Shown here: piece after piece, positions 1 to 64,000 of the stretch
Layout of the letters: the number at the start of each line of letters is the position of its first letter
How positions within the stretch are numbered: position 1 is the stretch's first letter
Assembly: GCF_025833875.1 (NCBI RefSeq)
Contig: NZ_JAOYOD010000001.1
Location: forward strand, 2,046,001 to 2,110,000
DNA: 64,000 nt
Direction: 5' to 3'
Source of the DNA: Reichenbachiella ulvae
GTDB lineage: Bacteria; Bacteroidota; Bacteroidia; Cytophagales; Cyclobacteriaceae
Position numbers and translations under genes: made by a program
The notes under the pieces: model-generated
Told to the model about the DNA's origin: nothing
The model's input: the letters and a program-made list of their open reading frames with translations, nothing else
Databases searched by the model: none

Positions 1-864
1 GTATTCTAGCACTACATCAGAATCCGTAAAATGTCCGATCATGCCATTTTCAGATGAGCAAAGTCCTCTCAAAGTAGGCATCAACTGTGCAGCCTTTTCT
101 TTTCGCTGATCAGCAGGAAGGCTCTCTACCTTTTGGCCTCCGAACACCTTGCCGTTAGCTTCGGTTTTCTTTGCAATATAGTCTGAGGCCATTTCGATTA
201 CTTCTAAACTATTGATGTAGCATTCGTAAGAGGTATCTCCCCAGGTGAACAATCCGTGGCTACCTAGTACAATTCCTCTGATCCCAGGATTGTCGTTCAG
301 ACACTTCTCCAGTTGCAAGCCTAGGTCGAAACCTGGCTTTTGCCATGGCACCCAGCCCATCGTGTCTCCCCAAATTTCTTTAGTTACTTTTTCGCTGTCT
401 TGTGCAGCTGCAACAGCAATCAGAGCATCAGGATGCAAGTGATCTATATGCTTGAAAGGAAGTAATCCGTGCAGTGGTGTATCTATCGATGGTGCCTTGC
501 TGTCCAGATCATAAATACAATGATTAAACAAACCTACCATTCTGTCTTCGTCATGAAGACCTTGATATACGTTTTTCAGATCACGTAATCTGCCTGTGTA
601 TAGCCCCGCAATCCCAGCTCTTGTCAACGTACCGATATCACCTCCAGACCCTTTTACCCACATCACTTCTACCTTCTCATTTGTCAAGGGGTCTTGTTCA
701 ATGGTTTTACAACTGGTATTACCTCCACCATAGTTGGTAATTCTCAGGTCCGCACCAAGTATATTAGATCTATAAAGAAACAATTCAACTTGATCATCCT
801 TTAAACTTTCTGCCTTAACGTCGTCCCATAGGTAATCGACATATTTAAAATCCTTTGGTTTCAT
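1..864 (-). CDS. Bifunctional rhamnulose-1-phosphate aldolase / short-chain dehydrogenase, N-terminal part (cut by window start)
   Basis: Reading leftward from the ATG at 864-862, 288 codons stay open to base 1, so the C-terminus lies outside the window. The visible part is a class II aldolase domain: an early NYGGGNTS motif, VKGSGGDIG, a metal-binding type HIDHLHPDA and a GSHGLFTWGDT motif late in the segment. This matches the aldolase half of the bifunctional enzymes that cleave L-rhamnulose-1-phosphate to dihydroxyacetone phosphate and L-lactaldehyde and then oxidise the aldehyde with a fused dehydrogenase. The dehydrogenase half is inferred, not seen. Location is cytoplasmic. It sits at the edge of a rhamnosidase-rich array and diverges from fructose-1,6-bisphosphatase across 430 bases. 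The start is preceded by an A-rich stretch, normal for this phylum. Confidence 0.88.
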   Translation of the reverse strand, partial: MKPKDFKYVDYLWDDVKAESLKDDQVELFLYRSNILGADLRITNYGGGNTSCKTIEQDPLTNEKVEVMWVKGSGGDIGTLTRAGIAGLYTGRLRDLKNVYQGLHDEDRMVGLFNHCIYDLDSKAPSIDTPLHGLLPFKHIDHLHPDALIAVAAAQDSEKVTKEIWGDTMGWVPWQKPGFDLGLQLEKCLNDNPGIRGIVLGSHGLFTWGDTSYECYINSLEVIEMASDYIAKKTEANGKVFGGQKVESLPADQRKEKAAQLMPTLRGLCSSENGMIGHFTDSDVVLEY

Positions 865-1294
865 CTTTTTGTTTTTTGAATTTTTTACCAATTATTACTT
901 TTTTGACATTCATCAAACTCATGTATTAGCGAATATAAACCCATATAAAAGCTATCAATTGCACCTATTGATTTAACATTTGCCCTTTTTGATACACCAC
1001 CTTAGAATTGATCATATATTCACTAAATAATCAATTCGTTCGGCGCCTTTCAAATTATTGATTGAAACGAGTCCTACATTTACAGCTTCTCAATTCAGTT
1101 ACATTTAGCTTCGCAATCGTTATTTCTGAACTATTCAGCTATCATTCTAGATTATTGTTCCCTCAATCATTATGATCTTTGCGCATAGAAACGTCAATGG
1201 AACTAGGTTAAACACACGCATCAAATCCTGCGACCAGAATAATGTTCATTGCTTCCATTTTGGATCATTGTAAAAAATTCAACTTGACAATTAA
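865..1294. promoter_or_regulatory. Divergent intergenic region between aldolase and fructose-1,6-bisphosphatase
   Basis: This 430-base AT-rich region has no supportable gene and must hold the promoters of both divergent genes. For the minus strand, an ATTG box (956-959) lies 18 bases before TATATTCG (937-930), resembling the Bacteroidota -33/-7 pattern TTTG/TAnnTTTG. An inverted repeat GAATTGAT / ATCAATTC (1005-1012 and 1030-1037, 17-base spacer) could be an operator. These are eye-level matches only; no transcription start is known. Confidence 0.35.
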
Positions 1295-2281
1295 ATGCAA
1301 AAAATAATAGCACCAAGTATCGGGACAACCCTCGATCGTTTTATCAAAAACAGACAACTGCACTTCCCTTACGCTACTGGAGAACTCTCGCAACTTCTTC
1401 AGGATATAGCACTAGCCTGCAAGATTCTGAATAGAGATGTAAACAAAGCCGGTCTAGTTGATATCAATGGCGACCTTGGCAATTTCAACATTCAAGGGGA
1501 AGCCCAACAAAAGCTTGATGTGATCGCAGATGACAGGATGATTAGAGCCCTGACCAATGGTGGGCAAGTATGTGCTATCCTATCAGAAGAACGCGATGAA
1601 TTGATAGAAGTCAACAATGAAAGCCATTATATTGTTGCAATGGACCCTTTGGATGGCTCTTCCAATATAGATGTAGGAGTTTCTATTGGCACAATTTTTT
1701 CTATCTACAGACGTCTATCAGAACCTGGAGAACCTGTAAACACCAAAGATGTTTTACAAAAAGGAAAAAACCAGATAGCTGCTGGTTATGTACTTTATGG
1801 TTCCTCTACCATGCTTGTTTATACTACCGGATATGGAGTGAATGGTTTTACCTATGAACCAAGTTTAGGAGAGTTTGTTCTTTCACATCAAAATATACGA
1901 AGTCCCGAAAATGGAAAAATCTATTCGATCAACGAAGGAGGATATAGATCCTTCGAAAACCCGATCAGAGAGTATATAAATTTTTGCAAGGACCAAAAAT
2001 ATAGTGCACGCTACGTAGGTTCACTTGTTTCTGACTTTCACAGAAACCTAATTAAAGGTGGCATTTATATTTACCCTAAGTCAAATCAGGCACCCCATGG
2101 AAAATTAAGATTAATGTATGAAGCCAATGCCTTGGCCTTCATTGCTGAACAAAGTGGAGGAATGGCATCAGATGGATGTACAAGAATCATGGAAATACAG
2201 CCTATCGAATTTCATCAAAGATCTCCTTTATTTATAGGATCCAAAAATATGGTGATAAAAGCTTTATCGTACATTGATTGA
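1295..2281 (+). CDS. fbp: Fructose-1,6-bisphosphatase, class I
   Basis: This 328-residue protein has the usual class I length and hydrolyses fructose-1,6-bisphosphate to fructose-6-phosphate in gluconeogenesis. Visible signatures are the paired acidic metal ligands in ILSEERDE (about 95-102), the MDPLDGSSNIDVG metal/phosphate motif (116-128) and a C-terminal RLMYEANALAF stretch typical of the family. It is a cytoplasmic enzyme without a signal peptide. Its place beside a rhamnulose-1-phosphate aldolase makes sense: rhamnose breakdown yields triose phosphate, and growth on it requires this step. It is the only plus-strand gene before position 53046 and is convergent with the AraC gene, leaving just 22 bases between them. 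Confidence 0.96.
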   Translation: MQKIIAPSIGTTLDRFIKNRQLHFPYATGELSQLLQDIALACKILNRDVNKAGLVDINGDLGNFNIQGEAQQKLDVIADDRMIRALTNGGQVCAILSEERDELIEVNNESHYIVAMDPLDGSSNIDVGVSIGTIFSIYRRLSEPGEPVNTKDVLQKGKNQIAAGYVLYGSSTMLVYTTGYGVNGFTYEPSLGEFVLSHQNIRSPENGKIYSINEGGYRSFENPIREYINFCKDQKYSARYVGSLVSDFHRNLIKGGIYIYPKSNQAPHGKLRLMYEANALAFIAEQSGGMASDGCTRIMEIQPIEFHQRSPLFIGSKNMVIKALSYID

Positions 2282-2303
2282 TAACAGATAAGGTAAACCG
2301 GAT

Positions 2304-3182
2304 TCAATCACCAACCTGCTTTTTTCTTAAATCTGTTGGTGACACCCCCATCTTTTTCTTAAATAAGCGGCTAAAATAGAATACTGAATCATAACCCAAA
2401 TGATATGTTATTAATTTGACTGAAAGATCTGTGGCCACCAGTAACTCCTTAGCGCGCATCATTTTGAGATCCAGATAGTACTGGTGTGGTGCAAAACCTG
2501 TATACATTTTAAAAACCTTACGAAAAAGAGAATAGCTAATGTTGTGATTCTTAGAAAATTCTTGAAGATCAATATTCTCATTGACCTTTTCCCACATGAA
2601 AGCCTTGGCCTTATTGACCAGTTCTTCTAGCTCCTGATTTCCAATATCCCGAGTTTTCAAACAGCGGCTAATACTCCCTAGTATCTTCAGTATCAACCCC
2701 GATGCATATTGATGATAGGCCGGTTTTTGCTCCTTCACAAGATCAATGATTTGTTGAAAGCTATCCAATATTTCAATTTGGTATCCTATCTGAATGACAG
2801 GAACATTTGAGTTTCCAAATGTTTGATTAATAAAATGACTAGACAATTCACCATTGAATCCAATATAGTTTTCTGTCCAGCCTGTCTCATAATCAGGCTT
2901 GTAACGATGTTTCATTCCCGGACGAATTAAAATTAATGTTCCTGCATTAATAGAAAAATCACCCTCTACCGTTTGAAGCACTCCAGACCCGTCAGATATA
3001 TAGTTAAGCTGGAACTCATCCAGAACTCTCCCTGTCTCCCACTCGAAATAATATCCTGTCGGGTGTTTTTTAGATGGGTAAAGTTCATTGGCAGGCGCAT
3101 GATACCTCCCTACCACAGTCAAGAATAGTCCCCAAAGTCTATCTGCATTGCTGCAAGTTAGATAATCAAAAAAATCCTTCAT
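2304..3182 (-). CDS. AraC-family transcriptional regulator (paralogue of the one at 53046-53930)
   Basis: The 292-residue protein has an N-terminal cupin-like sensor region (roughly 30-150, including RPGMKHRYKPDYETGWTEN) and a C-terminal pair of helix-turn-helix motifs (about 190-288) with the AraC hallmark LITYHLGYDSVFYFSRLFKK. Proteins of this type bind a sugar through the N-terminal domain and activate nearby catabolic operons. The regulator at 53046-53930 has the same architecture and shares the motif HRY-P-ETGWTE-YIG, so the pair are paralogues. Given the rhamnose genes next to both, a rhamnose-type inducer is the simplest inference. The gene lies just downstream of the terminator that ends the large minus-strand array, so it probably has its own promoter in 3183-3265. 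Confidence 0.92.
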   Translation of the reverse strand: MKDFFDYLTCSNADRLWGLFLTVVGRYHAPANELYPSKKHPTGYYFEWETGRVLDEFQLNYISDGSGVLQTVEGDFSINAGTLILIRPGMKHRYKPDYETGWTENYIGFNGELSSHFINQTFGNSNVPVIQIGYQIEILDSFQQIIDLVKEQKPAYHQYASGLILKILGSISRCLKTRDIGNQELEELVNKAKAFMWEKVNENIDLQEFSKNHNISYSLFRKVFKMYTGFAPHQYYLDLKMMRAKELLVATDLSVKLITYHLGYDSVFYFSRLFKKKMGVSPTDLRKKQVGD

Positions 3183-3265
3183 ACTTTCCTCACAGTCAAT
3201 ATGGTAAATTAAAATTTTGTCTTAAAGGTAGTCCTTGACCTACAATACGGCACTATTCTTACGAT

Positions 3266-3296
3266 CAAAAAAGCCAATGGCAGTAAACCATTGGCT
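3266..3296 (-). terminator. Rho-independent terminator closing the minus-strand polysaccharide array
   Basis: A perfect 9-base-pair stem (AGCCAATGG at 3272-3280 pairing with CCATTGGCT at 3288-3296) encloses a 7-base loop. On the minus strand it is followed by a run of Ts (3272-3267). It lies 70 bases past the stop of the gene at 3367-5298 and before the AraC start, exactly where the long array should end. Confidence 0.85.
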
Positions 3297-3366
3297 CAAA
3301 CGACTAAATTAAATGTATACTACTAAACTCTATTGTTCCTGTAAAACCAGTTTCAGTCTAACTCTA

Positions 3367-5298
3367 TCACCATCCCGCTACCTCAATATTAATCACCACA
3401 TTATTTCGAGTTTGATCAAAGGATACTTCCAAAGGAAGCGCTTCTGCGCCCGGAACCATATTGAATGTTCTTCCTTGAGGGGTCGCTCTTACCTTGATGG
3501 GAAGATTTGCCGAGACTATTACTTCTCCATTTTCCTTTTTGATCGAGATCTTACGATCATTCAGTTGCCTAACTTTTTCTCCAGACGCTGAAATAATAGG
3601 CAATACGAAGGTAGTTGGATTCAAAATAACTGCAGTGGTCTCTGCCGCTATCTCCATTCCGTCATCGTTGCACGTATAAGTGATTGCAAAATCTGATGCA
3701 GAACCAGTCATTATCTCCCTTGCTTCATTCTTAAGCTTGACATGACCTTTAATGCGGATTTGGCCATTGTTATCCTGAGCACCAATACTTGCACCTAAAT
3801 CAAACAAATTTGTATACCACACATCGTTCTTATAAGATTCAATTCTTGGTGTCAATGCAATATCTTTTCCAGGTAGATTTTGCTGATTCAAGGGTTCCAT
3901 TCTTTTATATATTGCCAAACTTGCTGCACACAAAAGCCCTAGCCTATTATGATAAAGCAGAGAAAGTGAGCTACCTGTAGCTTGTCTGACATCTTTTTTG
4001 TGATAATACTCTGCGTCATAGGCTGTTACTGTTCCTCTCCAGTCTCCTCGCGAAAAAAGATATGTATCTAATTCTTCGAAATATCTAATCCCATCAGAGT
4101 GAGTTCGTGGCAGAGGTGTCTTGCTGTCAATAGTAGGAAGCATATCCCATCGGTCTAACAAGAAGGCCAAAGGTTTAGCATGAGTAAATGTATGATGGAT
4201 ACAAGGTTTAATACCATGCGACACATAATGAGGCCCCCCATGCAATAATCCATCAGCCGTACATTTTTTCAACAATTCTGTATTTCGAATGACCGCTGTA
4301 CCGTAGGCAGGGTTATGAGCAGCTAGCAAGCTAAAAGCGGGCTGAATTCCATCGCACGTTCTACTACCCCAATAAGTCCATTTGAACATTCGAGTGCCCC
4401 AACTATTATCCCAACCACCATCTGGTAACATGAATTCCAAATGACTATTCAATGATTTGATTAGAATCTCAATCAACTCCTCATCATTTTCTTCTACCGC
4501 ATAAATCACGATGCTATTTAAGGATTCTTCCACATTGTAACCAAGGTCAATACCTGGTAAGCCCTTCTCACTTAATTTATGAGCAGAAGGCTTTATTTCA
4601 CCAAACAGCAACTTGTTCTCCGTAGTAAAATAGTTTTTGATCTCAGAGGCCAATTCATGACTTCTTTCTATAAAGATAGGTTGATCCAAAACATGTCCCA
4701 GTAGATAGAGAGCATAGATATTGGTCGCTCCGTAATTAACATTAGTTGCATCTATAGTTGGGAATTTACTGTAGATAAACTTCCCTGCTTTGAGCAACCT
4801 TTCCTTCCATCGTTTAATTCTGTCTTCCCCAATTAAATCCGAATGATATTTCAAAGATTCAGCCAAAGCTATTGCTCCAAAAACAGTTGTTCCATTCCAA
4901 GATTTTGGGTTGACATCATTAGTCCAGCTACCATCTGGCAAGCTTACATTTCTATCAGACCATTCGAAGGCATTGATACCTGCCTCTAAATATTTTTTTT
5001 CTCCAGTAGCCTTCGCCATACAGAAAAAAGGGTAAATAGCATCTTGAAGTCGGGCATGAATCGTATCGTCACCTGGACACACCATCAACCCATGGGTAGT
5101 AGGATCTGAGGGATTATTTATTTGAGTCTTGATCATCCCATCACACCAATCCTTCAACAAATTAAAAACCAACTCTCTATACTCATTAGAATGTGGAATC
5201 CTGGCATTTCCGGACACACAACCTAACAAGGAGCTCAATGGCAAAGACACTCCCAACCCTACTATTGCTGAACTTTGTACAAATTCTCTTCTATTCAT
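3367..5298 (-). CDS. Exported alpha-toroid plus beta-sandwich protein, candidate oligosaccharide lyase/dehydratase
   Basis: This is a 643-residue protein of unassigned family. The N-terminus (MNRREFVQSSAIVGLG...LLGC) combines a twin-arginine-like RR with a lipobox Cys at 27, so it is exported and perhaps lipid-anchored. Residues about 35-420 are helix-rich repeats with aromatic and charged clusters (NVNYGATNIYALYL, DNSWGTRMFKWTYWGSRTC, GGPHYVSHG, IHHTFTHAKPLAFLLD) like an (alpha/alpha) toroid. Residues about 500-643 look like an antiparallel beta-sandwich. That combination is common among polysaccharide lyases and heparinase-like enzymes. The gene follows a sulfatase by 27 bases in the same transcription unit. 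Since no GH105 or GH88 is present, a role on the unsaturated uronyl end is attractive, but this is inference. A non-classified ulvan lyase or the ulvan oligosaccharide dehydratase type are the alternatives I considered. Confidence 0.6.
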   Translation of the reverse strand: MNRREFVQSSAIVGLGVSLPLSSLLGCVSGNARIPHSNEYRELVFNLLKDWCDGMIKTQINNPSDPTTHGLMVCPGDDTIHARLQDAIYPFFCMAKATGEKKYLEAGINAFEWSDRNVSLPDGSWTNDVNPKSWNGTTVFGAIALAESLKYHSDLIGEDRIKRWKERLLKAGKFIYSKFPTIDATNVNYGATNIYALYLLGHVLDQPIFIERSHELASEIKNYFTTENKLLFGEIKPSAHKLSEKGLPGIDLGYNVEESLNSIVIYAVEENDEELIEILIKSLNSHLEFMLPDGGWDNSWGTRMFKWTYWGSRTCDGIQPAFSLLAAHNPAYGTAVIRNTELLKKCTADGLLHGGPHYVSHGIKPCIHHTFTHAKPLAFLLDRWDMLPTIDSKTPLPRTHSDGIRYFEELDTYLFSRGDWRGTVTAYDAEYYHKKDVRQATGSSLSLLYHNRLGLLCAASLAIYKRMEPLNQQNLPGKDIALTPRIESYKNDVWYTNLFDLGASIGAQDNNGQIRIKGHVKLKNEAREIMTGSASDFAITYTCNDDGMEIAAETTAVILNPTTFVLPIISASGEKVRQLNDRKISIKKENGEVIVSANLPIKVRATPQGRTFNMVPGAEALPLEVSFDQTRNNVVINIEVAGW

Positions 5299-5325
5299 AA
5301 TATGTAATATCTATCCAGGATTTCC

Positions 5326-7098
5326 TTACTCTGTTTCATTCCAAATCAGTGTCTCCTGTTGACTCGGTTGATACCCTATTCTATGTGCTTTGGCTGTTAG
5401 AACCACTTGACCTTTCGTTATGGTAAACGGTTCAGTATAGACTGTCCAACTGGAAAGTTCTACACCTGGACTATCGACTACCATATACCCGATAGAGGCA
5501 CCTTCTGTGGCGCTTGTGATTTCGACCGTGTCTGCTTTCATTTTTATTTCAGGAGTAGAGGTTACTGGCATGGCTTGATTCCCATTCCACAGTTTGGTGA
5601 GCAAATCTCGCTCTGATAGCTCGGGATCATCTTCGATCTCATTCAGCCAGCGATCCATTTCCATACTCAGTTCTTGAAGCGTTTCTTCATATTTTGGATC
5701 ATCTGCAAGATTATTCAGTTCATGCGGATCAGCGATACAGTCAAACAATTCTTCCTCAGGCTTTTGATCTCTAAACCACTGGGTCTGCACATCATTCAAT
5801 TGACCTAAGTCTCTCAATCTTAACAACTCCTGCATAGTAGGGATTTGTTCTCGATAGTTCAGTGGCAAATAATACCCCTGTTGAGGTCTATAATTTCTTA
5901 TGTATTTGAATCGTTGATCTTTTACTGCTCGAATAACATCGGTTACTTCATCAAACCGATCTGCAGCGGCATGTATGTATTCTCTTGGCTCAGAGGCCTG
6001 ATTACCCAGAAAAGCTTGGCCATCCATATAATCCGGTATCTCTTTGCCAACCAACGAAAGAAGACTTGGAGCAAAATCAATAAAGCTGACCAATTGATCG
6101 TCTATGGTGCCGTTCATTTCCTGATTAGGATATCTGACGATCAAAGGTGTTTTTAGGCCGGAATCATAAATCAATCGTTTTTGACGAGGCAAGGGTCCTC
6201 CATGGTCTCCATAAAAAAATATGATCGTTTCGTCCAACAGACCATCCTCTTCTAGCTGAGCCAATACTGCGCCCAACTGACTATCCATTTCAGCAATGTT
6301 GTTGTACATTTTCCACATATCCCTTCGAACCACCTCATTGTCTGGTAGGTATGGTGGAATATTGAAGTTCGTATCTTTTGATAAATGTACCGGCGTTTCC
6401 TCTTCTGACATGCGATCTTTGCCCCAGTGGTAGCTCGTATCTCCAGCATGGTAGTGGCGAGTTTCGATGTTTCTAAATCCGTATGGTTCGAAAAGTCCAG
6501 ATTCGTGGGTGTCTGTAAAGTTGAATACAGCAAAAAACGGCTGACCCTTGTCTCTATTTCTCCAATGAGCATAAGGACTATTTTCGTCCCAAGCTGTCAT
6601 AGGAGCCTTGAATTGATAATCTGTTTTGTAATTGTTAGTGCAGTAATAGCCCTCTGCTCTTAATAGTTCGCTGATCATCCTCACATCCGCAGGCGGAACG
6701 GCCTCATAAGGAGGCATTCCTCTTTCCTCTGTGTAGGAATTGGTACGCATATGATTGGCTCCTATTCCCGAAGGGTACATGCCCGTGGCGATAGCGGCAC
6801 GACTAGGTGCACATACTCCAGAGGTGGAATACAAGTTAGTAAACCTGATTCCCTCTGCAGCCAACCTACTCAGGTTGGGCGTTTGAATAGTCGAGTCACC
6901 AAAAGGGGGAATATATTGTCCCATATCCTCTGTAACTAGCCATAAAATATTAGGTCTCTTTTGATCTTTTGTTGCAGAGGCGTTTGAATCATTTTTATCT
7001 AATTTACTACAGCCCCACATTCCAAATAGAATCAAGAGCAATCCAGTTATCAACCGTCCTTTGCTTAGTATTTCATATTTTTCCATTTTCATAGCCAT
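5326..7098 (-). CDS. S1-family sulfatase lipoprotein with C-terminal chitobiase-like beta domain
   Basis: This 590-residue protein has a hydrophobic leader ending in a lipobox (LFGMWGC, Cys 30). The sulfatase core starts at RPNILWLVTEDMG (Glu57/Asp58 as metal ligands, in place of the usual DD). The formylglycine site is CAPSR (Cys 96) followed by AAIATG. The stretch FNFTDTHESGLF and the early ED suggest the S1_8-like branch found in ulvan loci; the subfamily is a judgement by eye. Residues about 500-590 (MKADTVEITSATEGASIGYM... TVYTEPFTI... VVLTAKAHRIGYQPS) resemble the chitobiase/hexosaminidase C-terminal domain often attached to such sulfatases. It needs a formylglycine-generating enzyme, which is not in the window. 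It begins 4 bases after the PL24 gene stop; in-frame ATGs at 7098, 7092 and 7086 are all possible starts. Confidence 0.9.
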   Translation of the reverse strand: MAMKMEKYEILSKGRLITGLLLILFGMWGCSKLDKNDSNASATKDQKRPNILWLVTEDMGQYIPPFGDSTIQTPNLSRLAAEGIRFTNLYSTSGVCAPSRAAIATGMYPSGIGANHMRTNSYTEERGMPPYEAVPPADVRMISELLRAEGYYCTNNYKTDYQFKAPMTAWDENSPYAHWRNRDKGQPFFAVFNFTDTHESGLFEPYGFRNIETRHYHAGDTSYHWGKDRMSEEETPVHLSKDTNFNIPPYLPDNEVVRRDMWKMYNNIAEMDSQLGAVLAQLEEDGLLDETIIFFYGDHGGPLPRQKRLIYDSGLKTPLIVRYPNQEMNGTIDDQLVSFIDFAPSLLSLVGKEIPDYMDGQAFLGNQASEPREYIHAAADRFDEVTDVIRAVKDQRFKYIRNYRPQQGYYLPLNYREQIPTMQELLRLRDLGQLNDVQTQWFRDQKPEEELFDCIADPHELNNLADDPKYEETLQELSMEMDRWLNEIEDDPELSERDLLTKLWNGNQAMPVTSTPEIKMKADTVEITSATEGASIGYMVVDSPGVELSSWTVYTEPFTITKGQVVLTAKAHRIGYQPSQQETLIWNETE

Positions 7099-7102
7099 AG
7101 TT

Positions 7103-8770
7103 TTATTTCACATTAAAGCGATACAAACGTTCTCCGGTATTACCGATTAATTTCAAAATATAAATGCCCGAAGCAAGTGCGGAAACATCTATTGTATTAT
7201 CGATTAACTGCCCCTGATCTAATTGACGTCCCATCAGATTGTAAATTGAATATTCCGAGTCGATTTCATTTACCCCTTCTATCATCAACTGTTGTTCTAC
7301 AGGATTTGGATAGATCAATACCTTAGAGCTGCTTGGTTTAGCATCCAGAACAACTTCAGGCAAGCCTAAATCATATATCTGAAGATGTATCGGTTGAGCA
7401 TCGCCACTAGCATCCTCCATCAAATAGAGATAGAGTCTATTACCTTCAATTAAGACATTCATATGACGAAATTCCACTCCCTTAGTCTCCTCAAATAGTA
7501 GCTGCCAGTTATTTGTTCCTCCTTTTGTAAAATAGATATAGGGTCTTTTTGAATTCAAGCCCATCAGAAACACCATATTTCCTGGAACCGAATAGAGATT
7601 TCCTCCAGGGAAATCGGTAGTTGTAGTAAAAGAATTTTCGCCAGCTCTCTTGTATGCATGAACATTCACCCTTTCACTACTGGCACTAGACCTCACATTA
7701 TTCATGATAAAGTGGACACTCTCTCTATCAGTCACAGTCCAATCAGTACCTGAGCTCATAGTGATAGAGTTCGCCCCTCCATTGGCCACCAAACTACCTG
7801 GCTCGAAAAAGAATAATTTCTCTGGGCTGCTCAAAGGCAAGGTCAAAGATTGCTCTTTATAATTATACCATTCCACTTTACCGTCCTGATCATTGGAGTA
7901 AGCGTAGTGCATGCCATTATTATAGACATACTCGTCATTATTGTAGTTCATCCTCTTAGCAAATCCGACTCGCAGTTTGCCATTGATATACTTCATATCT
8001 CCATATAGCCCCCAGTTGTACTCATTTCCAAAACTTTTGGCATTCAAAACATTGAAGTCCGTGAATGGACCCCATGAGCTACCATCGTACTTGGCGAATT
8101 TGTATGAACCGTTGTTGTTTCCTCCTTCTCTGAACCAAACGAATAATTCATCTCGATCATTGAGAAAAAAATTGGGGTAGGTAATATCCGAATAGTTGTA
8201 TTGAGCATTTAAGTAGGTGTTTTTTGTATAGAAAAGATCCAAACTAAAACTACCGTCAGCTGCGGCGGCTGCACCTACCTTAGACACATTATAATTGAAA
8301 AACGAATCTGGGTACTCTAATTCATTATAAGAATGCATATCATACAAAAGATGAACGGTGCTATCCAATGGACAGATCCCAACTGCAATGGTATTGTGCG
8401 AGTCTCCAATATGCTCGTATTGATGACGAAAACCGACATGAGTATGAGGAAATTCGATTGTTTCTAACACCTCTGTTTTCATATTGTATCTCGACAACAT
8501 AACATGCTTTTCTTCTTCACCTCCAGACCACCATGTCATGAATACATAGTCTCCAAATACTTTGATACAATCTCCGTGAGGAGTAATTCTCCTCCCAAAA
8601 AAGTATTCAAATCCAGGCTCGTTTATGTCTAGATCGTTATTTCCTCTTTTCGCACCATCGAAATACAATCCATTATCAGCAACCTTGAGTTCGATAAGCT
8701 TGGTTACCTCTTGCGCCCTCAAACTCACCGCAAAGAAGATAATTGCACATGCGACCAGATGTCCTTTCAT
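7103..8770 (-). CDS. PL24-type ulvan lyase (BNR-4 beta-propeller) with T9SS tail
   Basis: The 555-residue protein has a signal peptide (about 1-20, ending RAQ). A beta-propeller covers about 21-470, and a type IX secretion sorting domain covers about 480-555 (LIYPNPVEQQLMIEG ... DVSALASGIYILKL). Candidate catalytic residues keep PL24 geometry: His125 in GDSHNT, His146 in LLYDMH (21 apart), Tyr198 in ITYPNFF and Arg214 in VWFREGG (16 apart). From memory, the characterised PL24 enzyme LOR_107 uses His146, His167, Tyr243 and Arg259, which gives the same spacings. The enzyme would cut ulvan at rhamnose-3-sulfate-uronate linkages by beta-elimination outside the cell. It shares its N-terminal architecture with 59512-62358. 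It lies 99 bases downstream of the sulfatase-GH78 fusion gene and 4 bases upstream of a sulfatase. Confidence 0.87.
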   Translation of the reverse strand: MKGHLVACAIIFFAVSLRAQEVTKLIELKVADNGLYFDGAKRGNNDLDINEPGFEYFFGRRITPHGDCIKVFGDYVFMTWWSGGEEEKHVMLSRYNMKTEVLETIEFPHTHVGFRHQYEHIGDSHNTIAVGICPLDSTVHLLYDMHSYNELEYPDSFFNYNVSKVGAAAAADGSFSLDLFYTKNTYLNAQYNYSDITYPNFFLNDRDELFVWFREGGNNNGSYKFAKYDGSSWGPFTDFNVLNAKSFGNEYNWGLYGDMKYINGKLRVGFAKRMNYNNDEYVYNNGMHYAYSNDQDGKVEWYNYKEQSLTLPLSSPEKLFFFEPGSLVANGGANSITMSSGTDWTVTDRESVHFIMNNVRSSASSERVNVHAYKRAGENSFTTTTDFPGGNLYSVPGNMVFLMGLNSKRPYIYFTKGGTNNWQLLFEETKGVEFRHMNVLIEGNRLYLYLMEDASGDAQPIHLQIYDLGLPEVVLDAKPSSSKVLIYPNPVEQQLMIEGVNEIDSEYSIYNLMGRQLDQGQLIDNTIDVSALASGIYILKLIGNTGERLYRFNVK

Positions 8771-8869
8771 ATTCTATTAATATTTCAATCTTTGGTTCCT
8801 TGCAACTTTGGCATTCCATTTTGACATCACCTCCAACCTTGGCAAGCGATTGATTTTTGAGGAATTAGG

Positions 8870-11800
8870 TTAAAAAGAATTGATTTTCAATTCGATATGA
8901 TTAACTCCAGGGCTTAACCTAATTGTGCCAAATTCAGCATAAACTCTTTGACCATTCAAAGTCAGCTCTTTGCCAGATGCATCAGGTACAACGAACTCTC
9001 CCAGCATATTTGCAGGTAGCTCTATTTCGAACTTTTGTATTCGGCCCTGCTTGGTATAACTCGCTTTTATTTGTCCTCGAATCGTAGGCACAGTGATAGA
9101 ACTTGATCTCAACTTGGACAACTGGGGTTTGATCTGCGCGATACCAAAACCAGCACTCTTGGGCTGTACACCCCACAACCCTCTAGGTATGGCATTGGCA
9201 GGCACGGCACCCCATGCATGATTCCAATCCTGATTATTCTTATATTCATTGCCCCATGCCTCCATGGTAATTGTCGATCCCTCTCTGATCATATTATACC
9301 AGCTCCTTTTTTCTTGGCTAGTGAGCAGTTCTAAAGCATAATCCGCCTCACCTGCACGATACAAACCATCCATCAAAAACTGAGATCCATAGACACTGCA
9401 TGCCATTCCCCTGGACTTGATGTGTTCTATTACACTTGCTTGATATTTAGTGGGAACGATCCCAAATGCAAGAGGCAACATATTAGCATGAAGGGAGGCA
9501 TGCTCAGAGCCGATCCCATCGATATACACTCCCTTTTCCGAATCAAACATGTGTTCGTTGATGGCCTTTTTAGCTCTTGCAGCACGAAATTCGAAATCTA
9601 GAGCTTCATCAGATTTACCAAGCAGATCAGCAAACTCTGCCATGATTCTCATATTTTCATAAAAGAAGGAATTGATAACCGTATTGTATGATTTAAATTC
9701 AAATCCATCCCTTTCTCCTTTGGTCGTGCTACGGTTGAATTTAGCTGGCGGCCAATCTACAATATCTGTTAAGGGTTTTTTATACCCTTCATCAAATCCC
9801 AATTTGTACATCAACTCAGGAGTGACCTTGTCTGAAGTAATCAAACCGTGATCCCCAGTCAATTCAACTAGAGTTTTATGCTTCAGTTCTTCATAATACT
9901 TCTCTATCAGTTCCGAATTGCCAGTGTACATATAGTCGGCATAAAACAAAAGAGCTACATGCTGTTGCCACTCAGTAGGCCAAGTAGGATGATCCATAAA
10001 ATACTCAATAGTCCTTCTGGCAATAGCATATTCCCTGTCAGTCCCATAGTGGCTCAATTGGTTTAGATAAGCATCCGCTTCATATGGGATACGTTCTCTT
10101 TCGCCATCGATGTAAAGACCGGCAAAAGAAGTAGCCTTGATCGAATACTTACACAAATCCCAAATTTGATCCAAGGTCATATCGCTACTTGAAAATGAAC
10201 TCGCATCTTCTTCCCAATAGCCAAAGTATGCCATCTGAGCAATATCACTTTCTGTCAGTTTGCCCTTTGCGTTTTCAATCTCACAATATCTAAATGGCAT
10301 CAACACTGGAAAAGAATCCGCCAAAGCGACTGCCACTGGTAAAGTATTCTTCTTATTGGCCATGATCGGCAAGTCATAGGTCTTGAGTCCTCGGCTCACA
10401 GGCATTTTAATCTCCTGATATCTAATATTACCAAGCGGCTCTCTATTGATTTTTCCATCCACCAAGGATTCACCAATCCTTACGATCAGAGTATCAGCAG
10501 CTGGGGCATCGTATTTGATTTTAAGCGTAGCAAAGGCCGCCTTAGCAAAATCAATAAAATAAGATCCTGATGAAATTTCTTCAAATTGATCAGGAGCGAT
10601 TTCTTCAAGCAAAAAGCGGTTTGGTGTAGTCCATCCGCTCACCGACTTACCTAATTTGAAAGTCTGCACTTTCGAATATCTGCTCAGGCGATTGTTAGCA
10701 TCCCAAACTCTAACTTTCCAATAATAGGTCGTGCCAGGTTTTAGATCAGCACCCGCAAAAGTCACATTCGTGGAATTGTTGCCACGAACCTGCCCGCTAT
10801 TCCATATATCACCTTTATTGACCTCAATATTGCTTTTGGTAGAGGCTACAAGTATCTGATACGCTTTTTGATACACCACTCCTGATGGTACTGTCCAGCC
10901 AAATTCTGGTGTCTGATCTTGTATCTCAACGTGCTGTGGCTGACGGATGTATTCCACAGTCAGATTGTAGGGACGAGCAGTCGAGGCGTCACTATATTCT
11001 TCGATCAACTCGTCAGTTTTTCTTCTCAAATCGGCCAAAACAGTAGCATACTTCTTACTCTTGGCCAAGTTCTTGATTTCCATCGGATCTTTTTGCAAGT
11101 TGTAAAGCTCCTCAGATGACTGATCATTGACGTATCGGAGGTATTTCCATTTGTTGGTTCTTACACCTTCACTTGGCGGAATGTTTTCGAACTCCCACAA
11201 ATGCTCGATCAATACTGTATCTCTTTGCAACCCTTGTGCTTTGTCTTTTACGACTGGCATAAGGCTTTTTCCTTGCCATGCTTCAGGTTTCTCTACTCCG
11301 GCTAAGTCTACAATAGTAGCTGGCACATCAATATTGAGAGCCATGTCGTTCACATCCTGGTGCTTTTTTATGCGTGGATCGTACACGATCAAAGGTACAC
11401 GCACCGAGTTGTCATACATCAGCCATTTTCCGGCAAGCTGCCTTTCTCCTAGGAAATAGCCGTTGTCACCCATCAGGATAATGACGGTGTTATCAGCCAG
11501 GCCTTTTTCTTCAAGTAGGCTTCTGATTTTGGTAATTTCATGATCCACACCAGCAATCATTCTGTAGTATCCCTTTACACTGTGCTGGTATTTTTCGGGA
11601 GTATCGTATCTCCACTCCCATCTTAGTCGGTTGAATCCTGCTTTTACTGGCTCTGGTAGGGCGTCAAAATATTTATCTGATGAAATCGCCGCTTTAGGAA
11701 TTTCAATATTTTGAAGTAAATCATTGGTAGTATTCTGCCAAAAATATTGCTCTGGAGCTCCATCGTGAGCATGTGGTGCACTAAAGCTTAGCTGCAAGCA

Positions 11801-12400
11801 GAACGGCTGATCACCATCCGCCTGATTGATAAAATCAAGTGCTTTTTGTCCAGTATATCGGGTCAGGTGCACTGTATCTCCTTCTAATGTTTTGTAATAA
11901 TACCCTCGACGATCCTTGTATTGGTTGGCTCTGTCGTAATCTTCGTACTGGTCAAAGAGCTTATCCTTATCACCATAGTTTACACCAAATTTGCCATAAA
12001 ATGCAGTGGTATAGCCGGCTTCTTTGAGTACCCGAGGATAGGCTGTTTCCATATATTCTTCCTTGATGGCCGAGGTCTGGAAGTTGTAAGCGTGAGTTCG
12101 TTCGTACAATCCAGAGAAGATGCTAGCTCGGCTAGCCGCACATATCGGAGTGGTCACCATAGCATTGTTGAAATAAGTACCAGACCTAGCCAATTCATCC
12201 ATAGCTGGTGTAGTTACCAACTCATTGCCAGCATATCCGATGGCATCCCAGCGTTGATCATCTGTCAAGATGAAAATAATATTGGGCCTATTGGACGATC
12301 TGTTTGTTTGTGTTTTTTCTTGAGCCCATGATCGAATCCCCAGAGCTATTGTCAAGAAAATGATGAGTAAATTTCGTAAAAGCATCTTCCTATTTTGCAT
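8870..12400 (-). CDS. Sulfatase-GH78 alpha-L-rhamnosidase fusion protein
   Basis: This 1176-residue secreted two-enzyme protein has a signal peptide at 1-27. The S1 sulfatase module (about 38-490) starts with [13 protein letters not shown] (Asp47/48) and has a CAASR formylglycine site at Cys87, with Ala where Pro is usual, plus [11 protein letters not shown] beta-sandwich linker of the Bac_rhamnosid_N type (about 495-605) contains [16 protein letters not shown]78 alpha-L-rhamnosidase module follows (about 610-1176), with an acidic catalytic-loop segment [18 protein letters not shown] in place of the classical DCPQRDE form and an [10 protein letters not shown] segment near the barrel end. It would desulfate and remove rhamnose from the same oligosaccharide. 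A comparable S1_25/GH78 protein is, to my recollection, part of the Formosa agariphila ulvan locus. It lacks a T9SS tail. An upstream palindrome lies at 12433-12444. Confidence 0.92.
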
Positions 12401-12577
12401 TAAAAAATAATTTGTAAAACCTCGTGCCTTGATTGGCTAGCCAAGCGCAATGCAGGATTTTATAAAGTTAAATTAAGGCTAGAACTGAAAATGAATAATC
12501 CAAAATAGTAGCACTATCATCCAAAACTATGTAGGGCTAAAAAGTAAGGCACTTTAAATAGGTAAATTGACCTATTC
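12401..12577. promoter_or_regulatory. Upstream region of the sulfatase-GH78 gene with two inverted repeats
   Basis: Two symmetric elements lie here: a perfect 12-base palindrome TTGGCTAGCCAA at 12433-12444, 33 bases before the start codon, and AATAGGT-6 bases-ACCTATT at 12557-12576. No T-run follows either on the minus strand, so operator or mRNA hairpin is more likely than terminator. No promoter consensus was convincing. Confidence 0.3.
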
Positions 12578-13293
12578 CTATCTCTTTCTTGGCAAAAATT
12601 TGAAGTATGGATAGGTTGACTGAGTCACCCATCTATTGAACTGGAATATTTCTACAATGGAGTGGTTACTCGGAATAAAACTTTTCCTTGTCACAATGGG
12701 CTGATAGTAATTTTCAACTTTCCCCTACATTAGATTTACCCCTAACCGAAATTCTCCTCTGATAAATGGATTGTCACAACCACGTATCTTCAAGGAACAC
12801 TCCCATTTTCCTGTACCATTTTCTACCTTTTGTTTGCCCAAAGGGCCATAATATTCGATCACCGCTATATCATCCTCAGTGAATGCAACATTTTCTTTCA
12901 GCGACCATATTTATAATAACATGTCCAGACTCCAGCTACTTGGTTCTGAATAAACTCTCCCCGACTATACAAATTACCATTCTGGAAATACCGTTCAAAC
13001 AGACCTTCTTTCCTTCCATATTCACTGCAGTGATCCTTTTCTAAAATCACTCCATCAAATTAAAATCGATGTAATATCCTATAAAAATTAAACGCTCCGG
13101 ATCAAAACTAGCCACTCTTAAGTAAGTGAAATTATTGGAATCAGCAATTTCCGATTGCTCGCATAGTAAAGCGTATCACTGACCAACCCAGATGGAGTTT
13201 ATCCCATTACCTCAACAGAAAAGCTTAGAAAAAAAATCAGCAGTAATAGCCTAATATCTAACTCAAAAAATAGGGTAAAAGAATACTATTCAT
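12578..13293 (-). pseudogene. Decayed MORN-repeat-like secreted protein gene
   Basis: No intact reading frame spans this region, but minus-strand frames contain a clear broken protein. From the 5' end there is a signal-peptide-like RLLLLIFFLSFSVEV (about 13210-13255), then EQSEIADSNNFTYLRVASF in another frame. Next is GVILEKDHCSEYGRKEG joined to LFERYFQNGNLYSRGEF and VAGVWTCYYKYGR (13053-12898). A shifted frame continues with SLKENVAFTEDDIAVIEYYG, GTGKWECSLKIRG and NPFIRGEFRLGVNLM, hits an in-frame TAG at 12727-12725, and goes on as GKVENYYQPIVTRKSFIPS to a final stop at 12578-12580. The YFxNGNLYSRGEF pattern is that of MORN-variant (YwqK-like) repeats. Several frameshifts plus an internal stop indicate long-standing decay. 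A possible original ATG is at 13293. Confidence 0.68.
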
Positions 13294-13352
13294 AAATATT
13301 CAATTAGTCTTATATACAATCAGATCACGTAATAAACTTCCATTCTAAACAT

Positions 13353-14480
13353 TTACTTCTTAATAAATCGAATGCATTGCGGATTTGGTAGAGTATCCAA
13401 AGACATTACTTCAGTCAAATCGCCAGTTTGGTGATTGATTTCAAACACTACAATATTGTTAGACCTTTTGTTTGCCACTAGCAAAAAATCACCTGTTGGA
13501 TCAATAGCCAATGCTCTAGGCCAATTCCCTCCACTGGACATTATCCTTTTGAGTGCTATTTCTCCTGTTAGCGGATCAATTTCGCAGATGGCAATACTAT
13601 CATGTCCGCGATTAGAGGCATATAAAAAACGACCGTCCTTACTTACTAATATATCCGCAGACTTATTGAATTGATCATAATTTTCAGGCAAAATACTTTG
13701 GGTATCGATGATATGTCCTATATCATTGTTTATATCAAGTTTCATGGCAACCACATCACCGCTTAATTCGGCCAACAGAAAAACATAAGGGAGTTGTGGG
13801 TGAAAATCGATGTGACGAGGCCCCATACCCGGTTCAAGTTTTATGCCTGATTTCTTAGACTGAGTCAAATGACCATTGGAATGGAGATCAAAAAACATCA
13901 GTTGGTCTGTTCCCAAATCCGGCACCAGCACTTTATTTGAATTTGGTCTTTGATATATCATATGAGGATGAGATGCCTCCTGTCTTTTTAAATTGACACT
14001 ATTGCCATTGAATGTCTTATAAACTATTTCGGAAGCAATAGACCCTGTAGTTGGTTCAAGTTTATAAGTACCTATTGCACTAGACCTATAGTAGGCTACC
14101 ATCAAATGGTTCATGTCAGAGGTTTGACTAATATATGCTCCCCCTCTTCCTGAAGTCATCATGCTATCAATTAGAACTAACTCACCAGTACTTCTTTTTA
14201 TTAGAAAACCATGTATAGCATTCCCATACACACTATATAGCCTATTATTAATTGAGTCAACTGTGAGATATGACGAGTTTTTAACTGCATCACTTAAGAA
14301 AGACGGAGAAAGACTTCTCTTTTCGGGGTTCCAGGAATAGACCCCTATGCCATGATCTCCACCAGATTCATACGAAGAAATATAAATCCAGTATTCTGAT
14401 AAATCTCCTGCTTTCAATATCAGCGAAGAGAAAACTACAATGGCTGAAAGACAAAGCTGTCGTACAACTATCTTTTTCAT
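13353..14480 (-). CDS. Exported lactonase-like seven-bladed beta-propeller protein
   Basis: The 375-residue protein has a signal peptide (MKKIVVRQLCLSAIVVFSSL, cleavage near 24) and repeated propeller blades of the 6-phosphogluconolactonase/3-carboxymuconate-cyclase family (PF10282 type). Visible family features are GMGPRHIDFHPQLPYVFLLAEL, DGRFLYASNRGHDSIAI and GNWPRALAIDPTGDFLLVANK. Cytoplasmic members open sugar lactones. Exported members in polysaccharide loci have unproven substrates. A sugar-lactone role in a rhamnose/uronate locus is possible but is inference. It stands between the decayed gene (12578-13293) and the rhamnosidase genes, with about 105 bases to the upstream gene's end. 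Confidence 0.82.
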   Translation of the reverse strand: MKKIVVRQLCLSAIVVFSSLILKAGDLSEYWIYISSYESGGDHGIGVYSWNPEKRSLSPSFLSDAVKNSSYLTVDSINNRLYSVYGNAIHGFLIKRSTGELVLIDSMMTSGRGGAYISQTSDMNHLMVAYYRSSAIGTYKLEPTTGSIASEIVYKTFNGNSVNLKRQEASHPHMIYQRPNSNKVLVPDLGTDQLMFFDLHSNGHLTQSKKSGIKLEPGMGPRHIDFHPQLPYVFLLAELSGDVVAMKLDINNDIGHIIDTQSILPENYDQFNKSADILVSKDGRFLYASNRGHDSIAICEIDPLTGEIALKRIMSSGGNWPRALAIDPTGDFLLVANKRSNNIVVFEINHQTGDLTEVMSLDTLPNPQCIRFIKK

Positions 14481-14585
14481 AAAACTATCATGTTGGTATT
14501 GCTTATCATATAAAGACTAATTTAGTCATCGCATCTACTTTGCAACTATTCAGACGCTTCTAAAAAGTTGGATTTTTTTCTGGTT

Positions 14586-15010
14586 CTAAGACTTTACATC
14601 AAAGATTTTCAACTCAGAAATCTTAGGTGGCCTAAGCACATGATCAATCCACACCCTACACTTGGTAGTCCTCAACTGATCAAAAGTGTGAGTTCTACCT
14701 TCCCCACAAGTTTCTCCTGATGTGATATCAGTCCACTTTCCATGTTGCCAATATTGAAGTTTATAACTACTGATGTAATTGCCAACTTCGTCTATTACAA
14801 CCGTATTGAAAGTCTGAGGCTTGAGCCACTCTACTTCTAGCCATTCATCTGTTGTACCATCAGCCTGCCAGCCGGTTTCTGGATTTTCGTCGTTGGCCTT
14901 GAACGCTTCGTACCCTGGCAGTTTCTCTGTTTCTATGTACATTGATGATGCATTCATTCGTCCGATGGTTGCTAGATTTTCTGGAACCATTATAGGATCA
15001 GGAAGAGAGG
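14586..15010 (-). pseudogene. F5/8 type C carbohydrate-binding domain detached from GH78 by a frameshift
   Basis: This is the C-terminal end of the rhamnosidase gene 14998-17844, now in another frame. It encodes a discoidin-like (F5/8 type C) domain: NLATIGRMNASSMYIETEKL, AFKANDENPETGWQADG, DEWLEVEWLKPQTF and PKISELKIFDVKS. The rhamnosidase at 37348-40614 carries the same domain in frame, with nearly the same opening (NLATIGRMNASSMYIETEKL). Such domains bind sugar chains or cell-wall glycans. There is no ribosome-binding site or signal sequence for separate expression, so as a free polypeptide it would be useless outside the cell. An ATG upstream at 15062 exists, but that stretch overlaps the other frame and is not protein-like. 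Confidence 0.8.
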
Positions 15011-17844
15011 TTCTCAGGAAGCTCCGTAGAAACAAAATCGTACTGTCCGGACCCCACCTCATAAATGATATAATTACCTACTGCTTTGCTCTGTTCCGTT
15101 CCTACATATATCATGCCTTGGGATTGCTCAGCAGACAAACCACCTTCTGAAATTAGCGTTCTATCTTTGGCAGGAACGAAAACCTTAGCTGTGCTATTAA
15201 CAGGCACTTCGATATGATAATGAAATTCTCCATTTTCAATTTTCCAGTTTGAAACTATAGTACCATAAAGAGATTCGTATGTCGTATTCGCGTACGTTAA
15301 ATCCCCCACTGGCGAAGGTTTAAGCGTAAAGTTTTGAAACCCATGCTGACCCTCAGCTAATCGAATACCCCCAAATCCTTTCAAAAAATAGCCTCCGATA
15401 CCTGTATAGCAAGTATGAATCTGACTATTGCCGATGGCGGACCAGCGCTCTGGCCAGGTGGTTTTTCCTTGCTCCAAAAAGTAACCATAGCTCGGGTGTG
15501 ATTTGTCTCTGAGTAGTTCATAGATTAAGTCCATGCGATCATGCTCAATAAAATAGCGAGTATATAGCGCTTGCCCTGAACTCCCCGTATCGTAATATGG
15601 AAAGTCATAAAGCACATTGTTTTCCAATTGGCTAAGTACCTTTTCTTTTTCGCTTTCAGGAGTAACACCTGTCAGTAGTGCAAAAGCCTGATCTACTTGT
15701 TTTCCATCCAGATATTGTCCTGTCGCAGCATTGTACGAAATCTGATGTGTGGCCTTTTTTTGAATTTCTAGGCGATCGCTATACGCAGTAGCATCTTCAT
15801 ATTCTCCAACCGCTTCGGCCATATTCATGGCGCATTCCAACATAAAAGCGTACACGCAGTTATTGAAATGGGCGGCATCTGGTGAGTTACTACTGTCCCA
15901 AAAGTTACCTCTTGGCGTGCACCAATCACCTAGACCTGGCATTTCTCTCTTGCCACGTTCACCGATCTTCAATGCACCTTGAGATTCATACTGTGAGGAG
16001 TTGTGCATCCACTCCATCCATTTTTTCATGGAGGCGTAGTTGTCTTTCAATATCTTAGGATCACCTAAAGTGCGATAGGCCTCCCAAATCGTAATAGGAC
16101 TATTCGCTTTCCACATCAGGAATGGACGATCCTGCTCGTTGAGTACTGCCCGGGTACGCCCATCCCTTAGCTGAGCATCTCTCATGTACTGCAGGTATTG
16201 CTCCATGTAGGCACCAGATTCATAGTTTGGCAGTGCATCTCCATACATGGCAGCCACAGTTACTTCGCCCCATCCTCTACGCTCGCGATGCGGACAGTCT
16301 ACCAATAATCCATCCATTGTATTAGCTAAATAGGTATTCAAATTGACTTGATAGATTCGGTTCAGTAGTTCACTCGAGCTTTCAAAGCTGCTGATTTGCT
16401 TGCGATTGCTGGTTACTACATATCCCTTAATATCCTTTAAATCGGGCTTGCACCCTAGCCCATAGACTGTGACCCAACGACCTCCGGCTACATTAAACCG
16501 GTTTGTGAATTGTCCTTTGCCTGAAGCACTATAAATGTACTGACTTCTTTGTTTCCATGAAGATGTGACTTCTTGCCTGTCGGCAATTTCGAATGTGACC
16601 GTATCTCCCTCTATTCCATTGAATAGGTTCATTTCAAAAAAACCTGTATAGTTTTCTCCCATATCGATGAGATAGGTGCTGTCGCTATTCATGCTCACTC
16701 TTATCGGTGATATCTCCTTATACTTTACCTGCGGCTCTACCATCTGCCCACTGAGTGTAGTAGTGATAGGCTCATAATCCTTTCGCATGGGTCGACTTTT
16801 CTGACTGTTCAAGGTAAGGGAGACATTGTCGCCTGTGATTCTGGAATTTAGGACCTCATGATCGTAGACTGTGGCATTGGCCCATTTGCTGTCATCGTAG
16901 GATACCGTATTCCAATCATCTTCTCTGAGTCGATCATCTATGATTTCGCCACCAAAATCAAGTATATCCCAATTACCTATGTATTGGCTATGGCTCTTTT
17001 TACACTTCCAGCTTTTATCAGATACGATCGTAAGTTTTTGCTCCCCAGTCATAATCTCCGCCTGAGCCTTAAACACAAAAGGTGGGTTCATATATTCCGT
17101 TACCCTTGACCATCTAGCCCATCCCCCAGCATGCCATACGGCAATGACATTCTCACCTCTCTGAAGAAAGTCTTTGATGTCATAGGTCAGATAACGAATT
17201 CGCTTTTTCATAAACGAAGACGCAGGATTTAGTACCTCATCGCCTACTTTCTGACCATTCACATACAATTCATGATAGCCAAAAGAAGCCAGATAGACGA
17301 ATGCCGATTGTACCTCCCCTTTTAAGTTAAAATTCTTTCGGTACCAATTGTGATCTGTTTTAAGCTGATCATCTTTGAGAATCCACTCACCTTGCCAATC
17401 ATCTGATGTCAACAACCCTATAGAAAAACGACTAGATTCACTCCAATCGGACGGTTTCCCATCCTTGTCCCAAACTCGCACTTTCCAAAAGCATTCCTGA
17501 TTAGAGGTAAGGGTTTTACCATCATAAATCACATTCACAGACTGTTGTGATTCAGTTTTACCGGTATCCCAAAGATCCCCCTCTTCACTACTAAGTTTAT
17601 CCATGCTACTCGCTACCAAGACATGGTAGTCGGTTTGATTTTGACCTCTCTGTTGGTAAGGATCAACCAGCTTCCAACTAAGACGAGGAGAGGTATTATC
17701 AATACCTAGTGGTTCTGATTTGTATTCGCATTTGAGGTCGTTTACTTGAATCTGACTCGTGCCACATGCTACACATATCAGGATGATGATAATGACAGAA
17801 ATGAATGTAATGTAAGGATTAGAGGTGTTGCGTCTTATTTTCAT
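14998..17844 (-). CDS. GH78 alpha-L-rhamnosidase, lipoprotein, truncated at its C-terminus by a frameshift
   Basis: The 948-residue product has an export leader with lipobox Cys27 (LICVAC). Next come an N-terminal FN3-like rhamnosidase domain (about 33-145, with QECFWKVRVWDKDG), a beta-sandwich with LYVNGQKVGDEVLNP, and an (alpha/alpha)6 barrel. The barrel carries the GH78 signature DCPHRERRGWGEVTVAAMYG and a late GKTTWPERWSAIG segment. GH78 enzymes remove terminal alpha-L-rhamnose with inversion. Its paralogue at 37348-40614 matches throughout but continues into a C-terminal F5/8 type C domain. Here the frame ends at DFVSTELPENLSS because of one extra base (AA in place of A on the coding strand, 15011-15012). 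The catalytic part is complete, so the enzyme may still work without its binding domain. It begins 28 bases after the GH78 gene at 17873. Confidence 0.9.
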   Translation of the reverse strand: MKIRRNTSNPYITFISVIIIILICVACGTSQIQVNDLKCEYKSEPLGIDNTSPRLSWKLVDPYQQRGQNQTDYHVLVASSMDKLSSEEGDLWDTGKTESQQSVNVIYDGKTLTSNQECFWKVRVWDKDGKPSDWSESSRFSIGLLTSDDWQGEWILKDDQLKTDHNWYRKNFNLKGEVQSAFVYLASFGYHELYVNGQKVGDEVLNPASSFMKKRIRYLTYDIKDFLQRGENVIAVWHAGGWARWSRVTEYMNPPFVFKAQAEIMTGEQKLTIVSDKSWKCKKSHSQYIGNWDILDFGGEIIDDRLREDDWNTVSYDDSKWANATVYDHEVLNSRITGDNVSLTLNSQKSRPMRKDYEPITTTLSGQMVEPQVKYKEISPIRVSMNSDSTYLIDMGENYTGFFEMNLFNGIEGDTVTFEIADRQEVTSSWKQRSQYIYSASGKGQFTNRFNVAGGRWVTVYGLGCKPDLKDIKGYVVTSNRKQISSFESSSELLNRIYQVNLNTYLANTMDGLLVDCPHRERRGWGEVTVAAMYGDALPNYESGAYMEQYLQYMRDAQLRDGRTRAVLNEQDRPFLMWKANSPITIWEAYRTLGDPKILKDNYASMKKWMEWMHNSSQYESQGALKIGERGKREMPGLGDWCTPRGNFWDSSNSPDAAHFNNCVYAFMLECAMNMAEAVGEYEDATAYSDRLEIQKKATHQISYNAATGQYLDGKQVDQAFALLTGVTPESEKEKVLSQLENNVLYDFPYYDTGSSGQALYTRYFIEHDRMDLIYELLRDKSHPSYGYFLEQGKTTWPERWSAIGNSQIHTCYTGIGGYFLKGFGGIRLAEGQHGFQNFTLKPSPVGDLTYANTTYESLYGTIVSNWKIENGEFHYHIEVPVNSTAKVFVPAKDRTLISEGGLSAEQSQGMIYVGTEQSKAVGNYIIYEVGSGQYDFVSTELPENLSS

Positions 17845-17872
17845 TTCTTATTATCGGCTTTTAATTCAGTAT

Positions 17873-20638
17873 TTAATATTTTGTTTCTAACACATAGCTT
17901 CCCGGTTGAGCCAATAGTTCAAAGACTTTTTTTCTTTTCAGGAGTAATCGAATGTTCTTATTCTCACCAATAGATTTTCCATTGATTATCAAAGACTTGT
18001 AAGTATCACCCGGAACCTTGATGACAGCTGTCGTATTTGGAGGAACATTCACTTTCAATTCGAAAACTCCATTTTCCAATGTCCACTCAGATGATATTTG
18101 ACCGTAGGGACTATTGTAGCTGGCCTGTACTGAGGTTAATGGTCCTCCAGGTACGGGTGCAATTTCTATCTTTTTATATCCTGCTTGCATGGGTCTGATG
18201 CCCGCAATACGCTCATACATCCATTGCCCAATGGCCCCATATGCATAGTGATTGAAGGAGTTCATACCTTGCTTATTGAAGCCATCCTCAAGCGTATAGC
18301 TATTCCATCGTTCCCACATGGTAGTTGCGCCTTGATTGATAGAATAAAACCATGAAGGATAAGTCTCCTTAAACAATATTGAATACATCAGATCAATTTC
18401 ACCAGCCTGATCCAGAGCAAATGGTAAAATAGGTGTCCCCAAAAAACCCGTACGCAAATGATTGTCGCAATCGTTGATAATCCTTTTCAAATGCCTACAT
18501 ACTTTGGGTTTCAAATCCTCAGTGATCAGATTAAAAACAATAGCCAGGATATATTGCGTTTGTGTTTCTACTTGGTTCTTGGTCATTCCATCTTCATCAT
18601 AAAACCGTTTTTGAAAGGCTGTTTTGATGGAATCGTGCAAATTTTTATAATAAATAGCCTCCTCCGTCTCGCCCAACACTTCTGCCGTCTTTTGAGTGAG
18701 TTCCACCGAACGAGCGTAATAGGCCGTAGCAATGTAGTTTTTAGGAGTATCACCACTTCTAACTTCTTGTCCATTGCTATCCAAGCGAGCAAAAGGCTGT
18801 AACCAATCTCCAAAGGCATGCATAGTTTCAACGATATAATCTCGGGCATGAAGGTCATAATACCCCACCCAACTTTTCATGGTCTCATAGTTTTCTGCCA
18901 ATACATTGGTATCGCCAGTTCTAAAATAGAGTTCCCATGGAATGATAACACAAGCATCACCCCAACCTGTTGAAGCTCGTTTCCCCAGATTATTAGGGAC
19001 TACCCTCGGTACACCTCCATCTTCAGATTGCTCATATCGAAGGCTTTGTAAATATCCAGCCCAAAAAGCATACATATCGGCATTGAAAATGGCAGTCGGT
19101 GCGATAACTTGCGCATCTCCTGTCCAGCCTAGACGTTCGTCGCGCTGTGGACAATCCGTAGGAATGTCGAAGAAGTTGCTTTTTAGGCCCCAAGTGATGT
19201 TGCTTTGCAGTTGATTCAATTTTTTATGCGACGAGTCAAAGGTACCGTTGCTTTCAAAATCGGAATATTGCACAATAGCCTTTGCCCATTCTTTTTGAGG
19301 TTGCTCTCCTTTGCTGTAGCCACTCAACTCTAGATATTGATATCCATGAAAAGTAAAACTTGGTCGCCAATGGATCATCCCGTCATTGGCCGCCACATAA
19401 TAGTCTGTCGATTTGGCGCTTCTGTAATTTTTGGTGTAGAGTGTGCCGTCCGAGTCCAGCATTTCTGCGAAACGAACCTTCAAAGTATCTCCTTTTTTCA
19501 TCGGAACATTAAGCTCAGGAACACCCACATTATTCTGGCCAAAATTAAAAATAGCGACGTCTGGCTCGGGTTGTGTGATACTTTGCGCGTTGATCACCTC
19601 TTGATCCTTTACGCATCCAAAACGCTTGGGCATTAATAAAGCACTGTCCAAGGCTTTGGTTTGAACATCATTCCATCCTGATGCATCATATCCATTATTG
19701 CACCAATCCCCTAGACCAAAATTAGCATCGTAGATTTCGCCATCGTAAATTTTGGAAACGCGAACAGGGCCATTCTGACTCACTTTCCAGTCTTGATCTG
19801 AAATAATTTCCATTTCTCCCTGATCGTGTTCTATTTCAAGCTGGCATAGCAATGAAGGCGTGTGTCTATGTACTTTTCTTTCCTTTCTCAAATAAATGCG
19901 ACCGGCATACCAGCCTTCTGCCAAGACAACACCGACTGTGTTCTTTCCTTTTCTCAGCATCGTACTCAAGTCATATGTCATAGTAGGTATATAGTCTCGA
20001 AACGGCACCCACCCAGGCGCCATCCTATCATCGCTGACTCGCACCCCATTTACGTAAACTTCAAAAACTCCTTTGGCAGTGATATATAATCTGGCATTTT
20101 TAATGTCGGCCGGAATTTCAATTTCCCTTCGGATGTATTGCGGACGAAACAGCAGCGAACCCAGATAATCAGTTTCATTCAATTGCTCATAAGGAATGTG
20201 AATCCATTTTCCTTTCCAGTCGCTGTTGCGCAATAGCCCCAACTCAATGTAGGCCGTCTCACTCCAACTAGACTCCTTGCCTTCCTTGTCCCAAAACTTT
20301 ACCCGCCAACAAACTTTTTGCCGAGAGCTCAAAGCCTTCCCTTCATACTTGACGAAGGTCGACTGACCTGTCTTGACTTTTCCGCTATTCCAAAGATCCG
20401 CATTGCTTCCTAACAAGTCGGGATTGCTCGCTACCTCAATAGCGTACGCTGATTGCTCTTGAACAGCAGTTGGCAGTTTCCAAGAAAAGTCAGGGACACT
20501 GTCGTAAAACCCAATGGGATTGACAAACCCCTCGGAGACTGTAAGCTCCATAGGAGACGGCAATCTGGTGTCTATACCAATCCCGCAGGAATAGAACACC
20601 AGAGGCAAAACAAATGGCAACAAAAAACAACCTTTCAT
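17873..20638 (-). CDS. GH78 alpha-L-rhamnosidase lipoprotein
   Basis: The start is set at 20638 (MKGCFLLPFVLPLVFYSC, lipobox Cys18), giving 921 residues; a longer frame to 20812 would overlap the upstream sulfatase and bury the leader. Domains in order are the Bac_rhamnosid_N-like FN3 domain (about 30-135), the carbohydrate-binding beta-sandwich with VFEVYVNGVRVSDDRMAPGW (about 191-210), a middle domain, and the six-hairpin barrel with the canonical motif DCPQRDERLGWTGD (495-508). A later TTMWERWNSY carries the conserved Glu, and a C-terminal beta-sandwich closes the protein. This is the most classical GH78 in the window and is probably periplasmic-facing or surface-bound. It lies 31 bases after the sulfatase at 20670 in a tight run of genes. 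Confidence 0.94.
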   Translation of the reverse strand: MKGCFLLPFVLPLVFYSCGIGIDTRLPSPMELTVSEGFVNPIGFYDSVPDFSWKLPTAVQEQSAYAIEVASNPDLLGSNADLWNSGKVKTGQSTFVKYEGKALSSRQKVCWRVKFWDKEGKESSWSETAYIELGLLRNSDWKGKWIHIPYEQLNETDYLGSLLFRPQYIRREIEIPADIKNARLYITAKGVFEVYVNGVRVSDDRMAPGWVPFRDYIPTMTYDLSTMLRKGKNTVGVVLAEGWYAGRIYLRKERKVHRHTPSLLCQLEIEHDQGEMEIISDQDWKVSQNGPVRVSKIYDGEIYDANFGLGDWCNNGYDASGWNDVQTKALDSALLMPKRFGCVKDQEVINAQSITQPEPDVAIFNFGQNNVGVPELNVPMKKGDTLKVRFAEMLDSDGTLYTKNYRSAKSTDYYVAANDGMIHWRPSFTFHGYQYLELSGYSKGEQPQKEWAKAIVQYSDFESNGTFDSSHKKLNQLQSNITWGLKSNFFDIPTDCPQRDERLGWTGDAQVIAPTAIFNADMYAFWAGYLQSLRYEQSEDGGVPRVVPNNLGKRASTGWGDACVIIPWELYFRTGDTNVLAENYETMKSWVGYYDLHARDYIVETMHAFGDWLQPFARLDSNGQEVRSGDTPKNYIATAYYARSVELTQKTAEVLGETEEAIYYKNLHDSIKTAFQKRFYDEDGMTKNQVETQTQYILAIVFNLITEDLKPKVCRHLKRIINDCDNHLRTGFLGTPILPFALDQAGEIDLMYSILFKETYPSWFYSINQGATTMWERWNSYTLEDGFNKQGMNSFNHYAYGAIGQWMYERIAGIRPMQAGYKKIEIAPVPGGPLTSVQASYNSPYGQISSEWTLENGVFELKVNVPPNTTAVIKVPGDTYKSLIINGKSIGENKNIRLLLKRKKVFELLAQPGSYVLETKY

Positions 20639-20669
20639 AACTCTGTATCTAAATCTACATTTTGACTCA

Positions 20670-22130
20670 TCAGTCCAAAAAATTTTCTCCCCACTTTTCT
20701 CTGAGTTCTTTGGCAAGACTTTCAACCATAGCCGCGTACTCCTCTTTCTCAGCGAGATTATCCAATTCCAAGGGGTCAGTTTTATGATCGAAAAGCATCC
20801 GTGCATAGTCAATACCTTGATCGTCTGTCCATTCGGTGTAAAACAAATCTCCTTTGATCAATGTGACAGCATCCTTGAATTTGGAAACTGCCCAGTCTTT
20901 CTCACTTTCCTGTCCATTGAGGATTGGCACCATACTTTGCCCAACTGCTGTTTCGGGAGCATCCAGCCCTACCAATTCTGCCAAAGTAGGATAGACATCA
21001 ATGTACTCAGTGATAGCTTCCGTCCTTTGTCCACTTGTTTTCCCAGGAACTTTCAGGATTAAAGGTGTTCTAAGTGCCTTTTCAAAGGTTACGTGTTTGC
21101 ACCAAAGTTGGTGATCGCCTAGATTCCATCCATGATCTCCCCAAAGAATGACAATGGTATTTTCTGCTAATCCCAAGTTCTCTAATTCATCCAGCACCAG
21201 ACCAATCTGAGCATCGATATAGCTCACACATGCATAATACCCGTGAATTAGCTCTTTGGCTAATTCCTCTGATAGATCTCCACTTTTGGGAACACCCTCA
21301 TATTGTCGTAGTTCTCCATATTTATGAAAAGCTTGTTGGGGTGTGCTTTCTGGTTGGATATAGCTCTCAGGGAGCTTGATATCTTTTCTATCATACATAT
21401 CCCAGTACCTCTTGGGAGCAGTAAATGGCAGATGTGGCTTAGCCACTCCCATCGTCAAAAAGAAAGATTGATTTTGGCCTTTAAGCTTATTCAAATCAGC
21501 GATCACCTTCTTGGCCAACCTCCCATCTCGATAGACAGAATCCGCCACATCTGCAGCCTCTACAGGCAAGCCTCTTTTTGTTTCTTTTCTCAGCTGCTGG
21601 TTCTCAGGTAAAGCAAAATCCCACAATTGATCTGGGTGCCATATTTCGTCCCACGCTGATAAATCGTCTTGCTTGTGATGGTATATCTTCCCATTCGAAA
21701 TGGTCTTATAACCGTTTTGTTTGAGTAGCATAGGAAGCGACACAACATCAGGAAGATCAATATCCTTTTGGGTCTGAGCGTTGAGCAGGCGTTTCCTAGT
21801 AGGACGAACACCTGTCATTAAACTTGTTCTTGAGGCTCCACACACTGGTATATTGCAGTAGGCCCGATCAAAAACGATACTTTCACTTGCTAGGTGATCT
21901 AGATTTGGAGATTGAATATGGTTTGCACCATAGAAATTCAACTCAGGTCTCAAATCATCTACTGCTATGAAAAGGACGTTTAGCTGTGCGTTTTTCTTTA
22001 TAAAGTTTTGGGTCTGCTGAATTGAGGAAATAGCCTGTTTAGACTTTCTAGATTGCCCATTTGCTATCAAAATTGAATAAAACAGTAAGGTTACAAACAG
22101 TATTGTTAAAGGTTTCGCATCTGATATCAT
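20670..22130 (-). CDS. S1 sulfatase, iduronate-2-sulfatase-like
   Basis: This 486-residue sulfatase has an N-terminal hydrophobic leader (about 8-25). The core opens with [18 protein letters not shown] (metal-binding Asp58 and Asp59). The formylglycine site is CGASR (Cys97), the less common C-x-A-x-R version, followed by TSLMTG. Further family features are [20 protein letters not shown] and [18 protein letters not shown], typical of iduronate-2-sulfatase-like (S1_7-type) enzymes. Such an enzyme in an ulvan locus could act on sulfated rhamnose or uronate units; the linkage specificity cannot be read from the sequence. Only 3 bases separate it from the DUF1961 gene upstream. Confidence 0.92.
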
Positions 22131-22133
22131 CTC

Positions 22134-22946
22134 TCAATCTTTGGTGTAAATTTTAAAATTCTTGTAAACGGCAGAACGGGTGTACATGTGTCTCAATCCC
22201 ACCCTGCCTTTATTCACAGGACTTACGTCTGACAAATCCCATACAAGCAACTCTGTACCGTCTGCGCTTTCTATTTTAAAGAACAGTATGTTGTCTGATT
22301 TAATAGCGGTGATATGGTATTCTTGGCCCGTTTTGAAATAGCCATTGTAATCATAGGAAGGTTCGATGCGTGTAACGTTAAAGCCCTTATCTTCAGGTTT
22401 TGGATACCGTCGCGCCCGCACATAATAAAATCCGTCTCCATTGTTTCCGAAGGCTGCATAACTCACATGCAATAGGTTCATATTCTCAAAATACTTACGC
22501 ATGGCGGGTACTTGGCGAAATGCATTCCATTCTGATATATTTTCGGCAAACTGCCCCTCTCCATCGCCAGTGGCCTGGATATACAATATCGTCACATACT
22601 TGGTGGCTGAGTCATTACGAATGTAATCGTACTCGATTTTAATGTCTCCCTCATACGATTCCTTCGTCCATAGCACAGCATGGTGGGCATCATTTTTGGC
22701 CTCTGGTCCTGCAGAGAAATGCATACCCTCTACGGTATTTCCTACGGTAGCTATCCGACCATCAAGTGTCCATTGTTCTGTCCAATCTTCTGTACATGGA
22801 TCGTTTAGCACCAGGTTCCAATCTTCCGCTTGGTTGATGGCGTCAAACGCCTTCTGATTCTGAGCCTCTACCGATCCTGATAGCATCCAAAAAAAAGGGA
22901 AAACCGCACTTGTTGTCCATATTGTCGCAGGTATCTTCATCATCAT
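22134..22946 (-). CDS. DUF1961-like exported concanavalin-type beta-sandwich protein
   Basis: The 270-residue protein has a signal peptide (MMMKIPATIWTTSAVFPFFW, cleaved near SVEAQ). The mature domain reads as a lectin/glucanase-like beta-sandwich: EGMHFSAGPEAKNDAHHAVLW, DIKIEYDYIRNDSATKYVTI, then NKGRVGLRHMYTRSAVYKNF near the end. This fits DUF1961 proteins, which recur in marine polysaccharide loci without a settled function. It could bind oligosaccharide or be a hydrolase/lyase accessory. Its start overlaps the stop of the PL25 gene in an ATGA (22943-22946), so translation is probably coupled to the lyase, arguing for a joint role. Confidence 0.75.
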   Translation of the reverse strand: MMMKIPATIWTTSAVFPFFWMLSGSVEAQNQKAFDAINQAEDWNLVLNDPCTEDWTEQWTLDGRIATVGNTVEGMHFSAGPEAKNDAHHAVLWTKESYEGDIKIEYDYIRNDSATKYVTILYIQATGDGEGQFAENISEWNAFRQVPAMRKYFENMNLLHVSYAAFGNNGDGFYYVRARRYPKPEDKGFNVTRIEPSYDYNGYFKTGQEYHITAIKSDNILFFKIESADGTELLVWDLSDVSPVNKGRVGLRHMYTRSAVYKNFKIYTKD

Positions 22947-24310
22947 TCTATTTCTAGAATATCGGCTTCATTTTTAGTTCTCTCAATCGCTCCGTTTTCT
23001 CCTAGGAGAAAGATTTTCGAATAATCCGTCCCTTTAATTTTTTGAGTTGCTAGGATCATCGCGTCGGGATGGGAGTTTCTAATAAAGTGAGAGAGTGTGA
23101 TTTTTTCTCCGTTATGCTTCAAAAGCACCTCTCCTTTGCTAAAGTTGACCCCTCCATCGACACCATGCCACCAGGCTACCTCACCCATATTTTGCTGCAT
23201 AGAGCCCAGCAAATAACTGACTGAGTCTATGGAAATGGCACGTATTTCTCCTCTGGCCTCTATAGGCAAATTGCTTCTTGATCCTATCCATTGGCTCCCT
23301 GTCCATTGATAGCCAACCAACTGCTTGGGTCCGCCATGTTTGGAGCCATCATGCTCACCTTCATACCAGCTCACACGAGGTAGCCCGTCTTTACTCAATC
23401 CTACCTTTCCGATATGGTTCCATAGATCACCGGTATTCTTCACTAGCGTCATCGTGTCTGCCTGCTCTTTGGTAACGGGAATAGCTAGCTTCTCGCCTTT
23501 CACATTGAACCATTCCTTGCTATCTGTGTCCAACTTCATGAAATACCCGTGGTGCCGTTCTCCATCATGCCCCTTCTTAGAACTCTTGCAAAAGTGGTAG
23601 TTGTAGGAGACCAGTATATCGTTTCCTTCACCTCGTGCCAGATCGATATACCATGAATCCCAATCATTGACGTCCTCTTCTGTGGGCTTGGCATCTAGAA
23701 AAGATACTTTTGGGGTAAAAGTGCGACCGTTGTCCTTGGATATTTGATAGACCCAATTGCTCCGATGTGCCCCATGTCGGAATATTAAATAAATATCACC
23801 ATTGTCCATTTTCAAGAATTGGCTGTATGTACCAAATGGTGTTATATTGTCCACTACCTCCCAAGAGCTGATGTCCATCGGCTTTTTGGTCTTCACATGG
23901 ATTTGCTTTCCTTTAAAGTAGTTGCCGAGGGTGTTTTCACCTAAATCCTTGGTTCCCCCATGCCCCCCAAAAACGACATGGATATAGCCTTCGCCATCCA
24001 CTACCAAAGTTGGCTTGCCATGGTTATCGATCTTCATTCCGGGTGTCTTACCCAGCAGACTCGTCCCAGCTTTGTAGGGTCCTATCCATTTTCTTGTTTC
24101 ATGGTGGTACGCTGCTACGTAGGAATCTTCTTTTTCGCCTTGATAGGCGACGTAGGTCACCCCCTTGTAATGCTCTCCAGCTTTGCCTACGATTGGATTT
24201 CCAAAGGCGTTGTTGGAGAAGTAGTTGACATATTCATTGGTTGATTGACTAAACGTTGAGTTTGAACCAAGCAGCGCTATGGTGATCGAAAGCAAATGTC
24301 TGAATTTCAT
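22943..24310 (-). CDS. PL25-type ulvan lyase
   Basis: The start is taken at 24310 (MKFRHLLSITIALLGSNSTFSQ, a clear signal peptide), giving 455 residues; an upstream ATG at 24376 lies inside the preceding gene. The candidate catalytic set is His97 (MKIDNHGKP), His117 (VVFGGHGG), Tyr162 (FGTYSQF), Arg178 (YLIFRHG) and Tyr221 (DSWYIDL). With an offset of 26 (25 for the last), these coincide with His123, His143, Tyr188, Arg204 and Tyr246 that I recall for the PL25 enzyme PLSV_3936. The fold would be a seven-bladed propeller, and the reaction beta-elimination at rhamnose-3-sulfate to uronate linkages. There is no T9SS tail, so it may work in the periplasm on shorter chains. It sits between a GH78-like gene (4-base gap) and DUF1961 (4-base overlap). 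Confidence 0.88.
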   Translation of the reverse strand: MKFRHLLSITIALLGSNSTFSQSTNEYVNYFSNNAFGNPIVGKAGEHYKGVTYVAYQGEKEDSYVAAYHHETRKWIGPYKAGTSLLGKTPGMKIDNHGKPTLVVDGEGYIHVVFGGHGGTKDLGENTLGNYFKGKQIHVKTKKPMDISSWEVVDNITPFGTYSQFLKMDNGDIYLIFRHGAHRSNWVYQISKDNGRTFTPKVSFLDAKPTEEDVNDWDSWYIDLARGEGNDILVSYNYHFCKSSKKGHDGERHHGYFMKLDTDSKEWFNVKGEKLAIPVTKEQADTMTLVKNTGDLWNHIGKVGLSKDGLPRVSWYEGEHDGSKHGGPKQLVGYQWTGSQWIGSRSNLPIEARGEIRAISIDSVSYLLGSMQQNMGEVAWWHGVDGGVNFSKGEVLLKHNGEKITLSHFIRNSHPDAMILATQKIKGTDYSKIFLLGENGAIERTKNEADILEIE

Positions 24311-24314
24311 CTTT

Positions 24315-26663
24315 TCATTGATATTGTGCCACGATGAGGTATCCTCCGGCCTGGACACTGCACGTGATAAATTCATGATCCTCGCCTATGAATGATACAC
24401 CTTCCATTGCCGCTTTAGCTTTCCCTTTTTTCCAAACCACCACTCCATTGACTTGCAATTGGCGCACCACTTTTCCATCTTTTGGCACACCGATAATGGC
24501 TGTCGTCCCTTTTGGTGAATTCAATTTCAATTGATATTCGGTATCACCTTTATCAATCTCCAAATCGATGTTTCCCTTCACTGTCGGAATGGTTTTATTC
24601 AAACTCGTGAAATGCTCGAGATGAGGCATGATCTTGTATTCTGACCAGGCTGTATCCGTGGGCTCTACGCCTGCTATGTATTTGGAAAGAATGGTGTTGG
24701 GGGCATTCCATGCATGATTGTAACTACCGCCATTGGGGAACATTTCATATAGGGTAGTCATTCCTTCACGATCCACTTGACTTTGATACTGTTCTTTCAT
24801 CCGCTGTAGCGACTCTGTATATCTCCCGGCGATACACATCGCTTCCTCTGCCATCCACTCAAAATGGGGACTCGAAAAACGATTTGGCATCAATACATTA
24901 TCCACTATTTGGTCATAATACTCTGGTTTAGCTATTCCTGAAACGATAGCAATTGCATTAGCTCTATCATCTTTGAGCTTTTCTGAATCTGTGCTGTAGA
25001 ACCCATCTTTCCAAAATGCCTTGTCGAAGGCTGGCTTCATAGAAGACATCCTCTCTTCGTACCATTTCGCATGCTCTTCATTGCCGATCACCTCAGCCAT
25101 TTTCTTGGCCTCCTTCAATGCCAAATAGTAGAAAGCCATCTGAATAGGCTGCTCGTCAACTGTATTTTTCACTCCCCAGTCTAACCAATTCCATGAGTCT
25201 GGGCTTTTCCCCTTTCTGTACTCTGGCAATCCGCTATCCAGCATAGGAAACAAGTTCAAATAGTCATAAACATAAGGATATGCGATCTCAAGTGTCTCCC
25301 TATCTCCGGTGTTTAAGTAATATGGCCAAACTACCTGAGCAATAAACTGGAGACTCTGACATACCAACTCGCGCACTCTAAGTGGGCCAAGAGCACCCAG
25401 TACGCTATCCTGACTAAAGGATGTAGTTTGAAGTATGGCTTTCTTTAACAGCTGCCGACCTGCATCGTCCATCGAATAAAATAAATAACCTGTCTGATCC
25501 GCCACATCTCCGATCCATAGGGCTCGTTCCCTATCAGGACAATCCATGAAGTTATCACGCGCACAAACAAAAAGTGTATTATTACCCATTGTCCACAGTC
25601 GAGAATAAAAGGGATCATTCACATTAAATTGCCCCACCATCTCGCCCACGCTCATCCATCGGTACTTCAGGGCGATTACCTTCACCCCTGCTGGAATTGT
25701 GTATTGTACTTTATGTCCATTGAACCATGAGAAACTTTCAAAAGCCTGCTTACCTGCTTTGGTAATGTAGGTGGCGTTGATTTTGTTGAGTCGATTGTCT
25801 GTGGTAATAAAAATGGTGTCTCCAGCTTCTGCCTCAATTTCCAAATAAGGTGTGACCTGTTGATTAAATGGGAGTTTACATTCAATGGTCACGCCTTCGC
25901 TCACGAAAGGTAATTTTAGCTCTTCATGATTAACATAATCCTTTAAACCGTGATTGATCAACTGAGGGACAATATTCTTTTCCACATCGTACCACGGAGC
26001 AGTACCCAAACCACCTTTTTCGGCAGCTATTGGCCAGTCCTGATCATAGTACCCTGCTGTATACCAGGCCTCCGAAGACCAGTCCCCCATACTTTTTCTT
26101 GCATCAAACAAGATACTGTACTGTACCAGGTTTTTACTGGCGGGCGCTATGACATTGTTATACCCCGGATGCTGGATAGCCTTCCATGAACTATCAGATA
26201 CTACGGATTGTTCTCCAATCTGAGCATGAAAGAGTAGCCCTCCTTTTCCACTATCAATGTGGGTTCCTTTGTGTGTCTCTCGCCCCCAATACCAGACCAA
26301 TAGAGCAATCGTATTCTCGCCTTCTTTCAAGTAAGGTTGTATATCCACAGTTTCGTACCAGCTATTGGTAGGAGTGATTTTATTTTTTCTATCCCACTCC
26401 TCAGCTTGACTAGGCCCCCGGGATAGCCCACCTTCGAACATCACCATCTCACCGTTAATCCAAAGCCAAAATTTGCTATCAACAGAGATTTGCGCTTCTA
26501 CATAAACGGGGACCTCCTCCAACTTAACTGTTTTCCTAAAACTCATCCAAGTGTTGGATGGGCCATCAGCCTCCTGCCAGATCCACTGGGCGTCCCCCCA
26601 GTCTGCTGCATTGATACAGTTGGTAAAAAGCCAAAACAAAATTGATAGTAATAATTTCTTCAT
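24315..26663 (-). CDS. GH78-like six-hairpin glycoside hydrolase, secreted
   Basis: The 782-residue protein has a signal peptide (MKKLLLSILFWLFTNCINA). It starts with a galactose-binding-like beta-sandwich (WIWQEADGPSNTWMSFRKTV, then FWLWINGEMVMFEGG and ENTIALLVWYWGRETH, about 25-180). A second beta domain follows, then the (alpha/alpha)6 barrel with DCPDRERALWIGDVADQTGY and a C-terminal beta-sandwich (LQVNGVVVWKKG). It is the rhamnosidase six-hairpin type but lacks the FN3-like N-terminal domain of the other GH78 genes here. It belongs with 40645-43023 and 43024-45441 as a three-member paralogous group. Rhamnosidase activity is likely but not certain, because related proteins can have other specificities. 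No gene lies upstream for 356 bases, so a promoter is expected in 26664-27019. Confidence 0.85.
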   Translation of the reverse strand: MKKLLLSILFWLFTNCINAADWGDAQWIWQEADGPSNTWMSFRKTVKLEEVPVYVEAQISVDSKFWLWINGEMVMFEGGLSRGPSQAEEWDRKNKITPTNSWYETVDIQPYLKEGENTIALLVWYWGRETHKGTHIDSGKGGLLFHAQIGEQSVVSDSSWKAIQHPGYNNVIAPASKNLVQYSILFDARKSMGDWSSEAWYTAGYYDQDWPIAAEKGGLGTAPWYDVEKNIVPQLINHGLKDYVNHEELKLPFVSEGVTIECKLPFNQQVTPYLEIEAEAGDTIFITTDNRLNKINATYITKAGKQAFESFSWFNGHKVQYTIPAGVKVIALKYRWMSVGEMVGQFNVNDPFYSRLWTMGNNTLFVCARDNFMDCPDRERALWIGDVADQTGYLFYSMDDAGRQLLKKAILQTTSFSQDSVLGALGPLRVRELVCQSLQFIAQVVWPYYLNTGDRETLEIAYPYVYDYLNLFPMLDSGLPEYRKGKSPDSWNWLDWGVKNTVDEQPIQMAFYYLALKEAKKMAEVIGNEEHAKWYEERMSSMKPAFDKAFWKDGFYSTDSEKLKDDRANAIAIVSGIAKPEYYDQIVDNVLMPNRFSSPHFEWMAEEAMCIAGRYTESLQRMKEQYQSQVDREGMTTLYEMFPNGGSYNHAWNAPNTILSKYIAGVEPTDTAWSEYKIMPHLEHFTSLNKTIPTVKGNIDLEIDKGDTEYQLKLNSPKGTTAIIGVPKDGKVVRQLQVNGVVVWKKGKAKAAMEGVSFIGEDHEFITCSVQAGGYLIVAQYQ

Positions 26664-27019
26664 AGTTTTTGCTGCTATTATTATTTAATCTCTTCTATTC
26701 AGAATATTGGATATGAATAATCTTAAACTGAGAAATCTTGCATCAAAACTAGTTGAATAGAAAAGCACAATTGTTCGAAAGAATGGTAGAATCATCCGTA
26801 TTTATAAAATTCAAGCTACTCGACCTCCTTCTAGACCCCAGGGATTGACAAGTAACACGCAAATAAAAAACCTCAATAATTACAAATAACTGTATAACAA
26901 TATAGTCAGACAACAATTTTGATTAAACCCTACTTAGAAAACGAAAACCCATCTAGATGCACAGGAGCATTTTCATTATTCCTAAATACGAAAGACCATA
27001 CGCTCACCAAACCAGTCGT
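26664..27019. other. Intergenic stretch with a short coding-like remnant
   Basis: There is no intact gene in these 356 AT-rich bases. Directly after the sulfatase stop (27020-27022), and in the same frame on the minus strand, a coding-like piece reads LVSVWSFVFRNNENAPVHLD then GFSFSK before a TAG near 26933. It resembles the last strand pair of a beta-sandwich domain and may be the tail of a deleted gene or of a former C-terminal extension. The rest should contain the promoter of the gene at 24315-26663; I saw no convincing -33/-7 pair. Confidence 0.35.
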
Positions 27020-28441
27020 TCAATTCAAAATCCGATGAATTTGACCTTTATAATCTGGATTCATTTCCGTAGGAATAGGCGCATTCGTTTCTTCCCACCA
27101 GTTTTCGAGTAGACTTAGTAGTTCTTCCTTCTTTTCCGCTTCAACTGTAGATAGGTCATTTCGTTCACCTATATCCTCTGATAGATTAAAGAGCTCGACT
27201 TCATTATCTTCAAAATAATAGTGCAACTTCCAAACTCCCTGACGTACCACTGAGCCAGGGCGCGTCCTGAACAATGGGTCACGTGTTTCATTCATAGTTT
27301 TGTTGTATGCCTGCAGGTAGATTGGAAAATGCCAAAAAAGCGGACGGTTCAACTCACTTTCCTTGCCTTCAAGAATGGAAGACAGGTTGTCACCGTCGAG
27401 TTTCAACTCAGGGTTATGGATTCCGGCATAACTCAAAATCGTTGGAAAAATATCCAAATTGGTGATTGGGACATCACTGGTGACATTTGCTTTTACTCTG
27501 TCTTTGTACACAAAGAAAAACGGCTCGCGAATGCCTCCCTCATAGTAACTGCCTTTACCTGCACGCAGCGGTGGCTGTTTGGTTACTGCATACAATCCGC
27601 CATTGTCAGAAGTAAAAACAATGAGGGTATTGTCGAATATTCCTTTCGCTTTTAGTTTATCTACTAACAGTCCGATATTACGATCCAGGTTTTCCACCAT
27701 GGTAGCATATTCGGCATGGTCTTGACCGTTCGACGGTTCTTTGTTCTTATATTTTTCCACCAGGCTCTTGACAGGATCAATTGGTACGTGAATGGCGTAA
27801 GGAGAATAATAAAGGAAGAATGGAGCAGCCGTGGTGTCCACAAACTCCAATGCTTTCTCCATGATCAGGTCTGTCAAATATTCGTTTTCTCCTTCTTCAA
27901 TTTTCACATTCTTATACGGAGGATAATAACTCTTTGGAAGTCCATTATGTCCTCCACCAATGTTGATATCAAAACCATATTCCAATGGATTTTCACTTAG
28001 ATGCCATTTTCCCGCATGACAAGTTACATATCCATTTTTTCGAAGCACTTCGGGTATGATCGTATGCTCTTTGGCCAGCGTAGTGGTGTTTGGAGTGGGT
28101 ATCAATTTCCGATTTTTTGAAGCACCCCTTTCAGAAGAATTGACCGTGTAAATACCGTGACGTGGTGTCCAAAGTCCGGTCATCAAACAAGCACGGCTGG
28201 GTGCACAATTGGCGGAAGCTGCGTATCCATTGGTAAACACCATTCCGGCGGTTGAAAGCTCATCGATATTCGGGGTTTCGTAATATTCACTCCCCATAAA
28301 ACCAACATCTTTCCACCCCATATCATCAATATTGATAAGGAGAATATTGGGTTTGGTTTCTTTCCTTGGTTTAATCGCACATGAACCAACTAAGAGCAAG
28401 ATGCTCATAATAATTACTAATCTGCCGTTAGAAACTTTCAT
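27020..28441 (-). CDS. S1 sulfatase lipoprotein (arylsulfatase A-like)
   Basis: This 473-residue lipoprotein has lipobox LVGSC (Cys21). The sulfatase core begins at KPNILLINIDDMGWKDVGFM (Asp39/Asp40), with the formylglycine site CAPSR at Cys79 followed by ACLMTGL. Other conserved segments are TCHAGKWHL, YYSPYAIHVPIDP and FTSDNGGLYAVT, with a short C-terminal part ending in TEMNPDYKGQIHRILN. The CxPSR motif should be converted to formylglycine by an aerobic maturase not seen here. It lies 11 bases downstream of another sulfatase (28453-29922), and the two differ enough to suggest different sulfate positions. Subfamily is not assigned; substrate within ulvan is inferred from context. Confidence 0.93.
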   Translation of the reverse strand: MKVSNGRLVIIMSILLLVGSCAIKPRKETKPNILLINIDDMGWKDVGFMGSEYYETPNIDELSTAGMVFTNGYAASANCAPSRACLMTGLWTPRHGIYTVNSSERGASKNRKLIPTPNTTTLAKEHTIIPEVLRKNGYVTCHAGKWHLSENPLEYGFDINIGGGHNGLPKSYYPPYKNVKIEEGENEYLTDLIMEKALEFVDTTAAPFFLYYSPYAIHVPIDPVKSLVEKYKNKEPSNGQDHAEYATMVENLDRNIGLLVDKLKAKGIFDNTLIVFTSDNGGLYAVTKQPPLRAGKGSYYEGGIREPFFFVYKDRVKANVTSDVPITNLDIFPTILSYAGIHNPELKLDGDNLSSILEGKESELNRPLFWHFPIYLQAYNKTMNETRDPLFRTRPGSVVRQGVWKLHYYFEDNEVELFNLSEDIGERNDLSTVEAEKKEELLSLLENWWEETNAPIPTEMNPDYKGQIHRILN

Positions 28442-28452
28442 CTTTATGTCCT

Positions 28453-29922
28453 TTAGTACTCGTTTTTATTCTTTTCAAATTCAAAGCTGAACACCTCGGA
28501 ATAGGTATGTTCTTTACTCATAATAGTGGCGATCTCCTGTAAGACCTCCGGATTTTCATCCGCCACATTATATTCCTCACCAGGATCAGTAGCCAAATCA
28601 TAAAGCTCAATTGGCGCATCGGGATTTTCAGTCATATTCAGTCGAATGCCTTTCCAATCCCCAAACCGAACCGCTTGCTTACCCCCTCGCATTGGAAATT
28701 CCCAATAGAGATATTTATGCTTTGCTTGTTCTGCGCCTAAGAGCTCTGGTAAAAAGGAAATACCATCGATATTTTCAGGTGGCTGCACACCTGCGATATC
28801 GCATAGTGTGGGTAAAAAATCCCAGAATGCGGAAATGTGATCGGAAGTAGTATTTGTCTTAATCTTATTGGGCCAGCAGGCAATCGTGGGTACTCTTAAT
28901 CCTCCTTCATACAAATCACGTTTGTAGCCTTTGAAGCTCGCATTGCTATTGAAGTAGTCAGGATCAGCACCCCCTTCTTTGTGGGGTCCATTGTCCGAAC
29001 TAAAAATGATCAGGGTGTTTTCTGCAATTCCAAGTTCTTCCAATTTTTGCCTAATCTCCCCGACCTGCTTATCAAGCAAATAAACCATAGCAGCAAAAGC
29101 AGCATGAGATTCCCTCTGAGAGCCATAAGGCCCTTTTCGATAACTTGGTCCGTCATCAACCCCAGCATACGCTTTTTCAGGTAAGTATTTCCCACGGAAC
29201 TTTTGGAGCAAGCTATCAGGAACGAGCAGCTCCGCATGGGGGATAATGGATGGATAATACATGAAGAAAGAGGTGTCCTTATTTTTCTCCAGAAATTCCA
29301 CTGCTTTCTGGTGGATGATATCAGGAGCATACGTTTCTTTTTTATCCCCTGCGTTACCTTCAAGCATAACCTTAGTCTGATTCTGCCACAGATGATAAGG
29401 GTAGTAATTATGTCCTAAACGCTGACAATTGAAGCCATAGAACTCATCAAAACCCTGATTATTTGGGTCTCCATCTGATCCGGGATAGCCCAACCCCCAT
29501 TTTCCAAATGCTCCCGTCACATAGCCGGCAGACTGTAGCAATTTAGCAACCGTCACTGCAGATGAGTCCAACGGATGCTGTCCCTCTGGTCTGATTTCTT
29601 TATTCCCACGAATAAAGGTATGACCCGTATGCATACCGGTCATCAATGTGGAACGGGAGGGTGCACAGACAGTTGATCCGGAATAATGCTGGGTAAAAAA
29701 CATCCCGTCTTCTGCCAGTTGGTCAATGAATGGTGTCTTAAAATTTGTTTGACCTGTAAGGCTTAAATCTCCATAACCCAGGTCATCGGCAAGAATGAAA
29801 ATAATGTTGGGTTTAGGGGCGCTTTTAGCATCTTGATCGCTAGCTGTTGACGGACCTTCGCAGCTAACAATGGCGGCCAGTAATCCTGACACGAACAAAA
29901 AATTGACTAGTTGTTTATTCAT
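28453..29922 (-). CDS. S1 sulfatase lipoprotein (arylsulfatase A-like)
   Basis: This 489-residue lipoprotein has lipobox AIVSC (Cys21). The core starts at KPNIIFILADDLGYGDLSLT (Asp46/47), the formylglycine site is CAPSR at Cys86 with STLMTGMHTGHT, and later segments include GAFGKWGLGYPGSDG, YYPSIIPHAELLVPD and FSSDNGPHKEGGADPDYF. The long loop after the active site and the GGADP-NSNASFKGYK segment are typical of the S1_16/S1_20-like arylsulfatase A branch; this is a visual assignment. Its first 8 bases overlap the end of the GH43 gene, pointing to translational coupling with that enzyme. The sulfatase could therefore act on the residue next to the GH43 target. Confidence 0.93.
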   Translation of the reverse strand: MNKQLVNFLFVSGLLAAIVSCEGPSTASDQDAKSAPKPNIIFILADDLGYGDLSLTGQTNFKTPFIDQLAEDGMFFTQHYSGSTVCAPSRSTLMTGMHTGHTFIRGNKEIRPEGQHPLDSSAVTVAKLLQSAGYVTGAFGKWGLGYPGSDGDPNNQGFDEFYGFNCQRLGHNYYPYHLWQNQTKVMLEGNAGDKKETYAPDIIHQKAVEFLEKNKDTSFFMYYPSIIPHAELLVPDSLLQKFRGKYLPEKAYAGVDDGPSYRKGPYGSQRESHAAFAAMVYLLDKQVGEIRQKLEELGIAENTLIIFSSDNGPHKEGGADPDYFNSNASFKGYKRDLYEGGLRVPTIACWPNKIKTNTTSDHISAFWDFLPTLCDIAGVQPPENIDGISFLPELLGAEQAKHKYLYWEFPMRGGKQAVRFGDWKGIRLNMTENPDAPIELYDLATDPGEEYNVADENPEVLQEIATIMSKEHTYSEVFSFEFEKNKNEY

Positions 29923-30853
29923 AAGGGTTTACTTTTTGAATCGTGCCATCTTCATTGTATACGAGCTTCTGAAAGGTCATTGAGCGCCTAAAGCGATGTG
30001 GCCCCCGCCCGGGTTTCAGTCCCGTTCCCGGCGTAACCTCAGGGTTGTTTTGATAATAGAGATTGGCGTTGTGATAAAACAAATACCACTCACCCTTGTA
30101 TTCCACAATCGAGTGATGACTTGTGCCGCTGTTCATTGGTGGCAGTAGTACACCTTGATATTCAAACGGGCCTAATGGGCTATCGCCGATGCAGTATTTC
30201 AATTCACGACTAGTACTCACATACGACAAATAATACTTTCCATCATACTTGTGCATCCAAATCGCTTCGAAAAATCCTAGCGTGCTTTCCAGATGATGCA
30301 CTTCTCCATCATAGGAGATCATATCTTCATTGAGCTTGATTGCATTGACAGTATGCTGTCCCATGTACAAGTAGGCCTGATCATCGTCATCTATAAAAAC
30401 CGCAGGATCAATAAAATCACGATCACACACTACACCTTTGCTATTGATATGGATCAAAGCTGAATCCAGGGGGTCTTTGAAATAGCCAGTAGGTTTATCC
30501 GAAACAGCCACACCGATCATACTCTTTTCTACGGGGTAATAGAAGTAGTATTTCCCATTTCTACCGATACAATCAGGAGCCCACGCATAGCGATTGGCCC
30601 AACTGAGATCTTCCAACGAGAAAGCTACCCCATGATCCGTCCAATTCTCCATATCTGTGGTGGAAAAAACGTGCCAGTCTGCCATATTGAACCAGGTGGC
30701 AGTATCCGGGTCATGAGATGGATATACATAAAGCGTGTCGTTGAATACGCGTGCCGAAGGGTCAGCTGTGTACATATGCTCAACAATCGGGTCTTGCGCC
30801 TGACTGTAGAGGATTAATGTGAAAAGGCTTAAAAACAGAAATGATTTCATCAT
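29915..30853 (-). CDS. GH43 glycoside hydrolase (beta-xylosidase/arabinosidase type)
   Basis: The 312-residue enzyme has a signal peptide (MMKSFLFLSLFTLILYSQAQ). The five-bladed propeller shows all three GH43 acidic residues: Asp31 in YTADPSARVF (general base), Asp149 in FIDPAVFIDDD (pKa modulator) and Glu196 in GFFEAIWMHKY (general acid). SGTSHHSIVEYKGEWYLFYH supplies the conserved active-site His. There is no extra binding module, so it is near the minimal size of the family. In an ulvan context xylose is the expected target, since ulvan contains xylose and sulfated xylose units, but alpha-L-arabinofuranose or galactose cannot be excluded. Its end overlaps the sulfatase gene 28453-29922, and GH2 lies 49 bases upstream. 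Confidence 0.9.
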   Translation of the reverse strand: MMKSFLFLSLFTLILYSQAQDPIVEHMYTADPSARVFNDTLYVYPSHDPDTATWFNMADWHVFSTTDMENWTDHGVAFSLEDLSWANRYAWAPDCIGRNGKYYFYYPVEKSMIGVAVSDKPTGYFKDPLDSALIHINSKGVVCDRDFIDPAVFIDDDDQAYLYMGQHTVNAIKLNEDMISYDGEVHHLESTLGFFEAIWMHKYDGKYYLSYVSTSRELKYCIGDSPLGPFEYQGVLLPPMNSGTSHHSIVEYKGEWYLFYHNANLYYQNNPEVTPGTGLKPGRGPHRFRRSMTFQKLVYNEDGTIQKVNPYE

Positions 30854-30902
30854 ACAAATATCAGATTCTAGAAAATTTTATAATTAATATTCTCCTCCAT
30901 CC

Positions 30903-33854
30903 TTAATTATCCGTTGGGAGCGCGTTGGCACTAAAGTCTATTTCGTCATCTGTACCAGCTTCTTTCGCAAATATTTCTGCAATGGCTTCCGGTTTTATCT
31001 GCCATTGCGGATCGAACGCTGACGACTTCAAGTAGTTCATCAGGCTCTTTCTGAACTGCCGGGTCGCGGGTCGGTTGTCCAAATCACTTTCGAGATCAAT
31101 ACTACAGATGAGCAACTTACCCTCACCTACTTTGGCCTCAGCCACCAGGGCCAATTTTCGGTTGATCTTCCATGAGTCAACCGGCTGGATGAGCGATCGG
31201 TATGCTTTTGGCCAAGGGGTTTTTGAATCATACGAGTCTAAAATCATTGGCTGGGCATGGTTAAGAACATCCCACCAGTTCCAGTTGACATGCGGATCGA
31301 TAGGAAAGGATGCGAATAGTGGATGCTCAGGATCCATCAGCATGCCTGAGGCTGATGACTGACCGCCTTTTTCTCCTATTGCCGTCCAGAAGTGATTGGT
31401 AAAGCACGAAGGGAGATCGCCTTTCATATCGCCAATCTGAGGCAAGAGCAACACGGTTTCACCAGCTTCTAGTCGTTTCTGAGCGCTGCTGTTCCATTTC
31501 CTGGTTACATGGACACTGCTTGGGAAAGGTTCTGCTTGAGAATCAGGGTAAACCCAAATATCCCAGTCATTGATCAGCTGATTGGCTTTGGACTCAAGTT
31601 CTAGAATGAGCTTAGCTGGTGCAGCGATGTTGTCCAGTGCCCATTCGATTGCGGCTATTGGTTGGGCGCTTTCTTGTGCAAAAACCCCTTTGGGAAGTTT
31701 CCATGTTTTGATGACCGTGCCATCCTCGGCTCGCAAGGTAGCAGTGAGGTCGTTGAGCTCCAGCTTTTCTTTACCAAAATGAGTGACTTCAAGGTCAGCT
31801 TTGAATACTTCGCTCTGGGTAAGCACGCGTTTGGGCATACGAGCCAAAAGTACCGTCGGGGCACTCCAACGACGCACGTACTCCAAGTCCACGTAAGGGC
31901 GAGGATCATAAAACGGGTCTGTCAAACCTACAGGAGCGCTACTCTGTCCGGTGAAGTCTGCCAGCGAAAGCCACTGGAACCCTGCCATACCTGGTGTGCG
32001 ATAAGCCGCTTCAAAAGACTCCCGTATCAGCTCAACTTGCCACTTGCCAGATGACTGGACTATTTCAGGTAGTAGCTCATACATGCCCCGTTCCCTGAGC
32101 TGGTCTTGAGCGATTTGCAGATAGTCTGCCTTCAGGTATCCGGTATATTTTTTTATCTCTGTTGCTACATCCGGATAGGTACATATCTGAGCGATCTCAT
32201 GTGACATCACCGGCACCTTGAAGGTAGAAGCAGCTTCTCTCCAGTCAATAGAGGTGTTCGGCGCATTGAGGTTATATTCTGTGCGATCAGGAGTTGGCGG
32301 CCAGCCAAACTGATAACGCAATTTGGTGGTGCGTTCCGGCCAGATACCTCGCTGCACCTGATAGTCGGCACCTTCAGGGCTCCACGAGTTGGCTTTGACC
32401 ATGTAAAGTTTAGAATCGTCATATGCTTTCCATTCCTCCACGATCTTTTCGAAAAACCCATGATCACCATCGTACTCATTGCCAAGTCCCATCATCACAA
32501 AACTTGGATGATGGCCAAATGCATCGAGTATCCTTTTAGCCTCAGCACGCATAAAGTCAAATTGATCTTTCTTTTTTACCGTGCCCCATTCCCCCACTTC
32601 GGGAGCCATGTAGATGCCAATCTCGTCTGCAGCAACAAAGGCGGCTTCAGGAGGTGTCCATGAGTGAAAACGCGCCAGATTGAGACCAAAGCCCTTGTAT
32701 GTACGCCACACTTTTCGCCAGGACTCCACATCCATCGGCGCGTATCCGGTTGCAGGCATGACCGCACAGTCGTTGTTGCCCCGTATGAAGGTTTTATAGC
32801 CATTCATGCTAAAGTGCCTGCCATCCACTGTGATGTCCCGCAGACCGAAGGTTAATTGACGGGAATCACTTGCGTTCTCTGCCCGTAAGCTCGCCTCAAT
32901 TTGGTATAGGGGCTGTTCGTATTCATCCCATAGTTTGACCGTGCCGGTCATGGGGTAATCTATGGTCAGCAGGTCATCATTAATATCCCCAACACTTCCT
33001 TTGATGATCAATGCCTCCGGATCATGGGAATTGCCAGCACTCGCCCCGGCTACATCCAAGATAAGCTCCCAGTCTCCCCGGGCTGCTTTGGTTTTTCTGA
33101 GCTGAATGCTGACTTTCAGCATATTGCCATCTGGTTTTGGAGAGACCGTTAATTTTTCAATCCAAACAATGGGGTGTACTTCCAATTTAATTTCTCCCAC
33201 CAGGCCATTCCACGTACCCGCGGTTTGCTCTGACACGGAATGTGCGTTATATCCCATGTGGACGAACTCGGAGTTGTCCACCCGCACGGTGATTTGATGC
33301 GTGTCTGGCGAAAGCTCCCCTAGTTCATACGTATGAGGTGTTGCCAAGCTGGTGCCTCGCCCGATCTTTTTGCCATCAAGCCATAGATCGGACACCCAGT
33401 GGACGCGTTCAAAAGAGATGGAAACCGACTTTCCTTCCCAATCCTTGGGAACCTCGATTGTGCGATTGTACCAGGCAGGCCCTATGTAGTGGCGGTCGGG
33501 ATGTAGAAAGTGCTGCATTTTGTAGACCCCTTGCTCCTGATAGTTTTGAAGCCATTCAGGCCCCCAACCATTAAGTCCTCCGGTACCAGCCCACTCTGTA
33601 TTGCCATACCAAGGGGTATTAGGGCCGGGAACGTCCCCGTATCCCTGCTCCTGAAGGCAACCCGGAAGCAATAGGGTGTCCGGGAATGAAGGCCCATCAA
33701 ACCAGCCTTCCTCCACACCCTTATCCTCAGGGTCTAGCTTCACCTGCCATTCTCCTGCAAGGTCTACTACTTGCCGTTCATTTGGGCGTGCACATCCAAA
33801 AGCGACGGCTACTATTATGAGTAATTTAAATGTCGAGCGCATGTTGTTTTTCAT
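30903..33854 (-). CDS. GH2 glycoside hydrolase lipoprotein
   Basis: The 983-residue lipoprotein has lipobox AFGC (Cys21). It shows a GH2 sugar-binding domain (about 125-225, VSISFERVHWVSDLWLDGKK), an immunoglobulin-like domain (230-340) and a TIM barrel starting near GYKTFIRGNNDC. The proposed acid/base is Glu460 in MMGLGNEYDG and the nucleophile Glu553 in PVMSHEIAQICTYPD. A further roughly 300 residues include a glutamine-amidotransferase-like/beta-sandwich region (LPSCFTNHFW, GEGKLLICSIDLESD). GH2 enzymes retain configuration and act on beta-galactosides, beta-glucuronides or similar. Glucuronide or xyloside removal fits ulvan but is inference. It lies 11 bases downstream of the GH106 gene and 49 upstream of GH43. 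Confidence 0.88.
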   Translation of the reverse strand: MKNNMRSTFKLLIIVAVAFGCARPNERQVVDLAGEWQVKLDPEDKGVEEGWFDGPSFPDTLLLPGCLQEQGYGDVPGPNTPWYGNTEWAGTGGLNGWGPEWLQNYQEQGVYKMQHFLHPDRHYIGPAWYNRTIEVPKDWEGKSVSISFERVHWVSDLWLDGKKIGRGTSLATPHTYELGELSPDTHQITVRVDNSEFVHMGYNAHSVSEQTAGTWNGLVGEIKLEVHPIVWIEKLTVSPKPDGNMLKVSIQLRKTKAARGDWELILDVAGASAGNSHDPEALIIKGSVGDINDDLLTIDYPMTGTVKLWDEYEQPLYQIEASLRAENASDSRQLTFGLRDITVDGRHFSMNGYKTFIRGNNDCAVMPATGYAPMDVESWRKVWRTYKGFGLNLARFHSWTPPEAAFVAADEIGIYMAPEVGEWGTVKKKDQFDFMRAEAKRILDAFGHHPSFVMMGLGNEYDGDHGFFEKIVEEWKAYDDSKLYMVKANSWSPEGADYQVQRGIWPERTTKLRYQFGWPPTPDRTEYNLNAPNTSIDWREAASTFKVPVMSHEIAQICTYPDVATEIKKYTGYLKADYLQIAQDQLRERGMYELLPEIVQSSGKWQVELIRESFEAAYRTPGMAGFQWLSLADFTGQSSAPVGLTDPFYDPRPYVDLEYVRRWSAPTVLLARMPKRVLTQSEVFKADLEVTHFGKEKLELNDLTATLRAEDGTVIKTWKLPKGVFAQESAQPIAAIEWALDNIAAPAKLILELESKANQLINDWDIWVYPDSQAEPFPSSVHVTRKWNSSAQKRLEAGETVLLLPQIGDMKGDLPSCFTNHFWTAIGEKGGQSSASGMLMDPEHPLFASFPIDPHVNWNWWDVLNHAQPMILDSYDSKTPWPKAYRSLIQPVDSWKINRKLALVAEAKVGEGKLLICSIDLESDLDNRPATRQFRKSLMNYLKSSAFDPQWQIKPEAIAEIFAKEAGTDDEIDFSANALPTDN

Positions 33855-33865
33855 TTAAAGACATG

Positions 33866-36800
33866 TTAATACTGAGCGACCTCCACGACTACTGGCCCGA
33901 TCAATCCCGACGGCTGCAATTGAGAATCAGGCTTTATATCATCTGTGACCAACCAGGTGTATTTCTCCTCCTCAGGTCGCTCTTTATCTTTGATCAATTG
34001 ATTTCTCCAAAGGTTGACGACTTCTATTTCTAGATTATTCTCACCTTCTCTAATGGCCTCAGAAACGTTCAGTCTGTAAGGTGCCATCCAAACACCTCCA
34101 ACATATTGGCCATTGAGTTTCACCTTAGCCATGACAGCCACCTCACCTAAGTTGAGGTAAATCTCCTGATCCTTCGGAAGGGAGGATACTTCAAATGTCT
34201 TCGTATAGGTAGCCGTCCCGGAATAATGCTTGATCTGCTCATCACTTGATTTGGACCAATCCATCAATTCATCCAAAACCACCAATTCTTCAGGAGCAAT
34301 GTCTTTATTTTCGAAATCCACCTGATAGGCTCCACCCAGTGCTATCAGTTCTTTGTAGGCAGGAAAATTGGATGTTTGATCAGATGGTAAATCCTGGTCG
34401 GCAAAGACCACAAACCAGCTTTGCGCTGCTTGCATTTCCAAGGGTACTTTTATTCCGGTAGAGGTGATTTTATATTCTGGTAATGGACGAACAACTCCAC
34501 TCACAGCGTCCCATAATTGGGGCTTCAATGACTTTTCCACTCTAAATTCGGGAGCTATTTTGATTGATTGATCTGTCTGATTTGTAATGAAATAGATGTC
34601 CATCTCAGGAGTCCGACGATGGGTCCAAAGAATGCTGCTATCATTTTCAGTAGCCAAATCCTTTACTAGTCCTATTTCGGAAAATACTTCAGCTAATTCA
34701 TAGCCATCCATAATTTTTCCAGCTCCATAGGATGCAGACATTTTGCCATTGGCATATCTGCCGCTCCATAGTTCATCGGCAAGCAATTTCACCCGATCAT
34801 CACAGTTGGGATAATCTTCCAAACTTGGAGATTTCTTTGGCTTTGGCCCCAAGACTACTCCACCCTGCTTCACCAAAGATGCAATCTTCTCCAACAAGTC
34901 AGGACGCATGGTCTCAAATGGAGGCAATACCATCACTCGATACGACATACCATCGGGTAACACAAAGCGTCCATCCTCCACTGACAATAGATTCATGATG
35001 ACTTCAGCATTGATGTAATCATAAGAATATCCATTTGGGATTTCAGGTATTCTTCCTCCAGTCATGATAGGAGCTTCCTCACCAATGAAATAACATACAT
35101 CCGCCACATAGGTACCCTGCTGCAATAAGTATTGACATCTTCTTAGATAATCAAAATACGTATCTGCCTGCCCAAACCAGGTGTTGTGCCGGTTAAACTC
35201 TGTACCAAACCAGGCGTTCATGCCTGGCTTTCTGTTATCATCAGGCTGCTGGATGTACAAATGCAACACAAAATGATTGATCCCTTCGGTCAGGGACCAG
35301 TCCCCTCTTTTTTTCAGTATGGCGGGATGACGTAGGTAAGTTTTGCGAGAAGAGGTAAATGCTTCGGCTGAAACCCTTGGCTTCCCGTAGGTATGTGCGG
35401 TGGAAGAGGAAGCCTTGCATTCAATATTGCCCAACGTACCCTCATTCCAAAACTCACCCGCGATTAAGTCTGATTGACCTCCGTACATCATGAACTCCCC
35501 CGGGAATCCCCAGTGACCATAGTTTTCCAGCCAGGTTTGAAGGTTGTGTTCATTGCTTGCTTTCCTTAGTGTTCCCACATATTCGTACGCGATATCGTCT
35601 GCGATGGTACGGCGAAGATCCCACAAGAAACGCTCAGATTCTTCGACACTTCCTACGACTCTGCCTGAGAGGACTGGAAGGTATTTGACTGGATCGTACC
35701 CAAATTTCTCCTGAAACTTGACCTCATAATCGTCTGTCCAGTTTTGAGACCCCATCTCGTAGCTATCTGCTACTACATATTTAAAAGCCGATTTGCTTTC
35801 TTCAGGCACTCGTTTTAACAACTCACCCACAAATTTATCGAAGTGGTATTGCACCAATTCGCCATTCATTTTATCAATTTCATACCCCACTCCCTGAGGA
35901 GCGGCGGGTGAATTCTTCGTACCTGTTGGAGACATCCCCATACGCATGACCGTCCATTCCCCTACCGGAGCATCCCACTTCAAATTCCCTTCCTCATCTA
36001 CTTTATCGCTGACATCAAGTACTTCTTTAGGGCTCAGCCTAAATTCATCTGCATTCAACTCATCCTGTCGATCAAAAATATAGGTATCCCAGTTTGGTTT
36101 GGGAGTGGGATGCATTTTACCCAGTTGCTTTTCAACGTACTTTTCTAGGATTGGAGCTTCAGTAATCGTGATTTCAGCAAAACCGTATCCTCCCCCTCTT
36201 CGAAACATCCGAAAGTTGGAGCATTTCAGTTTAAACTTGCTAGCTTTTACCTTTGGAAAAACCGTTGAATAGGCTCCTTTCTTAATAGGTCCAATATTAG
36301 CCGCCATCCTGAAACGATCAAAATGAAAGGTCTTTATCACCTCTTCTTTGCCATCCACTACAGCCGACAATTCCACATCACATTTAAAGGCCTGACTAGG
36401 CACGATAGAAATAGATTGCGCCTCAATCGCTTCCACCAAATCAAAGGTGATTACCAAAGGCTCTTTTTCTTTCACCTCAAATGCTGTTTCGGATTCTGTA
36501 ATGCCATTGGTCAATTCTGCAACATCCACATCGTCCCAATTTGAAGTGATTTTGGTTGGGATAAATTGGGTGCTTCGTAGTTCGGAATCTGCTGCTTTGA
36601 ATGCCAATGTGTGGGTATCCTGAAATTCCTCATTAGGCTGTTCGAGTTTCAAATTGACCGCTTGACCACCAGTTACTTTGGTTTCACTATAAGTCAAATA
36701 ACGCATGGCTTTGGTGTAATCCACCCAGGGACCACCGCTCTGGCTCCATCCAGGGCAATTGAACACTCCAATGTCCACACCAATGCGCTTACCTTCTACT

Positions 36801-37117
36801 ACTGCATGTACCATGTGCGACCACCACTCATCACTGAGCATCGGTACTTTACCGTCTTCCCGAGCCGGATTTATATTCCCGATGAGCGCACCACCGATAC
36901 CCGCCTTTTTCATGGCTTCCAAATCCTTGGTGATACCATCTTTTGAGATGTCGTCATTGATCCAATACCAATAGCACCAGATGGTATTGTCGTCTTTCGG
37001 TTTGATAAAGTCCGAATGAACAAGGTCAATTTTTTTCGATTCGTTACACCCGAAGCAAGCCATTAAAACAAGGAATAACAGCATAATTTCGAATCTCTGG
37101 AATAGAATTGTTTTCAT
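33866..37117 (-). CDS. GH106 alpha-L-rhamnosidase lipoprotein
   Basis: The 1083-residue protein has a leader ending in a Cys pair (LMACFGC, lipobox Cys21). The GH106 signature is clear: TIWCYWYWINDDISKDGITK at 45-64, MKKAGIGGALIGN, and FNCPGWSQSGGPWV at the barrel core. Glutamates expected in the active site appear in VADSYEMGSQNW and RVSAEAFTSSRK. The C-terminal beta-sandwich ends with KVKLNGQYVGGVWMAPYRLN and NLEIEVVNLWRNQLI. GH106 enzymes invert and release alpha-L-rhamnose, some from uronate-linked chains. It is related to the GH106 at 45496-48933 but clearly diverged. It begins next to the inverted hairpin repeats at 37128-37338, so a promoter or processing site may lie there. Confidence 0.93.
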   Translation of the reverse strand: MKTILFQRFEIMLLFLVLMACFGCNESKKIDLVHSDFIKPKDDNTIWCYWYWINDDISKDGITKDLEAMKKAGIGGALIGNINPAREDGKVPMLSDEWWSHMVHAVVEGKRIGVDIGVFNCPGWSQSGGPWVDYTKAMRYLTYSETKVTGGQAVNLKLEQPNEEFQDTHTLAFKAADSELRSTQFIPTKITSNWDDVDVAELTNGITESETAFEVKEKEPLVITFDLVEAIEAQSISIVPSQAFKCDVELSAVVDGKEEVIKTFHFDRFRMAANIGPIKKGAYSTVFPKVKASKFKLKCSNFRMFRRGGGYGFAEITITEAPILEKYVEKQLGKMHPTPKPNWDTYIFDRQDELNADEFRLSPKEVLDVSDKVDEEGNLKWDAPVGEWTVMRMGMSPTGTKNSPAAPQGVGYEIDKMNGELVQYHFDKFVGELLKRVPEESKSAFKYVVADSYEMGSQNWTDDYEVKFQEKFGYDPVKYLPVLSGRVVGSVEESERFLWDLRRTIADDIAYEYVGTLRKASNEHNLQTWLENYGHWGFPGEFMMYGGQSDLIAGEFWNEGTLGNIECKASSSTAHTYGKPRVSAEAFTSSRKTYLRHPAILKKRGDWSLTEGINHFVLHLYIQQPDDNRKPGMNAWFGTEFNRHNTWFGQADTYFDYLRRCQYLLQQGTYVADVCYFIGEEAPIMTGGRIPEIPNGYSYDYINAEVIMNLLSVEDGRFVLPDGMSYRVMVLPPFETMRPDLLEKIASLVKQGGVVLGPKPKKSPSLEDYPNCDDRVKLLADELWSGRYANGKMSASYGAGKIMDGYELAEVFSEIGLVKDLATENDSSILWTHRRTPEMDIYFITNQTDQSIKIAPEFRVEKSLKPQLWDAVSGVVRPLPEYKITSTGIKVPLEMQAAQSWFVVFADQDLPSDQTSNFPAYKELIALGGAYQVDFENKDIAPEELVVLDELMDWSKSSDEQIKHYSGTATYTKTFEVSSLPKDQEIYLNLGEVAVMAKVKLNGQYVGGVWMAPYRLNVSEAIREGENNLEIEVVNLWRNQLIKDKERPEEEKYTWLVTDDIKPDSQLQPSGLIGPVVVEVAQY

Positions 37118-37127
37118 ATTACGACTT

Positions 37128-37338
37128 CTTTAACCTGCATTATGCAATGCAGGAGTTAATAGTTATTAGTTATTAGGTTAAAAATCAGATATTTATCGTT
37201 TCACCCCAATTAACAGGAACTTACCAAAATGGTTAATGAGTATTCGTGCTGTTTTTGATTAAAAATCACCAACCTATTAACTCAATAACTGATTAACCAA
37301 TAACTCCGATTTTGCTATTGCATAAATCGGGTTTAAAG
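37128..37338. repeat. Inverted pair of hairpin-bearing intergenic repeats (REP/MITE-like)
   Basis: The 230-base gap between GH106 and GH78 is framed by two related arms in opposite orientation, about 37128-37179 and 37271-37338. Read outward-in, each has AACCTA followed by AT-rich TAACT/AATAACT units, then an ACTCC, then a hairpin around TTGCATAA. In the left arm the stem is CCTGCAT/ATGCAGG (37134-37140, 37147-37153); in the right arm it is CCGATTT/AAATCGG (37306-37312, 37324-37330). Both end in a GGTT(T)AAAG tail. The middle 91 bases are not coding. The layout suggests a small mobile palindromic repeat or a stem-loop for mRNA processing between two operon segments. Confidence 0.6.
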
Positions 37339-37347
37339 TAGATCTCC

Positions 37348-40300
37348 TTAATTCTTAAATATTTGAATTTCTGAGATCTTTGGATTGTTTATCGACTTTT
37401 CGACCAATAGTCTGCACCGTGTTGACGTCACCTCACTTGTCGTAAAAGTCTGTTCAGCGCCAATCTGTTTACCTTCTATCAGATCGACCCATTTGCCTTG
37501 ATCTAAATATTGAATTTTGAAACTTCGGATTTGACTCCCAGACTCATGTAGTACAAATCGGTTAAATGTTACGGGTTTTACCCATTCTATTTCCAACCAC
37601 TCGCTAACGTTACTATTGGCCTGCCAGGTGGTTTCCATATTTTCGTCATTAGCCTTAAATGCTTCAAATCCAGGTAACTTTTCCGTTTCGATGTACATCG
37701 AAGAGGCGTTCATTCTCCCTATTGTCGCGAGGTTTTTGACTTCACCTAAGGGATCAGGGTAACTAGTCTCAGGTTGCTGAGTCACTTCGAAATCATACGT
37801 GCCTGAGGCTACTTGATAGATGACATAATTCCCTACGGGTTCACTCTTTTCTGTTCCGATGTATTGAATGCTTTCAGACTGATCAGCATTTTTACCACCT
37901 TCCTTCACATCTCCAGATTGCAGGGCAGGGATGTACACTTTGGCGGTGGTATTTACCGGTACCTCAAGATGATAGCTGGCCAAATTATCATCTCTTTTCC
38001 AATTGACTATAATATCACCGTACATGGATTGATGACTGGTATTGGCGAAAGTAAGATCTCCAACTGGTGCAGGTTTGATCAAGAATTGCTGCATACCAGG
38101 ATTCTTAGGGTCGGATCGGATACCTCCAAAACCTTTTATAAAATAGCCCCCGATACCTGTATAGCAAGTATGGATTTGGCTTTTACCCACTGCAGACCAG
38201 CGCTCAGGCCATACGGTTTTGCCTTGCTCCAAAAAGTACCCGTAGCTTGGGTGACTTCTATCTTGAAGCAATTCATAGATCAAGTCCATCCGTTCTCCAT
38301 GTTCGGTAAAGTAGCGCGTATAAAGCGCCTGTCCAGAGCTGCCCGTGTCATAGTATGGAAACTTATACAAGACATTGTCAACCAGATGTGATTTTACCTT
38401 TTCCCGCTCAGCCTCTGGAGTCACGCCTGCAAGCAGGGCTAAGGCTTGATTGATCTGACGGCCATCGAGGTACTTACCCGTGGCAGGATCGTAAGATTGC
38501 CTGTGTGTAGCTTCTCTCTGTATTTTCAGCCTTTTAGAAAAAACTTCAATGTCTTGGGTTTGACCTAGCTCCTCAGCCATTTTAAGCGCACATTCTAGCA
38601 TGTAGGCATAGACACAATTGTTGAAATGTGCCGATTCGGGCGAATTGCTAGCCGACCAGAAGTTGCCTCTGGGTGTGCACCAGTCGCCAAGTCCTGGAAA
38701 CTCCAGAGAGCCTCGTTCGCCCAGGGTGAGTGCCCGGCCAATATGGTAGCCCGATTTTTTCTTAAGCCATTCCATCCACAGAAGCATGCTAGGATAGTGA
38801 TCGACGAGCGACTTTTTGTCGCCAAAGGATTGGTAGCTTTCCCAAAGGGTGATTGGACTATTGGCCATCCACATCAGAAATTCAAAATCATCTCCATTGA
38901 TCACGGCTCTCATCTTGCCATCTTCTGCCTGAGCATCGGCCATGAACTGGGCATATTGATCCATATAAGCCCCACTTTCAAAATTGGGCAGGGCGTCACC
39001 GTACATGGCAGCTACGGTCACTTCACCCCATCCTCTTCGCTCACGGTGAGGACAATCCATCAAAATGCCATCTAGGGTATTAGCGATGTAAGTGTTGAGA
39101 TTGATCTGGTAGATTTGGTTGAGCAATTCGCTGGAGCTTTCAAAGCTGCTGATCTGCCTACGGTCGTTGGTGATGACATACCCTTTAATATCCTCAAGCT
39201 TTGGCTTGTCATTCAATCCATCAATCGTTACCCAACGTCCCCCAGCCACATTGAAGCGATTAGTGAAATTACCCGTTCCGGATTCATCAAAGATGTATTT
39301 GCTTTGTTGATTCCAGGAGCTGATCACCTCTCTGTGATCAGCGATCTTTAAAGTAACCGAATCTCCTTCTTGTCCATTTCGCATATCGATAGAAAAGAAT
39401 CCAGTGTAATTTTCGCCCATATCAATGAGATAGGTACTATCCTCATTTTCTGTGATTTCTTTGGGACGTACTTCTTTGTATTTGACTTGTGGTTCGATCA
39501 TCTGCGCACTTAAGGTGGCCGTAATTGGATTGGTAGGGATACCTTCTTTTGAGTTATCAACTCGAACGGCTCCTTTCGGCCCCAAATCAATGTCATTTGG
39601 ATCCATGCTGCCTGTATTAGAATGATCAAAAACGACAGCATACTCCCAGCCGGAATCATCGTAGGTCGCTGTGTTCCAACTATCTTCCCGCAATCGCTCG
39701 TCGATGATCTCACCACCAAAATCCAAAATGTCCCAGTCGCCCCAATAGGCACTATAGCTTTTCTTGCATTTCCAGGAAGTATCGGAAACGAGTGTGGTCT
39801 TTTGATTTTGACTGACCAACTCAACTTGTGCTTTGAATACAAAGGGAGGTTTGAAGTAGGTTTTAACTCTGCCCCATCGAGTCCATCCGGCTGCATGCCA
39901 GATGCCGATTACATTGTCACCTTCAGTTAGGTATTCTCGGATGTCATAGGTTAAATAGGGTAATCGCTTGGCTAAATGCGATTGAACGGGGTTCATCACT
40001 CCCTCATCTACTTTTTGACCATTGACATAGATCTCATGATAGCCGAAAGAAGCCACATAGATTAAGGCTATTTCTGGCACGTTATCCAGGATGAAATTTT
40101 TTCGGTACCAGTTATGATCTTTTGGATTTTGATCTCTTTTCTGAATCCATTCTCCTTTCCAGTCTTCGGCATTTAGCAGGCCAATGGTGAATCGTGCGGG
40201 TTCGCTCCAATCAGAAGCATTACCATCTTTGTCCCAAACACGGGCTTTCCAGTAGCACTGCTGATTGGAAGTTAGCGAACTTCCGGAGTAGACGTTATTG

Positions 40301-40614
40301 ACGGACTGATCGGAGTTGATTTTACCCGAATCCCATACATCGCCTTCATCCTTATCTAGCTGATCCGGTGTACTCGCCACCAAAATTTGAAAGGCCGATT
40401 GTCTCTGGCCTCTCTCTTGATTGGCGTCAATCAGCTTCCAGCTTAAACGAGGTGCAACATTGTCGATTCCTAAAGGGTCTCTTCGGTATTCACATAGAAG
40501 ATCCGTGACTTGTACTGTACTTGTATCACTTGAACTACATGAAAATAAAAGTCCGATCCCTATAAATAATAATAGGTGAATGAAAAGGCGTTGTTTGAGT
40601 CTAGTAGTATTCAT
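37348..40614 (-). CDS. GH78 alpha-L-rhamnosidase lipoprotein with C-terminal F5/8 type C domain
   Basis: The 1088-residue protein has a leader and lipobox Cys (GIGLLFSC). It carries the FN3-like N-terminal domain (about 35-150, with QQCYWKARVWDKDG), a beta-sandwich (HEIYVNGQKVDEGVMNP), and the (alpha/alpha)6 barrel with DCPHRERRGWGEVTVAAMYG and GKTVWPERWSAVG. A C-terminal beta-sandwich is followed by an F5/8 type C domain (about 945-1088) beginning NLATIGRMNASSMYIETEKL. It is the intact counterpart of the frameshifted gene 14586-17844, matching it along the whole length, so the two arose by duplication. The binding domain probably holds the enzyme on the polymer or cell surface. The next upstream gene ends 30 bases before it. 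Confidence 0.94.
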   Translation of the reverse strand: MNTTRLKQRLFIHLLLFIGIGLLFSCSSSDTSTVQVTDLLCEYRRDPLGIDNVAPRLSWKLIDANQERGQRQSAFQILVASTPDQLDKDEGDVWDSGKINSDQSVNNVYSGSSLTSNQQCYWKARVWDKDGNASDWSEPARFTIGLLNAEDWKGEWIQKRDQNPKDHNWYRKNFILDNVPEIALIYVASFGYHEIYVNGQKVDEGVMNPVQSHLAKRLPYLTYDIREYLTEGDNVIGIWHAAGWTRWGRVKTYFKPPFVFKAQVELVSQNQKTTLVSDTSWKCKKSYSAYWGDWDILDFGGEIIDERLREDSWNTATYDDSGWEYAVVFDHSNTGSMDPNDIDLGPKGAVRVDNSKEGIPTNPITATLSAQMIEPQVKYKEVRPKEITENEDSTYLIDMGENYTGFFSIDMRNGQEGDSVTLKIADHREVISSWNQQSKYIFDESGTGNFTNRFNVAGGRWVTIDGLNDKPKLEDIKGYVITNDRRQISSFESSSELLNQIYQINLNTYIANTLDGILMDCPHRERRGWGEVTVAAMYGDALPNFESGAYMDQYAQFMADAQAEDGKMRAVINGDDFEFLMWMANSPITLWESYQSFGDKKSLVDHYPSMLLWMEWLKKKSGYHIGRALTLGERGSLEFPGLGDWCTPRGNFWSASNSPESAHFNNCVYAYMLECALKMAEELGQTQDIEVFSKRLKIQREATHRQSYDPATGKYLDGRQINQALALLAGVTPEAEREKVKSHLVDNVLYKFPYYDTGSSGQALYTRYFTEHGERMDLIYELLQDRSHPSYGYFLEQGKTVWPERWSAVGKSQIHTCYTGIGGYFIKGFGGIRSDPKNPGMQQFLIKPAPVGDLTFANTSHQSMYGDIIVNWKRDDNLASYHLEVPVNTTAKVYIPALQSGDVKEGGKNADQSESIQYIGTEKSEPVGNYVIYQVASGTYDFEVTQQPETSYPDPLGEVKNLATIGRMNASSMYIETEKLPGFEAFKANDENMETTWQANSNVSEWLEIEWVKPVTFNRFVLHESGSQIRSFKIQYLDQGKWVDLIEGKQIGAEQTFTTSEVTSTRCRLLVEKSINNPKISEIQIFKN

Positions 40615-40644
40615 AGGTCGTTTGTTAAATAGATTCCTTCATGT

Positions 40645-43023
40645 TCATTGCTTTTTTGCTTCGAAACTCCACACTCCCGGTTCTATTTCAAAGCACAGAA
40701 ATGACTCTTCTGATTTGATCATTTTCAGTCCGTTCAAGCCTCCTTTGAAATTCCCCTTTTTCCAAATCACTTTCTGGTTGACTACCACTTGATGGATAGT
40801 CTCATCGGGGTTCGGGATATAGATGGTTCCCTTTGTCCGCTCAGGAGAGGTCAGGTCTATTTGATAGCTGTCTTGACTTTTGTTCACCTCCAGGATAATG
40901 TCTCCCTTTACGGAAGGTACGATTTGCTTGACTTGTGACAAGTGAGCCAGATTGGGTTTTACCTCATAGCGTGACCATGCCACACCGGTAGGCCTGATCC
41001 CTGCGATGTAGCGGGAAAGCACATAGTTGGGGGCATTCCAGGCGTGATTATAGGTGCCGCGTAGTTTGGGCTGGTACTTCTCATAAAGTGTTGTGAGCCA
41101 CTCCATATCTACTTGCTCCTGATAGCGCTGCTGCATACGCAAGAGGCCCTTGTCGCATTGTCCAGTTTCCATAATGGCCGCTTCCGCAATCCACTCCATA
41201 TGTGGACTCGATTTTTGCACTGGCAATAGCAGACTATCAACCAACAAATCATAGTGCTCTTTTTTGGCCAGCCCACTTAAGACAGCAAGGGCAGACACGC
41301 GCTCTTCTACGAGTGCATTTTTTGACCCATATCGGTTTCCTTGCCAATATTTTTGCTCAAAGTTTCCTGCAATACTTTGTATGCGTTCGTTGTACCATGG
41401 CAAGTCCTGGTCTTCACCTAAAGCTTCCGCCATATTTTTGGCCGCCTTTAGAGCCATGTAGTACAAGACCACATTTGTGGGTGTGGGATCCGTGTCAATG
41501 CCCCAGTCAACCCAGTTGGCATATCCTTTACGATGTTCGGGCAAACCATCAGAACCCATTGACCACAGCTTCAGGTAGTTGAATACAGCCGGATAGGCAT
41601 ACGCCAATGTGCCTTCATCGCCGGTGTTGTAATAATATTGCCAGATGCCCTGATCAATGTATTGTAAACTTTGCCCGGTCAACTCGCTGCTTTTACCTCG
41701 GTAGGCGCCAAAGCCAGGAGCCAATCCTTGAATGGTATCACCCTTGCGATAGGCAATGGTATTGTCAATGCCTTTTTTCAAAAGCAAACGCCCTGCTTCA
41801 TCTGTCGAGTAAAACACCGCTCCCGTTTGATCCGCCACATCGCCAATCCAAAGTCCACGCTCACGGTCAGGACAATCCATGTAGTTATTGCGCATACACA
41901 CATATAAGGTGTTGCGCGCCATCCACCACAGCCGTGTAAAATAGTCGTCGCTACACTGGAAGGTACCAGGCATCTCTCCCACACCTGTCCAGCGATATTT
42001 AAGTGCTATAACCTCTACCCCAGCAGGAATAGCGTACTCAACAAAATGACCATTGAACCAAGTAAACCCCTCAAACTCCTGCTCGCCATCTTTGGTGACA
42101 TAGGTAGATGTGAGCATGTTAAAATTATTATCCGTATCCGCTACAATGGCTTTTCCCGCTGCACTATTCACCTTTAGGTAGGGCGTTATTTGCTGGTTAA
42201 AAGGAAGTTTCGCGGAAATAATTATCGTGGAATCCGATTCATTTTTAAAAGGTAAGGCAATGGTTTCTTCATTAGATGTCAGCGCTACGTAATCGGTCAA
42301 ACCACGGTCGTTCCATTGCGGTATGGCACGCTCAACAAACGTGCCCCAGGGTTCGCTATTCATTACTCCCTTTTCGGTTGGCACTTCCCAGTCACTATCA
42401 TCATAGGTAGTGGTGTACCAAGCTGCATTTGTCCAATCGCCCATCGCCAAGCGAGCATCAAACTTGACATTATAAGCATTGACACGATTGGCCGAAGGAC
42501 CACCTCCTCCACTGTTGGGATCGTATGCAGGATGCACTTTCATTTTCCATGAAGCATCTGTATTTAAATCCTGGTTCCAGCCTGCTGACACTAAAAGCCC
42601 TCCTTTACCACTGTCTTCATGTGGCTTGCGTGTGCGTCCCCAGTACCAAACTAAGATGGCTATGGTGTTTTCTCCTTTCTTCAAATAAGGAGCAAAGTCC
42701 ACAGGATCATAGTAAATCGTATTCGGTGCATGCCCCCGGCACAAACCACCTTCAAACAGCACCATCTCGCCATTGATCCACAGCCAGTATTTGGTATCTA
42801 CCGATAGCTTGGTCAAAGCCTTGGTAGGCACTTCATCTAGGGTGATGGTTTTACGAAACGCCACCCAAGTATTTGCAGGGCCCGCTTCATCCTGCCATAT
42901 CCACTGCGCTTCTTTTGTAATCGAATCCTGTGCGTTCAATGAAAATGAATGGATGAATAAGGAAAGGAGGATTCCTTTCCATGCTACGAATTTTCCGATA
43001 CCAGATTTAATCTTGTTCTTCAT
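40645..43023 (-). CDS. GH78-like six-hairpin glycoside hydrolase (tandem copy B)
   Basis: The 792-residue secreted protein has a signal region to about residue 31 (IHSFSLNAQ). The N-terminal beta-sandwich reads WIWQDEAGPANTWVAFRKTI and KYWLWINGEMVLFEGGLCRG. The barrel motif is DCPDRERGLWIGDVADQTGA, and the C-terminal sheet ends VVVNQKVIWKKGNFKGGLNG. It directly abuts the upstream homologue at 43024-45441 (stop at 43024, ATG at 43023), an obvious tandem duplication. The third group member is at 24315-26663. The two tandem copies share a Gly-rich insert (PNSGGGGPSANRVNAYN) absent from the 24315 copy. Rhamnosidase-type activity is likely from the fold; the exact substrate is unknown. Confidence 0.86.
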   Translation of the reverse strand: MKNKIKSGIGKFVAWKGILLSLFIHSFSLNAQDSITKEAQWIWQDEAGPANTWVAFRKTITLDEVPTKALTKLSVDTKYWLWINGEMVLFEGGLCRGHAPNTIYYDPVDFAPYLKKGENTIAILVWYWGRTRKPHEDSGKGGLLVSAGWNQDLNTDASWKMKVHPAYDPNSGGGGPSANRVNAYNVKFDARLAMGDWTNAAWYTTTYDDSDWEVPTEKGVMNSEPWGTFVERAIPQWNDRGLTDYVALTSNEETIALPFKNESDSTIIISAKLPFNQQITPYLKVNSAAGKAIVADTDNNFNMLTSTYVTKDGEQEFEGFTWFNGHFVEYAIPAGVEVIALKYRWTGVGEMPGTFQCSDDYFTRLWWMARNTLYVCMRNNYMDCPDRERGLWIGDVADQTGAVFYSTDEAGRLLLKKGIDNTIAYRKGDTIQGLAPGFGAYRGKSSELTGQSLQYIDQGIWQYYYNTGDEGTLAYAYPAVFNYLKLWSMGSDGLPEHRKGYANWVDWGIDTDPTPTNVVLYYMALKAAKNMAEALGEDQDLPWYNERIQSIAGNFEQKYWQGNRYGSKNALVEERVSALAVLSGLAKKEHYDLLVDSLLLPVQKSSPHMEWIAEAAIMETGQCDKGLLRMQQRYQEQVDMEWLTTLYEKYQPKLRGTYNHAWNAPNYVLSRYIAGIRPTGVAWSRYEVKPNLAHLSQVKQIVPSVKGDIILEVNKSQDSYQIDLTSPERTKGTIYIPNPDETIHQVVVNQKVIWKKGNFKGGLNGLKMIKSEESFLCFEIEPGVWSFEAKKQ

Positions 43024-45441
43024 TTAGAAATTACTCGTTTCAAAACACCATTCTCCCGGCTCTACCTCAAAGCACAGATTTGACTCATCTGATTTGATCA
43101 TTTTTAATCCAGCAAGTCCACTTTTGATTCCCCCCTTTTTCCAAACAATCTTCCCGTTGACAACAACCTGAGATGTACTTTTATCAGGATATGGGATATA
43201 AATAGTGGCTTTGGTCTGATCCGGAGAAGTCAGATCCAGGCGATAGCTGCTTTGATCTTTGTTCACCTCCAGAATGATATTCCCCTTTACAGATGGCACG
43301 ATTTGCTTGACTTGGGATAAGTGAAGCAGGTTTGGTTTTACCTCGAACCTCGACCATGCCACCTCGGTGGGCTTGATCCCTGCGATATACCTTGATAGCA
43401 CATAATTGGGCGCATTCCACGCGTGGTTGTAGGTTCCAAGATTTCCTTTTGGATCGTTGGGAAACCGCTCATACAATGTGGTAATCTCCGGATTGTTTTC
43501 CATCTGCCATCCGTAGCGTTGCTTCATTCGTTCTAAGGCCTTTTCACCGTCTCCTGCCAAAAAAAGAGCCTCTTCAACCATCCATTCTAAATGAGGGCTA
43601 CATTTTTGAATCGGGAACAACACCTCTTCAACCATGGTGTCAAAATATTTCTCATTGGCAAGGCCTTCAATTGTGGCTACTGCACTTGCACGTTCGTCAA
43701 TCGGTTTACCGGTGCTTCCGTAGTGCGTTCCTTGCCAATACACCTGATCAAAGTTCTCTTTTATGCTTGAAATACGGTCATTGTACCAAGCTGTATCAGC
43801 GGAATGCCCCAACTCAATAGCCATCTTTTTGGCTGCTTTCAATGCCATATAATACGTGGTTACATTTAGACTGTACGCATCTGAATCAATTCCCCAATCA
43901 ACCCAATTGGCAAAACCTTTTCGATGTTCGGGCATCCCATTGGATTGCATCGACCATAGGTTTAGATAATTAAAAACTGCAGGATAGGCATTCGCCAAGG
44001 TGGCTTTATCACCGGTATTAAAGTAATACCCCCATATACCCTGACCAATAAATTGTAAACTCTGGGCAGTCAGTTCATTATTAACAGCACCTTCACCTCT
44101 GAATCCGGGAGCTAGGCCCGCAAGGGTATCACCAAATCGGTAGTTAATGGTATTGTCAATAGCCTTTTTCAACAGTGAACGTCCCCCCTCGTCGAGAGTA
44201 TAAAATATGGCCCCTGTCTGATCCGCCACATCCCCGATCCATAAACCTCGTTCCCTGTCCGGACAGTCCATGTAACCATCACGAGCACACACATATAAGG
44301 TGTTGCGGCCCATCCAATATAGACGTGTATAAAAAGGATCACTACACTCGAAATTACCTGACATATCGCCGATTCCTGTCCATCTGTATTTTAATTCGGT
44401 GACCTCAACACCAGACGGTATTGTGTATATCACATGGTGACCGTTGGTCCAGACGTAGGACTCAAATTGCTGAGTCCCATTTTTGGTGATATAGGTAGCT
44501 TTTATCTTATTAAAGGGATTATCAACGTCGATGGTAATGGTCTTTCCTTCACCGGAATTAACAGCTAGGCATGGTGTGATTTGTTGATTAAATGGCAACT
44601 TGGCCTTTATGGTAACAATTGATCCGGTGCTATTGGTGTAGGGCAACTGGATGGACGTATCATTCACCGTAAGTGATTCATATTTGGCCAACCCTCGATC
44701 ATTCCATTGCGGAATTGGACGTTTTACAAAATCACCCCACGGTAAACTATTGACCTCACCCTTTTCTATTGGTGTTCCCCAGTTGCTATCGTCATATTCG
44801 GAGGTGTACCATGCATGATCCGACCAATCACCCAATGCATCTCGTGCATCGAATTTCACATTGTAAGAGGGTAAGGTGTTTGGGCCATTTCCCCCACCCC
44901 CACTATTCGGATCGTAGGCTGGATGAACTTTCATTTTCCAAGATGTATTGGAAATCAAATCCGGCATCCAATCGGCTGCAACATAAAGACCTCCCTGTCC
45001 ACTGCTCACGTGTGGTTTACAGGTACGACCTACATACCACACCAAAATTGCAATGGTATTTTCTCCACTTTTTAAATAAGGCGCAAAATCCACCTCATCA
45101 TAATAAATGGTATTGGGACCAGCTCCTCTGGTCAGCCCACCTTCAAACAATGCCAATTCTCCATTGATCCAGAGCCAGTATTTCGTGTCAGTTGAAATCC
45201 TAGTCATTGCCTCAGAGGGCACTTCGCTTACATTGATGGTTTTACGAAATGCCACCCAGGTATTTGCAGGACCTGATTCTTCCTGCCAAATCCACTGCGC
45301 TTCTTCAGAATTCGATTCCTGAGCATATGACGAGAAGGAATGGATCAGGAGGCAAAGGACAACCCCTTTTAGCACCAAAAATTTTCCTATGTTAGATTTC
45401 AAATTCAAGAACTGTTTGAAGTAGATGTTAATTCCGCTCAC
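43024..45441 (-). CDS. GH78-like six-hairpin glycoside hydrolase (tandem copy A), start codon uncertain
   Basis: This protein is about 805 residues from a GTG at 45441. No in-frame ATG exists before the signal peptide (VLKGVVLCLLIHSFSSYAQ), so translation must start at that GTG or at TTG codons at 45408 or 45402. The TTG at 45402 would give KSNIGKFLVLKG, which aligns with the IGKFVAWKG start of the neighbouring copy. Domains are as in that copy: beta-sandwich with WIWQEESGPANTWVAFRKTI, the Gly-rich insert PNSGGGGNGPNTLPSYN, and a barrel with DCPDRERGLWIGDVADQTGA. A C-terminal sheet ends VVVNGKIVWKKGGIKSGLAG. It is followed without any spacer by the second tandem copy, so the two should be co-translated. 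A non-ATG start may lower its output. Confidence 0.85.
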   Translation of the reverse strand: MSGINIYFKQFLNLKSNIGKFLVLKGVVLCLLIHSFSSYAQESNSEEAQWIWQEESGPANTWVAFRKTINVSEVPSEAMTRISTDTKYWLWINGELALFEGGLTRGAGPNTIYYDEVDFAPYLKSGENTIAILVWYVGRTCKPHVSSGQGGLYVAADWMPDLISNTSWKMKVHPAYDPNSGGGGNGPNTLPSYNVKFDARDALGDWSDHAWYTSEYDDSNWGTPIEKGEVNSLPWGDFVKRPIPQWNDRGLAKYESLTVNDTSIQLPYTNSTGSIVTIKAKLPFNQQITPCLAVNSGEGKTITIDVDNPFNKIKATYITKNGTQQFESYVWTNGHHVIYTIPSGVEVTELKYRWTGIGDMSGNFECSDPFYTRLYWMGRNTLYVCARDGYMDCPDRERGLWIGDVADQTGAIFYTLDEGGRSLLKKAIDNTINYRFGDTLAGLAPGFRGEGAVNNELTAQSLQFIGQGIWGYYFNTGDKATLANAYPAVFNYLNLWSMQSNGMPEHRKGFANWVDWGIDSDAYSLNVTTYYMALKAAKKMAIELGHSADTAWYNDRISSIKENFDQVYWQGTHYGSTGKPIDERASAVATIEGLANEKYFDTMVEEVLFPIQKCSPHLEWMVEEALFLAGDGEKALERMKQRYGWQMENNPEITTLYERFPNDPKGNLGTYNHAWNAPNYVLSRYIAGIKPTEVAWSRFEVKPNLLHLSQVKQIVPSVKGNIILEVNKDQSSYRLDLTSPDQTKATIYIPYPDKSTSQVVVNGKIVWKKGGIKSGLAGLKMIKSDESNLCFEVEPGEWCFETSNF

Positions 45442-45495
45442 TGGCTTAAAAATTCCGTTTCATTCATTATGTAAAATGGACCTTTCGAATGGCGA

Positions 45496-48400
45496 TCACT
45501 TTCGTATCGAACGATTAATCCTCACTGGACCTATTAAGCCACTCTTATCCAATTCCGCATCAGGTGAAGGTCTGAATCCTGTCGTCCAGGTTTTCTTTTC
45601 TCCATCTGCTCTTTGACGATCGTATAGCAATTGATTTCGCCAGGTATTCGTGATTTTAACTTCTATTTCATTCTGTCCGATTTTCACATAATCACTAACA
45701 TCGAATGAAAAAGGTGAAGCCCATCGGGTTCCGACCATCTGTCCATTACATGTAATGGCTGCTATGTTGTGTATTTCGCCTAAATCCAGCGTAAATGTGC
45801 CTTCGGTTTGATCCAATGAAAAAGTGTTCGTGTAAGTGGTTGTCCCTGAATAGTGTCTGATTGTTTCGTTTTCAAAATCGGTTAGTGATGCCAAGCTTTG
45901 AACGGTAGTGGAGTTAGGTGTATCCCATCCTTCTTCAAACATCAACTTCCAAGTTCCCTCTATCGTTTTTTCTTTGGTTTCAAATTGGATCTCTTCCCTT
46001 CCTGTTTGCTTGTAGAAAGTGTACGTACCGCTTTTCGAAGCAACCATTGCCCCGTCCTTTAAGGCTACCTCAGGTATTGACTTGGCTGTCTCCATACGAT
46101 ACCAGCCTTCTTTCGCACTTAGTATGGTTTCTCCATTCCTCTCTATTTTCTCGTTGGTCACCCCTTGCGTGTTTTTAGGGAATACCACAATCGCACTTCC
46201 CTTAGGAGCGAGCGTAATCGCCACGTTCGTGTAATAATCTTTCTGATCCCAAACCAATGCTTCGTTTCTATCACCTGTAAATGCATCCCATATTTCTGGT
46301 GCAGCATTTTGGATTCTGAATCCAACAGATAGCTTCAAGGGTTCATCCTTTCTGGAAGAGACAAAATAGATATCCTCTTCGGCTGTCTCCCGATGGATCC
46401 AGTGAATATCTAACTCGGCTGGTGTGTTTACATCCTTTTGGATGTCCTCCGACTTTAGCACCTCTTCAATGGATTTGCCCCAATACACTCGACCTTTTCC
46501 AACTGACTTTACGCCACTATCGCCTTCTCCCCAGAGTTGATCTGAGATATTTTTCAATTCTTCCAAATCGTTTTCATCATCCATGAGACTTGGTGAGTCC
46601 ACAGGTTTATCGCCTAGAATCACTGCTCCCGCCACTACCAATTCTTTGAGCTTTTGGATCGTAGAAAGCATCAACTGCCTGGAATCTCGCAGCATGATCA
46701 CCCGGTAGCTACCAGCATCCTTCGCTTTGATTTTTCCCTCTTCCACACTTAGATTGTTCTGTAAGATTTCTGCGTTGAGATAGTCAAAACGATACCCTTC
46801 TGGGAAATAATCCAAATCAAAAGGAGGGCGCTCAAAATGGTCCCCATAGTACCACAACACATCGGCCACATACTCTCCTTGCTGTAGCAAATATTGATTT
46901 CTGGTCAGATAATCCGTCCAATCAGACATATAAGACCACCACGTCTGTTGCCTCACCAGAGGAAATCCAATGTTGCCACCGAAGCTAGACCCAGGATAAA
47001 CGTCCAACTGTGGAGTATGTGAGAAGGTATGAAAAACAAGGTGGTTCACTCCTTTTGCAAAATTGTAGTCGATCAAATCTTTGACACTGAACGGGTGCTC
47101 ATTCCATTGGACACCTACTTGCGTACAAGCTTCTGCCGCCAGTTTAGGTTTGTTGTATAAATGTGTGGCTGAGGCAGCGTTGAAAATGGGCTTGGCATAT
47201 TCGTTCTGCGCTGATGGAGCACTTGGATACCAAAACTCGGTCATTGGGATATCAGCCACCCCATAGTACCGCATCGGGTCAATCGGAAGTACCTCACCAC
47301 CTGCTCCTTCGGTGTAGACCTCCGCACCCATCTCGTGTGCTACGGTTGCAAAGTGCGTGAAGAAGTTTTCGACATAGAGTTCGTCCATGGTGTGCCTTAA
47401 ATCTCTGAGAAACTTAGTGGTGATTTCGGGGCTGTCCACGATATACCCCATCGTCGCTGGTAAAAACGGCTTCAGTTCATATCCTCTTCTCGCTTTAAAC
47501 TCACGGAACATATCTTCCGAGTGCATGCTCCAAGTAGGCGTATAACTTTCCCAACTGTCTATCAGCAAACCGTCCAACTTGCCACCAGCGATCGGCCCAC
47601 CTTCTCGCATCAGATTACCAATCATTCCTTTTTTCAAATGGTTTTCGATAGCAATTTTATCCATCTTGCTCGCCTCCCATCCCGTGGCCTCAGGGACAGC
47701 AGGTTTGTTGGTGCGGCGCATATTCACATGACCGAAACGAACGACCGTCCATTTTCCTGCCGGAGAATCCCAAGTGAGGATTCCTGCTTCATCCATTTTA
47801 TCCGAGATATCGATGGTAGATGATCGATCTACGTAGCTTTCCTTGCCCAATGTGCTTTTGACATCTCGCTGAAGGCTTCGGAGCGCTCTGAAAGCCTTCG
47901 GTTCGTGGTTGTGTAATCTCGGTTGGGGGCTGAGGTAGATGTAACCTGGGTTTAGCACATGACTTCCCAGAAAAGTGAGCTTAAACTCATTGGATGTAGT
48001 TTCGGGAATAGCCAGTGTCACGTCGTACTGACGATCGTTCCAGTTACCATTTGGGATTTTTAGTTCTGCAATATCCACTAGCTCATTTTCAACCTTAGCT
48101 TGCACTTTCACTATCACATCGATCACTGGATACTCTGTCGATGGCAACATAAATCGGATTGGAGGAAATACGAGCGAACGAACAGTTGTTGCTTGGTCAA
48201 ACTGGACTTTAACCCATGTTTTCTCACCTTTCACGGGTTCGATTCCTATTTCAGAATATGGTTTCCAATCTTCCGGCAGATTTCGTTTGATCATCTCTAC
48301 CTGCTTTTCAGGGTTGATTATCCGCTGCCAAGGAACCAATGAATTATTAGAAGAAAGTTTGGATGGGCGTGCTGGTGTTTCATTATCTCCTTTAGTTGTT

Positions 48401-48933
48401 GGAAAAGCTAAAACGGTAATGTCCTGATAGTCATATTCTGGTTTAGCATAGTTCTCGTCCATCGCTAGTTTCTGTGAAATAGAGGTACCTCCTTGAAAGT
48501 GATAAACTGTCTCCACAACTTCTCGCTGCGCCTCTTCGGCAGGCACCCATGGTCCTCCGGTCATCGACCAACCCGGGCAATTTTGCATGGTGAATTTTAA
48601 GCCCAGTCGCTCACACTCATCCGCCGTATGGCGAATCATGTCTTCCCATTCGGGCGAAAGGATTTTAATTTGCTCCACTTTAGGATAAGGCTGGCCTGAC
48701 TTATTGAACAAATGGATACCTTGTAGGCCGGCTTCTTTGATCGCCTCAAGATCAAGGGTAATTCCCTCCCTACTGATATTATTGCCCATGAAATGAAACC
48801 AGGTCTCTGGCCGGTATTCCATAGGTGGTTGGGCAAAGTCTGCGGCCAATTTGCTATTTCTTCCTTGTTCCTGTTGACAGCCAAGAAACAGAATGACAAA
48901 AAAGAGAAGAAGAAGTTTGTTATTATATATCAT
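45496..48933 (-). CDS. GH106 alpha-L-rhamnosidase lipoprotein
   Basis: The start is at 48933 (MIYNNKLLLLFFVILFLGC, lipobox Cys19), giving 1145 residues; an upstream in-frame ATG at 48987 lies inside the sulfatase gene. GH106 features are RPETWFHFMGNNISREGITL, LQGIHLFNKSGQPYPK, TMQNCPGWSMTGGPWV, DGLLIDSWESYTPTWS and KLAAEACTQVGVQWNEHPF. The last two carry the expected catalytic glutamates. A C-terminal beta-sandwich ends AITCNGQMVGTRWASPFSFD and VKITNTWRNQLL. It is the second GH106 in the array and differs strongly from 33866-37117, suggesting a different neighbouring residue or sulfation pattern. The ATGA overlap with the upstream sulfatase stop (48930-48933) indicates translational coupling. 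Confidence 0.93.
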   Translation of the reverse strand: MIYNNKLLLLFFVILFLGCQQEQGRNSKLAADFAQPPMEYRPETWFHFMGNNISREGITLDLEAIKEAGLQGIHLFNKSGQPYPKVEQIKILSPEWEDMIRHTADECERLGLKFTMQNCPGWSMTGGPWVPAEEAQREVVETVYHFQGGTSISQKLAMDENYAKPEYDYQDITVLAFPTTKGDNETPARPSKLSSNNSLVPWQRIINPEKQVEMIKRNLPEDWKPYSEIGIEPVKGEKTWVKVQFDQATTVRSLVFPPIRFMLPSTEYPVIDVIVKVQAKVENELVDIAELKIPNGNWNDRQYDVTLAIPETTSNEFKLTFLGSHVLNPGYIYLSPQPRLHNHEPKAFRALRSLQRDVKSTLGKESYVDRSSTIDISDKMDEAGILTWDSPAGKWTVVRFGHVNMRRTNKPAVPEATGWEASKMDKIAIENHLKKGMIGNLMREGGPIAGGKLDGLLIDSWESYTPTWSMHSEDMFREFKARRGYELKPFLPATMGYIVDSPEITTKFLRDLRHTMDELYVENFFTHFATVAHEMGAEVYTEGAGGEVLPIDPMRYYGVADIPMTEFWYPSAPSAQNEYAKPIFNAASATHLYNKPKLAAEACTQVGVQWNEHPFSVKDLIDYNFAKGVNHLVFHTFSHTPQLDVYPGSSFGGNIGFPLVRQQTWWSYMSDWTDYLTRNQYLLQQGEYVADVLWYYGDHFERPPFDLDYFPEGYRFDYLNAEILQNNLSVEEGKIKAKDAGSYRVIMLRDSRQLMLSTIQKLKELVVAGAVILGDKPVDSPSLMDDENDLEELKNISDQLWGEGDSGVKSVGKGRVYWGKSIEEVLKSEDIQKDVNTPAELDIHWIHRETAEEDIYFVSSRKDEPLKLSVGFRIQNAAPEIWDAFTGDRNEALVWDQKDYYTNVAITLAPKGSAIVVFPKNTQGVTNEKIERNGETILSAKEGWYRMETAKSIPEVALKDGAMVASKSGTYTFYKQTGREEIQFETKEKTIEGTWKLMFEEGWDTPNSTTVQSLASLTDFENETIRHYSGTTTYTNTFSLDQTEGTFTLDLGEIHNIAAITCNGQMVGTRWASPFSFDVSDYVKIGQNEIEVKITNTWRNQLLYDRQRADGEKKTWTTGFRPSPDAELDKSGLIGPVRINRSIRK

Positions 48934-50447
48934 TGGTTCAAGTTTTTCTTTGAATTGGTGGCAGCCATTGGCGATTGAACCATGCAACCGTCAGTATTAT
49001 CCCACCAGTTGATTGCTCTTCGTGACATATCAAATTCCAGTCCCCACTTTTCCATGTAATATTCTCGTGACTTAAACTCATCACCAATTTCAGCCAACTC
49101 AACTTTTAGCTTTTTGTCCAAATCCTCCTGAAGTTTCTTGTAATCTGGATTGTTAATCAGATTATCCATCTGAAAACGATCTCTGAGATTGTCAAATAGC
49201 AATGCTCCTCCTTCGAGCGTACTCACATAGGTATATTGCTTGGTGCGAATACCTCGGTATTCAGGATCGAAGTAATTGGCTCCAAAAGGTGCAGCGTTCA
49301 TCACTAGCGCTGTACGGTCTGTCTGGGGATTGGGATTTTGCATAAGCTCGGATAAATCATCTCCCTGTATGGACTCAGGAATTTCCAATTCAGAAAGTGA
49401 AAGCAAAGAAGGTAAAACATCAGGTGTAGTCAACGGAGCGTTCACTACTGCTCCTTCATTATTGTCAATCGATGGATATCTCACCAAAAACGGTACACGA
49501 ATCGATTCATCCCAAGCTAGTTGTTTCACAAATGGCTTGACTCCATGGGCTCCCATCATTTCACCATGGTCGGCAGAGAACACAATGATTGAGTTGTCCC
49601 AAAGTCCCAGCTCCTTGATTTTGGCTAACACTCCACCTATTGCCTCATCTGTGGCCGTGCCATGCGCATAGTACCCCTGTAGCTCTAGCCTAGTTCTCTC
49701 GTGAAGTTCGGGACGCACATTTGGCGGGATCGTAAGGCTATCTTTCGGATACATTTGTTTGTACTTCCTTGGAGCGCTTTCGTGTGGATAATGGGGCGTG
49801 CCTATGGCCAAAAACAACAAAAACGGGTCTGAGTCATTCGCGTGATTGGTCAGGTACTTTTTAACATCTTCGGTAATAGCGAATGGCGAATACCCTTCCC
49901 AGTATTTCATCTCCGGATCGTCATTGTCATAATAGGCCATCTTGTTGTAGGCGTGAGAACACTCCAACGCCTTCCAATAGTCAAACCCCTGTCTGCGTTC
50001 AGCCAAAACATTGTTTTGGCGGCCATGCCCATCAAGATGCCACTTGCCATAGTATGCTGTGTTATAGCCCGCCTCCTTATAAATCTCCGCCATTGTGAGC
50101 TCCTCAGAAGGCAGATAAATGTCATTGACGATCATCCCAGTTGTAGTTGGAAACCGACCCGTGAGCAGGGCAGCACGGTGCGGCGTACAAACGGGAGTAA
50201 CTGATACGGCATTGATGAAATTCACAGATTCTTGAGCGAATTTATCTAGATGAGGTGTTTTAATATCCGGGTTGCCAGCATAGCCCAAAGATGAAGTACG
50301 CCACTGATCCGTGAGAATATAAATGATGTTCGGTTTTTTTACCTTTTGCGTGCTCGAGCACTCCCCATGACCATCACCTTGCTGACATCCTAAAAAAAAG
50401 CAGACGCCAAGAATGGCGAACACCTGTCTCATTATATCCTTTTCCAT
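48930..50447 (-). CDS. S1 sulfatase lipoprotein with CTPHR active-site motif
   Basis: The start is chosen at 50447 (MEKDIMRQVFAILGVCFFLGC, lipobox Cys21), giving 505 residues; ATG at 50432 is also possible, and the ATG at 50474 would run into the RhaT gene end. The core begins KPNIIYILTDQWRTSSLGYA, with a single Asp47 in TDQWR where many sulfatases have DD. The active site is CTPHR (Cys87) followed by AALLTGRFP, a C-x-P-x-R variant with His in place of Ser. YYGKWHLDGHGRQ, GTPHYPHESAPRKYK and FSADHGEMMGAHGV are the other conserved segments. The downstream GH106 gene overlaps its stop by 4 bases, so sulfate removal and rhamnose removal are probably paired steps. Confidence 0.92.
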   Translation of the reverse strand: MEKDIMRQVFAILGVCFFLGCQQGDGHGECSSTQKVKKPNIIYILTDQWRTSSLGYAGNPDIKTPHLDKFAQESVNFINAVSVTPVCTPHRAALLTGRFPTTTGMIVNDIYLPSEELTMAEIYKEAGYNTAYYGKWHLDGHGRQNNVLAERRQGFDYWKALECSHAYNKMAYYDNDDPEMKYWEGYSPFAITEDVKKYLTNHANDSDPFLLFLAIGTPHYPHESAPRKYKQMYPKDSLTIPPNVRPELHERTRLELQGYYAHGTATDEAIGGVLAKIKELGLWDNSIIVFSADHGEMMGAHGVKPFVKQLAWDESIRVPFLVRYPSIDNNEGAVVNAPLTTPDVLPSLLSLSELEIPESIQGDDLSELMQNPNPQTDRTALVMNAAPFGANYFDPEYRGIRTKQYTYVSTLEGGALLFDNLRDRFQMDNLINNPDYKKLQEDLDKKLKVELAEIGDEFKSREYYMEKWGLEFDMSRRAINWWDNTDGCMVQSPMAATNSKKNLNQ

Positions 50448-50457
50448 ATTCCTATTT

Positions 50458-51510
50458 CTACATCGAATTCCCAATTCCTACCAACACCACAGACAACAGA
50501 ATCACCAAAATACCAGTGGTAATTGTCCACTTGGTTTTCCCATCAACGCCTTTCCATTCTTTCCGATAGATGCCCCACAGGTTGGCGGTCAAAATGATTG
50601 TGGACATGTGCAAGATCCATGAGCTGGCGCCATTGCCCAGCTTGCTTTCTCCCATCCCATAGAAAAAAAACTGCAGAAACCATATAGTCCCTGCCAGAGA
50701 TGAAAAGAGCAGATTGCGTGCAATTGGCGTTGATTTGTTGGTAAAATCCTGATATGATTTATTCTTAACACTTAGGATTGTAGTCCAGATTAGGTTGGTG
50801 ATCAGCCCACCCCAAAGGATCACCACGAAAGTCACGTTGTTCTGGTATAGTGGATTATGTCCGGCCTCCACTGCAGCATCCGCCATTGAATGACCGGCTT
50901 CAATACCAAAGTTGAAAAACGAACTCAATATTCCGGAAAGTATCGCTACAATGAGTCCTTTTACCAAATTGAACTCTGCCACCGACTTCTTCTTTTCTTC
51001 ATCGGACAATTCACCTTCTTTCATCATCCCTGCTTTGCCACAAATGGCGATTCCGACCAGGCAAACAAAAACACCCAGCAGTACCACTTGACCGCCAGAA
51101 TTGGCCAGCATATCCGTAAACGACTCTTTGCCCGCCGTAGGCACTATGTTGTAATAAATGGAAGGTACCAATGCTCCAAAAGCCGCACAAAAGCCAAGCA
51201 CCACCGAATTTCCTAATGACATACCTAGGTACCTTACTCCTAGACCAAAAGTCAATCCCCCGACTCCCCATAGCAAACCCATCATGAAGGTAAAGCCAAC
51301 AACTTCGCTGGCACTAGAGATAATGATATCCAGAAAATTAGGAACGGTGAGCCATGTAGCTATCGGCGGCACAATTAACCACGACATGATCCCACCCACG
51401 ATCCAAAAGCTCTCCCATGCCCAACCTTTCACTTTGTTGTAAGGCATGTAAAAGCTGCCCGCAGCAACACCACCTATTGAATGAAAAAGAACACCTAATA
51501 ATGCCTGCAT
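50458..51510 (-). CDS. rhaT: RhaT-type L-rhamnose/proton symporter
   Basis: The 350-residue inner-membrane protein is close in length to the E. coli transporter (about 344) and has about ten hydrophobic spans. Family traits include the start LLGVLFHSIGGVAAGSFYMP, the motif GLLWGVGGLTFGLGVRYLG, SLGNSVVLGFCAAFGALVPS, FNFGIEAGHSM and LAGTIWFLQFFFYGMGESKL. It would import the L-rhamnose released by the GH78 and GH106 enzymes. It sits 18 bases after the sugar isomerase and 10 bases before a sulfatase gene, joining uptake and intracellular metabolism to the extracellular degradation genes in one transcription unit. The last transmembrane span is followed by GIGNSM. Confidence 0.94.
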   Translation of the reverse strand: MQALLGVLFHSIGGVAAGSFYMPYNKVKGWAWESFWIVGGIMSWLIVPPIATWLTVPNFLDIIISSASEVVGFTFMMGLLWGVGGLTFGLGVRYLGMSLGNSVVLGFCAAFGALVPSIYYNIVPTAGKESFTDMLANSGGQVVLLGVFVCLVGIAICGKAGMMKEGELSDEEKKKSVAEFNLVKGLIVAILSGILSSFFNFGIEAGHSMADAAVEAGHNPLYQNNVTFVVILWGGLITNLIWTTILSVKNKSYQDFTNKSTPIARNLLFSSLAGTIWFLQFFFYGMGESKLGNGASSWILHMSTIILTANLWGIYRKEWKGVDGKTKWTITTGILVILLSVVLVGIGNSM

Positions 51511-51528
51511 TTTATATGATTCTATTCG

Positions 51529-52959
51529 TTAACATACTTTTTCCACTCGCATATCTAGTACTTTCCCCAACTTCTCGATCTTATGCGCAATATGCCCCAC
51601 GCCAATAGCACAATGATGCGATGGACCATGCTTAGACCATTCGTTCATAAACTGCTTTGCGCTAATAGAAAATTTATATCGACTATTCGTATTACCGATA
51701 TGCAAAACCGGCCCTTCTACAGAATCGGCCTCCGCTACCAATAAGAAAACATCATCTTTTCCTTCCACCACAGATAGCAGCGTTACAGGACCGTGTTTTA
51801 CGGTCATCTGAATGGATAGCCCTTTACCAGGCTTGCCATGATAAACAGGTAGCGGCACCAGATTGACCCGCCCTTCAGCAATGGCAAAATGTGCCGGCCC
51901 ATCATGCCCCAGCAAAACCACATCCTCCTTGAAATCCATCAGGTAGAATTCTGAAAATGAACCACCAGTACCAAACTCCGACATGATCTTCATGGCCTGT
52001 GCGTTCTTCACTTCACATTCTCCCGCAATCGGGATATTCTTACCAGTCAGTAGCGTATTTCCCGCAATTACTGAGGTGACAATGTTTTCGTATTCATTTC
52101 CTGATTCGCCTTCATAATAGTAGGCCATAGACCCCAATTGGTGCTCCTGAACCAATCGATCTAAGGCGATGGAAGTTCTTGCTGCTCGCTCTAGTTCGGC
52201 AGCCTCACACTCCTCTGCCACATCAAATGCCTCATGAAATTCTTTAATTTTTTGGACTACCTGCGCATCTGTGACTTCATCACGATACTTCTTGACTTCA
52301 CACATTTCGAGCAATTCCATGTGTGTTCCAAAAACAGCTGACTGACGAGTAACATCCGTATAAACGTCCAACATGCCATTGTAATAATGACCTAATATTC
52401 CGAGTCGATTGCTGCGCATCGATGCGGTGACTCTGGCCGCCTCAGTCCAAGCTTCAATTTCCGACCAGGCTTCTTCGTCTTGCAAGTAGCCGGTAACAAA
52501 ATCATATTGTATCCCCGACCGATTAAACACTGAAGCGATCTCTGGAACAGAACAGGCTTGACAGTTTTCCAACCAAGCTCCTGTCATAGTACCTCGATCT
52601 CCCAATCGATTGAACGCTTCATAGTCCAATTGGTCAGTAGGCTGTAGATTTAGAATAACGATAGGTACCTTTACTTTTTGTGCAACAGGTAACACGGTGG
52701 AAGACAAAGCATACGTCGACACATAGAGAAAGACAATTTCGACATCCGAAATTTTAAGTAGATCAGCTGCCTCTCGAGCTTTTTGTGGATTATCTACCAT
52801 ACCAGCATTTACTACCTCCACTCCATAGTTGGTAATTCTTTGGTTTATTTGAGACTGATAGCCTTTTAGATTCTCCAGTAACCCATCAAACTGGGGCCAA
52901 TAGGTGTCCAACCCAATACCAAAAAGACCTACTTTTACAGTATTTGATTTATCTTTCAT
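51529..52959 (-). CDS. L-fucose/L-arabinose isomerase-family protein, candidate rhamnose-pathway isomerase
   Basis: The start is set at 52959 (MKDKSNTVKVGLFGIGLDTY), giving 476 residues; the longer frame to 53016 covers the divergent promoter. It matches the L-arabinose/L-fucose isomerase superfamily: an N-terminal Rossmann-like half (VEIVFLYVSTYALSSTVLP), a middle domain with LGILGHYYNGMLDVYTD, and a C-terminal half with probable metal/catalytic residues in YYYEGESGNEYENI, IPIAGECEVKNAQA, LLGHDGPAHF and the His-rich GPSHHCAIGVGHIAHK. No classical RhaA-type isomerase is present, so this protein may convert L-rhamnose to L-rhamnulose or act on another released sugar. It leads the minus-strand transcription unit with rhaT and is divergent from an AraC gene 86 bases away. 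Confidence 0.8.
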   Translation of the reverse strand: MKDKSNTVKVGLFGIGLDTYWPQFDGLLENLKGYQSQINQRITNYGVEVVNAGMVDNPQKAREAADLLKISDVEIVFLYVSTYALSSTVLPVAQKVKVPIVILNLQPTDQLDYEAFNRLGDRGTMTGAWLENCQACSVPEIASVFNRSGIQYDFVTGYLQDEEAWSEIEAWTEAARVTASMRSNRLGILGHYYNGMLDVYTDVTRQSAVFGTHMELLEMCEVKKYRDEVTDAQVVQKIKEFHEAFDVAEECEAAELERAARTSIALDRLVQEHQLGSMAYYYEGESGNEYENIVTSVIAGNTLLTGKNIPIAGECEVKNAQAMKIMSEFGTGGSFSEFYLMDFKEDVVLLGHDGPAHFAIAEGRVNLVPLPVYHGKPGKGLSIQMTVKHGPVTLLSVVEGKDDVFLLVAEADSVEGPVLHIGNTNSRYKFSISAKQFMNEWSKHGPSHHCAIGVGHIAHKIEKLGKVLDMRVEKVC

Positions 52960-53045
52960 TCTTTGCTTTTTTGAATTGAACAATTTACAAAGGACAAAAC
53001 GCCTATTTTTTAACAATTTGGCATTTCATTTATACTATTTGATTT
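52960..53045. promoter_or_regulatory. Divergent promoter region between isomerase and AraC genes
   Basis: These 86 AT-rich bases must contain promoters for both directions and probably the regulator's binding site. On the minus strand, ATTG and GTCCTTTG separated by 18 bases (about 53023 down to 52992) resemble the Bacteroidota -33/-7 pair. On the plus strand a TATTTG lies only a few bases before the AraC ATG, so that mRNA may have a very short leader. Both are weak matches by eye. Confidence 0.35.
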
Positions 53046-53930
53046 ATGGGTAATTTCTTCCAATATCCCACACATAGTCAGGAGGATTTGAAATGGGGGC
53101 TAATATTAAAAACCCTCGGACACACCGTTATCCCACCTGGCTCTTCATATCCTCCGCTAGAGCACCCAAAGAGCTATCAGTTTGACGCCCTCAAAACACG
53201 CAGTGTTAGCGAATATCAAATCGTCTATATTACCTCAGGCAAAGGTCTTTTTGAAGCAGAAAATGGGATCAAACATGGCGTGATGCCTGGTACAGTATTT
53301 TTATTGTTTCCTGGAGTCACCCACCGGTACTACCCCAATATCGAAACGGGATGGACAGAGTATTATATAGGGGTGGAAGGCGCCATTATGGACAATTTTC
53401 TCAATATTGGTTTCTTGTCGGTGAATCACCCCATTCTCCAGGTAGGCACTCGTGAAGGACTGCTCCGACATTACAAAGAAATTTTCCAACTAGCTAAAAA
53501 TGAGAAAAAAGGCTGGCAACAAGCGGCCTCAGGTGCCGTCATCCATTTGATTGGTGACTTAATGTATCTGATCAACAATCAAAATACGGATTCCAGTACC
53601 GAGCGAATTATTGAAAACATAAAGGCCCATATAAGCGAAAACCTGACAGAAAAAATCAATTGGGAAAAGATAAGTAAGAATAATGGAGTAAGCTATTCAA
53701 AGCTGCGAAAGTTGTTCAAATCATACATGGGTATGACTCTAAGTGAATACTTGATACAAGTGAGAATAACGGAAGCCAAATTGCTACTAGCCAAAAGTAA
53801 CGACCCCATTAAGCATATAGCTGTAGATACAGGATTCCAAAATGAATATTATTTTAATAGGATGTTCAAAAAAATGGTAGGGGTTGCTCCTGGTATGTTT
53901 CGATCCCAAATGATATTTAAGAACGACTGA
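53046..53930 (+). CDS. AraC-family transcriptional regulator, probable activator of the rhamnose/ulvan genes
   Basis: The 294-residue regulator has an N-terminal cupin-like sensor (about 35-140, YITSGKGLFEAENG, LFPGVTHRYYPNIETGWTE) and a C-terminal double helix-turn-helix (about 195-290, VDTGFQNEYYFNRMFKKMVG). It shares its layout and several motifs with the regulator at 2304-3182. Divergent placement beside the isomerase-rhaT operon is the usual arrangement for an activator that senses the sugar those genes handle. It is convergent with the enolase-superfamily gene, only 38 bases away, and no hairpin terminator is evident there. Inducer identity (rhamnose or an ulvan-derived sugar) is inferred. 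Confidence 0.93.
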   Translation: MGNFFQYPTHSQEDLKWGLILKTLGHTVIPPGSSYPPLEHPKSYQFDALKTRSVSEYQIVYITSGKGLFEAENGIKHGVMPGTVFLLFPGVTHRYYPNIETGWTEYYIGVEGAIMDNFLNIGFLSVNHPILQVGTREGLLRHYKEIFQLAKNEKKGWQQAASGAVIHLIGDLMYLINNQNTDSSTERIIENIKAHISENLTEKINWEKISKNNGVSYSKLRKLFKSYMGMTLSEYLIQVRITEAKLLLAKSNDPIKHIAVDTGFQNEYYFNRMFKKMVGVAPGMFRSQMIFKND

Positions 53931-53968
53931 TATCACCCCACTTCCTTTCTATTAGAATCATGTATGGG

Positions 53969-55192
53969 CTACACCTTGATGTACTTGGCACATATAGTTC
54001 TTAAGCGCTTTTCGTCCAGCTCCAACCCAAAGCCTGGTGCGGGATTCATTGCATAATAACCGTTCGAGTCTTTTCTTGTGGCGGAAGTGACAATGCAATT
54101 CATGTAGTCTTTCGAATCTTCCTCTTTCTCGATGGCCTCTACCCAAGACGCACCAGCACCAATGGCGATCTGCTGCCAGGCAGTACATGCAGGACCAGCC
54201 AAACTATCATCGCCGATCATTACTTTTGCTCCTAATTGCTGAACTTTGGCGGCCAGCAGGGCAGTATGACTAAAACTTCCCATGGTAGATGGATGAAGGT
54301 TAAAAATTCTGCCCATGTCTGGCGATATCGTCTCGATACCATGCCATGCAGGTCGCATTGGTTTGTCAGGAATTAGATCCAACTTCCCTACCATTTTTTG
54401 CAATTGTACCCATTGCTTTGTAGTCATCTCTGCCGGATCCTCGATGGCGTCTAACCCATTCGCACTGAACAGTTTCATCGTAGAAGCCAGTTCCTTTAGA
54501 GATGTCCATTTTTTGTACCCACTATTCACATCGGCTATTACGGTTGCCTTTTCACCCAAAACCTCTCGAATGATACGCAGCAGGCTAAGGTCAACTTCCT
54601 GATCACCATACATTTTGAACTTCATGTGATGACCCAAATTTTGCTCTAGACTTTTTTCGGTCTCCTCTCGCAGCTTCGATTCATCTTTATGCAAGATGCA
54701 GTAAAGTCCGGGAACTGGCTCGCGCTGGCTCAGTCCCAACAGTTCGACCACTGGTCTGCCTTGCAAGCGACCCGCTAAATCCAAAAGTCCCATATCCATC
54801 AGTTCCAGCTGTTTTAGCGAGGTAGATGAACCTTCTATCTGCTGGGATTTCAGACGATTTTGAGCCTCTGCCACTGTTAATCCTTTGAACTGCTCCACGT
54901 ATTTGACCCAAGAACTAAAGTCTTCATTCGGATTGTTTCTGGACGCTGGAATTTCGGACCAGCCGCACTGATCTCCGGCACTTATTTTAATAAAAAGATG
55001 CTGACGATTGAGCCAAGTGCCAAATGAAAAATAGCGCGGAATATTGATGTCGTACCTGTAGCATTCGATTTGGCTAATTTTAACCCCCAGATTTTTATTT
55101 TGACTAACGAAAGAAGACAACAATGGGTAGGTCATACTCATCATGCCTAATACTGATAGGTCTTTTATAAATTCTCTCCTTACCTTTTTCAT
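53969..55192 (-). CDS. Exported enolase-superfamily (mandelate racemase/muconate lactonizing type) protein
   Basis: Starting at 55192 (MKKVRREFIKDLSVLGMMSM; ATG at 55210 also possible), it has 407 residues and a twin-arginine-like leader (RREFIKD plus a hydrophobic segment). The enolase fold is visible: an N-terminal capping domain, then barrel residues KFK near 191-193 (KxK catalytic lysine), Asp221 in VIADVNSGYKKW, Glu251 in AIEDPAEM, Asp276 in LIPDKPMRPAW, and GDDSLAGPA near 327. These are the three metal ligands and acid/base positions of the muconate-cycloisomerase-like subgroup. Members dehydrate, racemise or epimerise sugar acids. Most are cytoplasmic, so export is notable. In this setting a sugar-acid dehydratase such as one for rhamnonate or uronates is conceivable; the sequence does not fix the substrate. 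Confidence 0.8.
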   Translation of the reverse strand: MKKVRREFIKDLSVLGMMSMTYPLLSSFVSQNKNLGVKISQIECYRYDINIPRYFSFGTWLNRQHLFIKISAGDQCGWSEIPASRNNPNEDFSSWVKYVEQFKGLTVAEAQNRLKSQQIEGSSTSLKQLELMDMGLLDLAGRLQGRPVVELLGLSQREPVPGLYCILHKDESKLREETEKSLEQNLGHHMKFKMYGDQEVDLSLLRIIREVLGEKATVIADVNSGYKKWTSLKELASTMKLFSANGLDAIEDPAEMTTKQWVQLQKMVGKLDLIPDKPMRPAWHGIETISPDMGRIFNLHPSTMGSFSHTALLAAKVQQLGAKVMIGDDSLAGPACTAWQQIAIGAGASWVEAIEKEEDSKDYMNCIVTSATRKDSNGYYAMNPAPGFGLELDEKRLRTICAKYIKV

Positions 55193-55285
55193 TGTTACTT
55201 GATTATCCATTCTGAGACAAGAAAATTTTATTCCTAGAATGATATATTGCTGAATGCTCCGCTAAATTTTCAGCATCATTTTCAT

Positions 55286-55951
55286 TCATCTTTCACCATT
55301 CATTAGGTCAATTTCTATGACTCCATTTGCACCCCGTACGCCCCAATGTGCGGCATCCGGTCCCAGTAGGACTTTTATGCTTTTGATCTGCATGGGCTGG
55401 ATCATCGATATATCATCGACGATGCTGCCATCCACCACGAGCAGTGCCTCTTGACTCATGCTAATCGAGTGTACGCCTTGATTAACCAGGTAGACGTTTT
55501 TGTCCTGACCAGATTCATCCATCCTAATCCCTGGATGCTCTCTACGCAACACCTCATAAATGGAACTCATTTCATAATACTCATAATTTGTATACCCCAC
55601 AGTTTCCAATCCTTTTTTCATATCAGCTGCAGAGATATGTCTATTCGACACAGCTTCCTCCTCGGCACCTGTCCAATCCTCGATGAGTAGGTTGACATTG
55701 ATATCAGCATTGTCGCGCTTTTTTATTCTTTTGTCCACAAACCCTGCAGCACTAAAGGTAAGTGCATCTTTTTTCTTGGTTTCTAGCACGAATTCTCCCC
55801 TTTCGTTAGTTAGCGTATTAGCGCCGGACTTGGCTTTTACCTCTACTCTGCGAAGAGGCACATCGCCAAACGCGGTTACCGTACCTCTAGTATGCTGTGC
55901 AGAAGAACAAACTGTGATGAGCCCCATTAGAAGGGTAAATATTAACTTCAT
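55286..55951 (-). CDS. Stand-alone carboxypeptidase-like plus TonB plug domain protein
   Basis: The 221-residue protein has a signal peptide (MKLIFTLLMGLITVCSSAQ). A CarboxypepD_reg-like domain follows (about 20-95: GTVTAFGDVPLRRVEVKAKS, TLTNERGEFVLETKKKDALT). The next domain, about 110-218, resembles a TonB-dependent receptor plug (ISMSQEALLVVDGSIVDDIS, QIKSIKVLLGPDAAHWGVRG, ANGVIEIDL). It stops there: no 22-strand barrel follows, and the next gene begins 32 bases downstream in its own frame with its own lipoprotein leader. It is thus not a simple truncation visible in the DNA. Such free plug proteins occur in Bacteroidota; a role as receptor partner, anti-sigma signalling piece or periplasmic chaperone is unproven. 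Confidence 0.82.
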   Translation of the reverse strand: MKLIFTLLMGLITVCSSAQHTRGTVTAFGDVPLRRVEVKAKSGANTLTNERGEFVLETKKKDALTFSAAGFVDKRIKKRDNADINVNLLIEDWTGAEEEAVSNRHISAADMKKGLETVGYTNYEYYEMSSIYEVLRREHPGIRMDESGQDKNVYLVNQGVHSISMSQEALLVVDGSIVDDISMIQPMQIKSIKVLLGPDAAHWGVRGANGVIEIDLMNGER

Positions 55952-55983
55952 ACTTGTTTATAAATTTTAAAGAGTGTAACGGA

Positions 55984-56775
55984 TTAATCAATTAGATTCT
56001 TTAAGCTTATATTTCGAAACTCTACTTTCATAGGCGGTCCCACGTGCACTTGCATACCGATAAACCCTTTGGTTGATCGGTTTAGTGTATCCTTGTCTAG
56101 CACCTCGCTCATAAGCACGCCATTCACGTAGTGTTGCAATAGGTTGTCTTTGGCAAAAATTCTCAGCGTATTCCAATCATTATCTTTGATTAATGATTTC
56201 AAGGAATCTGGTGCCAAAACCTTAGACAACACTTGCCTGGTTTGCCAGCAATTTTTAGTCACATTAGAGCGCAAGTTTTGTGTTGAATCCGGCTTGTTCC
56301 AATTACCAATTTTCACTTTCTCACCCATGTATGCCAGGGTCGTTCTCTTCTTCTCTTCATAATTCTGACCTACATAGCGTTTCTTGCCATCTATATCACA
56401 TTGATAACCTTGCAAAGCGAAAGGCTTATCATTGAAATAATTACTTCGATAATTTACCCCGCTATTTCCTGACTCTGAAATCCGATATTCAAGCATCAAT
56501 TCAAAATCTTCTGGCTGACCTCCTTGCCAAATGACAAATGAATTGGCTTCCAGAATGGTCTCAGGGGTTACTTCACCTACGAGGTTTCCATTTTCAACAC
56601 GCCAATAGGTCGAGTCACCTTTCCATCCGTCCAAGGATCTGCCGTCAAATATTTTGACAAAACTACGCTGCCTCTGATCAAGCTCGGAGCTGGTGCATCC
56701 CAGCACCAGTCCCCATATCATCAGTAGTAGACTGCTATAGGCAGCACTGTTTATTACATTTTTATGCTTACCCAT
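55984..56775 (-). CDS. DUF1080 / 3-keto-disaccharide hydrolase-like lipoprotein
   Basis: The start is taken at the ATG 56775-56773 (MGKHKNVINSAAYSSLLLMI, lipobox LVLGC near residue 27), giving 263 residues; one codon upstream is TTG. The domain is a concanavalin-like beta-sandwich with the DUF1080 signatures KIFDGRSLDGWKGDSTYWRV, NGNLVGEVTPET, ELMLEYRISESGNSGVNYRS and, near the end, KGFIGMQVHVGPPMKVEFRN. Characterised members cleave 3-keto-glycosides, and the family recurs in sugar-degrading loci. Its start codon shares one base with the GH2 stop (TGATG), so it is translationally coupled to that enzyme. Confidence 0.88.
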   Translation of the reverse strand: MGKHKNVINSAAYSSLLLMIWGLVLGCTSSELDQRQRSFVKIFDGRSLDGWKGDSTYWRVENGNLVGEVTPETILEANSFVIWQGGQPEDFELMLEYRISESGNSGVNYRSNYFNDKPFALQGYQCDIDGKKRYVGQNYEEKKRTTLAYMGEKVKIGNWNKPDSTQNLRSNVTKNCWQTRQVLSKVLAPDSLKSLIKDNDWNTLRIFAKDNLLQHYVNGVLMSEVLDKDTLNRSTKGFIGMQVHVGPPMKVEFRNISLKNLID

Positions 56776-59234
56776 CAAAGCGACTTCAATTTGATACTTG
56801 CCGAGGCTAACCCTTGGCTAGACACCTTCACTAAAACCTCTCCTGGCTGGCCAGTACTTTGCAGAATCATCAAAGCTTTGCCATTAAAAACTTTTCGCTC
56901 ATTTAGCTTTGTAGAATTGAGGTCTAGTGGGTCTCCATTGTCTAGCCCAATGTTTTCGACCGGACCAGAGATTTCAAATTTGAGTTGATTACCCGCATTT
57001 GGTACGAAATTACCGTCTCCATCCAGAATATTTACTTCCAGATGCACACAACTCAATCCATCTGCCTTGAAGGCATTTTTGTCAGCTATCACTTCTACAC
57101 TGGCCGGAGCACCAGCAGTCTTCATTACTTTTTCACTGACCACCTTTCCGTTCGTTCTGGCTATTGCTCTCAATTCGCCAGGTTGATAAGTCACGTCCCA
57201 AGTCAGGTTTTGTTGTCCTTTGTTGGATTTCGCTCCGAGTGATTTCCCATTGAGATAAAGTTCTACTTCATCTGCATTCGAATAGGTCCACACCGGTATC
57301 ACTTTGCCTTCGAGTCCTGGCCATGTCCAATGCGGTAAAATATGAACCATGGGTTCGTCTGTCCATTGACTTTGGTAGTAGTAGTAATGGTCTTTGGGAA
57401 ATCCACACAAATCTATGATACCAAAATTAAAGAACCTGGCAGGCCATCCTTTGATCGCCTCACCTAAATAATCATACCCCGTCCAGCGAAACTCACCAGC
57501 TACATAAGCTAAGCTGTCTGTTCTTCTCCAGGAATCCCTGGCACTGATGCGAACACTAGAATTGTCGTAAGACGAGCTATAATATTTGTTAGTATAATCT
57601 GCAAATACTTCCGATTCAGTCAGGTTTGGAACGTGTATGCCTTGCTGCGGCGAGCGCATGTCGGTTTGGGTTTGATAATAACCTCTGGTCTGAAATGAGT
57701 GAGGGATCTCGGTAGCGATAAATTTTCTATTTGGATATACTGCTTTATCCTTTTCATAGAAAACAGACCCTCCCCCGCCATTGTAACCAGTCACGTCCAA
57801 AAGAGAAGAAAAACCAGTATCATTGGCGAGATGTATAAAGCAACATCCGGCTGTGACTGGACGCGTCGGATCCAATCGGTGCACTGTTTCCATGAGAGGC
57901 TTCAGTCGCTCCGGCCCTTCCGGATAGCACTGGTCTGGAATTTCGTTACCAACACTCCACATAAAAATACTTGGGTGATTGCGATCACGCACGATTATAT
58001 CCGTCAAATCCCGCTGAGACCACTCCTCAAAGTGCTCGTGATAGCCGTGAGTCACTTTCCCTCGATCTTTGTAATCTTCCCATGGCCATGAGGCAATCCA
58101 TTCATCAAATATCTCGTCCATGACCAGAAAGCCCATCGTATCTGCCATGTGATAAAACTCAGGTGAAAAAGGATTATGTGCGGTACGGATGGCATTGCAG
58201 CCCATGTCCTTCAAAATCTTCAATCTTCTATAAAGAACGTCATCAGGAACGGCAGCACCCACAGGACCACCATCGTGGTGGTTGTTTACACCCTTTACTT
58301 TTATATTTTCACCATTGAGCCAAAATCCGGTTTCAATCTCGAAACGAATATCGCGTACTCCAAATGGCGTTTCATACTCATCGATCACTTCTCCATTGGA
58401 TACAAGTTTAGTTAGGAGCAAATACATATTAGGATCGTCAAATGACCAACATGCCGGATTGGAGATTGTCATTTTCTGGTTGAGCGTAGATTGTCCGTTC
58501 GCATCTATGCTTTGATCATTTTGAATCTCAGCCACTTGCTCTCCTGCTCTATTCTGGATGATTGAAACGACTTGTATGTCCGCTTTATCGCCCGTTGTAT
58601 TTTCTACGACAGTCTCAATTTTGATGGTAGCACTTTTGTTAGAAATGTCTTCGGCTACTATGTATGTGCCATTTTGCGCCACAGCAATCTTGTTTTTTAC
58701 ATTAAGCCATACATTCCGATAGATTCCAGCTCCGGTGTACCACCTGCTATTCGGTTGGGCAGAGTTGTCTGCTTTGACCAGCAAAACGTTTTCTCCAACG
58801 ATTAAATAAAGTGTTAAATCATAGGTGAAACCAACATATCCGTTGGGTCTGGTTCCTAGTGATTGTCCATTGATCCAAACCTCACTGTTGCTCATGATCC
58901 CATCAAAGGTGACAGACACATTCTTTCCATCCCAGGATGAATCGTACGAAAAGGATTTGCGATAGTAGCCAATGCCTCCAGGATAAAAGCCTCCCTGACT
59001 TCCCGAAGGATTTTCCTGTTTTATTTCGCCTGCTATGCTCCAGTCATGAGGAATTTTTACTTCAGACCAATTCCTATCATCAAGCCCCCCATTTCCAACA
59101 CCTTCTTTTGCTTCAAGCGTAAACTCCCAACCCGCGTTAAAGCTAACTTTTCGGTCAGATTCGAATCTTTTAAAATCTGTTTTACAGCCACAAACTAAAA
59201 GTACCGCCATTAGTACTATCAATAATCTAATCAT
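56775..59234 (-). CDS. GH2 beta-galactosidase/glucuronidase-like lipoprotein
   Basis: The 819-residue lipoprotein has lipobox LVCGC (Cys17). It has the standard GH2 order: a sugar-binding jelly roll (about 28-180, FNAGWEFTL, IPHDWSIAGE, NSRWYTGAGIYRNVWL), an Ig-like domain (180-290), and a TIM barrel (295-600). The barrel has acid/base Glu431 in MWSVGNEIPDQC and nucleophile Glu509 in KFIATEIPHSF. Two C-terminal Ig-like domains of the DUF4982 and invasin-like type follow (about 650-819: EVELYLNGKSLGAKSNKG; AFKADGLSCVHLEVNILDGD). It differs from the GH2 at 30903 in domain make-up and probably in substrate. Its stop overlaps the start of the DUF1080 gene. The 277 bases upstream (59235-59511) hold no gene; they include an AT-rich promoter-like stretch and a CCCTTTGATTAAAGGG inverted repeat at 59292-59307. 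Confidence 0.91.
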   Translation of the reverse strand: MIRLLIVLMAVLLVCGCKTDFKRFESDRKVSFNAGWEFTLEAKEGVGNGGLDDRNWSEVKIPHDWSIAGEIKQENPSGSQGGFYPGGIGYYRKSFSYDSSWDGKNVSVTFDGIMSNSEVWINGQSLGTRPNGYVGFTYDLTLYLIVGENVLLVKADNSAQPNSRWYTGAGIYRNVWLNVKNKIAVAQNGTYIVAEDISNKSATIKIETVVENTTGDKADIQVVSIIQNRAGEQVAEIQNDQSIDANGQSTLNQKMTISNPACWSFDDPNMYLLLTKLVSNGEVIDEYETPFGVRDIRFEIETGFWLNGENIKVKGVNNHHDGGPVGAAVPDDVLYRRLKILKDMGCNAIRTAHNPFSPEFYHMADTMGFLVMDEIFDEWIASWPWEDYKDRGKVTHGYHEHFEEWSQRDLTDIIVRDRNHPSIFMWSVGNEIPDQCYPEGPERLKPLMETVHRLDPTRPVTAGCCFIHLANDTGFSSLLDVTGYNGGGGSVFYEKDKAVYPNRKFIATEIPHSFQTRGYYQTQTDMRSPQQGIHVPNLTESEVFADYTNKYYSSSYDNSSVRISARDSWRRTDSLAYVAGEFRWTGYDYLGEAIKGWPARFFNFGIIDLCGFPKDHYYYYQSQWTDEPMVHILPHWTWPGLEGKVIPVWTYSNADEVELYLNGKSLGAKSNKGQQNLTWDVTYQPGELRAIARTNGKVVSEKVMKTAGAPASVEVIADKNAFKADGLSCVHLEVNILDGDGNFVPNAGNQLKFEISGPVENIGLDNGDPLDLNSTKLNERKVFNGKALMILQSTGQPGEVLVKVSSQGLASASIKLKSL

Positions 59235-59463
59235 ATCAAAGTCTCAAAATAAATTTTGGAATAATTATCGCCATTTCATAGTAGCACCACTCCCTTTGAT
59301 TAAAGGGTATAAATACTCTAGCAATTTGACATCTTCAATTAGAAAAAAAATCCATATTTAATGCCATTCAGGCCATATTTCACAACTATATGAATTAACA
59401 GTCTACATATGGGCACCAGCTTCCGGATTAATTTCCTAGATACAGAATATAAACCTTCCATAA

Positions 59464-60834
59464 CTGATTGATTTGCTCCCTACCCTTCGAAGGGTAGAGA
59501 GCAAGATCTGATTATTCAACAATCAATTTCTGCTGGTACATAAGACCTTGATTATCGATGGCCTTGATTAGATACATTCCTCTGGTAAACAAAGTACCCT
59601 TAGATAACTCAATCTTGCCCTCTATGGAATCAGTTTGATAAAGCTCCAAACCTCCCAAAGTATAAATCGCCAAAGTTTCAATGGAATTACCGTCAAGGGT
59701 AATAGTAAACTTATCCTTCGCAGGATTCGGGTAAATTTGGAGATACTGGCTCTTCGGTTTTGAAGCAGCACTTTCATTATCCGATCTCATGCGGGCACCA
59801 CCCGACGGGATATACGTAATCTCCAGCTTAGCTGAAGGAACACTACTTTCTTTGGAGGCAAAGGCTGCATCATTTCCTCCTGATTGAGTCAATATTAGAC
59901 TTAATTCTCCACCACCGCTGATGGATGATTCATCCAATGCCCAAGTGTAGGTCGAGCCCACATTGTAGGTCGTATTGATCGACCCCAGCTGTCCAGAAGA
60001 AGACGGTGCATTGCTGGTCGATAGATTATCCTCTGTCCAATTGCTGGAATTGCCTTTGGCTACTGTGATCAATCCACTGCCCCCATCGCTATCGCATGTC
60101 AGCTTTAGCTGGGCATCTGTAATCGTACCATTGATCGATGAAAGATCGAACTGCAGATAACCTACCCTATTTCCACTTTCGATTCGAATCAGTGTATTGT
60201 TATGCCTAGTACTGCCCTGTAGATAAGCATCTTCTGTAGGCGAAAGCGTAGTAGTAACCGGATCAGGAGTGACTGAGCCTTCCACGATGTTTAGCTCGTT
60301 GATACTCACCCAGTTGCTGGAATAGCCAGTCGCGCCGGTCACTGTCAGTTTCACATATCGGCCGCTGGTAGAGGCAAAGCTATGCTCGATAGGATGTGAT
60401 GCGGCTGTACCGGACTGATTCACCACCTCTACAAAGCCACTGTTTGGATTGTCTGATATGCTGATCGTATAGTGATAGGATCGGTTCTGGTAGGTGTGCA
60501 CCTGTGTACCCACTATGTTCTTTGATTCTCCATAGTCGATTACTACTGATTTAGGATACACCTGCGCACTCCAGCGATGGTCATCGTCGGTCAAGCCGTC
60601 CAATAGATTTTCTGCCACATTGGGAGCCTGCGCTCCGTCTGCGGATTCGATCTCAGGGTAGGAAACTGACTTGACATAACATTTTTTGACCGTGCCTGGG
60701 ATTGGATCTCCAAACGTGGCATTGCTGCAAGTCACATCGCTGGTTTGGTTATAGAGGTAATTGAATTGGCCAATGGCACCATAGGCTATGTCAATGGTAC
60801 CTGTTACATTTACCATATCCCCTTCGTCAGCGGC
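59464..60834. repeat. Long direct repeat, copy 1 (C-terminal modules plus downstream hairpin)
   Basis: These 1371 bases recur at 62577-63947, exactly 3113 bases further on, with only five differences that I could find (for example 59826-region bases unchanged, one Lys/Thr and one Ser/Gly change, three silent changes). The repeat covers the post-stop hairpin, the T9SS tail, the CBM96-like domain, the F5/8 type C domain and the ANEGD-type linker. Similarity falls abruptly at both borders. There is no transposase or terminal inverted repeat, so gene duplication with recent gene conversion is the likely cause. Confidence 0.93.
59475..59502 (-). terminator. Hairpin after the PL24 lyase gene
   Basis: A 13-base-pair stem with one C-A mismatch is centred on TTCGAA, including the perfect 18-base palindrome CTACCCTTCGAAGGGTAG (59480-59497). 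It starts 9 bases past the stop codon of the minus-strand lyase gene. No clear T-run follows, so it may act as an mRNA stabiliser or a weak terminator. The same hairpin stands at 62588-62615. Confidence 0.6.
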
Positions 60835-62358
60835 GAAGGTGAAACCGGCTGGTGGGGTGTCATTGTTTCCAGCCAAACCCAAATCAAATACTTGTAAATA
60901 AGTGGTTCGCTTGTCGCCAGATCCTCCCGCTTGTTTTAAATAATAATATAATTTCCCTTCTTTTACATAAACTACACCTTTATCAAAAGTAGGCCCTGAA
61001 TTGTGTTGGTAGATTTCAACGAAATTACTTTCACCTCCTTCAGTTTTTACAATGTTTACACGCCCATTTTTTAGGCCAATCACATAAACATCGTTTCCAG
61101 CATTATATACTTCGCCTCCTGCATCATATTCTACAGTTGTAAATTGTGAATTTCCAGCTTTTCGATAGGTATGCAACCTTTTGGTTACATTATATTGATC
61201 ATCTCGAACCATACTTACAAAGTGCTCATCTCCAGCATCAGTCACCGTAAAGTCAAATCCGCTAACAATGAAGACTTTGTCTTTTTGTGTGGTTTGTACA
61301 AAGTCCCCTGGCTCGGCTATTTTAATGAGCTCTGCATCTGCCAACGGAGATGAAAAGTTGGTGCCTTGAAAGTCTTTCCACTGGGTTTTTCCTTCAGGAT
61401 CATCAGAATAAGCATAATAAATACCATTTTGATATAAATATTTATCGTTTCTGATACTGGAGCGTTTTTGAAATCCAATACGGATCTTACCATTGACGTA
61501 CTTGTAATCTCCATAAAGCCCCCAATTATCAGCACTTCCATGACTAGAGGCTTGCATTCTGTTAAAATCAGTATATCCTTCCCACTTAGTTCCGTCAAAC
61601 CTAGCCAGCATAAATTTTCCATTTCTGGAATATCCAAATCTGGTTTTCATAAAAAGGTCTCCCTCGTCGTTCGTAAAGAAGGCAGGATAGGTCAATAGCT
61701 TGGTAGTATTCACATCATCAATACCTACAAATTCTAAATGTTTATAATTTCCGGCCGGTGAGTTGACAAAACGCTCAATTGTAAATTGGTTGTCAGGTAC
61801 CGTAGCTGCTCCATCTTCAGAAAAGGAGTATCTCAGATAATCTTCAGTACCAATATTGTCTCTGATAATATTTCCGTTTCGGTGCAAATCATAAACCATG
61901 TGAATGGTTTCGTCCTTTGGACAAATGCCTATACCGATCGTATTGTGTGTTTCTCCTATCCACCATTGCCCATCAAACCCTGTATGTCTGTGTGGAAATT
62001 CGATGGTTTTTAAAACACCTGTCTTCGTATTGTACCGGCTCAGCATCACATGGCGATCATTTTTACCACCCCTGTACCATGTCATAAAGACAAAGTTCTT
62101 ATACGTTTTGATACAGTCTCCATGAGGAGTCAGTGCATTACCGTAAACAAAATCGTATCCATTAGGATTATTTGCGGTATGGTTGATAGAAACTTGATTT
62201 CCATCAAAAAACATAACATCATCTGAGATTTTCACCTCTGTTTCCAGAAATACCTGTGCAAATACGCGCTGAGATAATACAGCGAGCAACGCAAATACCA
62301 GCGTAATTTTTGATAAAGTTTTCCCATGTAAGAGAAATGTATTTTTAAAATATTTCAT
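59512..62358 (-). CDS. Multi-domain PL24-type ulvan lyase with F5/8C, CBM96-like and T9SS modules
   Basis: The 948-residue secreted enzyme has a signal peptide to about 35. The PL24 beta-propeller (36-500) has His138 in GETHNT, His159 in MVYDLH (21 apart), Tyr224 in LTYPAFF and Arg240 in MKTRFG (16 apart), the same catalytic geometry as the lyase at 7103-8770. Next come a linker domain (about 510-585, FAADEGDMVNVTGTIDIAYG) and an F5/8 type C domain (585-705, APNVAENLLDGLTDDDHRWS, SSNWVSINELNIVEG). A CBM96/DNRLRE-like domain follows (710-850, TLSPTEDAYLQGSTRHNNT, SAKLEITYIPSG), and the T9SS sorting tail is at 870-948 (LQIYPNPAKDKFTITLDG). This is the best candidate for the first, extracellular cut of ulvan, with two modules to hold the polymer. 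It precedes the GH2 gene by 277 bases. Confidence 0.9.
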   Translation of the reverse strand: MKYFKNTFLLHGKTLSKITLVFALLAVLSQRVFAQVFLETEVKISDDVMFFDGNQVSINHTANNPNGYDFVYGNALTPHGDCIKTYKNFVFMTWYRGGKNDRHVMLSRYNTKTGVLKTIEFPHRHTGFDGQWWIGETHNTIGIGICPKDETIHMVYDLHRNGNIIRDNIGTEDYLRYSFSEDGAATVPDNQFTIERFVNSPAGNYKHLEFVGIDDVNTTKLLTYPAFFTNDEGDLFMKTRFGYSRNGKFMLARFDGTKWEGYTDFNRMQASSHGSADNWGLYGDYKYVNGKIRIGFQKRSSIRNDKYLYQNGIYYAYSDDPEGKTQWKDFQGTNFSSPLADAELIKIAEPGDFVQTTQKDKVFIVSGFDFTVTDAGDEHFVSMVRDDQYNVTKRLHTYRKAGNSQFTTVEYDAGGEVYNAGNDVYVIGLKNGRVNIVKTEGGESNFVEIYQHNSGPTFDKGVVYVKEGKLYYYLKQAGGSGDKRTTYLQVFDLGLAGNNDTPPAGFTFAADEGDMVNVTGTIDIAYGAIGQFNYLYNQTSDVTCSNATFGDPIPGTVKKCYVKSVSYPEIESADGAQAPNVAENLLDGLTDDDHRWSAQVYPKSVVIDYGESKNIVGTQVHTYQNRSYHYTISISDNPNSGFVEVVNQSGTAASHPIEHSFASTSGRYVKLTVTGATGYSSNWVSINELNIVEGSVTPDPVTTTLSPTEDAYLQGSTRHNNTLIRIESGNRVGYLQFDLSSINGTITDAQLKLTCDSDGGSGLITVAKGNSSNWTEDNLSTSNAPSSSGQLGSINTTYNVGSTYTWALDESSISGGGELSLILTQSGGNDAAFASKESSVPSAKLEITYIPSGGARMRSDNESAASKPKSQYLQIYPNPAKDKFTITLDGNSIETLAIYTLGGLELYQTDSIEGKIELSKGTLFTRGMYLIKAIDNQGLMYQQKLIVE

Positions 62359-62576
62359 GTAATTTCTATTTTTTTAGTCTTCCATATTTACCCGCATTAG
62401 CCTTGGAAAAACTTTGGTAAGTACACACCAATTGGGATAAATTGTAACCACGAGAAAAAATCGCTATCGGTACTGCACTCTCACCATTCACAGTAAGATA
62501 AAACCAACTAAACCTCCGATTTCATCGTGGTATATGCCCTAAGTTTTATTGCATGATTTGGGGTTAAAATCCATAG

Positions 62577-63947
62577 CTGATTGATTTGCTCCCTACCCTT
62601 CGAAGGGTAGAGAGCAAGATCTGATTATTCAACAATCAATTTCTGCTGGTACATAAGACCTTGATTATCGATGGCCTTGATTAGATACATTCCTCTGGTA
62701 AACAAAGTACCCTTAGATAACTCAATCTTGCCCTCTATGGAATCAGTTTGATAAAGCTCCAAACCTCCCAAAGTATAAATCGCCAAAGTTTCAATGGAAT
62801 TACCGTCAAGGGTAATAGTAAACTTGTCCTTCGCAGGATTCGGGTAAATTTGGAGATACTGGCCCTTCGGTTTTGAAGCAGCACTTTCATTATCCGATCT
62901 CATGCGGGCACCACCCGACGGGATATACGTAATCTCCAGCTTAGCTGAAGGAACACTACTTTCTTTGGAGGCAAAGGCTGCATCATTTCCTCCTGATTGA
63001 GTCAATATTAGACTTAATTCTCCACCACCGCTGATGGATGATTCATCCAATGCCCAAGTGTAGGTCGAGCCCACATTGTAGGTCGTATTGATCGACCCCA
63101 GCTGTCCAGAAGAAGACGGTGCATTGCTGGTCGATAGATTATCCTCTGTCCAATTGCTGGAATTGCCTTTGGCTACTGTGATCAATCCACTGCCCCCATC
63201 GCTATCGCATGTCAGCTTTAGCTGGGCATCTGTAATCGTACCATTGATCGATGAAAGATCGAACTGCAGATAACCTACCCTATTTCCACTTTCGATTCGA
63301 ATCAGTGTATTGTTATGCCTAGTACTGCCCTGTAGATAAGCATCTTCTGTAGGCGAAAGCGTAGTAGTAACCGGATCAGGAGTGACTGAGCCTTCCACGA
63401 TGTTTAGCTCGTTGATACTCACCCAGTTGCTGGAATAGCCAGTCGCGCCGGTCACTGTCAGTTTCACATATCGGCCGCTGGTAGAGGCAAAGCTATGCTC
63501 GATAGGATGTGATGCGGCTTTACCGGACTGATTCACCACCTCTACAAAGCCACTGTTTGGATTGTCTGATATGCTGATCGTATAGTGATAGGATCGGTTC
63601 TGGTAGGTGTGCACCTGTGTACCCACTATGTTCTTTGATTCTCCATAGTCGATTACTACTGATTTAGGATACACCTGCGCACTCCAGCGATGGTCATCGT
63701 CGGTCAAGCCGTCCAATAGATTTTCTGCCACATTGGGAGCCTGCGCTCCGTCTGCGGATTCGATCTCAGGGTAGGAAACTGACTTGACATAACATTTTTT
63801 GACCGTGCCTGGGATTGGATCTCCAAACGTGGCATTGCTACAAGTCACATCGCTGGTTTGGTTGTAGAGGTAATTGAATTGGCCAATGGCACCATAGGCT
63901 ATGTCAATGGTACCTGTTACATTTACCATATCCCCTTCGTCAGCGGC
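62577..63947. repeat. Long direct repeat, copy 2
   Basis: This is the partner of 59464-60834. It holds the hairpin and the C-terminal modules of the next lyase gene. Beyond 63947 the coding sequence stays homologous at protein level (PPAGF-ADEGD in both) but diverges strongly in nucleotides, so the near-identity is confined to this block. Confidence 0.93.
62588..62615 (-). terminator. Hairpin after the second lyase gene
   Basis: This is a base-for-base copy of the stem-loop at 59475-59502, 10 bases past the stop of the gene at 62625-64000. The next gene starts 229 bases further on; those bases (62359-62587) hold no gene. This arrangement makes separate transcripts for the two lyases likely, if the hairpin terminates. 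Confidence 0.55.
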
Positions 63948-64000
63948 ATAAGAGAAGCCCGCGGGTGGAGCGTCATTTTCGTCCAGACCTAAGTCAATTA
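62625..64000 (-). CDS. C-terminal part of a second multi-domain lyase-type protein (cut by window end)
   Basis: The frame stays open to the window edge and enters as IDLGLDENDAPPAGFSYAADE, so the internal Met at 63929 is not the start. What is visible is about 458 residues: the end of the catalytic region (the DLGL that closes the propeller in the neighbour), then linker, F5/8 type C, CBM96-like and T9SS sorting modules. The last 434 residues differ from those of 59512-62358 at only two positions (Lys for Thr in NQSGKAASHP; Gly for Ser in SKPKGQYLQ). A PL24-type propeller upstream is the natural expectation, but the catalytic part is outside the window, so another catalytic domain on the same chassis is possible. 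Confidence 0.85.
   Translation of the reverse strand, partial: IDLGLDENDAPPAGFSYAADEGDMVNVTGTIDIAYGAIGQFNYLYNQTSDVTCSNATFGDPIPGTVKKCYVKSVSYPEIESADGAQAPNVAENLLDGLTDDDHRWSAQVYPKSVVIDYGESKNIVGTQVHTYQNRSYHYTISISDNPNSGFVEVVNQSGKAASHPIEHSFASTSGRYVKLTVTGATGYSSNWVSINELNIVEGSVTPDPVTTTLSPTEDAYLQGSTRHNNTLIRIESGNRVGYLQFDLSSINGTITDAQLKLTCDSDGGSGLITVAKGNSSNWTEDNLSTSNAPSSSGQLGSINTTYNVGSTYTWALDESSISGGGELSLILTQSGGNDAAFASKESSVPSAKLEITYIPSGGARMRSDNESAASKPKGQYLQIYPNPAKDKFTITLDGNSIETLAIYTLGGLELYQTDSIEGKIELSKGTLFTRGMYLIKAIDNQGLMYQQKLIVE

Follow-up and report, generated by a model that had tools for sequence, protein, structure and literature searches.

Ulvan is a sulfated sugar polymer of green seaweeds. In Reichenbachiella ulvae (Cytophagales), predicted lyases, sulfatases and many rhamnosidases lie together in the 64,000-nucleotide stretch analysed here (the window), which raises the question of whether they serve ulvan or a related polymer such as rhamnan sulfate. 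Judged from the predicted proteins, the window is probably (roughly 0.9) the section of an ulvan utilisation locus that is rich in enzymes, and these would act in the order proposed below. Loci of this kind are already known; this one is a rich example, and its odd feature is an enzyme tail that appears to have been copied recently.

Predicted ulvan lyases and the extent of the locus

An initial annotation, made from the sequence letters, had placed three propeller proteins in two ulvan lyase families by the spacing of active-site residues. Two are indeed PL24 and one is PL25. The E-values against solved ulvan lyases (Table 1) rule out chance, and the PL24 kinship extends over the catalytic domain; for PL25, the next different protein after 5UAM scores only 0.0056. 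The spacings are also recovered, with H125-H146 (21 residues) and Y198-R214 (16) in PL24a, H138-H159 and Y224-R240 in PL24b, and H119-H139 (20) and Y184-R200 (16) in PL25. Because other His/His/Tyr/Arg combinations in the same proteins also fit, spacing alone is weak, and the evidence is the alignment of these residues with the solved chains 6BYP and 7CZH (PL24a and PL24b) and 5UAM (PL25). In PL24 lyases these are the catalytic residues. In the family tree, the PL24 propellers group with 6BYP and 7CZH in a clade of 15 rows (support 97/99). PL25 lies among PL25-type rows outside that clade; the forks that link those rows are left open by the tree, whose root is unsettled by three long BNR_4 rows. 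PL24c crosses the right window edge. Its whole ORF has 937 amino acids, with BNR_4 beyond the edge, and its His/His/Tyr/Arg set is recognised by spacing and motif only. Ulvan-type breakdown by predicted PL24 and PL25 lyases is well supported. That some propellers are non-catalytic binding proteins is very improbable, since all four carry the residue set and nothing was found that speaks for it.

Table 1. Predicted features of the window, with strand and supporting matches
Feature	Coordinates	Strand	Evidence
Bifunctional rhamnulose-1-phosphate aldolase/short-chain dehydrogenase, partial, off left edge	1..891	-	NF006191 2.9e-169
Class 1 fructose-bisphosphatase	1295..2281	+	PF00316, PF18913
AraC-type regulator 1	2304..3182	-	PF12833, PF02311; 34% identical to regulator 2
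Putative homologue of ulvan-oligosaccharide dehydratase P29_PDnc	3367..5298	-	8 residues; structure-model matches
S1 sulfatase a	5326..7098	-	PF00884; CAPSR
PL24 ulvan lyase a, T9SS tail	7103..8770	-	6BYP 5.9e-120; residues; tree
Sulfatase-GH78 fusion, architecture as Formosa P36	8870..12400	-	PF00884, then PF25788, PF17389, PF17390; CAASR at nucleophile position
7-bladed lactonase-type propeller	13353..14480	-	PF10282 2e-86
F5/8 binding-domain ORF, frame differs from preceding GH78b	14586..15062	-	57% identical to GH78d residues 950-1086
GH78b rhamnosidase	14998..17844	-	PF17389 2.6e-58
GH78c rhamnosidase	17873..20812	-	PF17389 7.4e-114
S1 sulfatase c	20670..22130	-	PF00884; CGASR at nucleophile position
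DUF1961 (YesU-like) protein	22134..22946	-	PF09224 1.5e-8; weak YesU 1OQ1 match, E 0.0065
PL25 ulvan lyase	22943..24376	-	5UAM 6.9e-125; residues
GH78L1, GH78-like rhamnosidase subfamily	24315..26663	-	PF17389 9.3e-25; DCPDRE motif
S1 sulfatase d	27020..28441	-	PF00884; CAPSR
S1 sulfatase e	28453..29922	-	PF00884; CAPSR
GH43	29915..30853	-	PF04616 2.2e-36
GH2-type glycosidase	30903..33854	-	PF02837; 8U01 3e-159
GH106a rhamnosidase	33866..37117	-	PF17132 2.2e-216
GH78d rhamnosidase, F5/8 domain	37348..40614	-	PF17389 3.6e-53; PF22633
GH78L2	40645..43023	-	PF17389 9.2e-24
GH78L3	43024..45441	-	PF17389 2.9e-22; rhamnosidase B 2OKX 2.3e-30
GH106b rhamnosidase	45496..48987	-	PF17132 4.2e-185
S1 sulfatase f	48930..50474	-	PF00884; CTPHR
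RhaT rhamnose transporter	50458..51510	-	PF06379 4.7e-67
Sugar isomerase, arabinose/sulfoquinovose-isomerase-like	51529..53016	-	NF002795 59 bits, NF048012 52 bits
AraC-type regulator 2	53046..53930	+	PF12833
Enolase-superfamily protein	53969..55210	-	PF13378 1.1e-14
Stand-alone SusC-type N-terminal and plug domain, no barrel	55286..55951	-	PF07715; TIGR04056 75.5 bits, cut-off 368
3-keto-disaccharide hydrolase domain protein	55984..56778	-	PF06439 1.3e-36
GH2 glycosidase	56775..59234	-	PF02836, PF18565
PL24 ulvan lyase b, F5/8, CBM96 and T9SS domains	59512..62358	-	7CZH 1.4e-138; residues; domains
PL24 ulvan lyase c, C-terminal part	62625..64000	-	domains; gene continues to 65438

The ulvan locus had been drawn as 60 kb, from 3367 to 64000. 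Its right end, however, lies beyond 64000: the third PL24 gene, SusD, SusC and a hybrid two-component sensor carry it to about 80728 in window numbering. The SusC/SusD pair (L017:7682-12459) and the sensor-regulator (L017:13613-17728) adjoin the enzymes, the arrangement that marks a polysaccharide utilisation locus in Bacteroidota. Rhamnose uptake and catabolism genes had been assigned to the flanks. Those for catabolism do lie at the left, but RhaT is inside the locus. Left of the window are one gene that resembles rhamnose isomerase, another that resembles rhamnulokinase, and the greater part of the aldolase gene; the partial aldolase/dehydrogenase protein is below the full-length NF006191 cut-off because only part of it is in the window. 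Candidates for rhamnose isomerase, rhamnulokinase and lactate dehydrogenase score below their own NCBIfam cut-offs; mannonate dehydratase and D-mannonate oxidoreductase, also at the left, score above cut-off. The sugar isomerase is far below its cut-offs (622 bits for NF002795, 700 for NF048012).

Rhamnosidases and the substrate

Profile searches recover the nine rhamnosidase-type enzymes first counted, seven of GH78 and two of GH106. The GH78L1-3 proteins score 80-88 bits against PF17389 (cut-off 24.5), and the acidic motif is present in all three, with GH78L3 aligned to 2OKX. Part of the number stems from duplication, since GH78b and GH78d are 64% identical and GH78L2 and GH78L3 66%. The initial annotation had called the number unusually high. 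It is high but not exceptional: a 64-kb stretch with seven or more GH78-type genes also occurs in at least 4 of 30 other PL25 genomes. Their counts of 10, 8, 8 and 7 are lower bounds covering the 150 listed of 214 GH78 matches and all 35 GH78L matches; for the window's own genome the same count recovers 5 of the true 7. Within 10 kb of PL25 the locus has four rhamnosidase-type ORFs, as many as any locus compared. Among 55 other loci of at least 20 kb, 16 have none, 20 have one, 15 have two, 2 have three and 2 have four, counts that may be too low because the search started from proteins of R. ulvae itself.

Of the 31 PL25 genomes chosen, 24 carry the GH78L type, with identities of at least 44%; it is a clear assay target. 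In a sample of 395 genomes of the class, 8 carry GH78L (with no more than two candidates per genome scored), and in the 7 other than the window's own the identity is 37-40%.

The gene number had been taken to point to side-chain or multiply sulfated structures beyond plain ulvan, or to rhamnan sulfate. That step is unsupported, given the equal or higher GH78-type numbers in other PL25 genomes. A locus for rhamnan sulfate or rhamnose-branched ulvan, in which the many rhamnosidases would cleave rhamnose-rhamnose bonds, is improbable. The nine genes and the cluster near PL25 speak for it, as do the two GH106 genes, a family called previously unreported in characterised ulvan systems in the accessible part of one source (PMC13050008). 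However, GH106 homologues occur in 24 of 78 PL25 loci, and the lyases, the dehydratase-like protein described below and the uronate catabolism genes, among them the mannonate genes, imply uronic acid in the substrate. The dehydratase-like protein and uronate catabolism genes, with the sulfatase-GH78 fusion and GH43, favour ulvan over rhamnan sulfate.

A rhamnogalacturonan- or arabinogalactan-type polymer, with the propellers acting as GH145 rhamnosidases or Rha-GlcA lyases, is scarcely credible. Weak propeller matches (7ESL, 54.9 bits; NF052497, 38 bits) and the weakly YesU-like DUF1961 protein, which 5 of 78 other loci also carry close to PL25, are consistent with it. The ulvan lyase matches, however, are more than 300 bits higher, on which the GH145 or Rha-GlcA lyase assignment was rejected; the NF052497 cut-off is 700 bits, and the locus holds six sulfatases.

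Sulfatases, a putative dehydratase and proposed processing of ulvan

Six sulfatase domains are found by profile search, in agreement with the earlier count, and all have the nucleophile cysteine. A lack of the nucleophile in sulfatase c and the fused sulfatase was considered and rejected on alignment (motifs in Table 1). Alanine at the third position of this motif is accepted. The fused protein combines an S1 sulfatase and GH78 domains, as in P36-type fusions; the likeness to P36, whose sulfatase subfamily is S1_25, is one of domain architecture.

The P29-like protein has all eight mutated residues of Formosa P29_PDnc (WP_038530528.1), including the three essential ones, at exact spacing (D251, E257, E258, D272, D293, R303, K306 and Y309), a comparison based on the published residue numbers. 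This set is present in all 119 homologues among the matches listed, and in 5 of 887 ORFs from 78 PL25 loci, each of the five a homologue. The predicted structure, an (alpha/alpha) toroid with a beta part, has whole-length matches to uronate lyases. Residues and model together point to a P29_PDnc-type ulvan-oligosaccharide dehydratase.

Among the 31 chosen PL25 genomes, PL24 occurs in 26, always within 64 kb of PL25, and the P29-like protein in 19. The latter is present in all 17 Bacteroidota of the set but in just 1 of its 13 Pseudomonadota, a split that suggests two modes of ulvan processing. In the 395-genome class sample, PL25 occurs in 2 genomes and the P29-like protein in 2, both together only in the window's own. 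The second PL25 genome (G361) is without P29-like protein and GH78L, so the rule for Bacteroidota is not strict; the second P29-like genome (G202) is without PL25.

For ulvan, the following substrate use, order, location and expression of the enzymes are proposed. The three PL24 enzymes, PL24c at the edge included, and PL25 would split Rha3S-uronate bonds by beta-elimination, at the cell surface or beyond it, and the SusC/SusD pair would take up the oligosaccharides. The S1 sulfatases would strip sulfate, and GH78 and GH106 enzymes, one of them the P36-like fusion, would release rhamnose. The P29-like protein may dehydrate a saturated GlcA or IdoA residue exposed at the chain end, which a GH88/GH105-type hydrolase could then release. 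GH43 and GH2 would take off other sugars, and RhaT, the rhamnose genes and the mannonate genes would lead into central metabolism. Within the window, profile search found no gene with PF07470 (GH88/GH105-type); the closest one lies 32 kb beyond the right edge and adjoins a chemoreceptor-like sensor gene.

The co-occurrence of PL24 and PL25 has already been published and is not new; the locus adds a large example of PL24, PL25 and dehydratase on a Cytophagales-like chromosome. The ulvan locus of Formosa agariphila KMM 3901 shares the P29-type dehydratase, sulfatase-GH78 fusion, S1 sulfatases, GH78, GH43 and GH2, and also GH3 and a GH88/105 gene, here further right. In contrast, its published enzyme list has PL28 and PL40, and the lyases identified here, by comparison with solved PL24 and PL25 chains, are of those two families; the two GH106 genes are a further difference. 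Echinicola sp. 20G belongs to the same order as R. ulvae. Its ulvan loci share a PL25-type lyase, GH2, GH43 and GH78, but are two and separate, with no PL24 named for the strain in the accessible part of the source (PMC9182395). The ulvan plasmid of Alteromonas sp. 76-1, as described in the available part of PMC6431674, carries three PL24 and two PL25 genes, and strains LOR and PLSV have homologous genes; it has in common with the present locus three PL24, the PL25 family, predicted rhamnosidases and monomer-processing genes. The R. ulvae locus differs in lying on a 5.5-Mb contig and in having SusC/SusD, T9SS tails, a hybrid sensor and a P29-like protein. According to the accessible text (PMC13050008), the ulvan locus of Pseudoalteromonas marina PUA1001 shares PL24, PL25, GH106 and GH115 but also contains PL40, and its glycoside hydrolases number seven in total, whereas rhamnosidase-type genes alone are nine here.

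The shared tail of PL24b and PL24c

The binding-and-secretion parts of the adjacent PL24b and PL24c genes are nearly identical. The tract 59512..60864 (-) of PL24b and the PL24c tail at 62625-63977 have 98.97% DNA identity (blastn, 1353 bp, 14 mismatches, 0 gaps); in the catalytic halves, about half of the residues are common. A recent copying event, by recombination, is likely. More tentatively, and with the odds rather against it, the two genes may swap the binding and T9SS tail, recombining at a point directly behind the propeller and keeping the tail uniform while the heads diverge; if so, ulvan lyases would adapt by head-swapping on a common tail.

Elsewhere, 20 PL24 pairs from 14 of 15 regions (11 genomes) have no DNA stretch of 85% identity or more; the regions are a subset of PL24 places chosen by us, and the fifteenth, in a twelfth genome, contained a single PL24 ORF. 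Tail homogenisation as a general trait of tandem PL24 genes was rejected, as none of the 20 pairs has near-identical tails. One or both members lack the tail in 4 of these pairs. Of the remainder, 13 resemble each other more in the catalytic part than in the tail, and 3, each involving a distant homologue, more in the tail.

Ulvan lyases and associated enzymes

Three BNR_4 proteins lie wholly inside the window (Table), and a fourth propeller, the third PL24 protein (PL24c), starts beyond the right edge and ends inside the window at 62625. The catalytic positions of the window propellers align with those of reference PL24 and PL25 lyases. In a tree of 34 chosen rows, the three PL24 proteins and both PL24 references form one clade (support 97/99). 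The PL25 protein groups among PL25-type rows, outside the PL24 clade, although the forks uniting the PL25 rows are poorly resolved. The initial annotation had described an ulvan-type locus with both lyase families; that reading is right, given the matches to 6BYP, 7CZH and 5UAM and the aligned catalytic positions, and no propeller was placed outside both families in the tree. Judged by its sequence, the locus is predicted to degrade ulvan.

Of the 36 window ORFs of at least 150 aa, one runs antisense to another and two at the right edge represent a single frame; the remaining 34 were covered by a Pfam scan, which bore out the previously annotated six sulfatases and nine rhamnosidase-type genes. 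Cys occupies the nucleophile position in all six sulfatase domains. The DCPDRE motif is kept in the three members of a GH78-like subfamily (GH78L1-3, at 24315, 40645 and 43024), and one of them, GH78L3, gives an alignment to rhamnosidase B (2OKX) with an E-value of 2.3e-30. An F5/8 ORF (14586-15062) 3' of another rhamnosidase gene, GH78b (14998-17844), and in a different frame from it, encodes a product 57% identical to the C-terminal domain of the paralogue GH78d; the F5/8 domain of GH78b thus seems to have been separated from the rest of the protein by a frameshift or by an error in the sequencing.

Features of the window and evidence for their assignment
Feature	Position	Evidence
P29-like protein	3367-5298	
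PL24a	7103-8770	Matches PL24 ulvan lyase 6BYP, 5.9e-120
PL24b	59512-62358	Matches PL24 ulvan lyase 7CZH, 1.4e-138
PL25	22943-24376	Matches PL25 lyase 5UAM, 6.9e-125
Six sulfatase domains	5326, 8870 (fused), 20670, 27020, 28453, 48930	Pfam
GH78 rhamnosidase-type (seven)	8870 (fused), 14998, 17873, 24315, 37348, 40645, 43024	Pfam
GH106 rhamnosidase-type (two)	33866, 45496	Pfam
Matching tail tracts	59512-60864 (PL24b), 62625-63977 (PL24c)	DNA comparison

A putative homologue of the dehydratase P29_PDnc

The 643-aa P29-like protein has no match in the Pfam, NCBIfam or PDB sequence sets. For P29_PDnc of Formosa agariphila, eight variants are listed (D248N, E254Q, E255Q, D269N, D290N, R300E, K303I and Y306F) and loss of activity is reported on changing Asp248, an Arg or Lys303 (PMC8511951). 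The essential Arg is printed as R300 in the variant list and as R230 in the text; a figure legend there numbers the trio Asp242, Arg294 and Lys297, consistent with R300 (PMC8511951). The window protein has D251, E257, E258, D272, D293, R303, K306 and Y309, spaced as in these variants. This eight-residue pattern occurs in all 119 homologues listed (of 2854 found), and the residues are invariant in 71 sequences chosen from 120. It is absent from all other ORFs of at least 100 aa across 163 kb. Among 887 ORFs of 78 PL25 loci it appears in five, all homologues of the window protein. The predicted structure (pLDDT 86.5, pTM 0.87) gives whole-length Foldseek matches to glycosaminoglycan lyases, alginate lyases and a dermatan sulfate epimerase, enzymes whose reactions take place at the C5 position of uronic acids. 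When the helical half is compared by itself, its best alignments are with sugar epimerases.

The gene set in other genomes

The combination of PL24 and PL25 is already known from published systems. For example, three PL24 and two PL25 are described in Alteromonas 76-1 (PMC6431674), and PL24, PL25 and PL40 in both A. macleodii HT-3 (PMC12915356) and P. marina PUA1001 (PMC13050008).

The distribution was followed in 31 PL25 genomes, namely this one and those of 30 other PL25 loci selected, not exhaustively, on long contigs from 78. PL24 is found in 26, in every case with at least one copy within 64 kb of PL25. P29-like proteins are present in 19/31 and GH78L in 24/31; all three occur together in 15. 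By organism titles, with genera assigned to their phyla, the P29-like protein is found in 17/17 Bacteroidota, 1/1 Verrucomicrobiota and 1/13 Pseudomonadota, the query being a Bacteroidota protein, so that distant homologues may be missed. It was not found in one more PL25 genome of the class sample.

The number of rhamnosidases, earlier called unusually high, is high but not exceptional. Four rhamnosidase-type genes lie within 10 kb of PL25; among 55 other loci that span 20 kb or more, 2 reach this number. Across 64 kb, the seven GH78-type genes of the window compare with at least 10, 8, 8 and 7 in four of the 30 other genomes. The argument that this number points to a substrate other than ulvan is not supported.

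PL24 tails and gene layout

Over their catalytic parts PL24b and PL24c have about 48% of residues in common, and in the 34-row tree the catalytic part of PL24c groups with PL24a (99/92), not PL24b. From nt 1495 of PL24b to the stop, a gap-free alignment of the two genes covers 1353 bp with 14 mismatches (98.97% identity), and similarity continues 3' of the stop for 55 bp at 98%. Nine of the mismatches fall within the first 30 bp and five across the other 1,323 bp. Across 11 other genomes, none of 20 PL24-type gene pairs showed a comparable stretch. The simplest account is recent conversion or unequal crossing-over, one tail replacing the other. An assembly error could also yield near-identical tails; it is less likely because the copies differ from each other and both sit on a 5.5-Mb contig.

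The window spans bases 2046001-2110000 of the 5.56-Mb genome. Of the named homologues of its fructose-bisphosphatase, the nearest come from Cyclobacteriaceae and Reichenbachiella, so the source organism probably belongs to the Cytophagales. Between both AraC genes all listed ORFs are on the minus strand, the antisense ORF 37813-38391 excepted. On its left side the window is flanked by genes for mannonate dehydratase and D-mannonate oxidoreductase (both above cut-off), by candidate lactate dehydrogenase, rhamnulokinase and rhamnose isomerase genes scoring below cut-off, and then by an aldolase gene running into the window. On the right, PL24c is followed by genes for a GH42-like protein, a GH115 C-terminal-domain protein, SusD, SusC and a hybrid sensor of the two-component type, with GH3, sulfatase, GH2 and GH88/105 genes further out. 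A unit of two genes, one for a 286-aa protein and one for a protein with a GH115 C-terminal domain, is present twice, at genome positions 2114456-2116568 and 2127164-2129359, with 68% DNA identity across 1988 bp.

Other genes of the window include those for a 221-aa stand-alone SusC-type N-terminal and plug domain without a barrel (55286-55951), an enolase-superfamily protein with an export signal apparent by eye (53969-55210), and an isomerase with weak likeness to arabinose and sulfoquinovose isomerases (51529-53016). A DUF1961 (YesU-like) gene (22134-22946) adjoins PL25 and has homologues near PL25 in 5/78 loci. Elsewhere in the genome, the Y_Y_Y domain of PUL-type sensors is fused to HAMP and MCP signalling parts in four chemoreceptors (L018:14675-18505 and, in stretches covering part of each gene, L104, L108 and L111), seen among 18 MCP matches, five of them scanned; Reg_prop blades were matched in three of the four.
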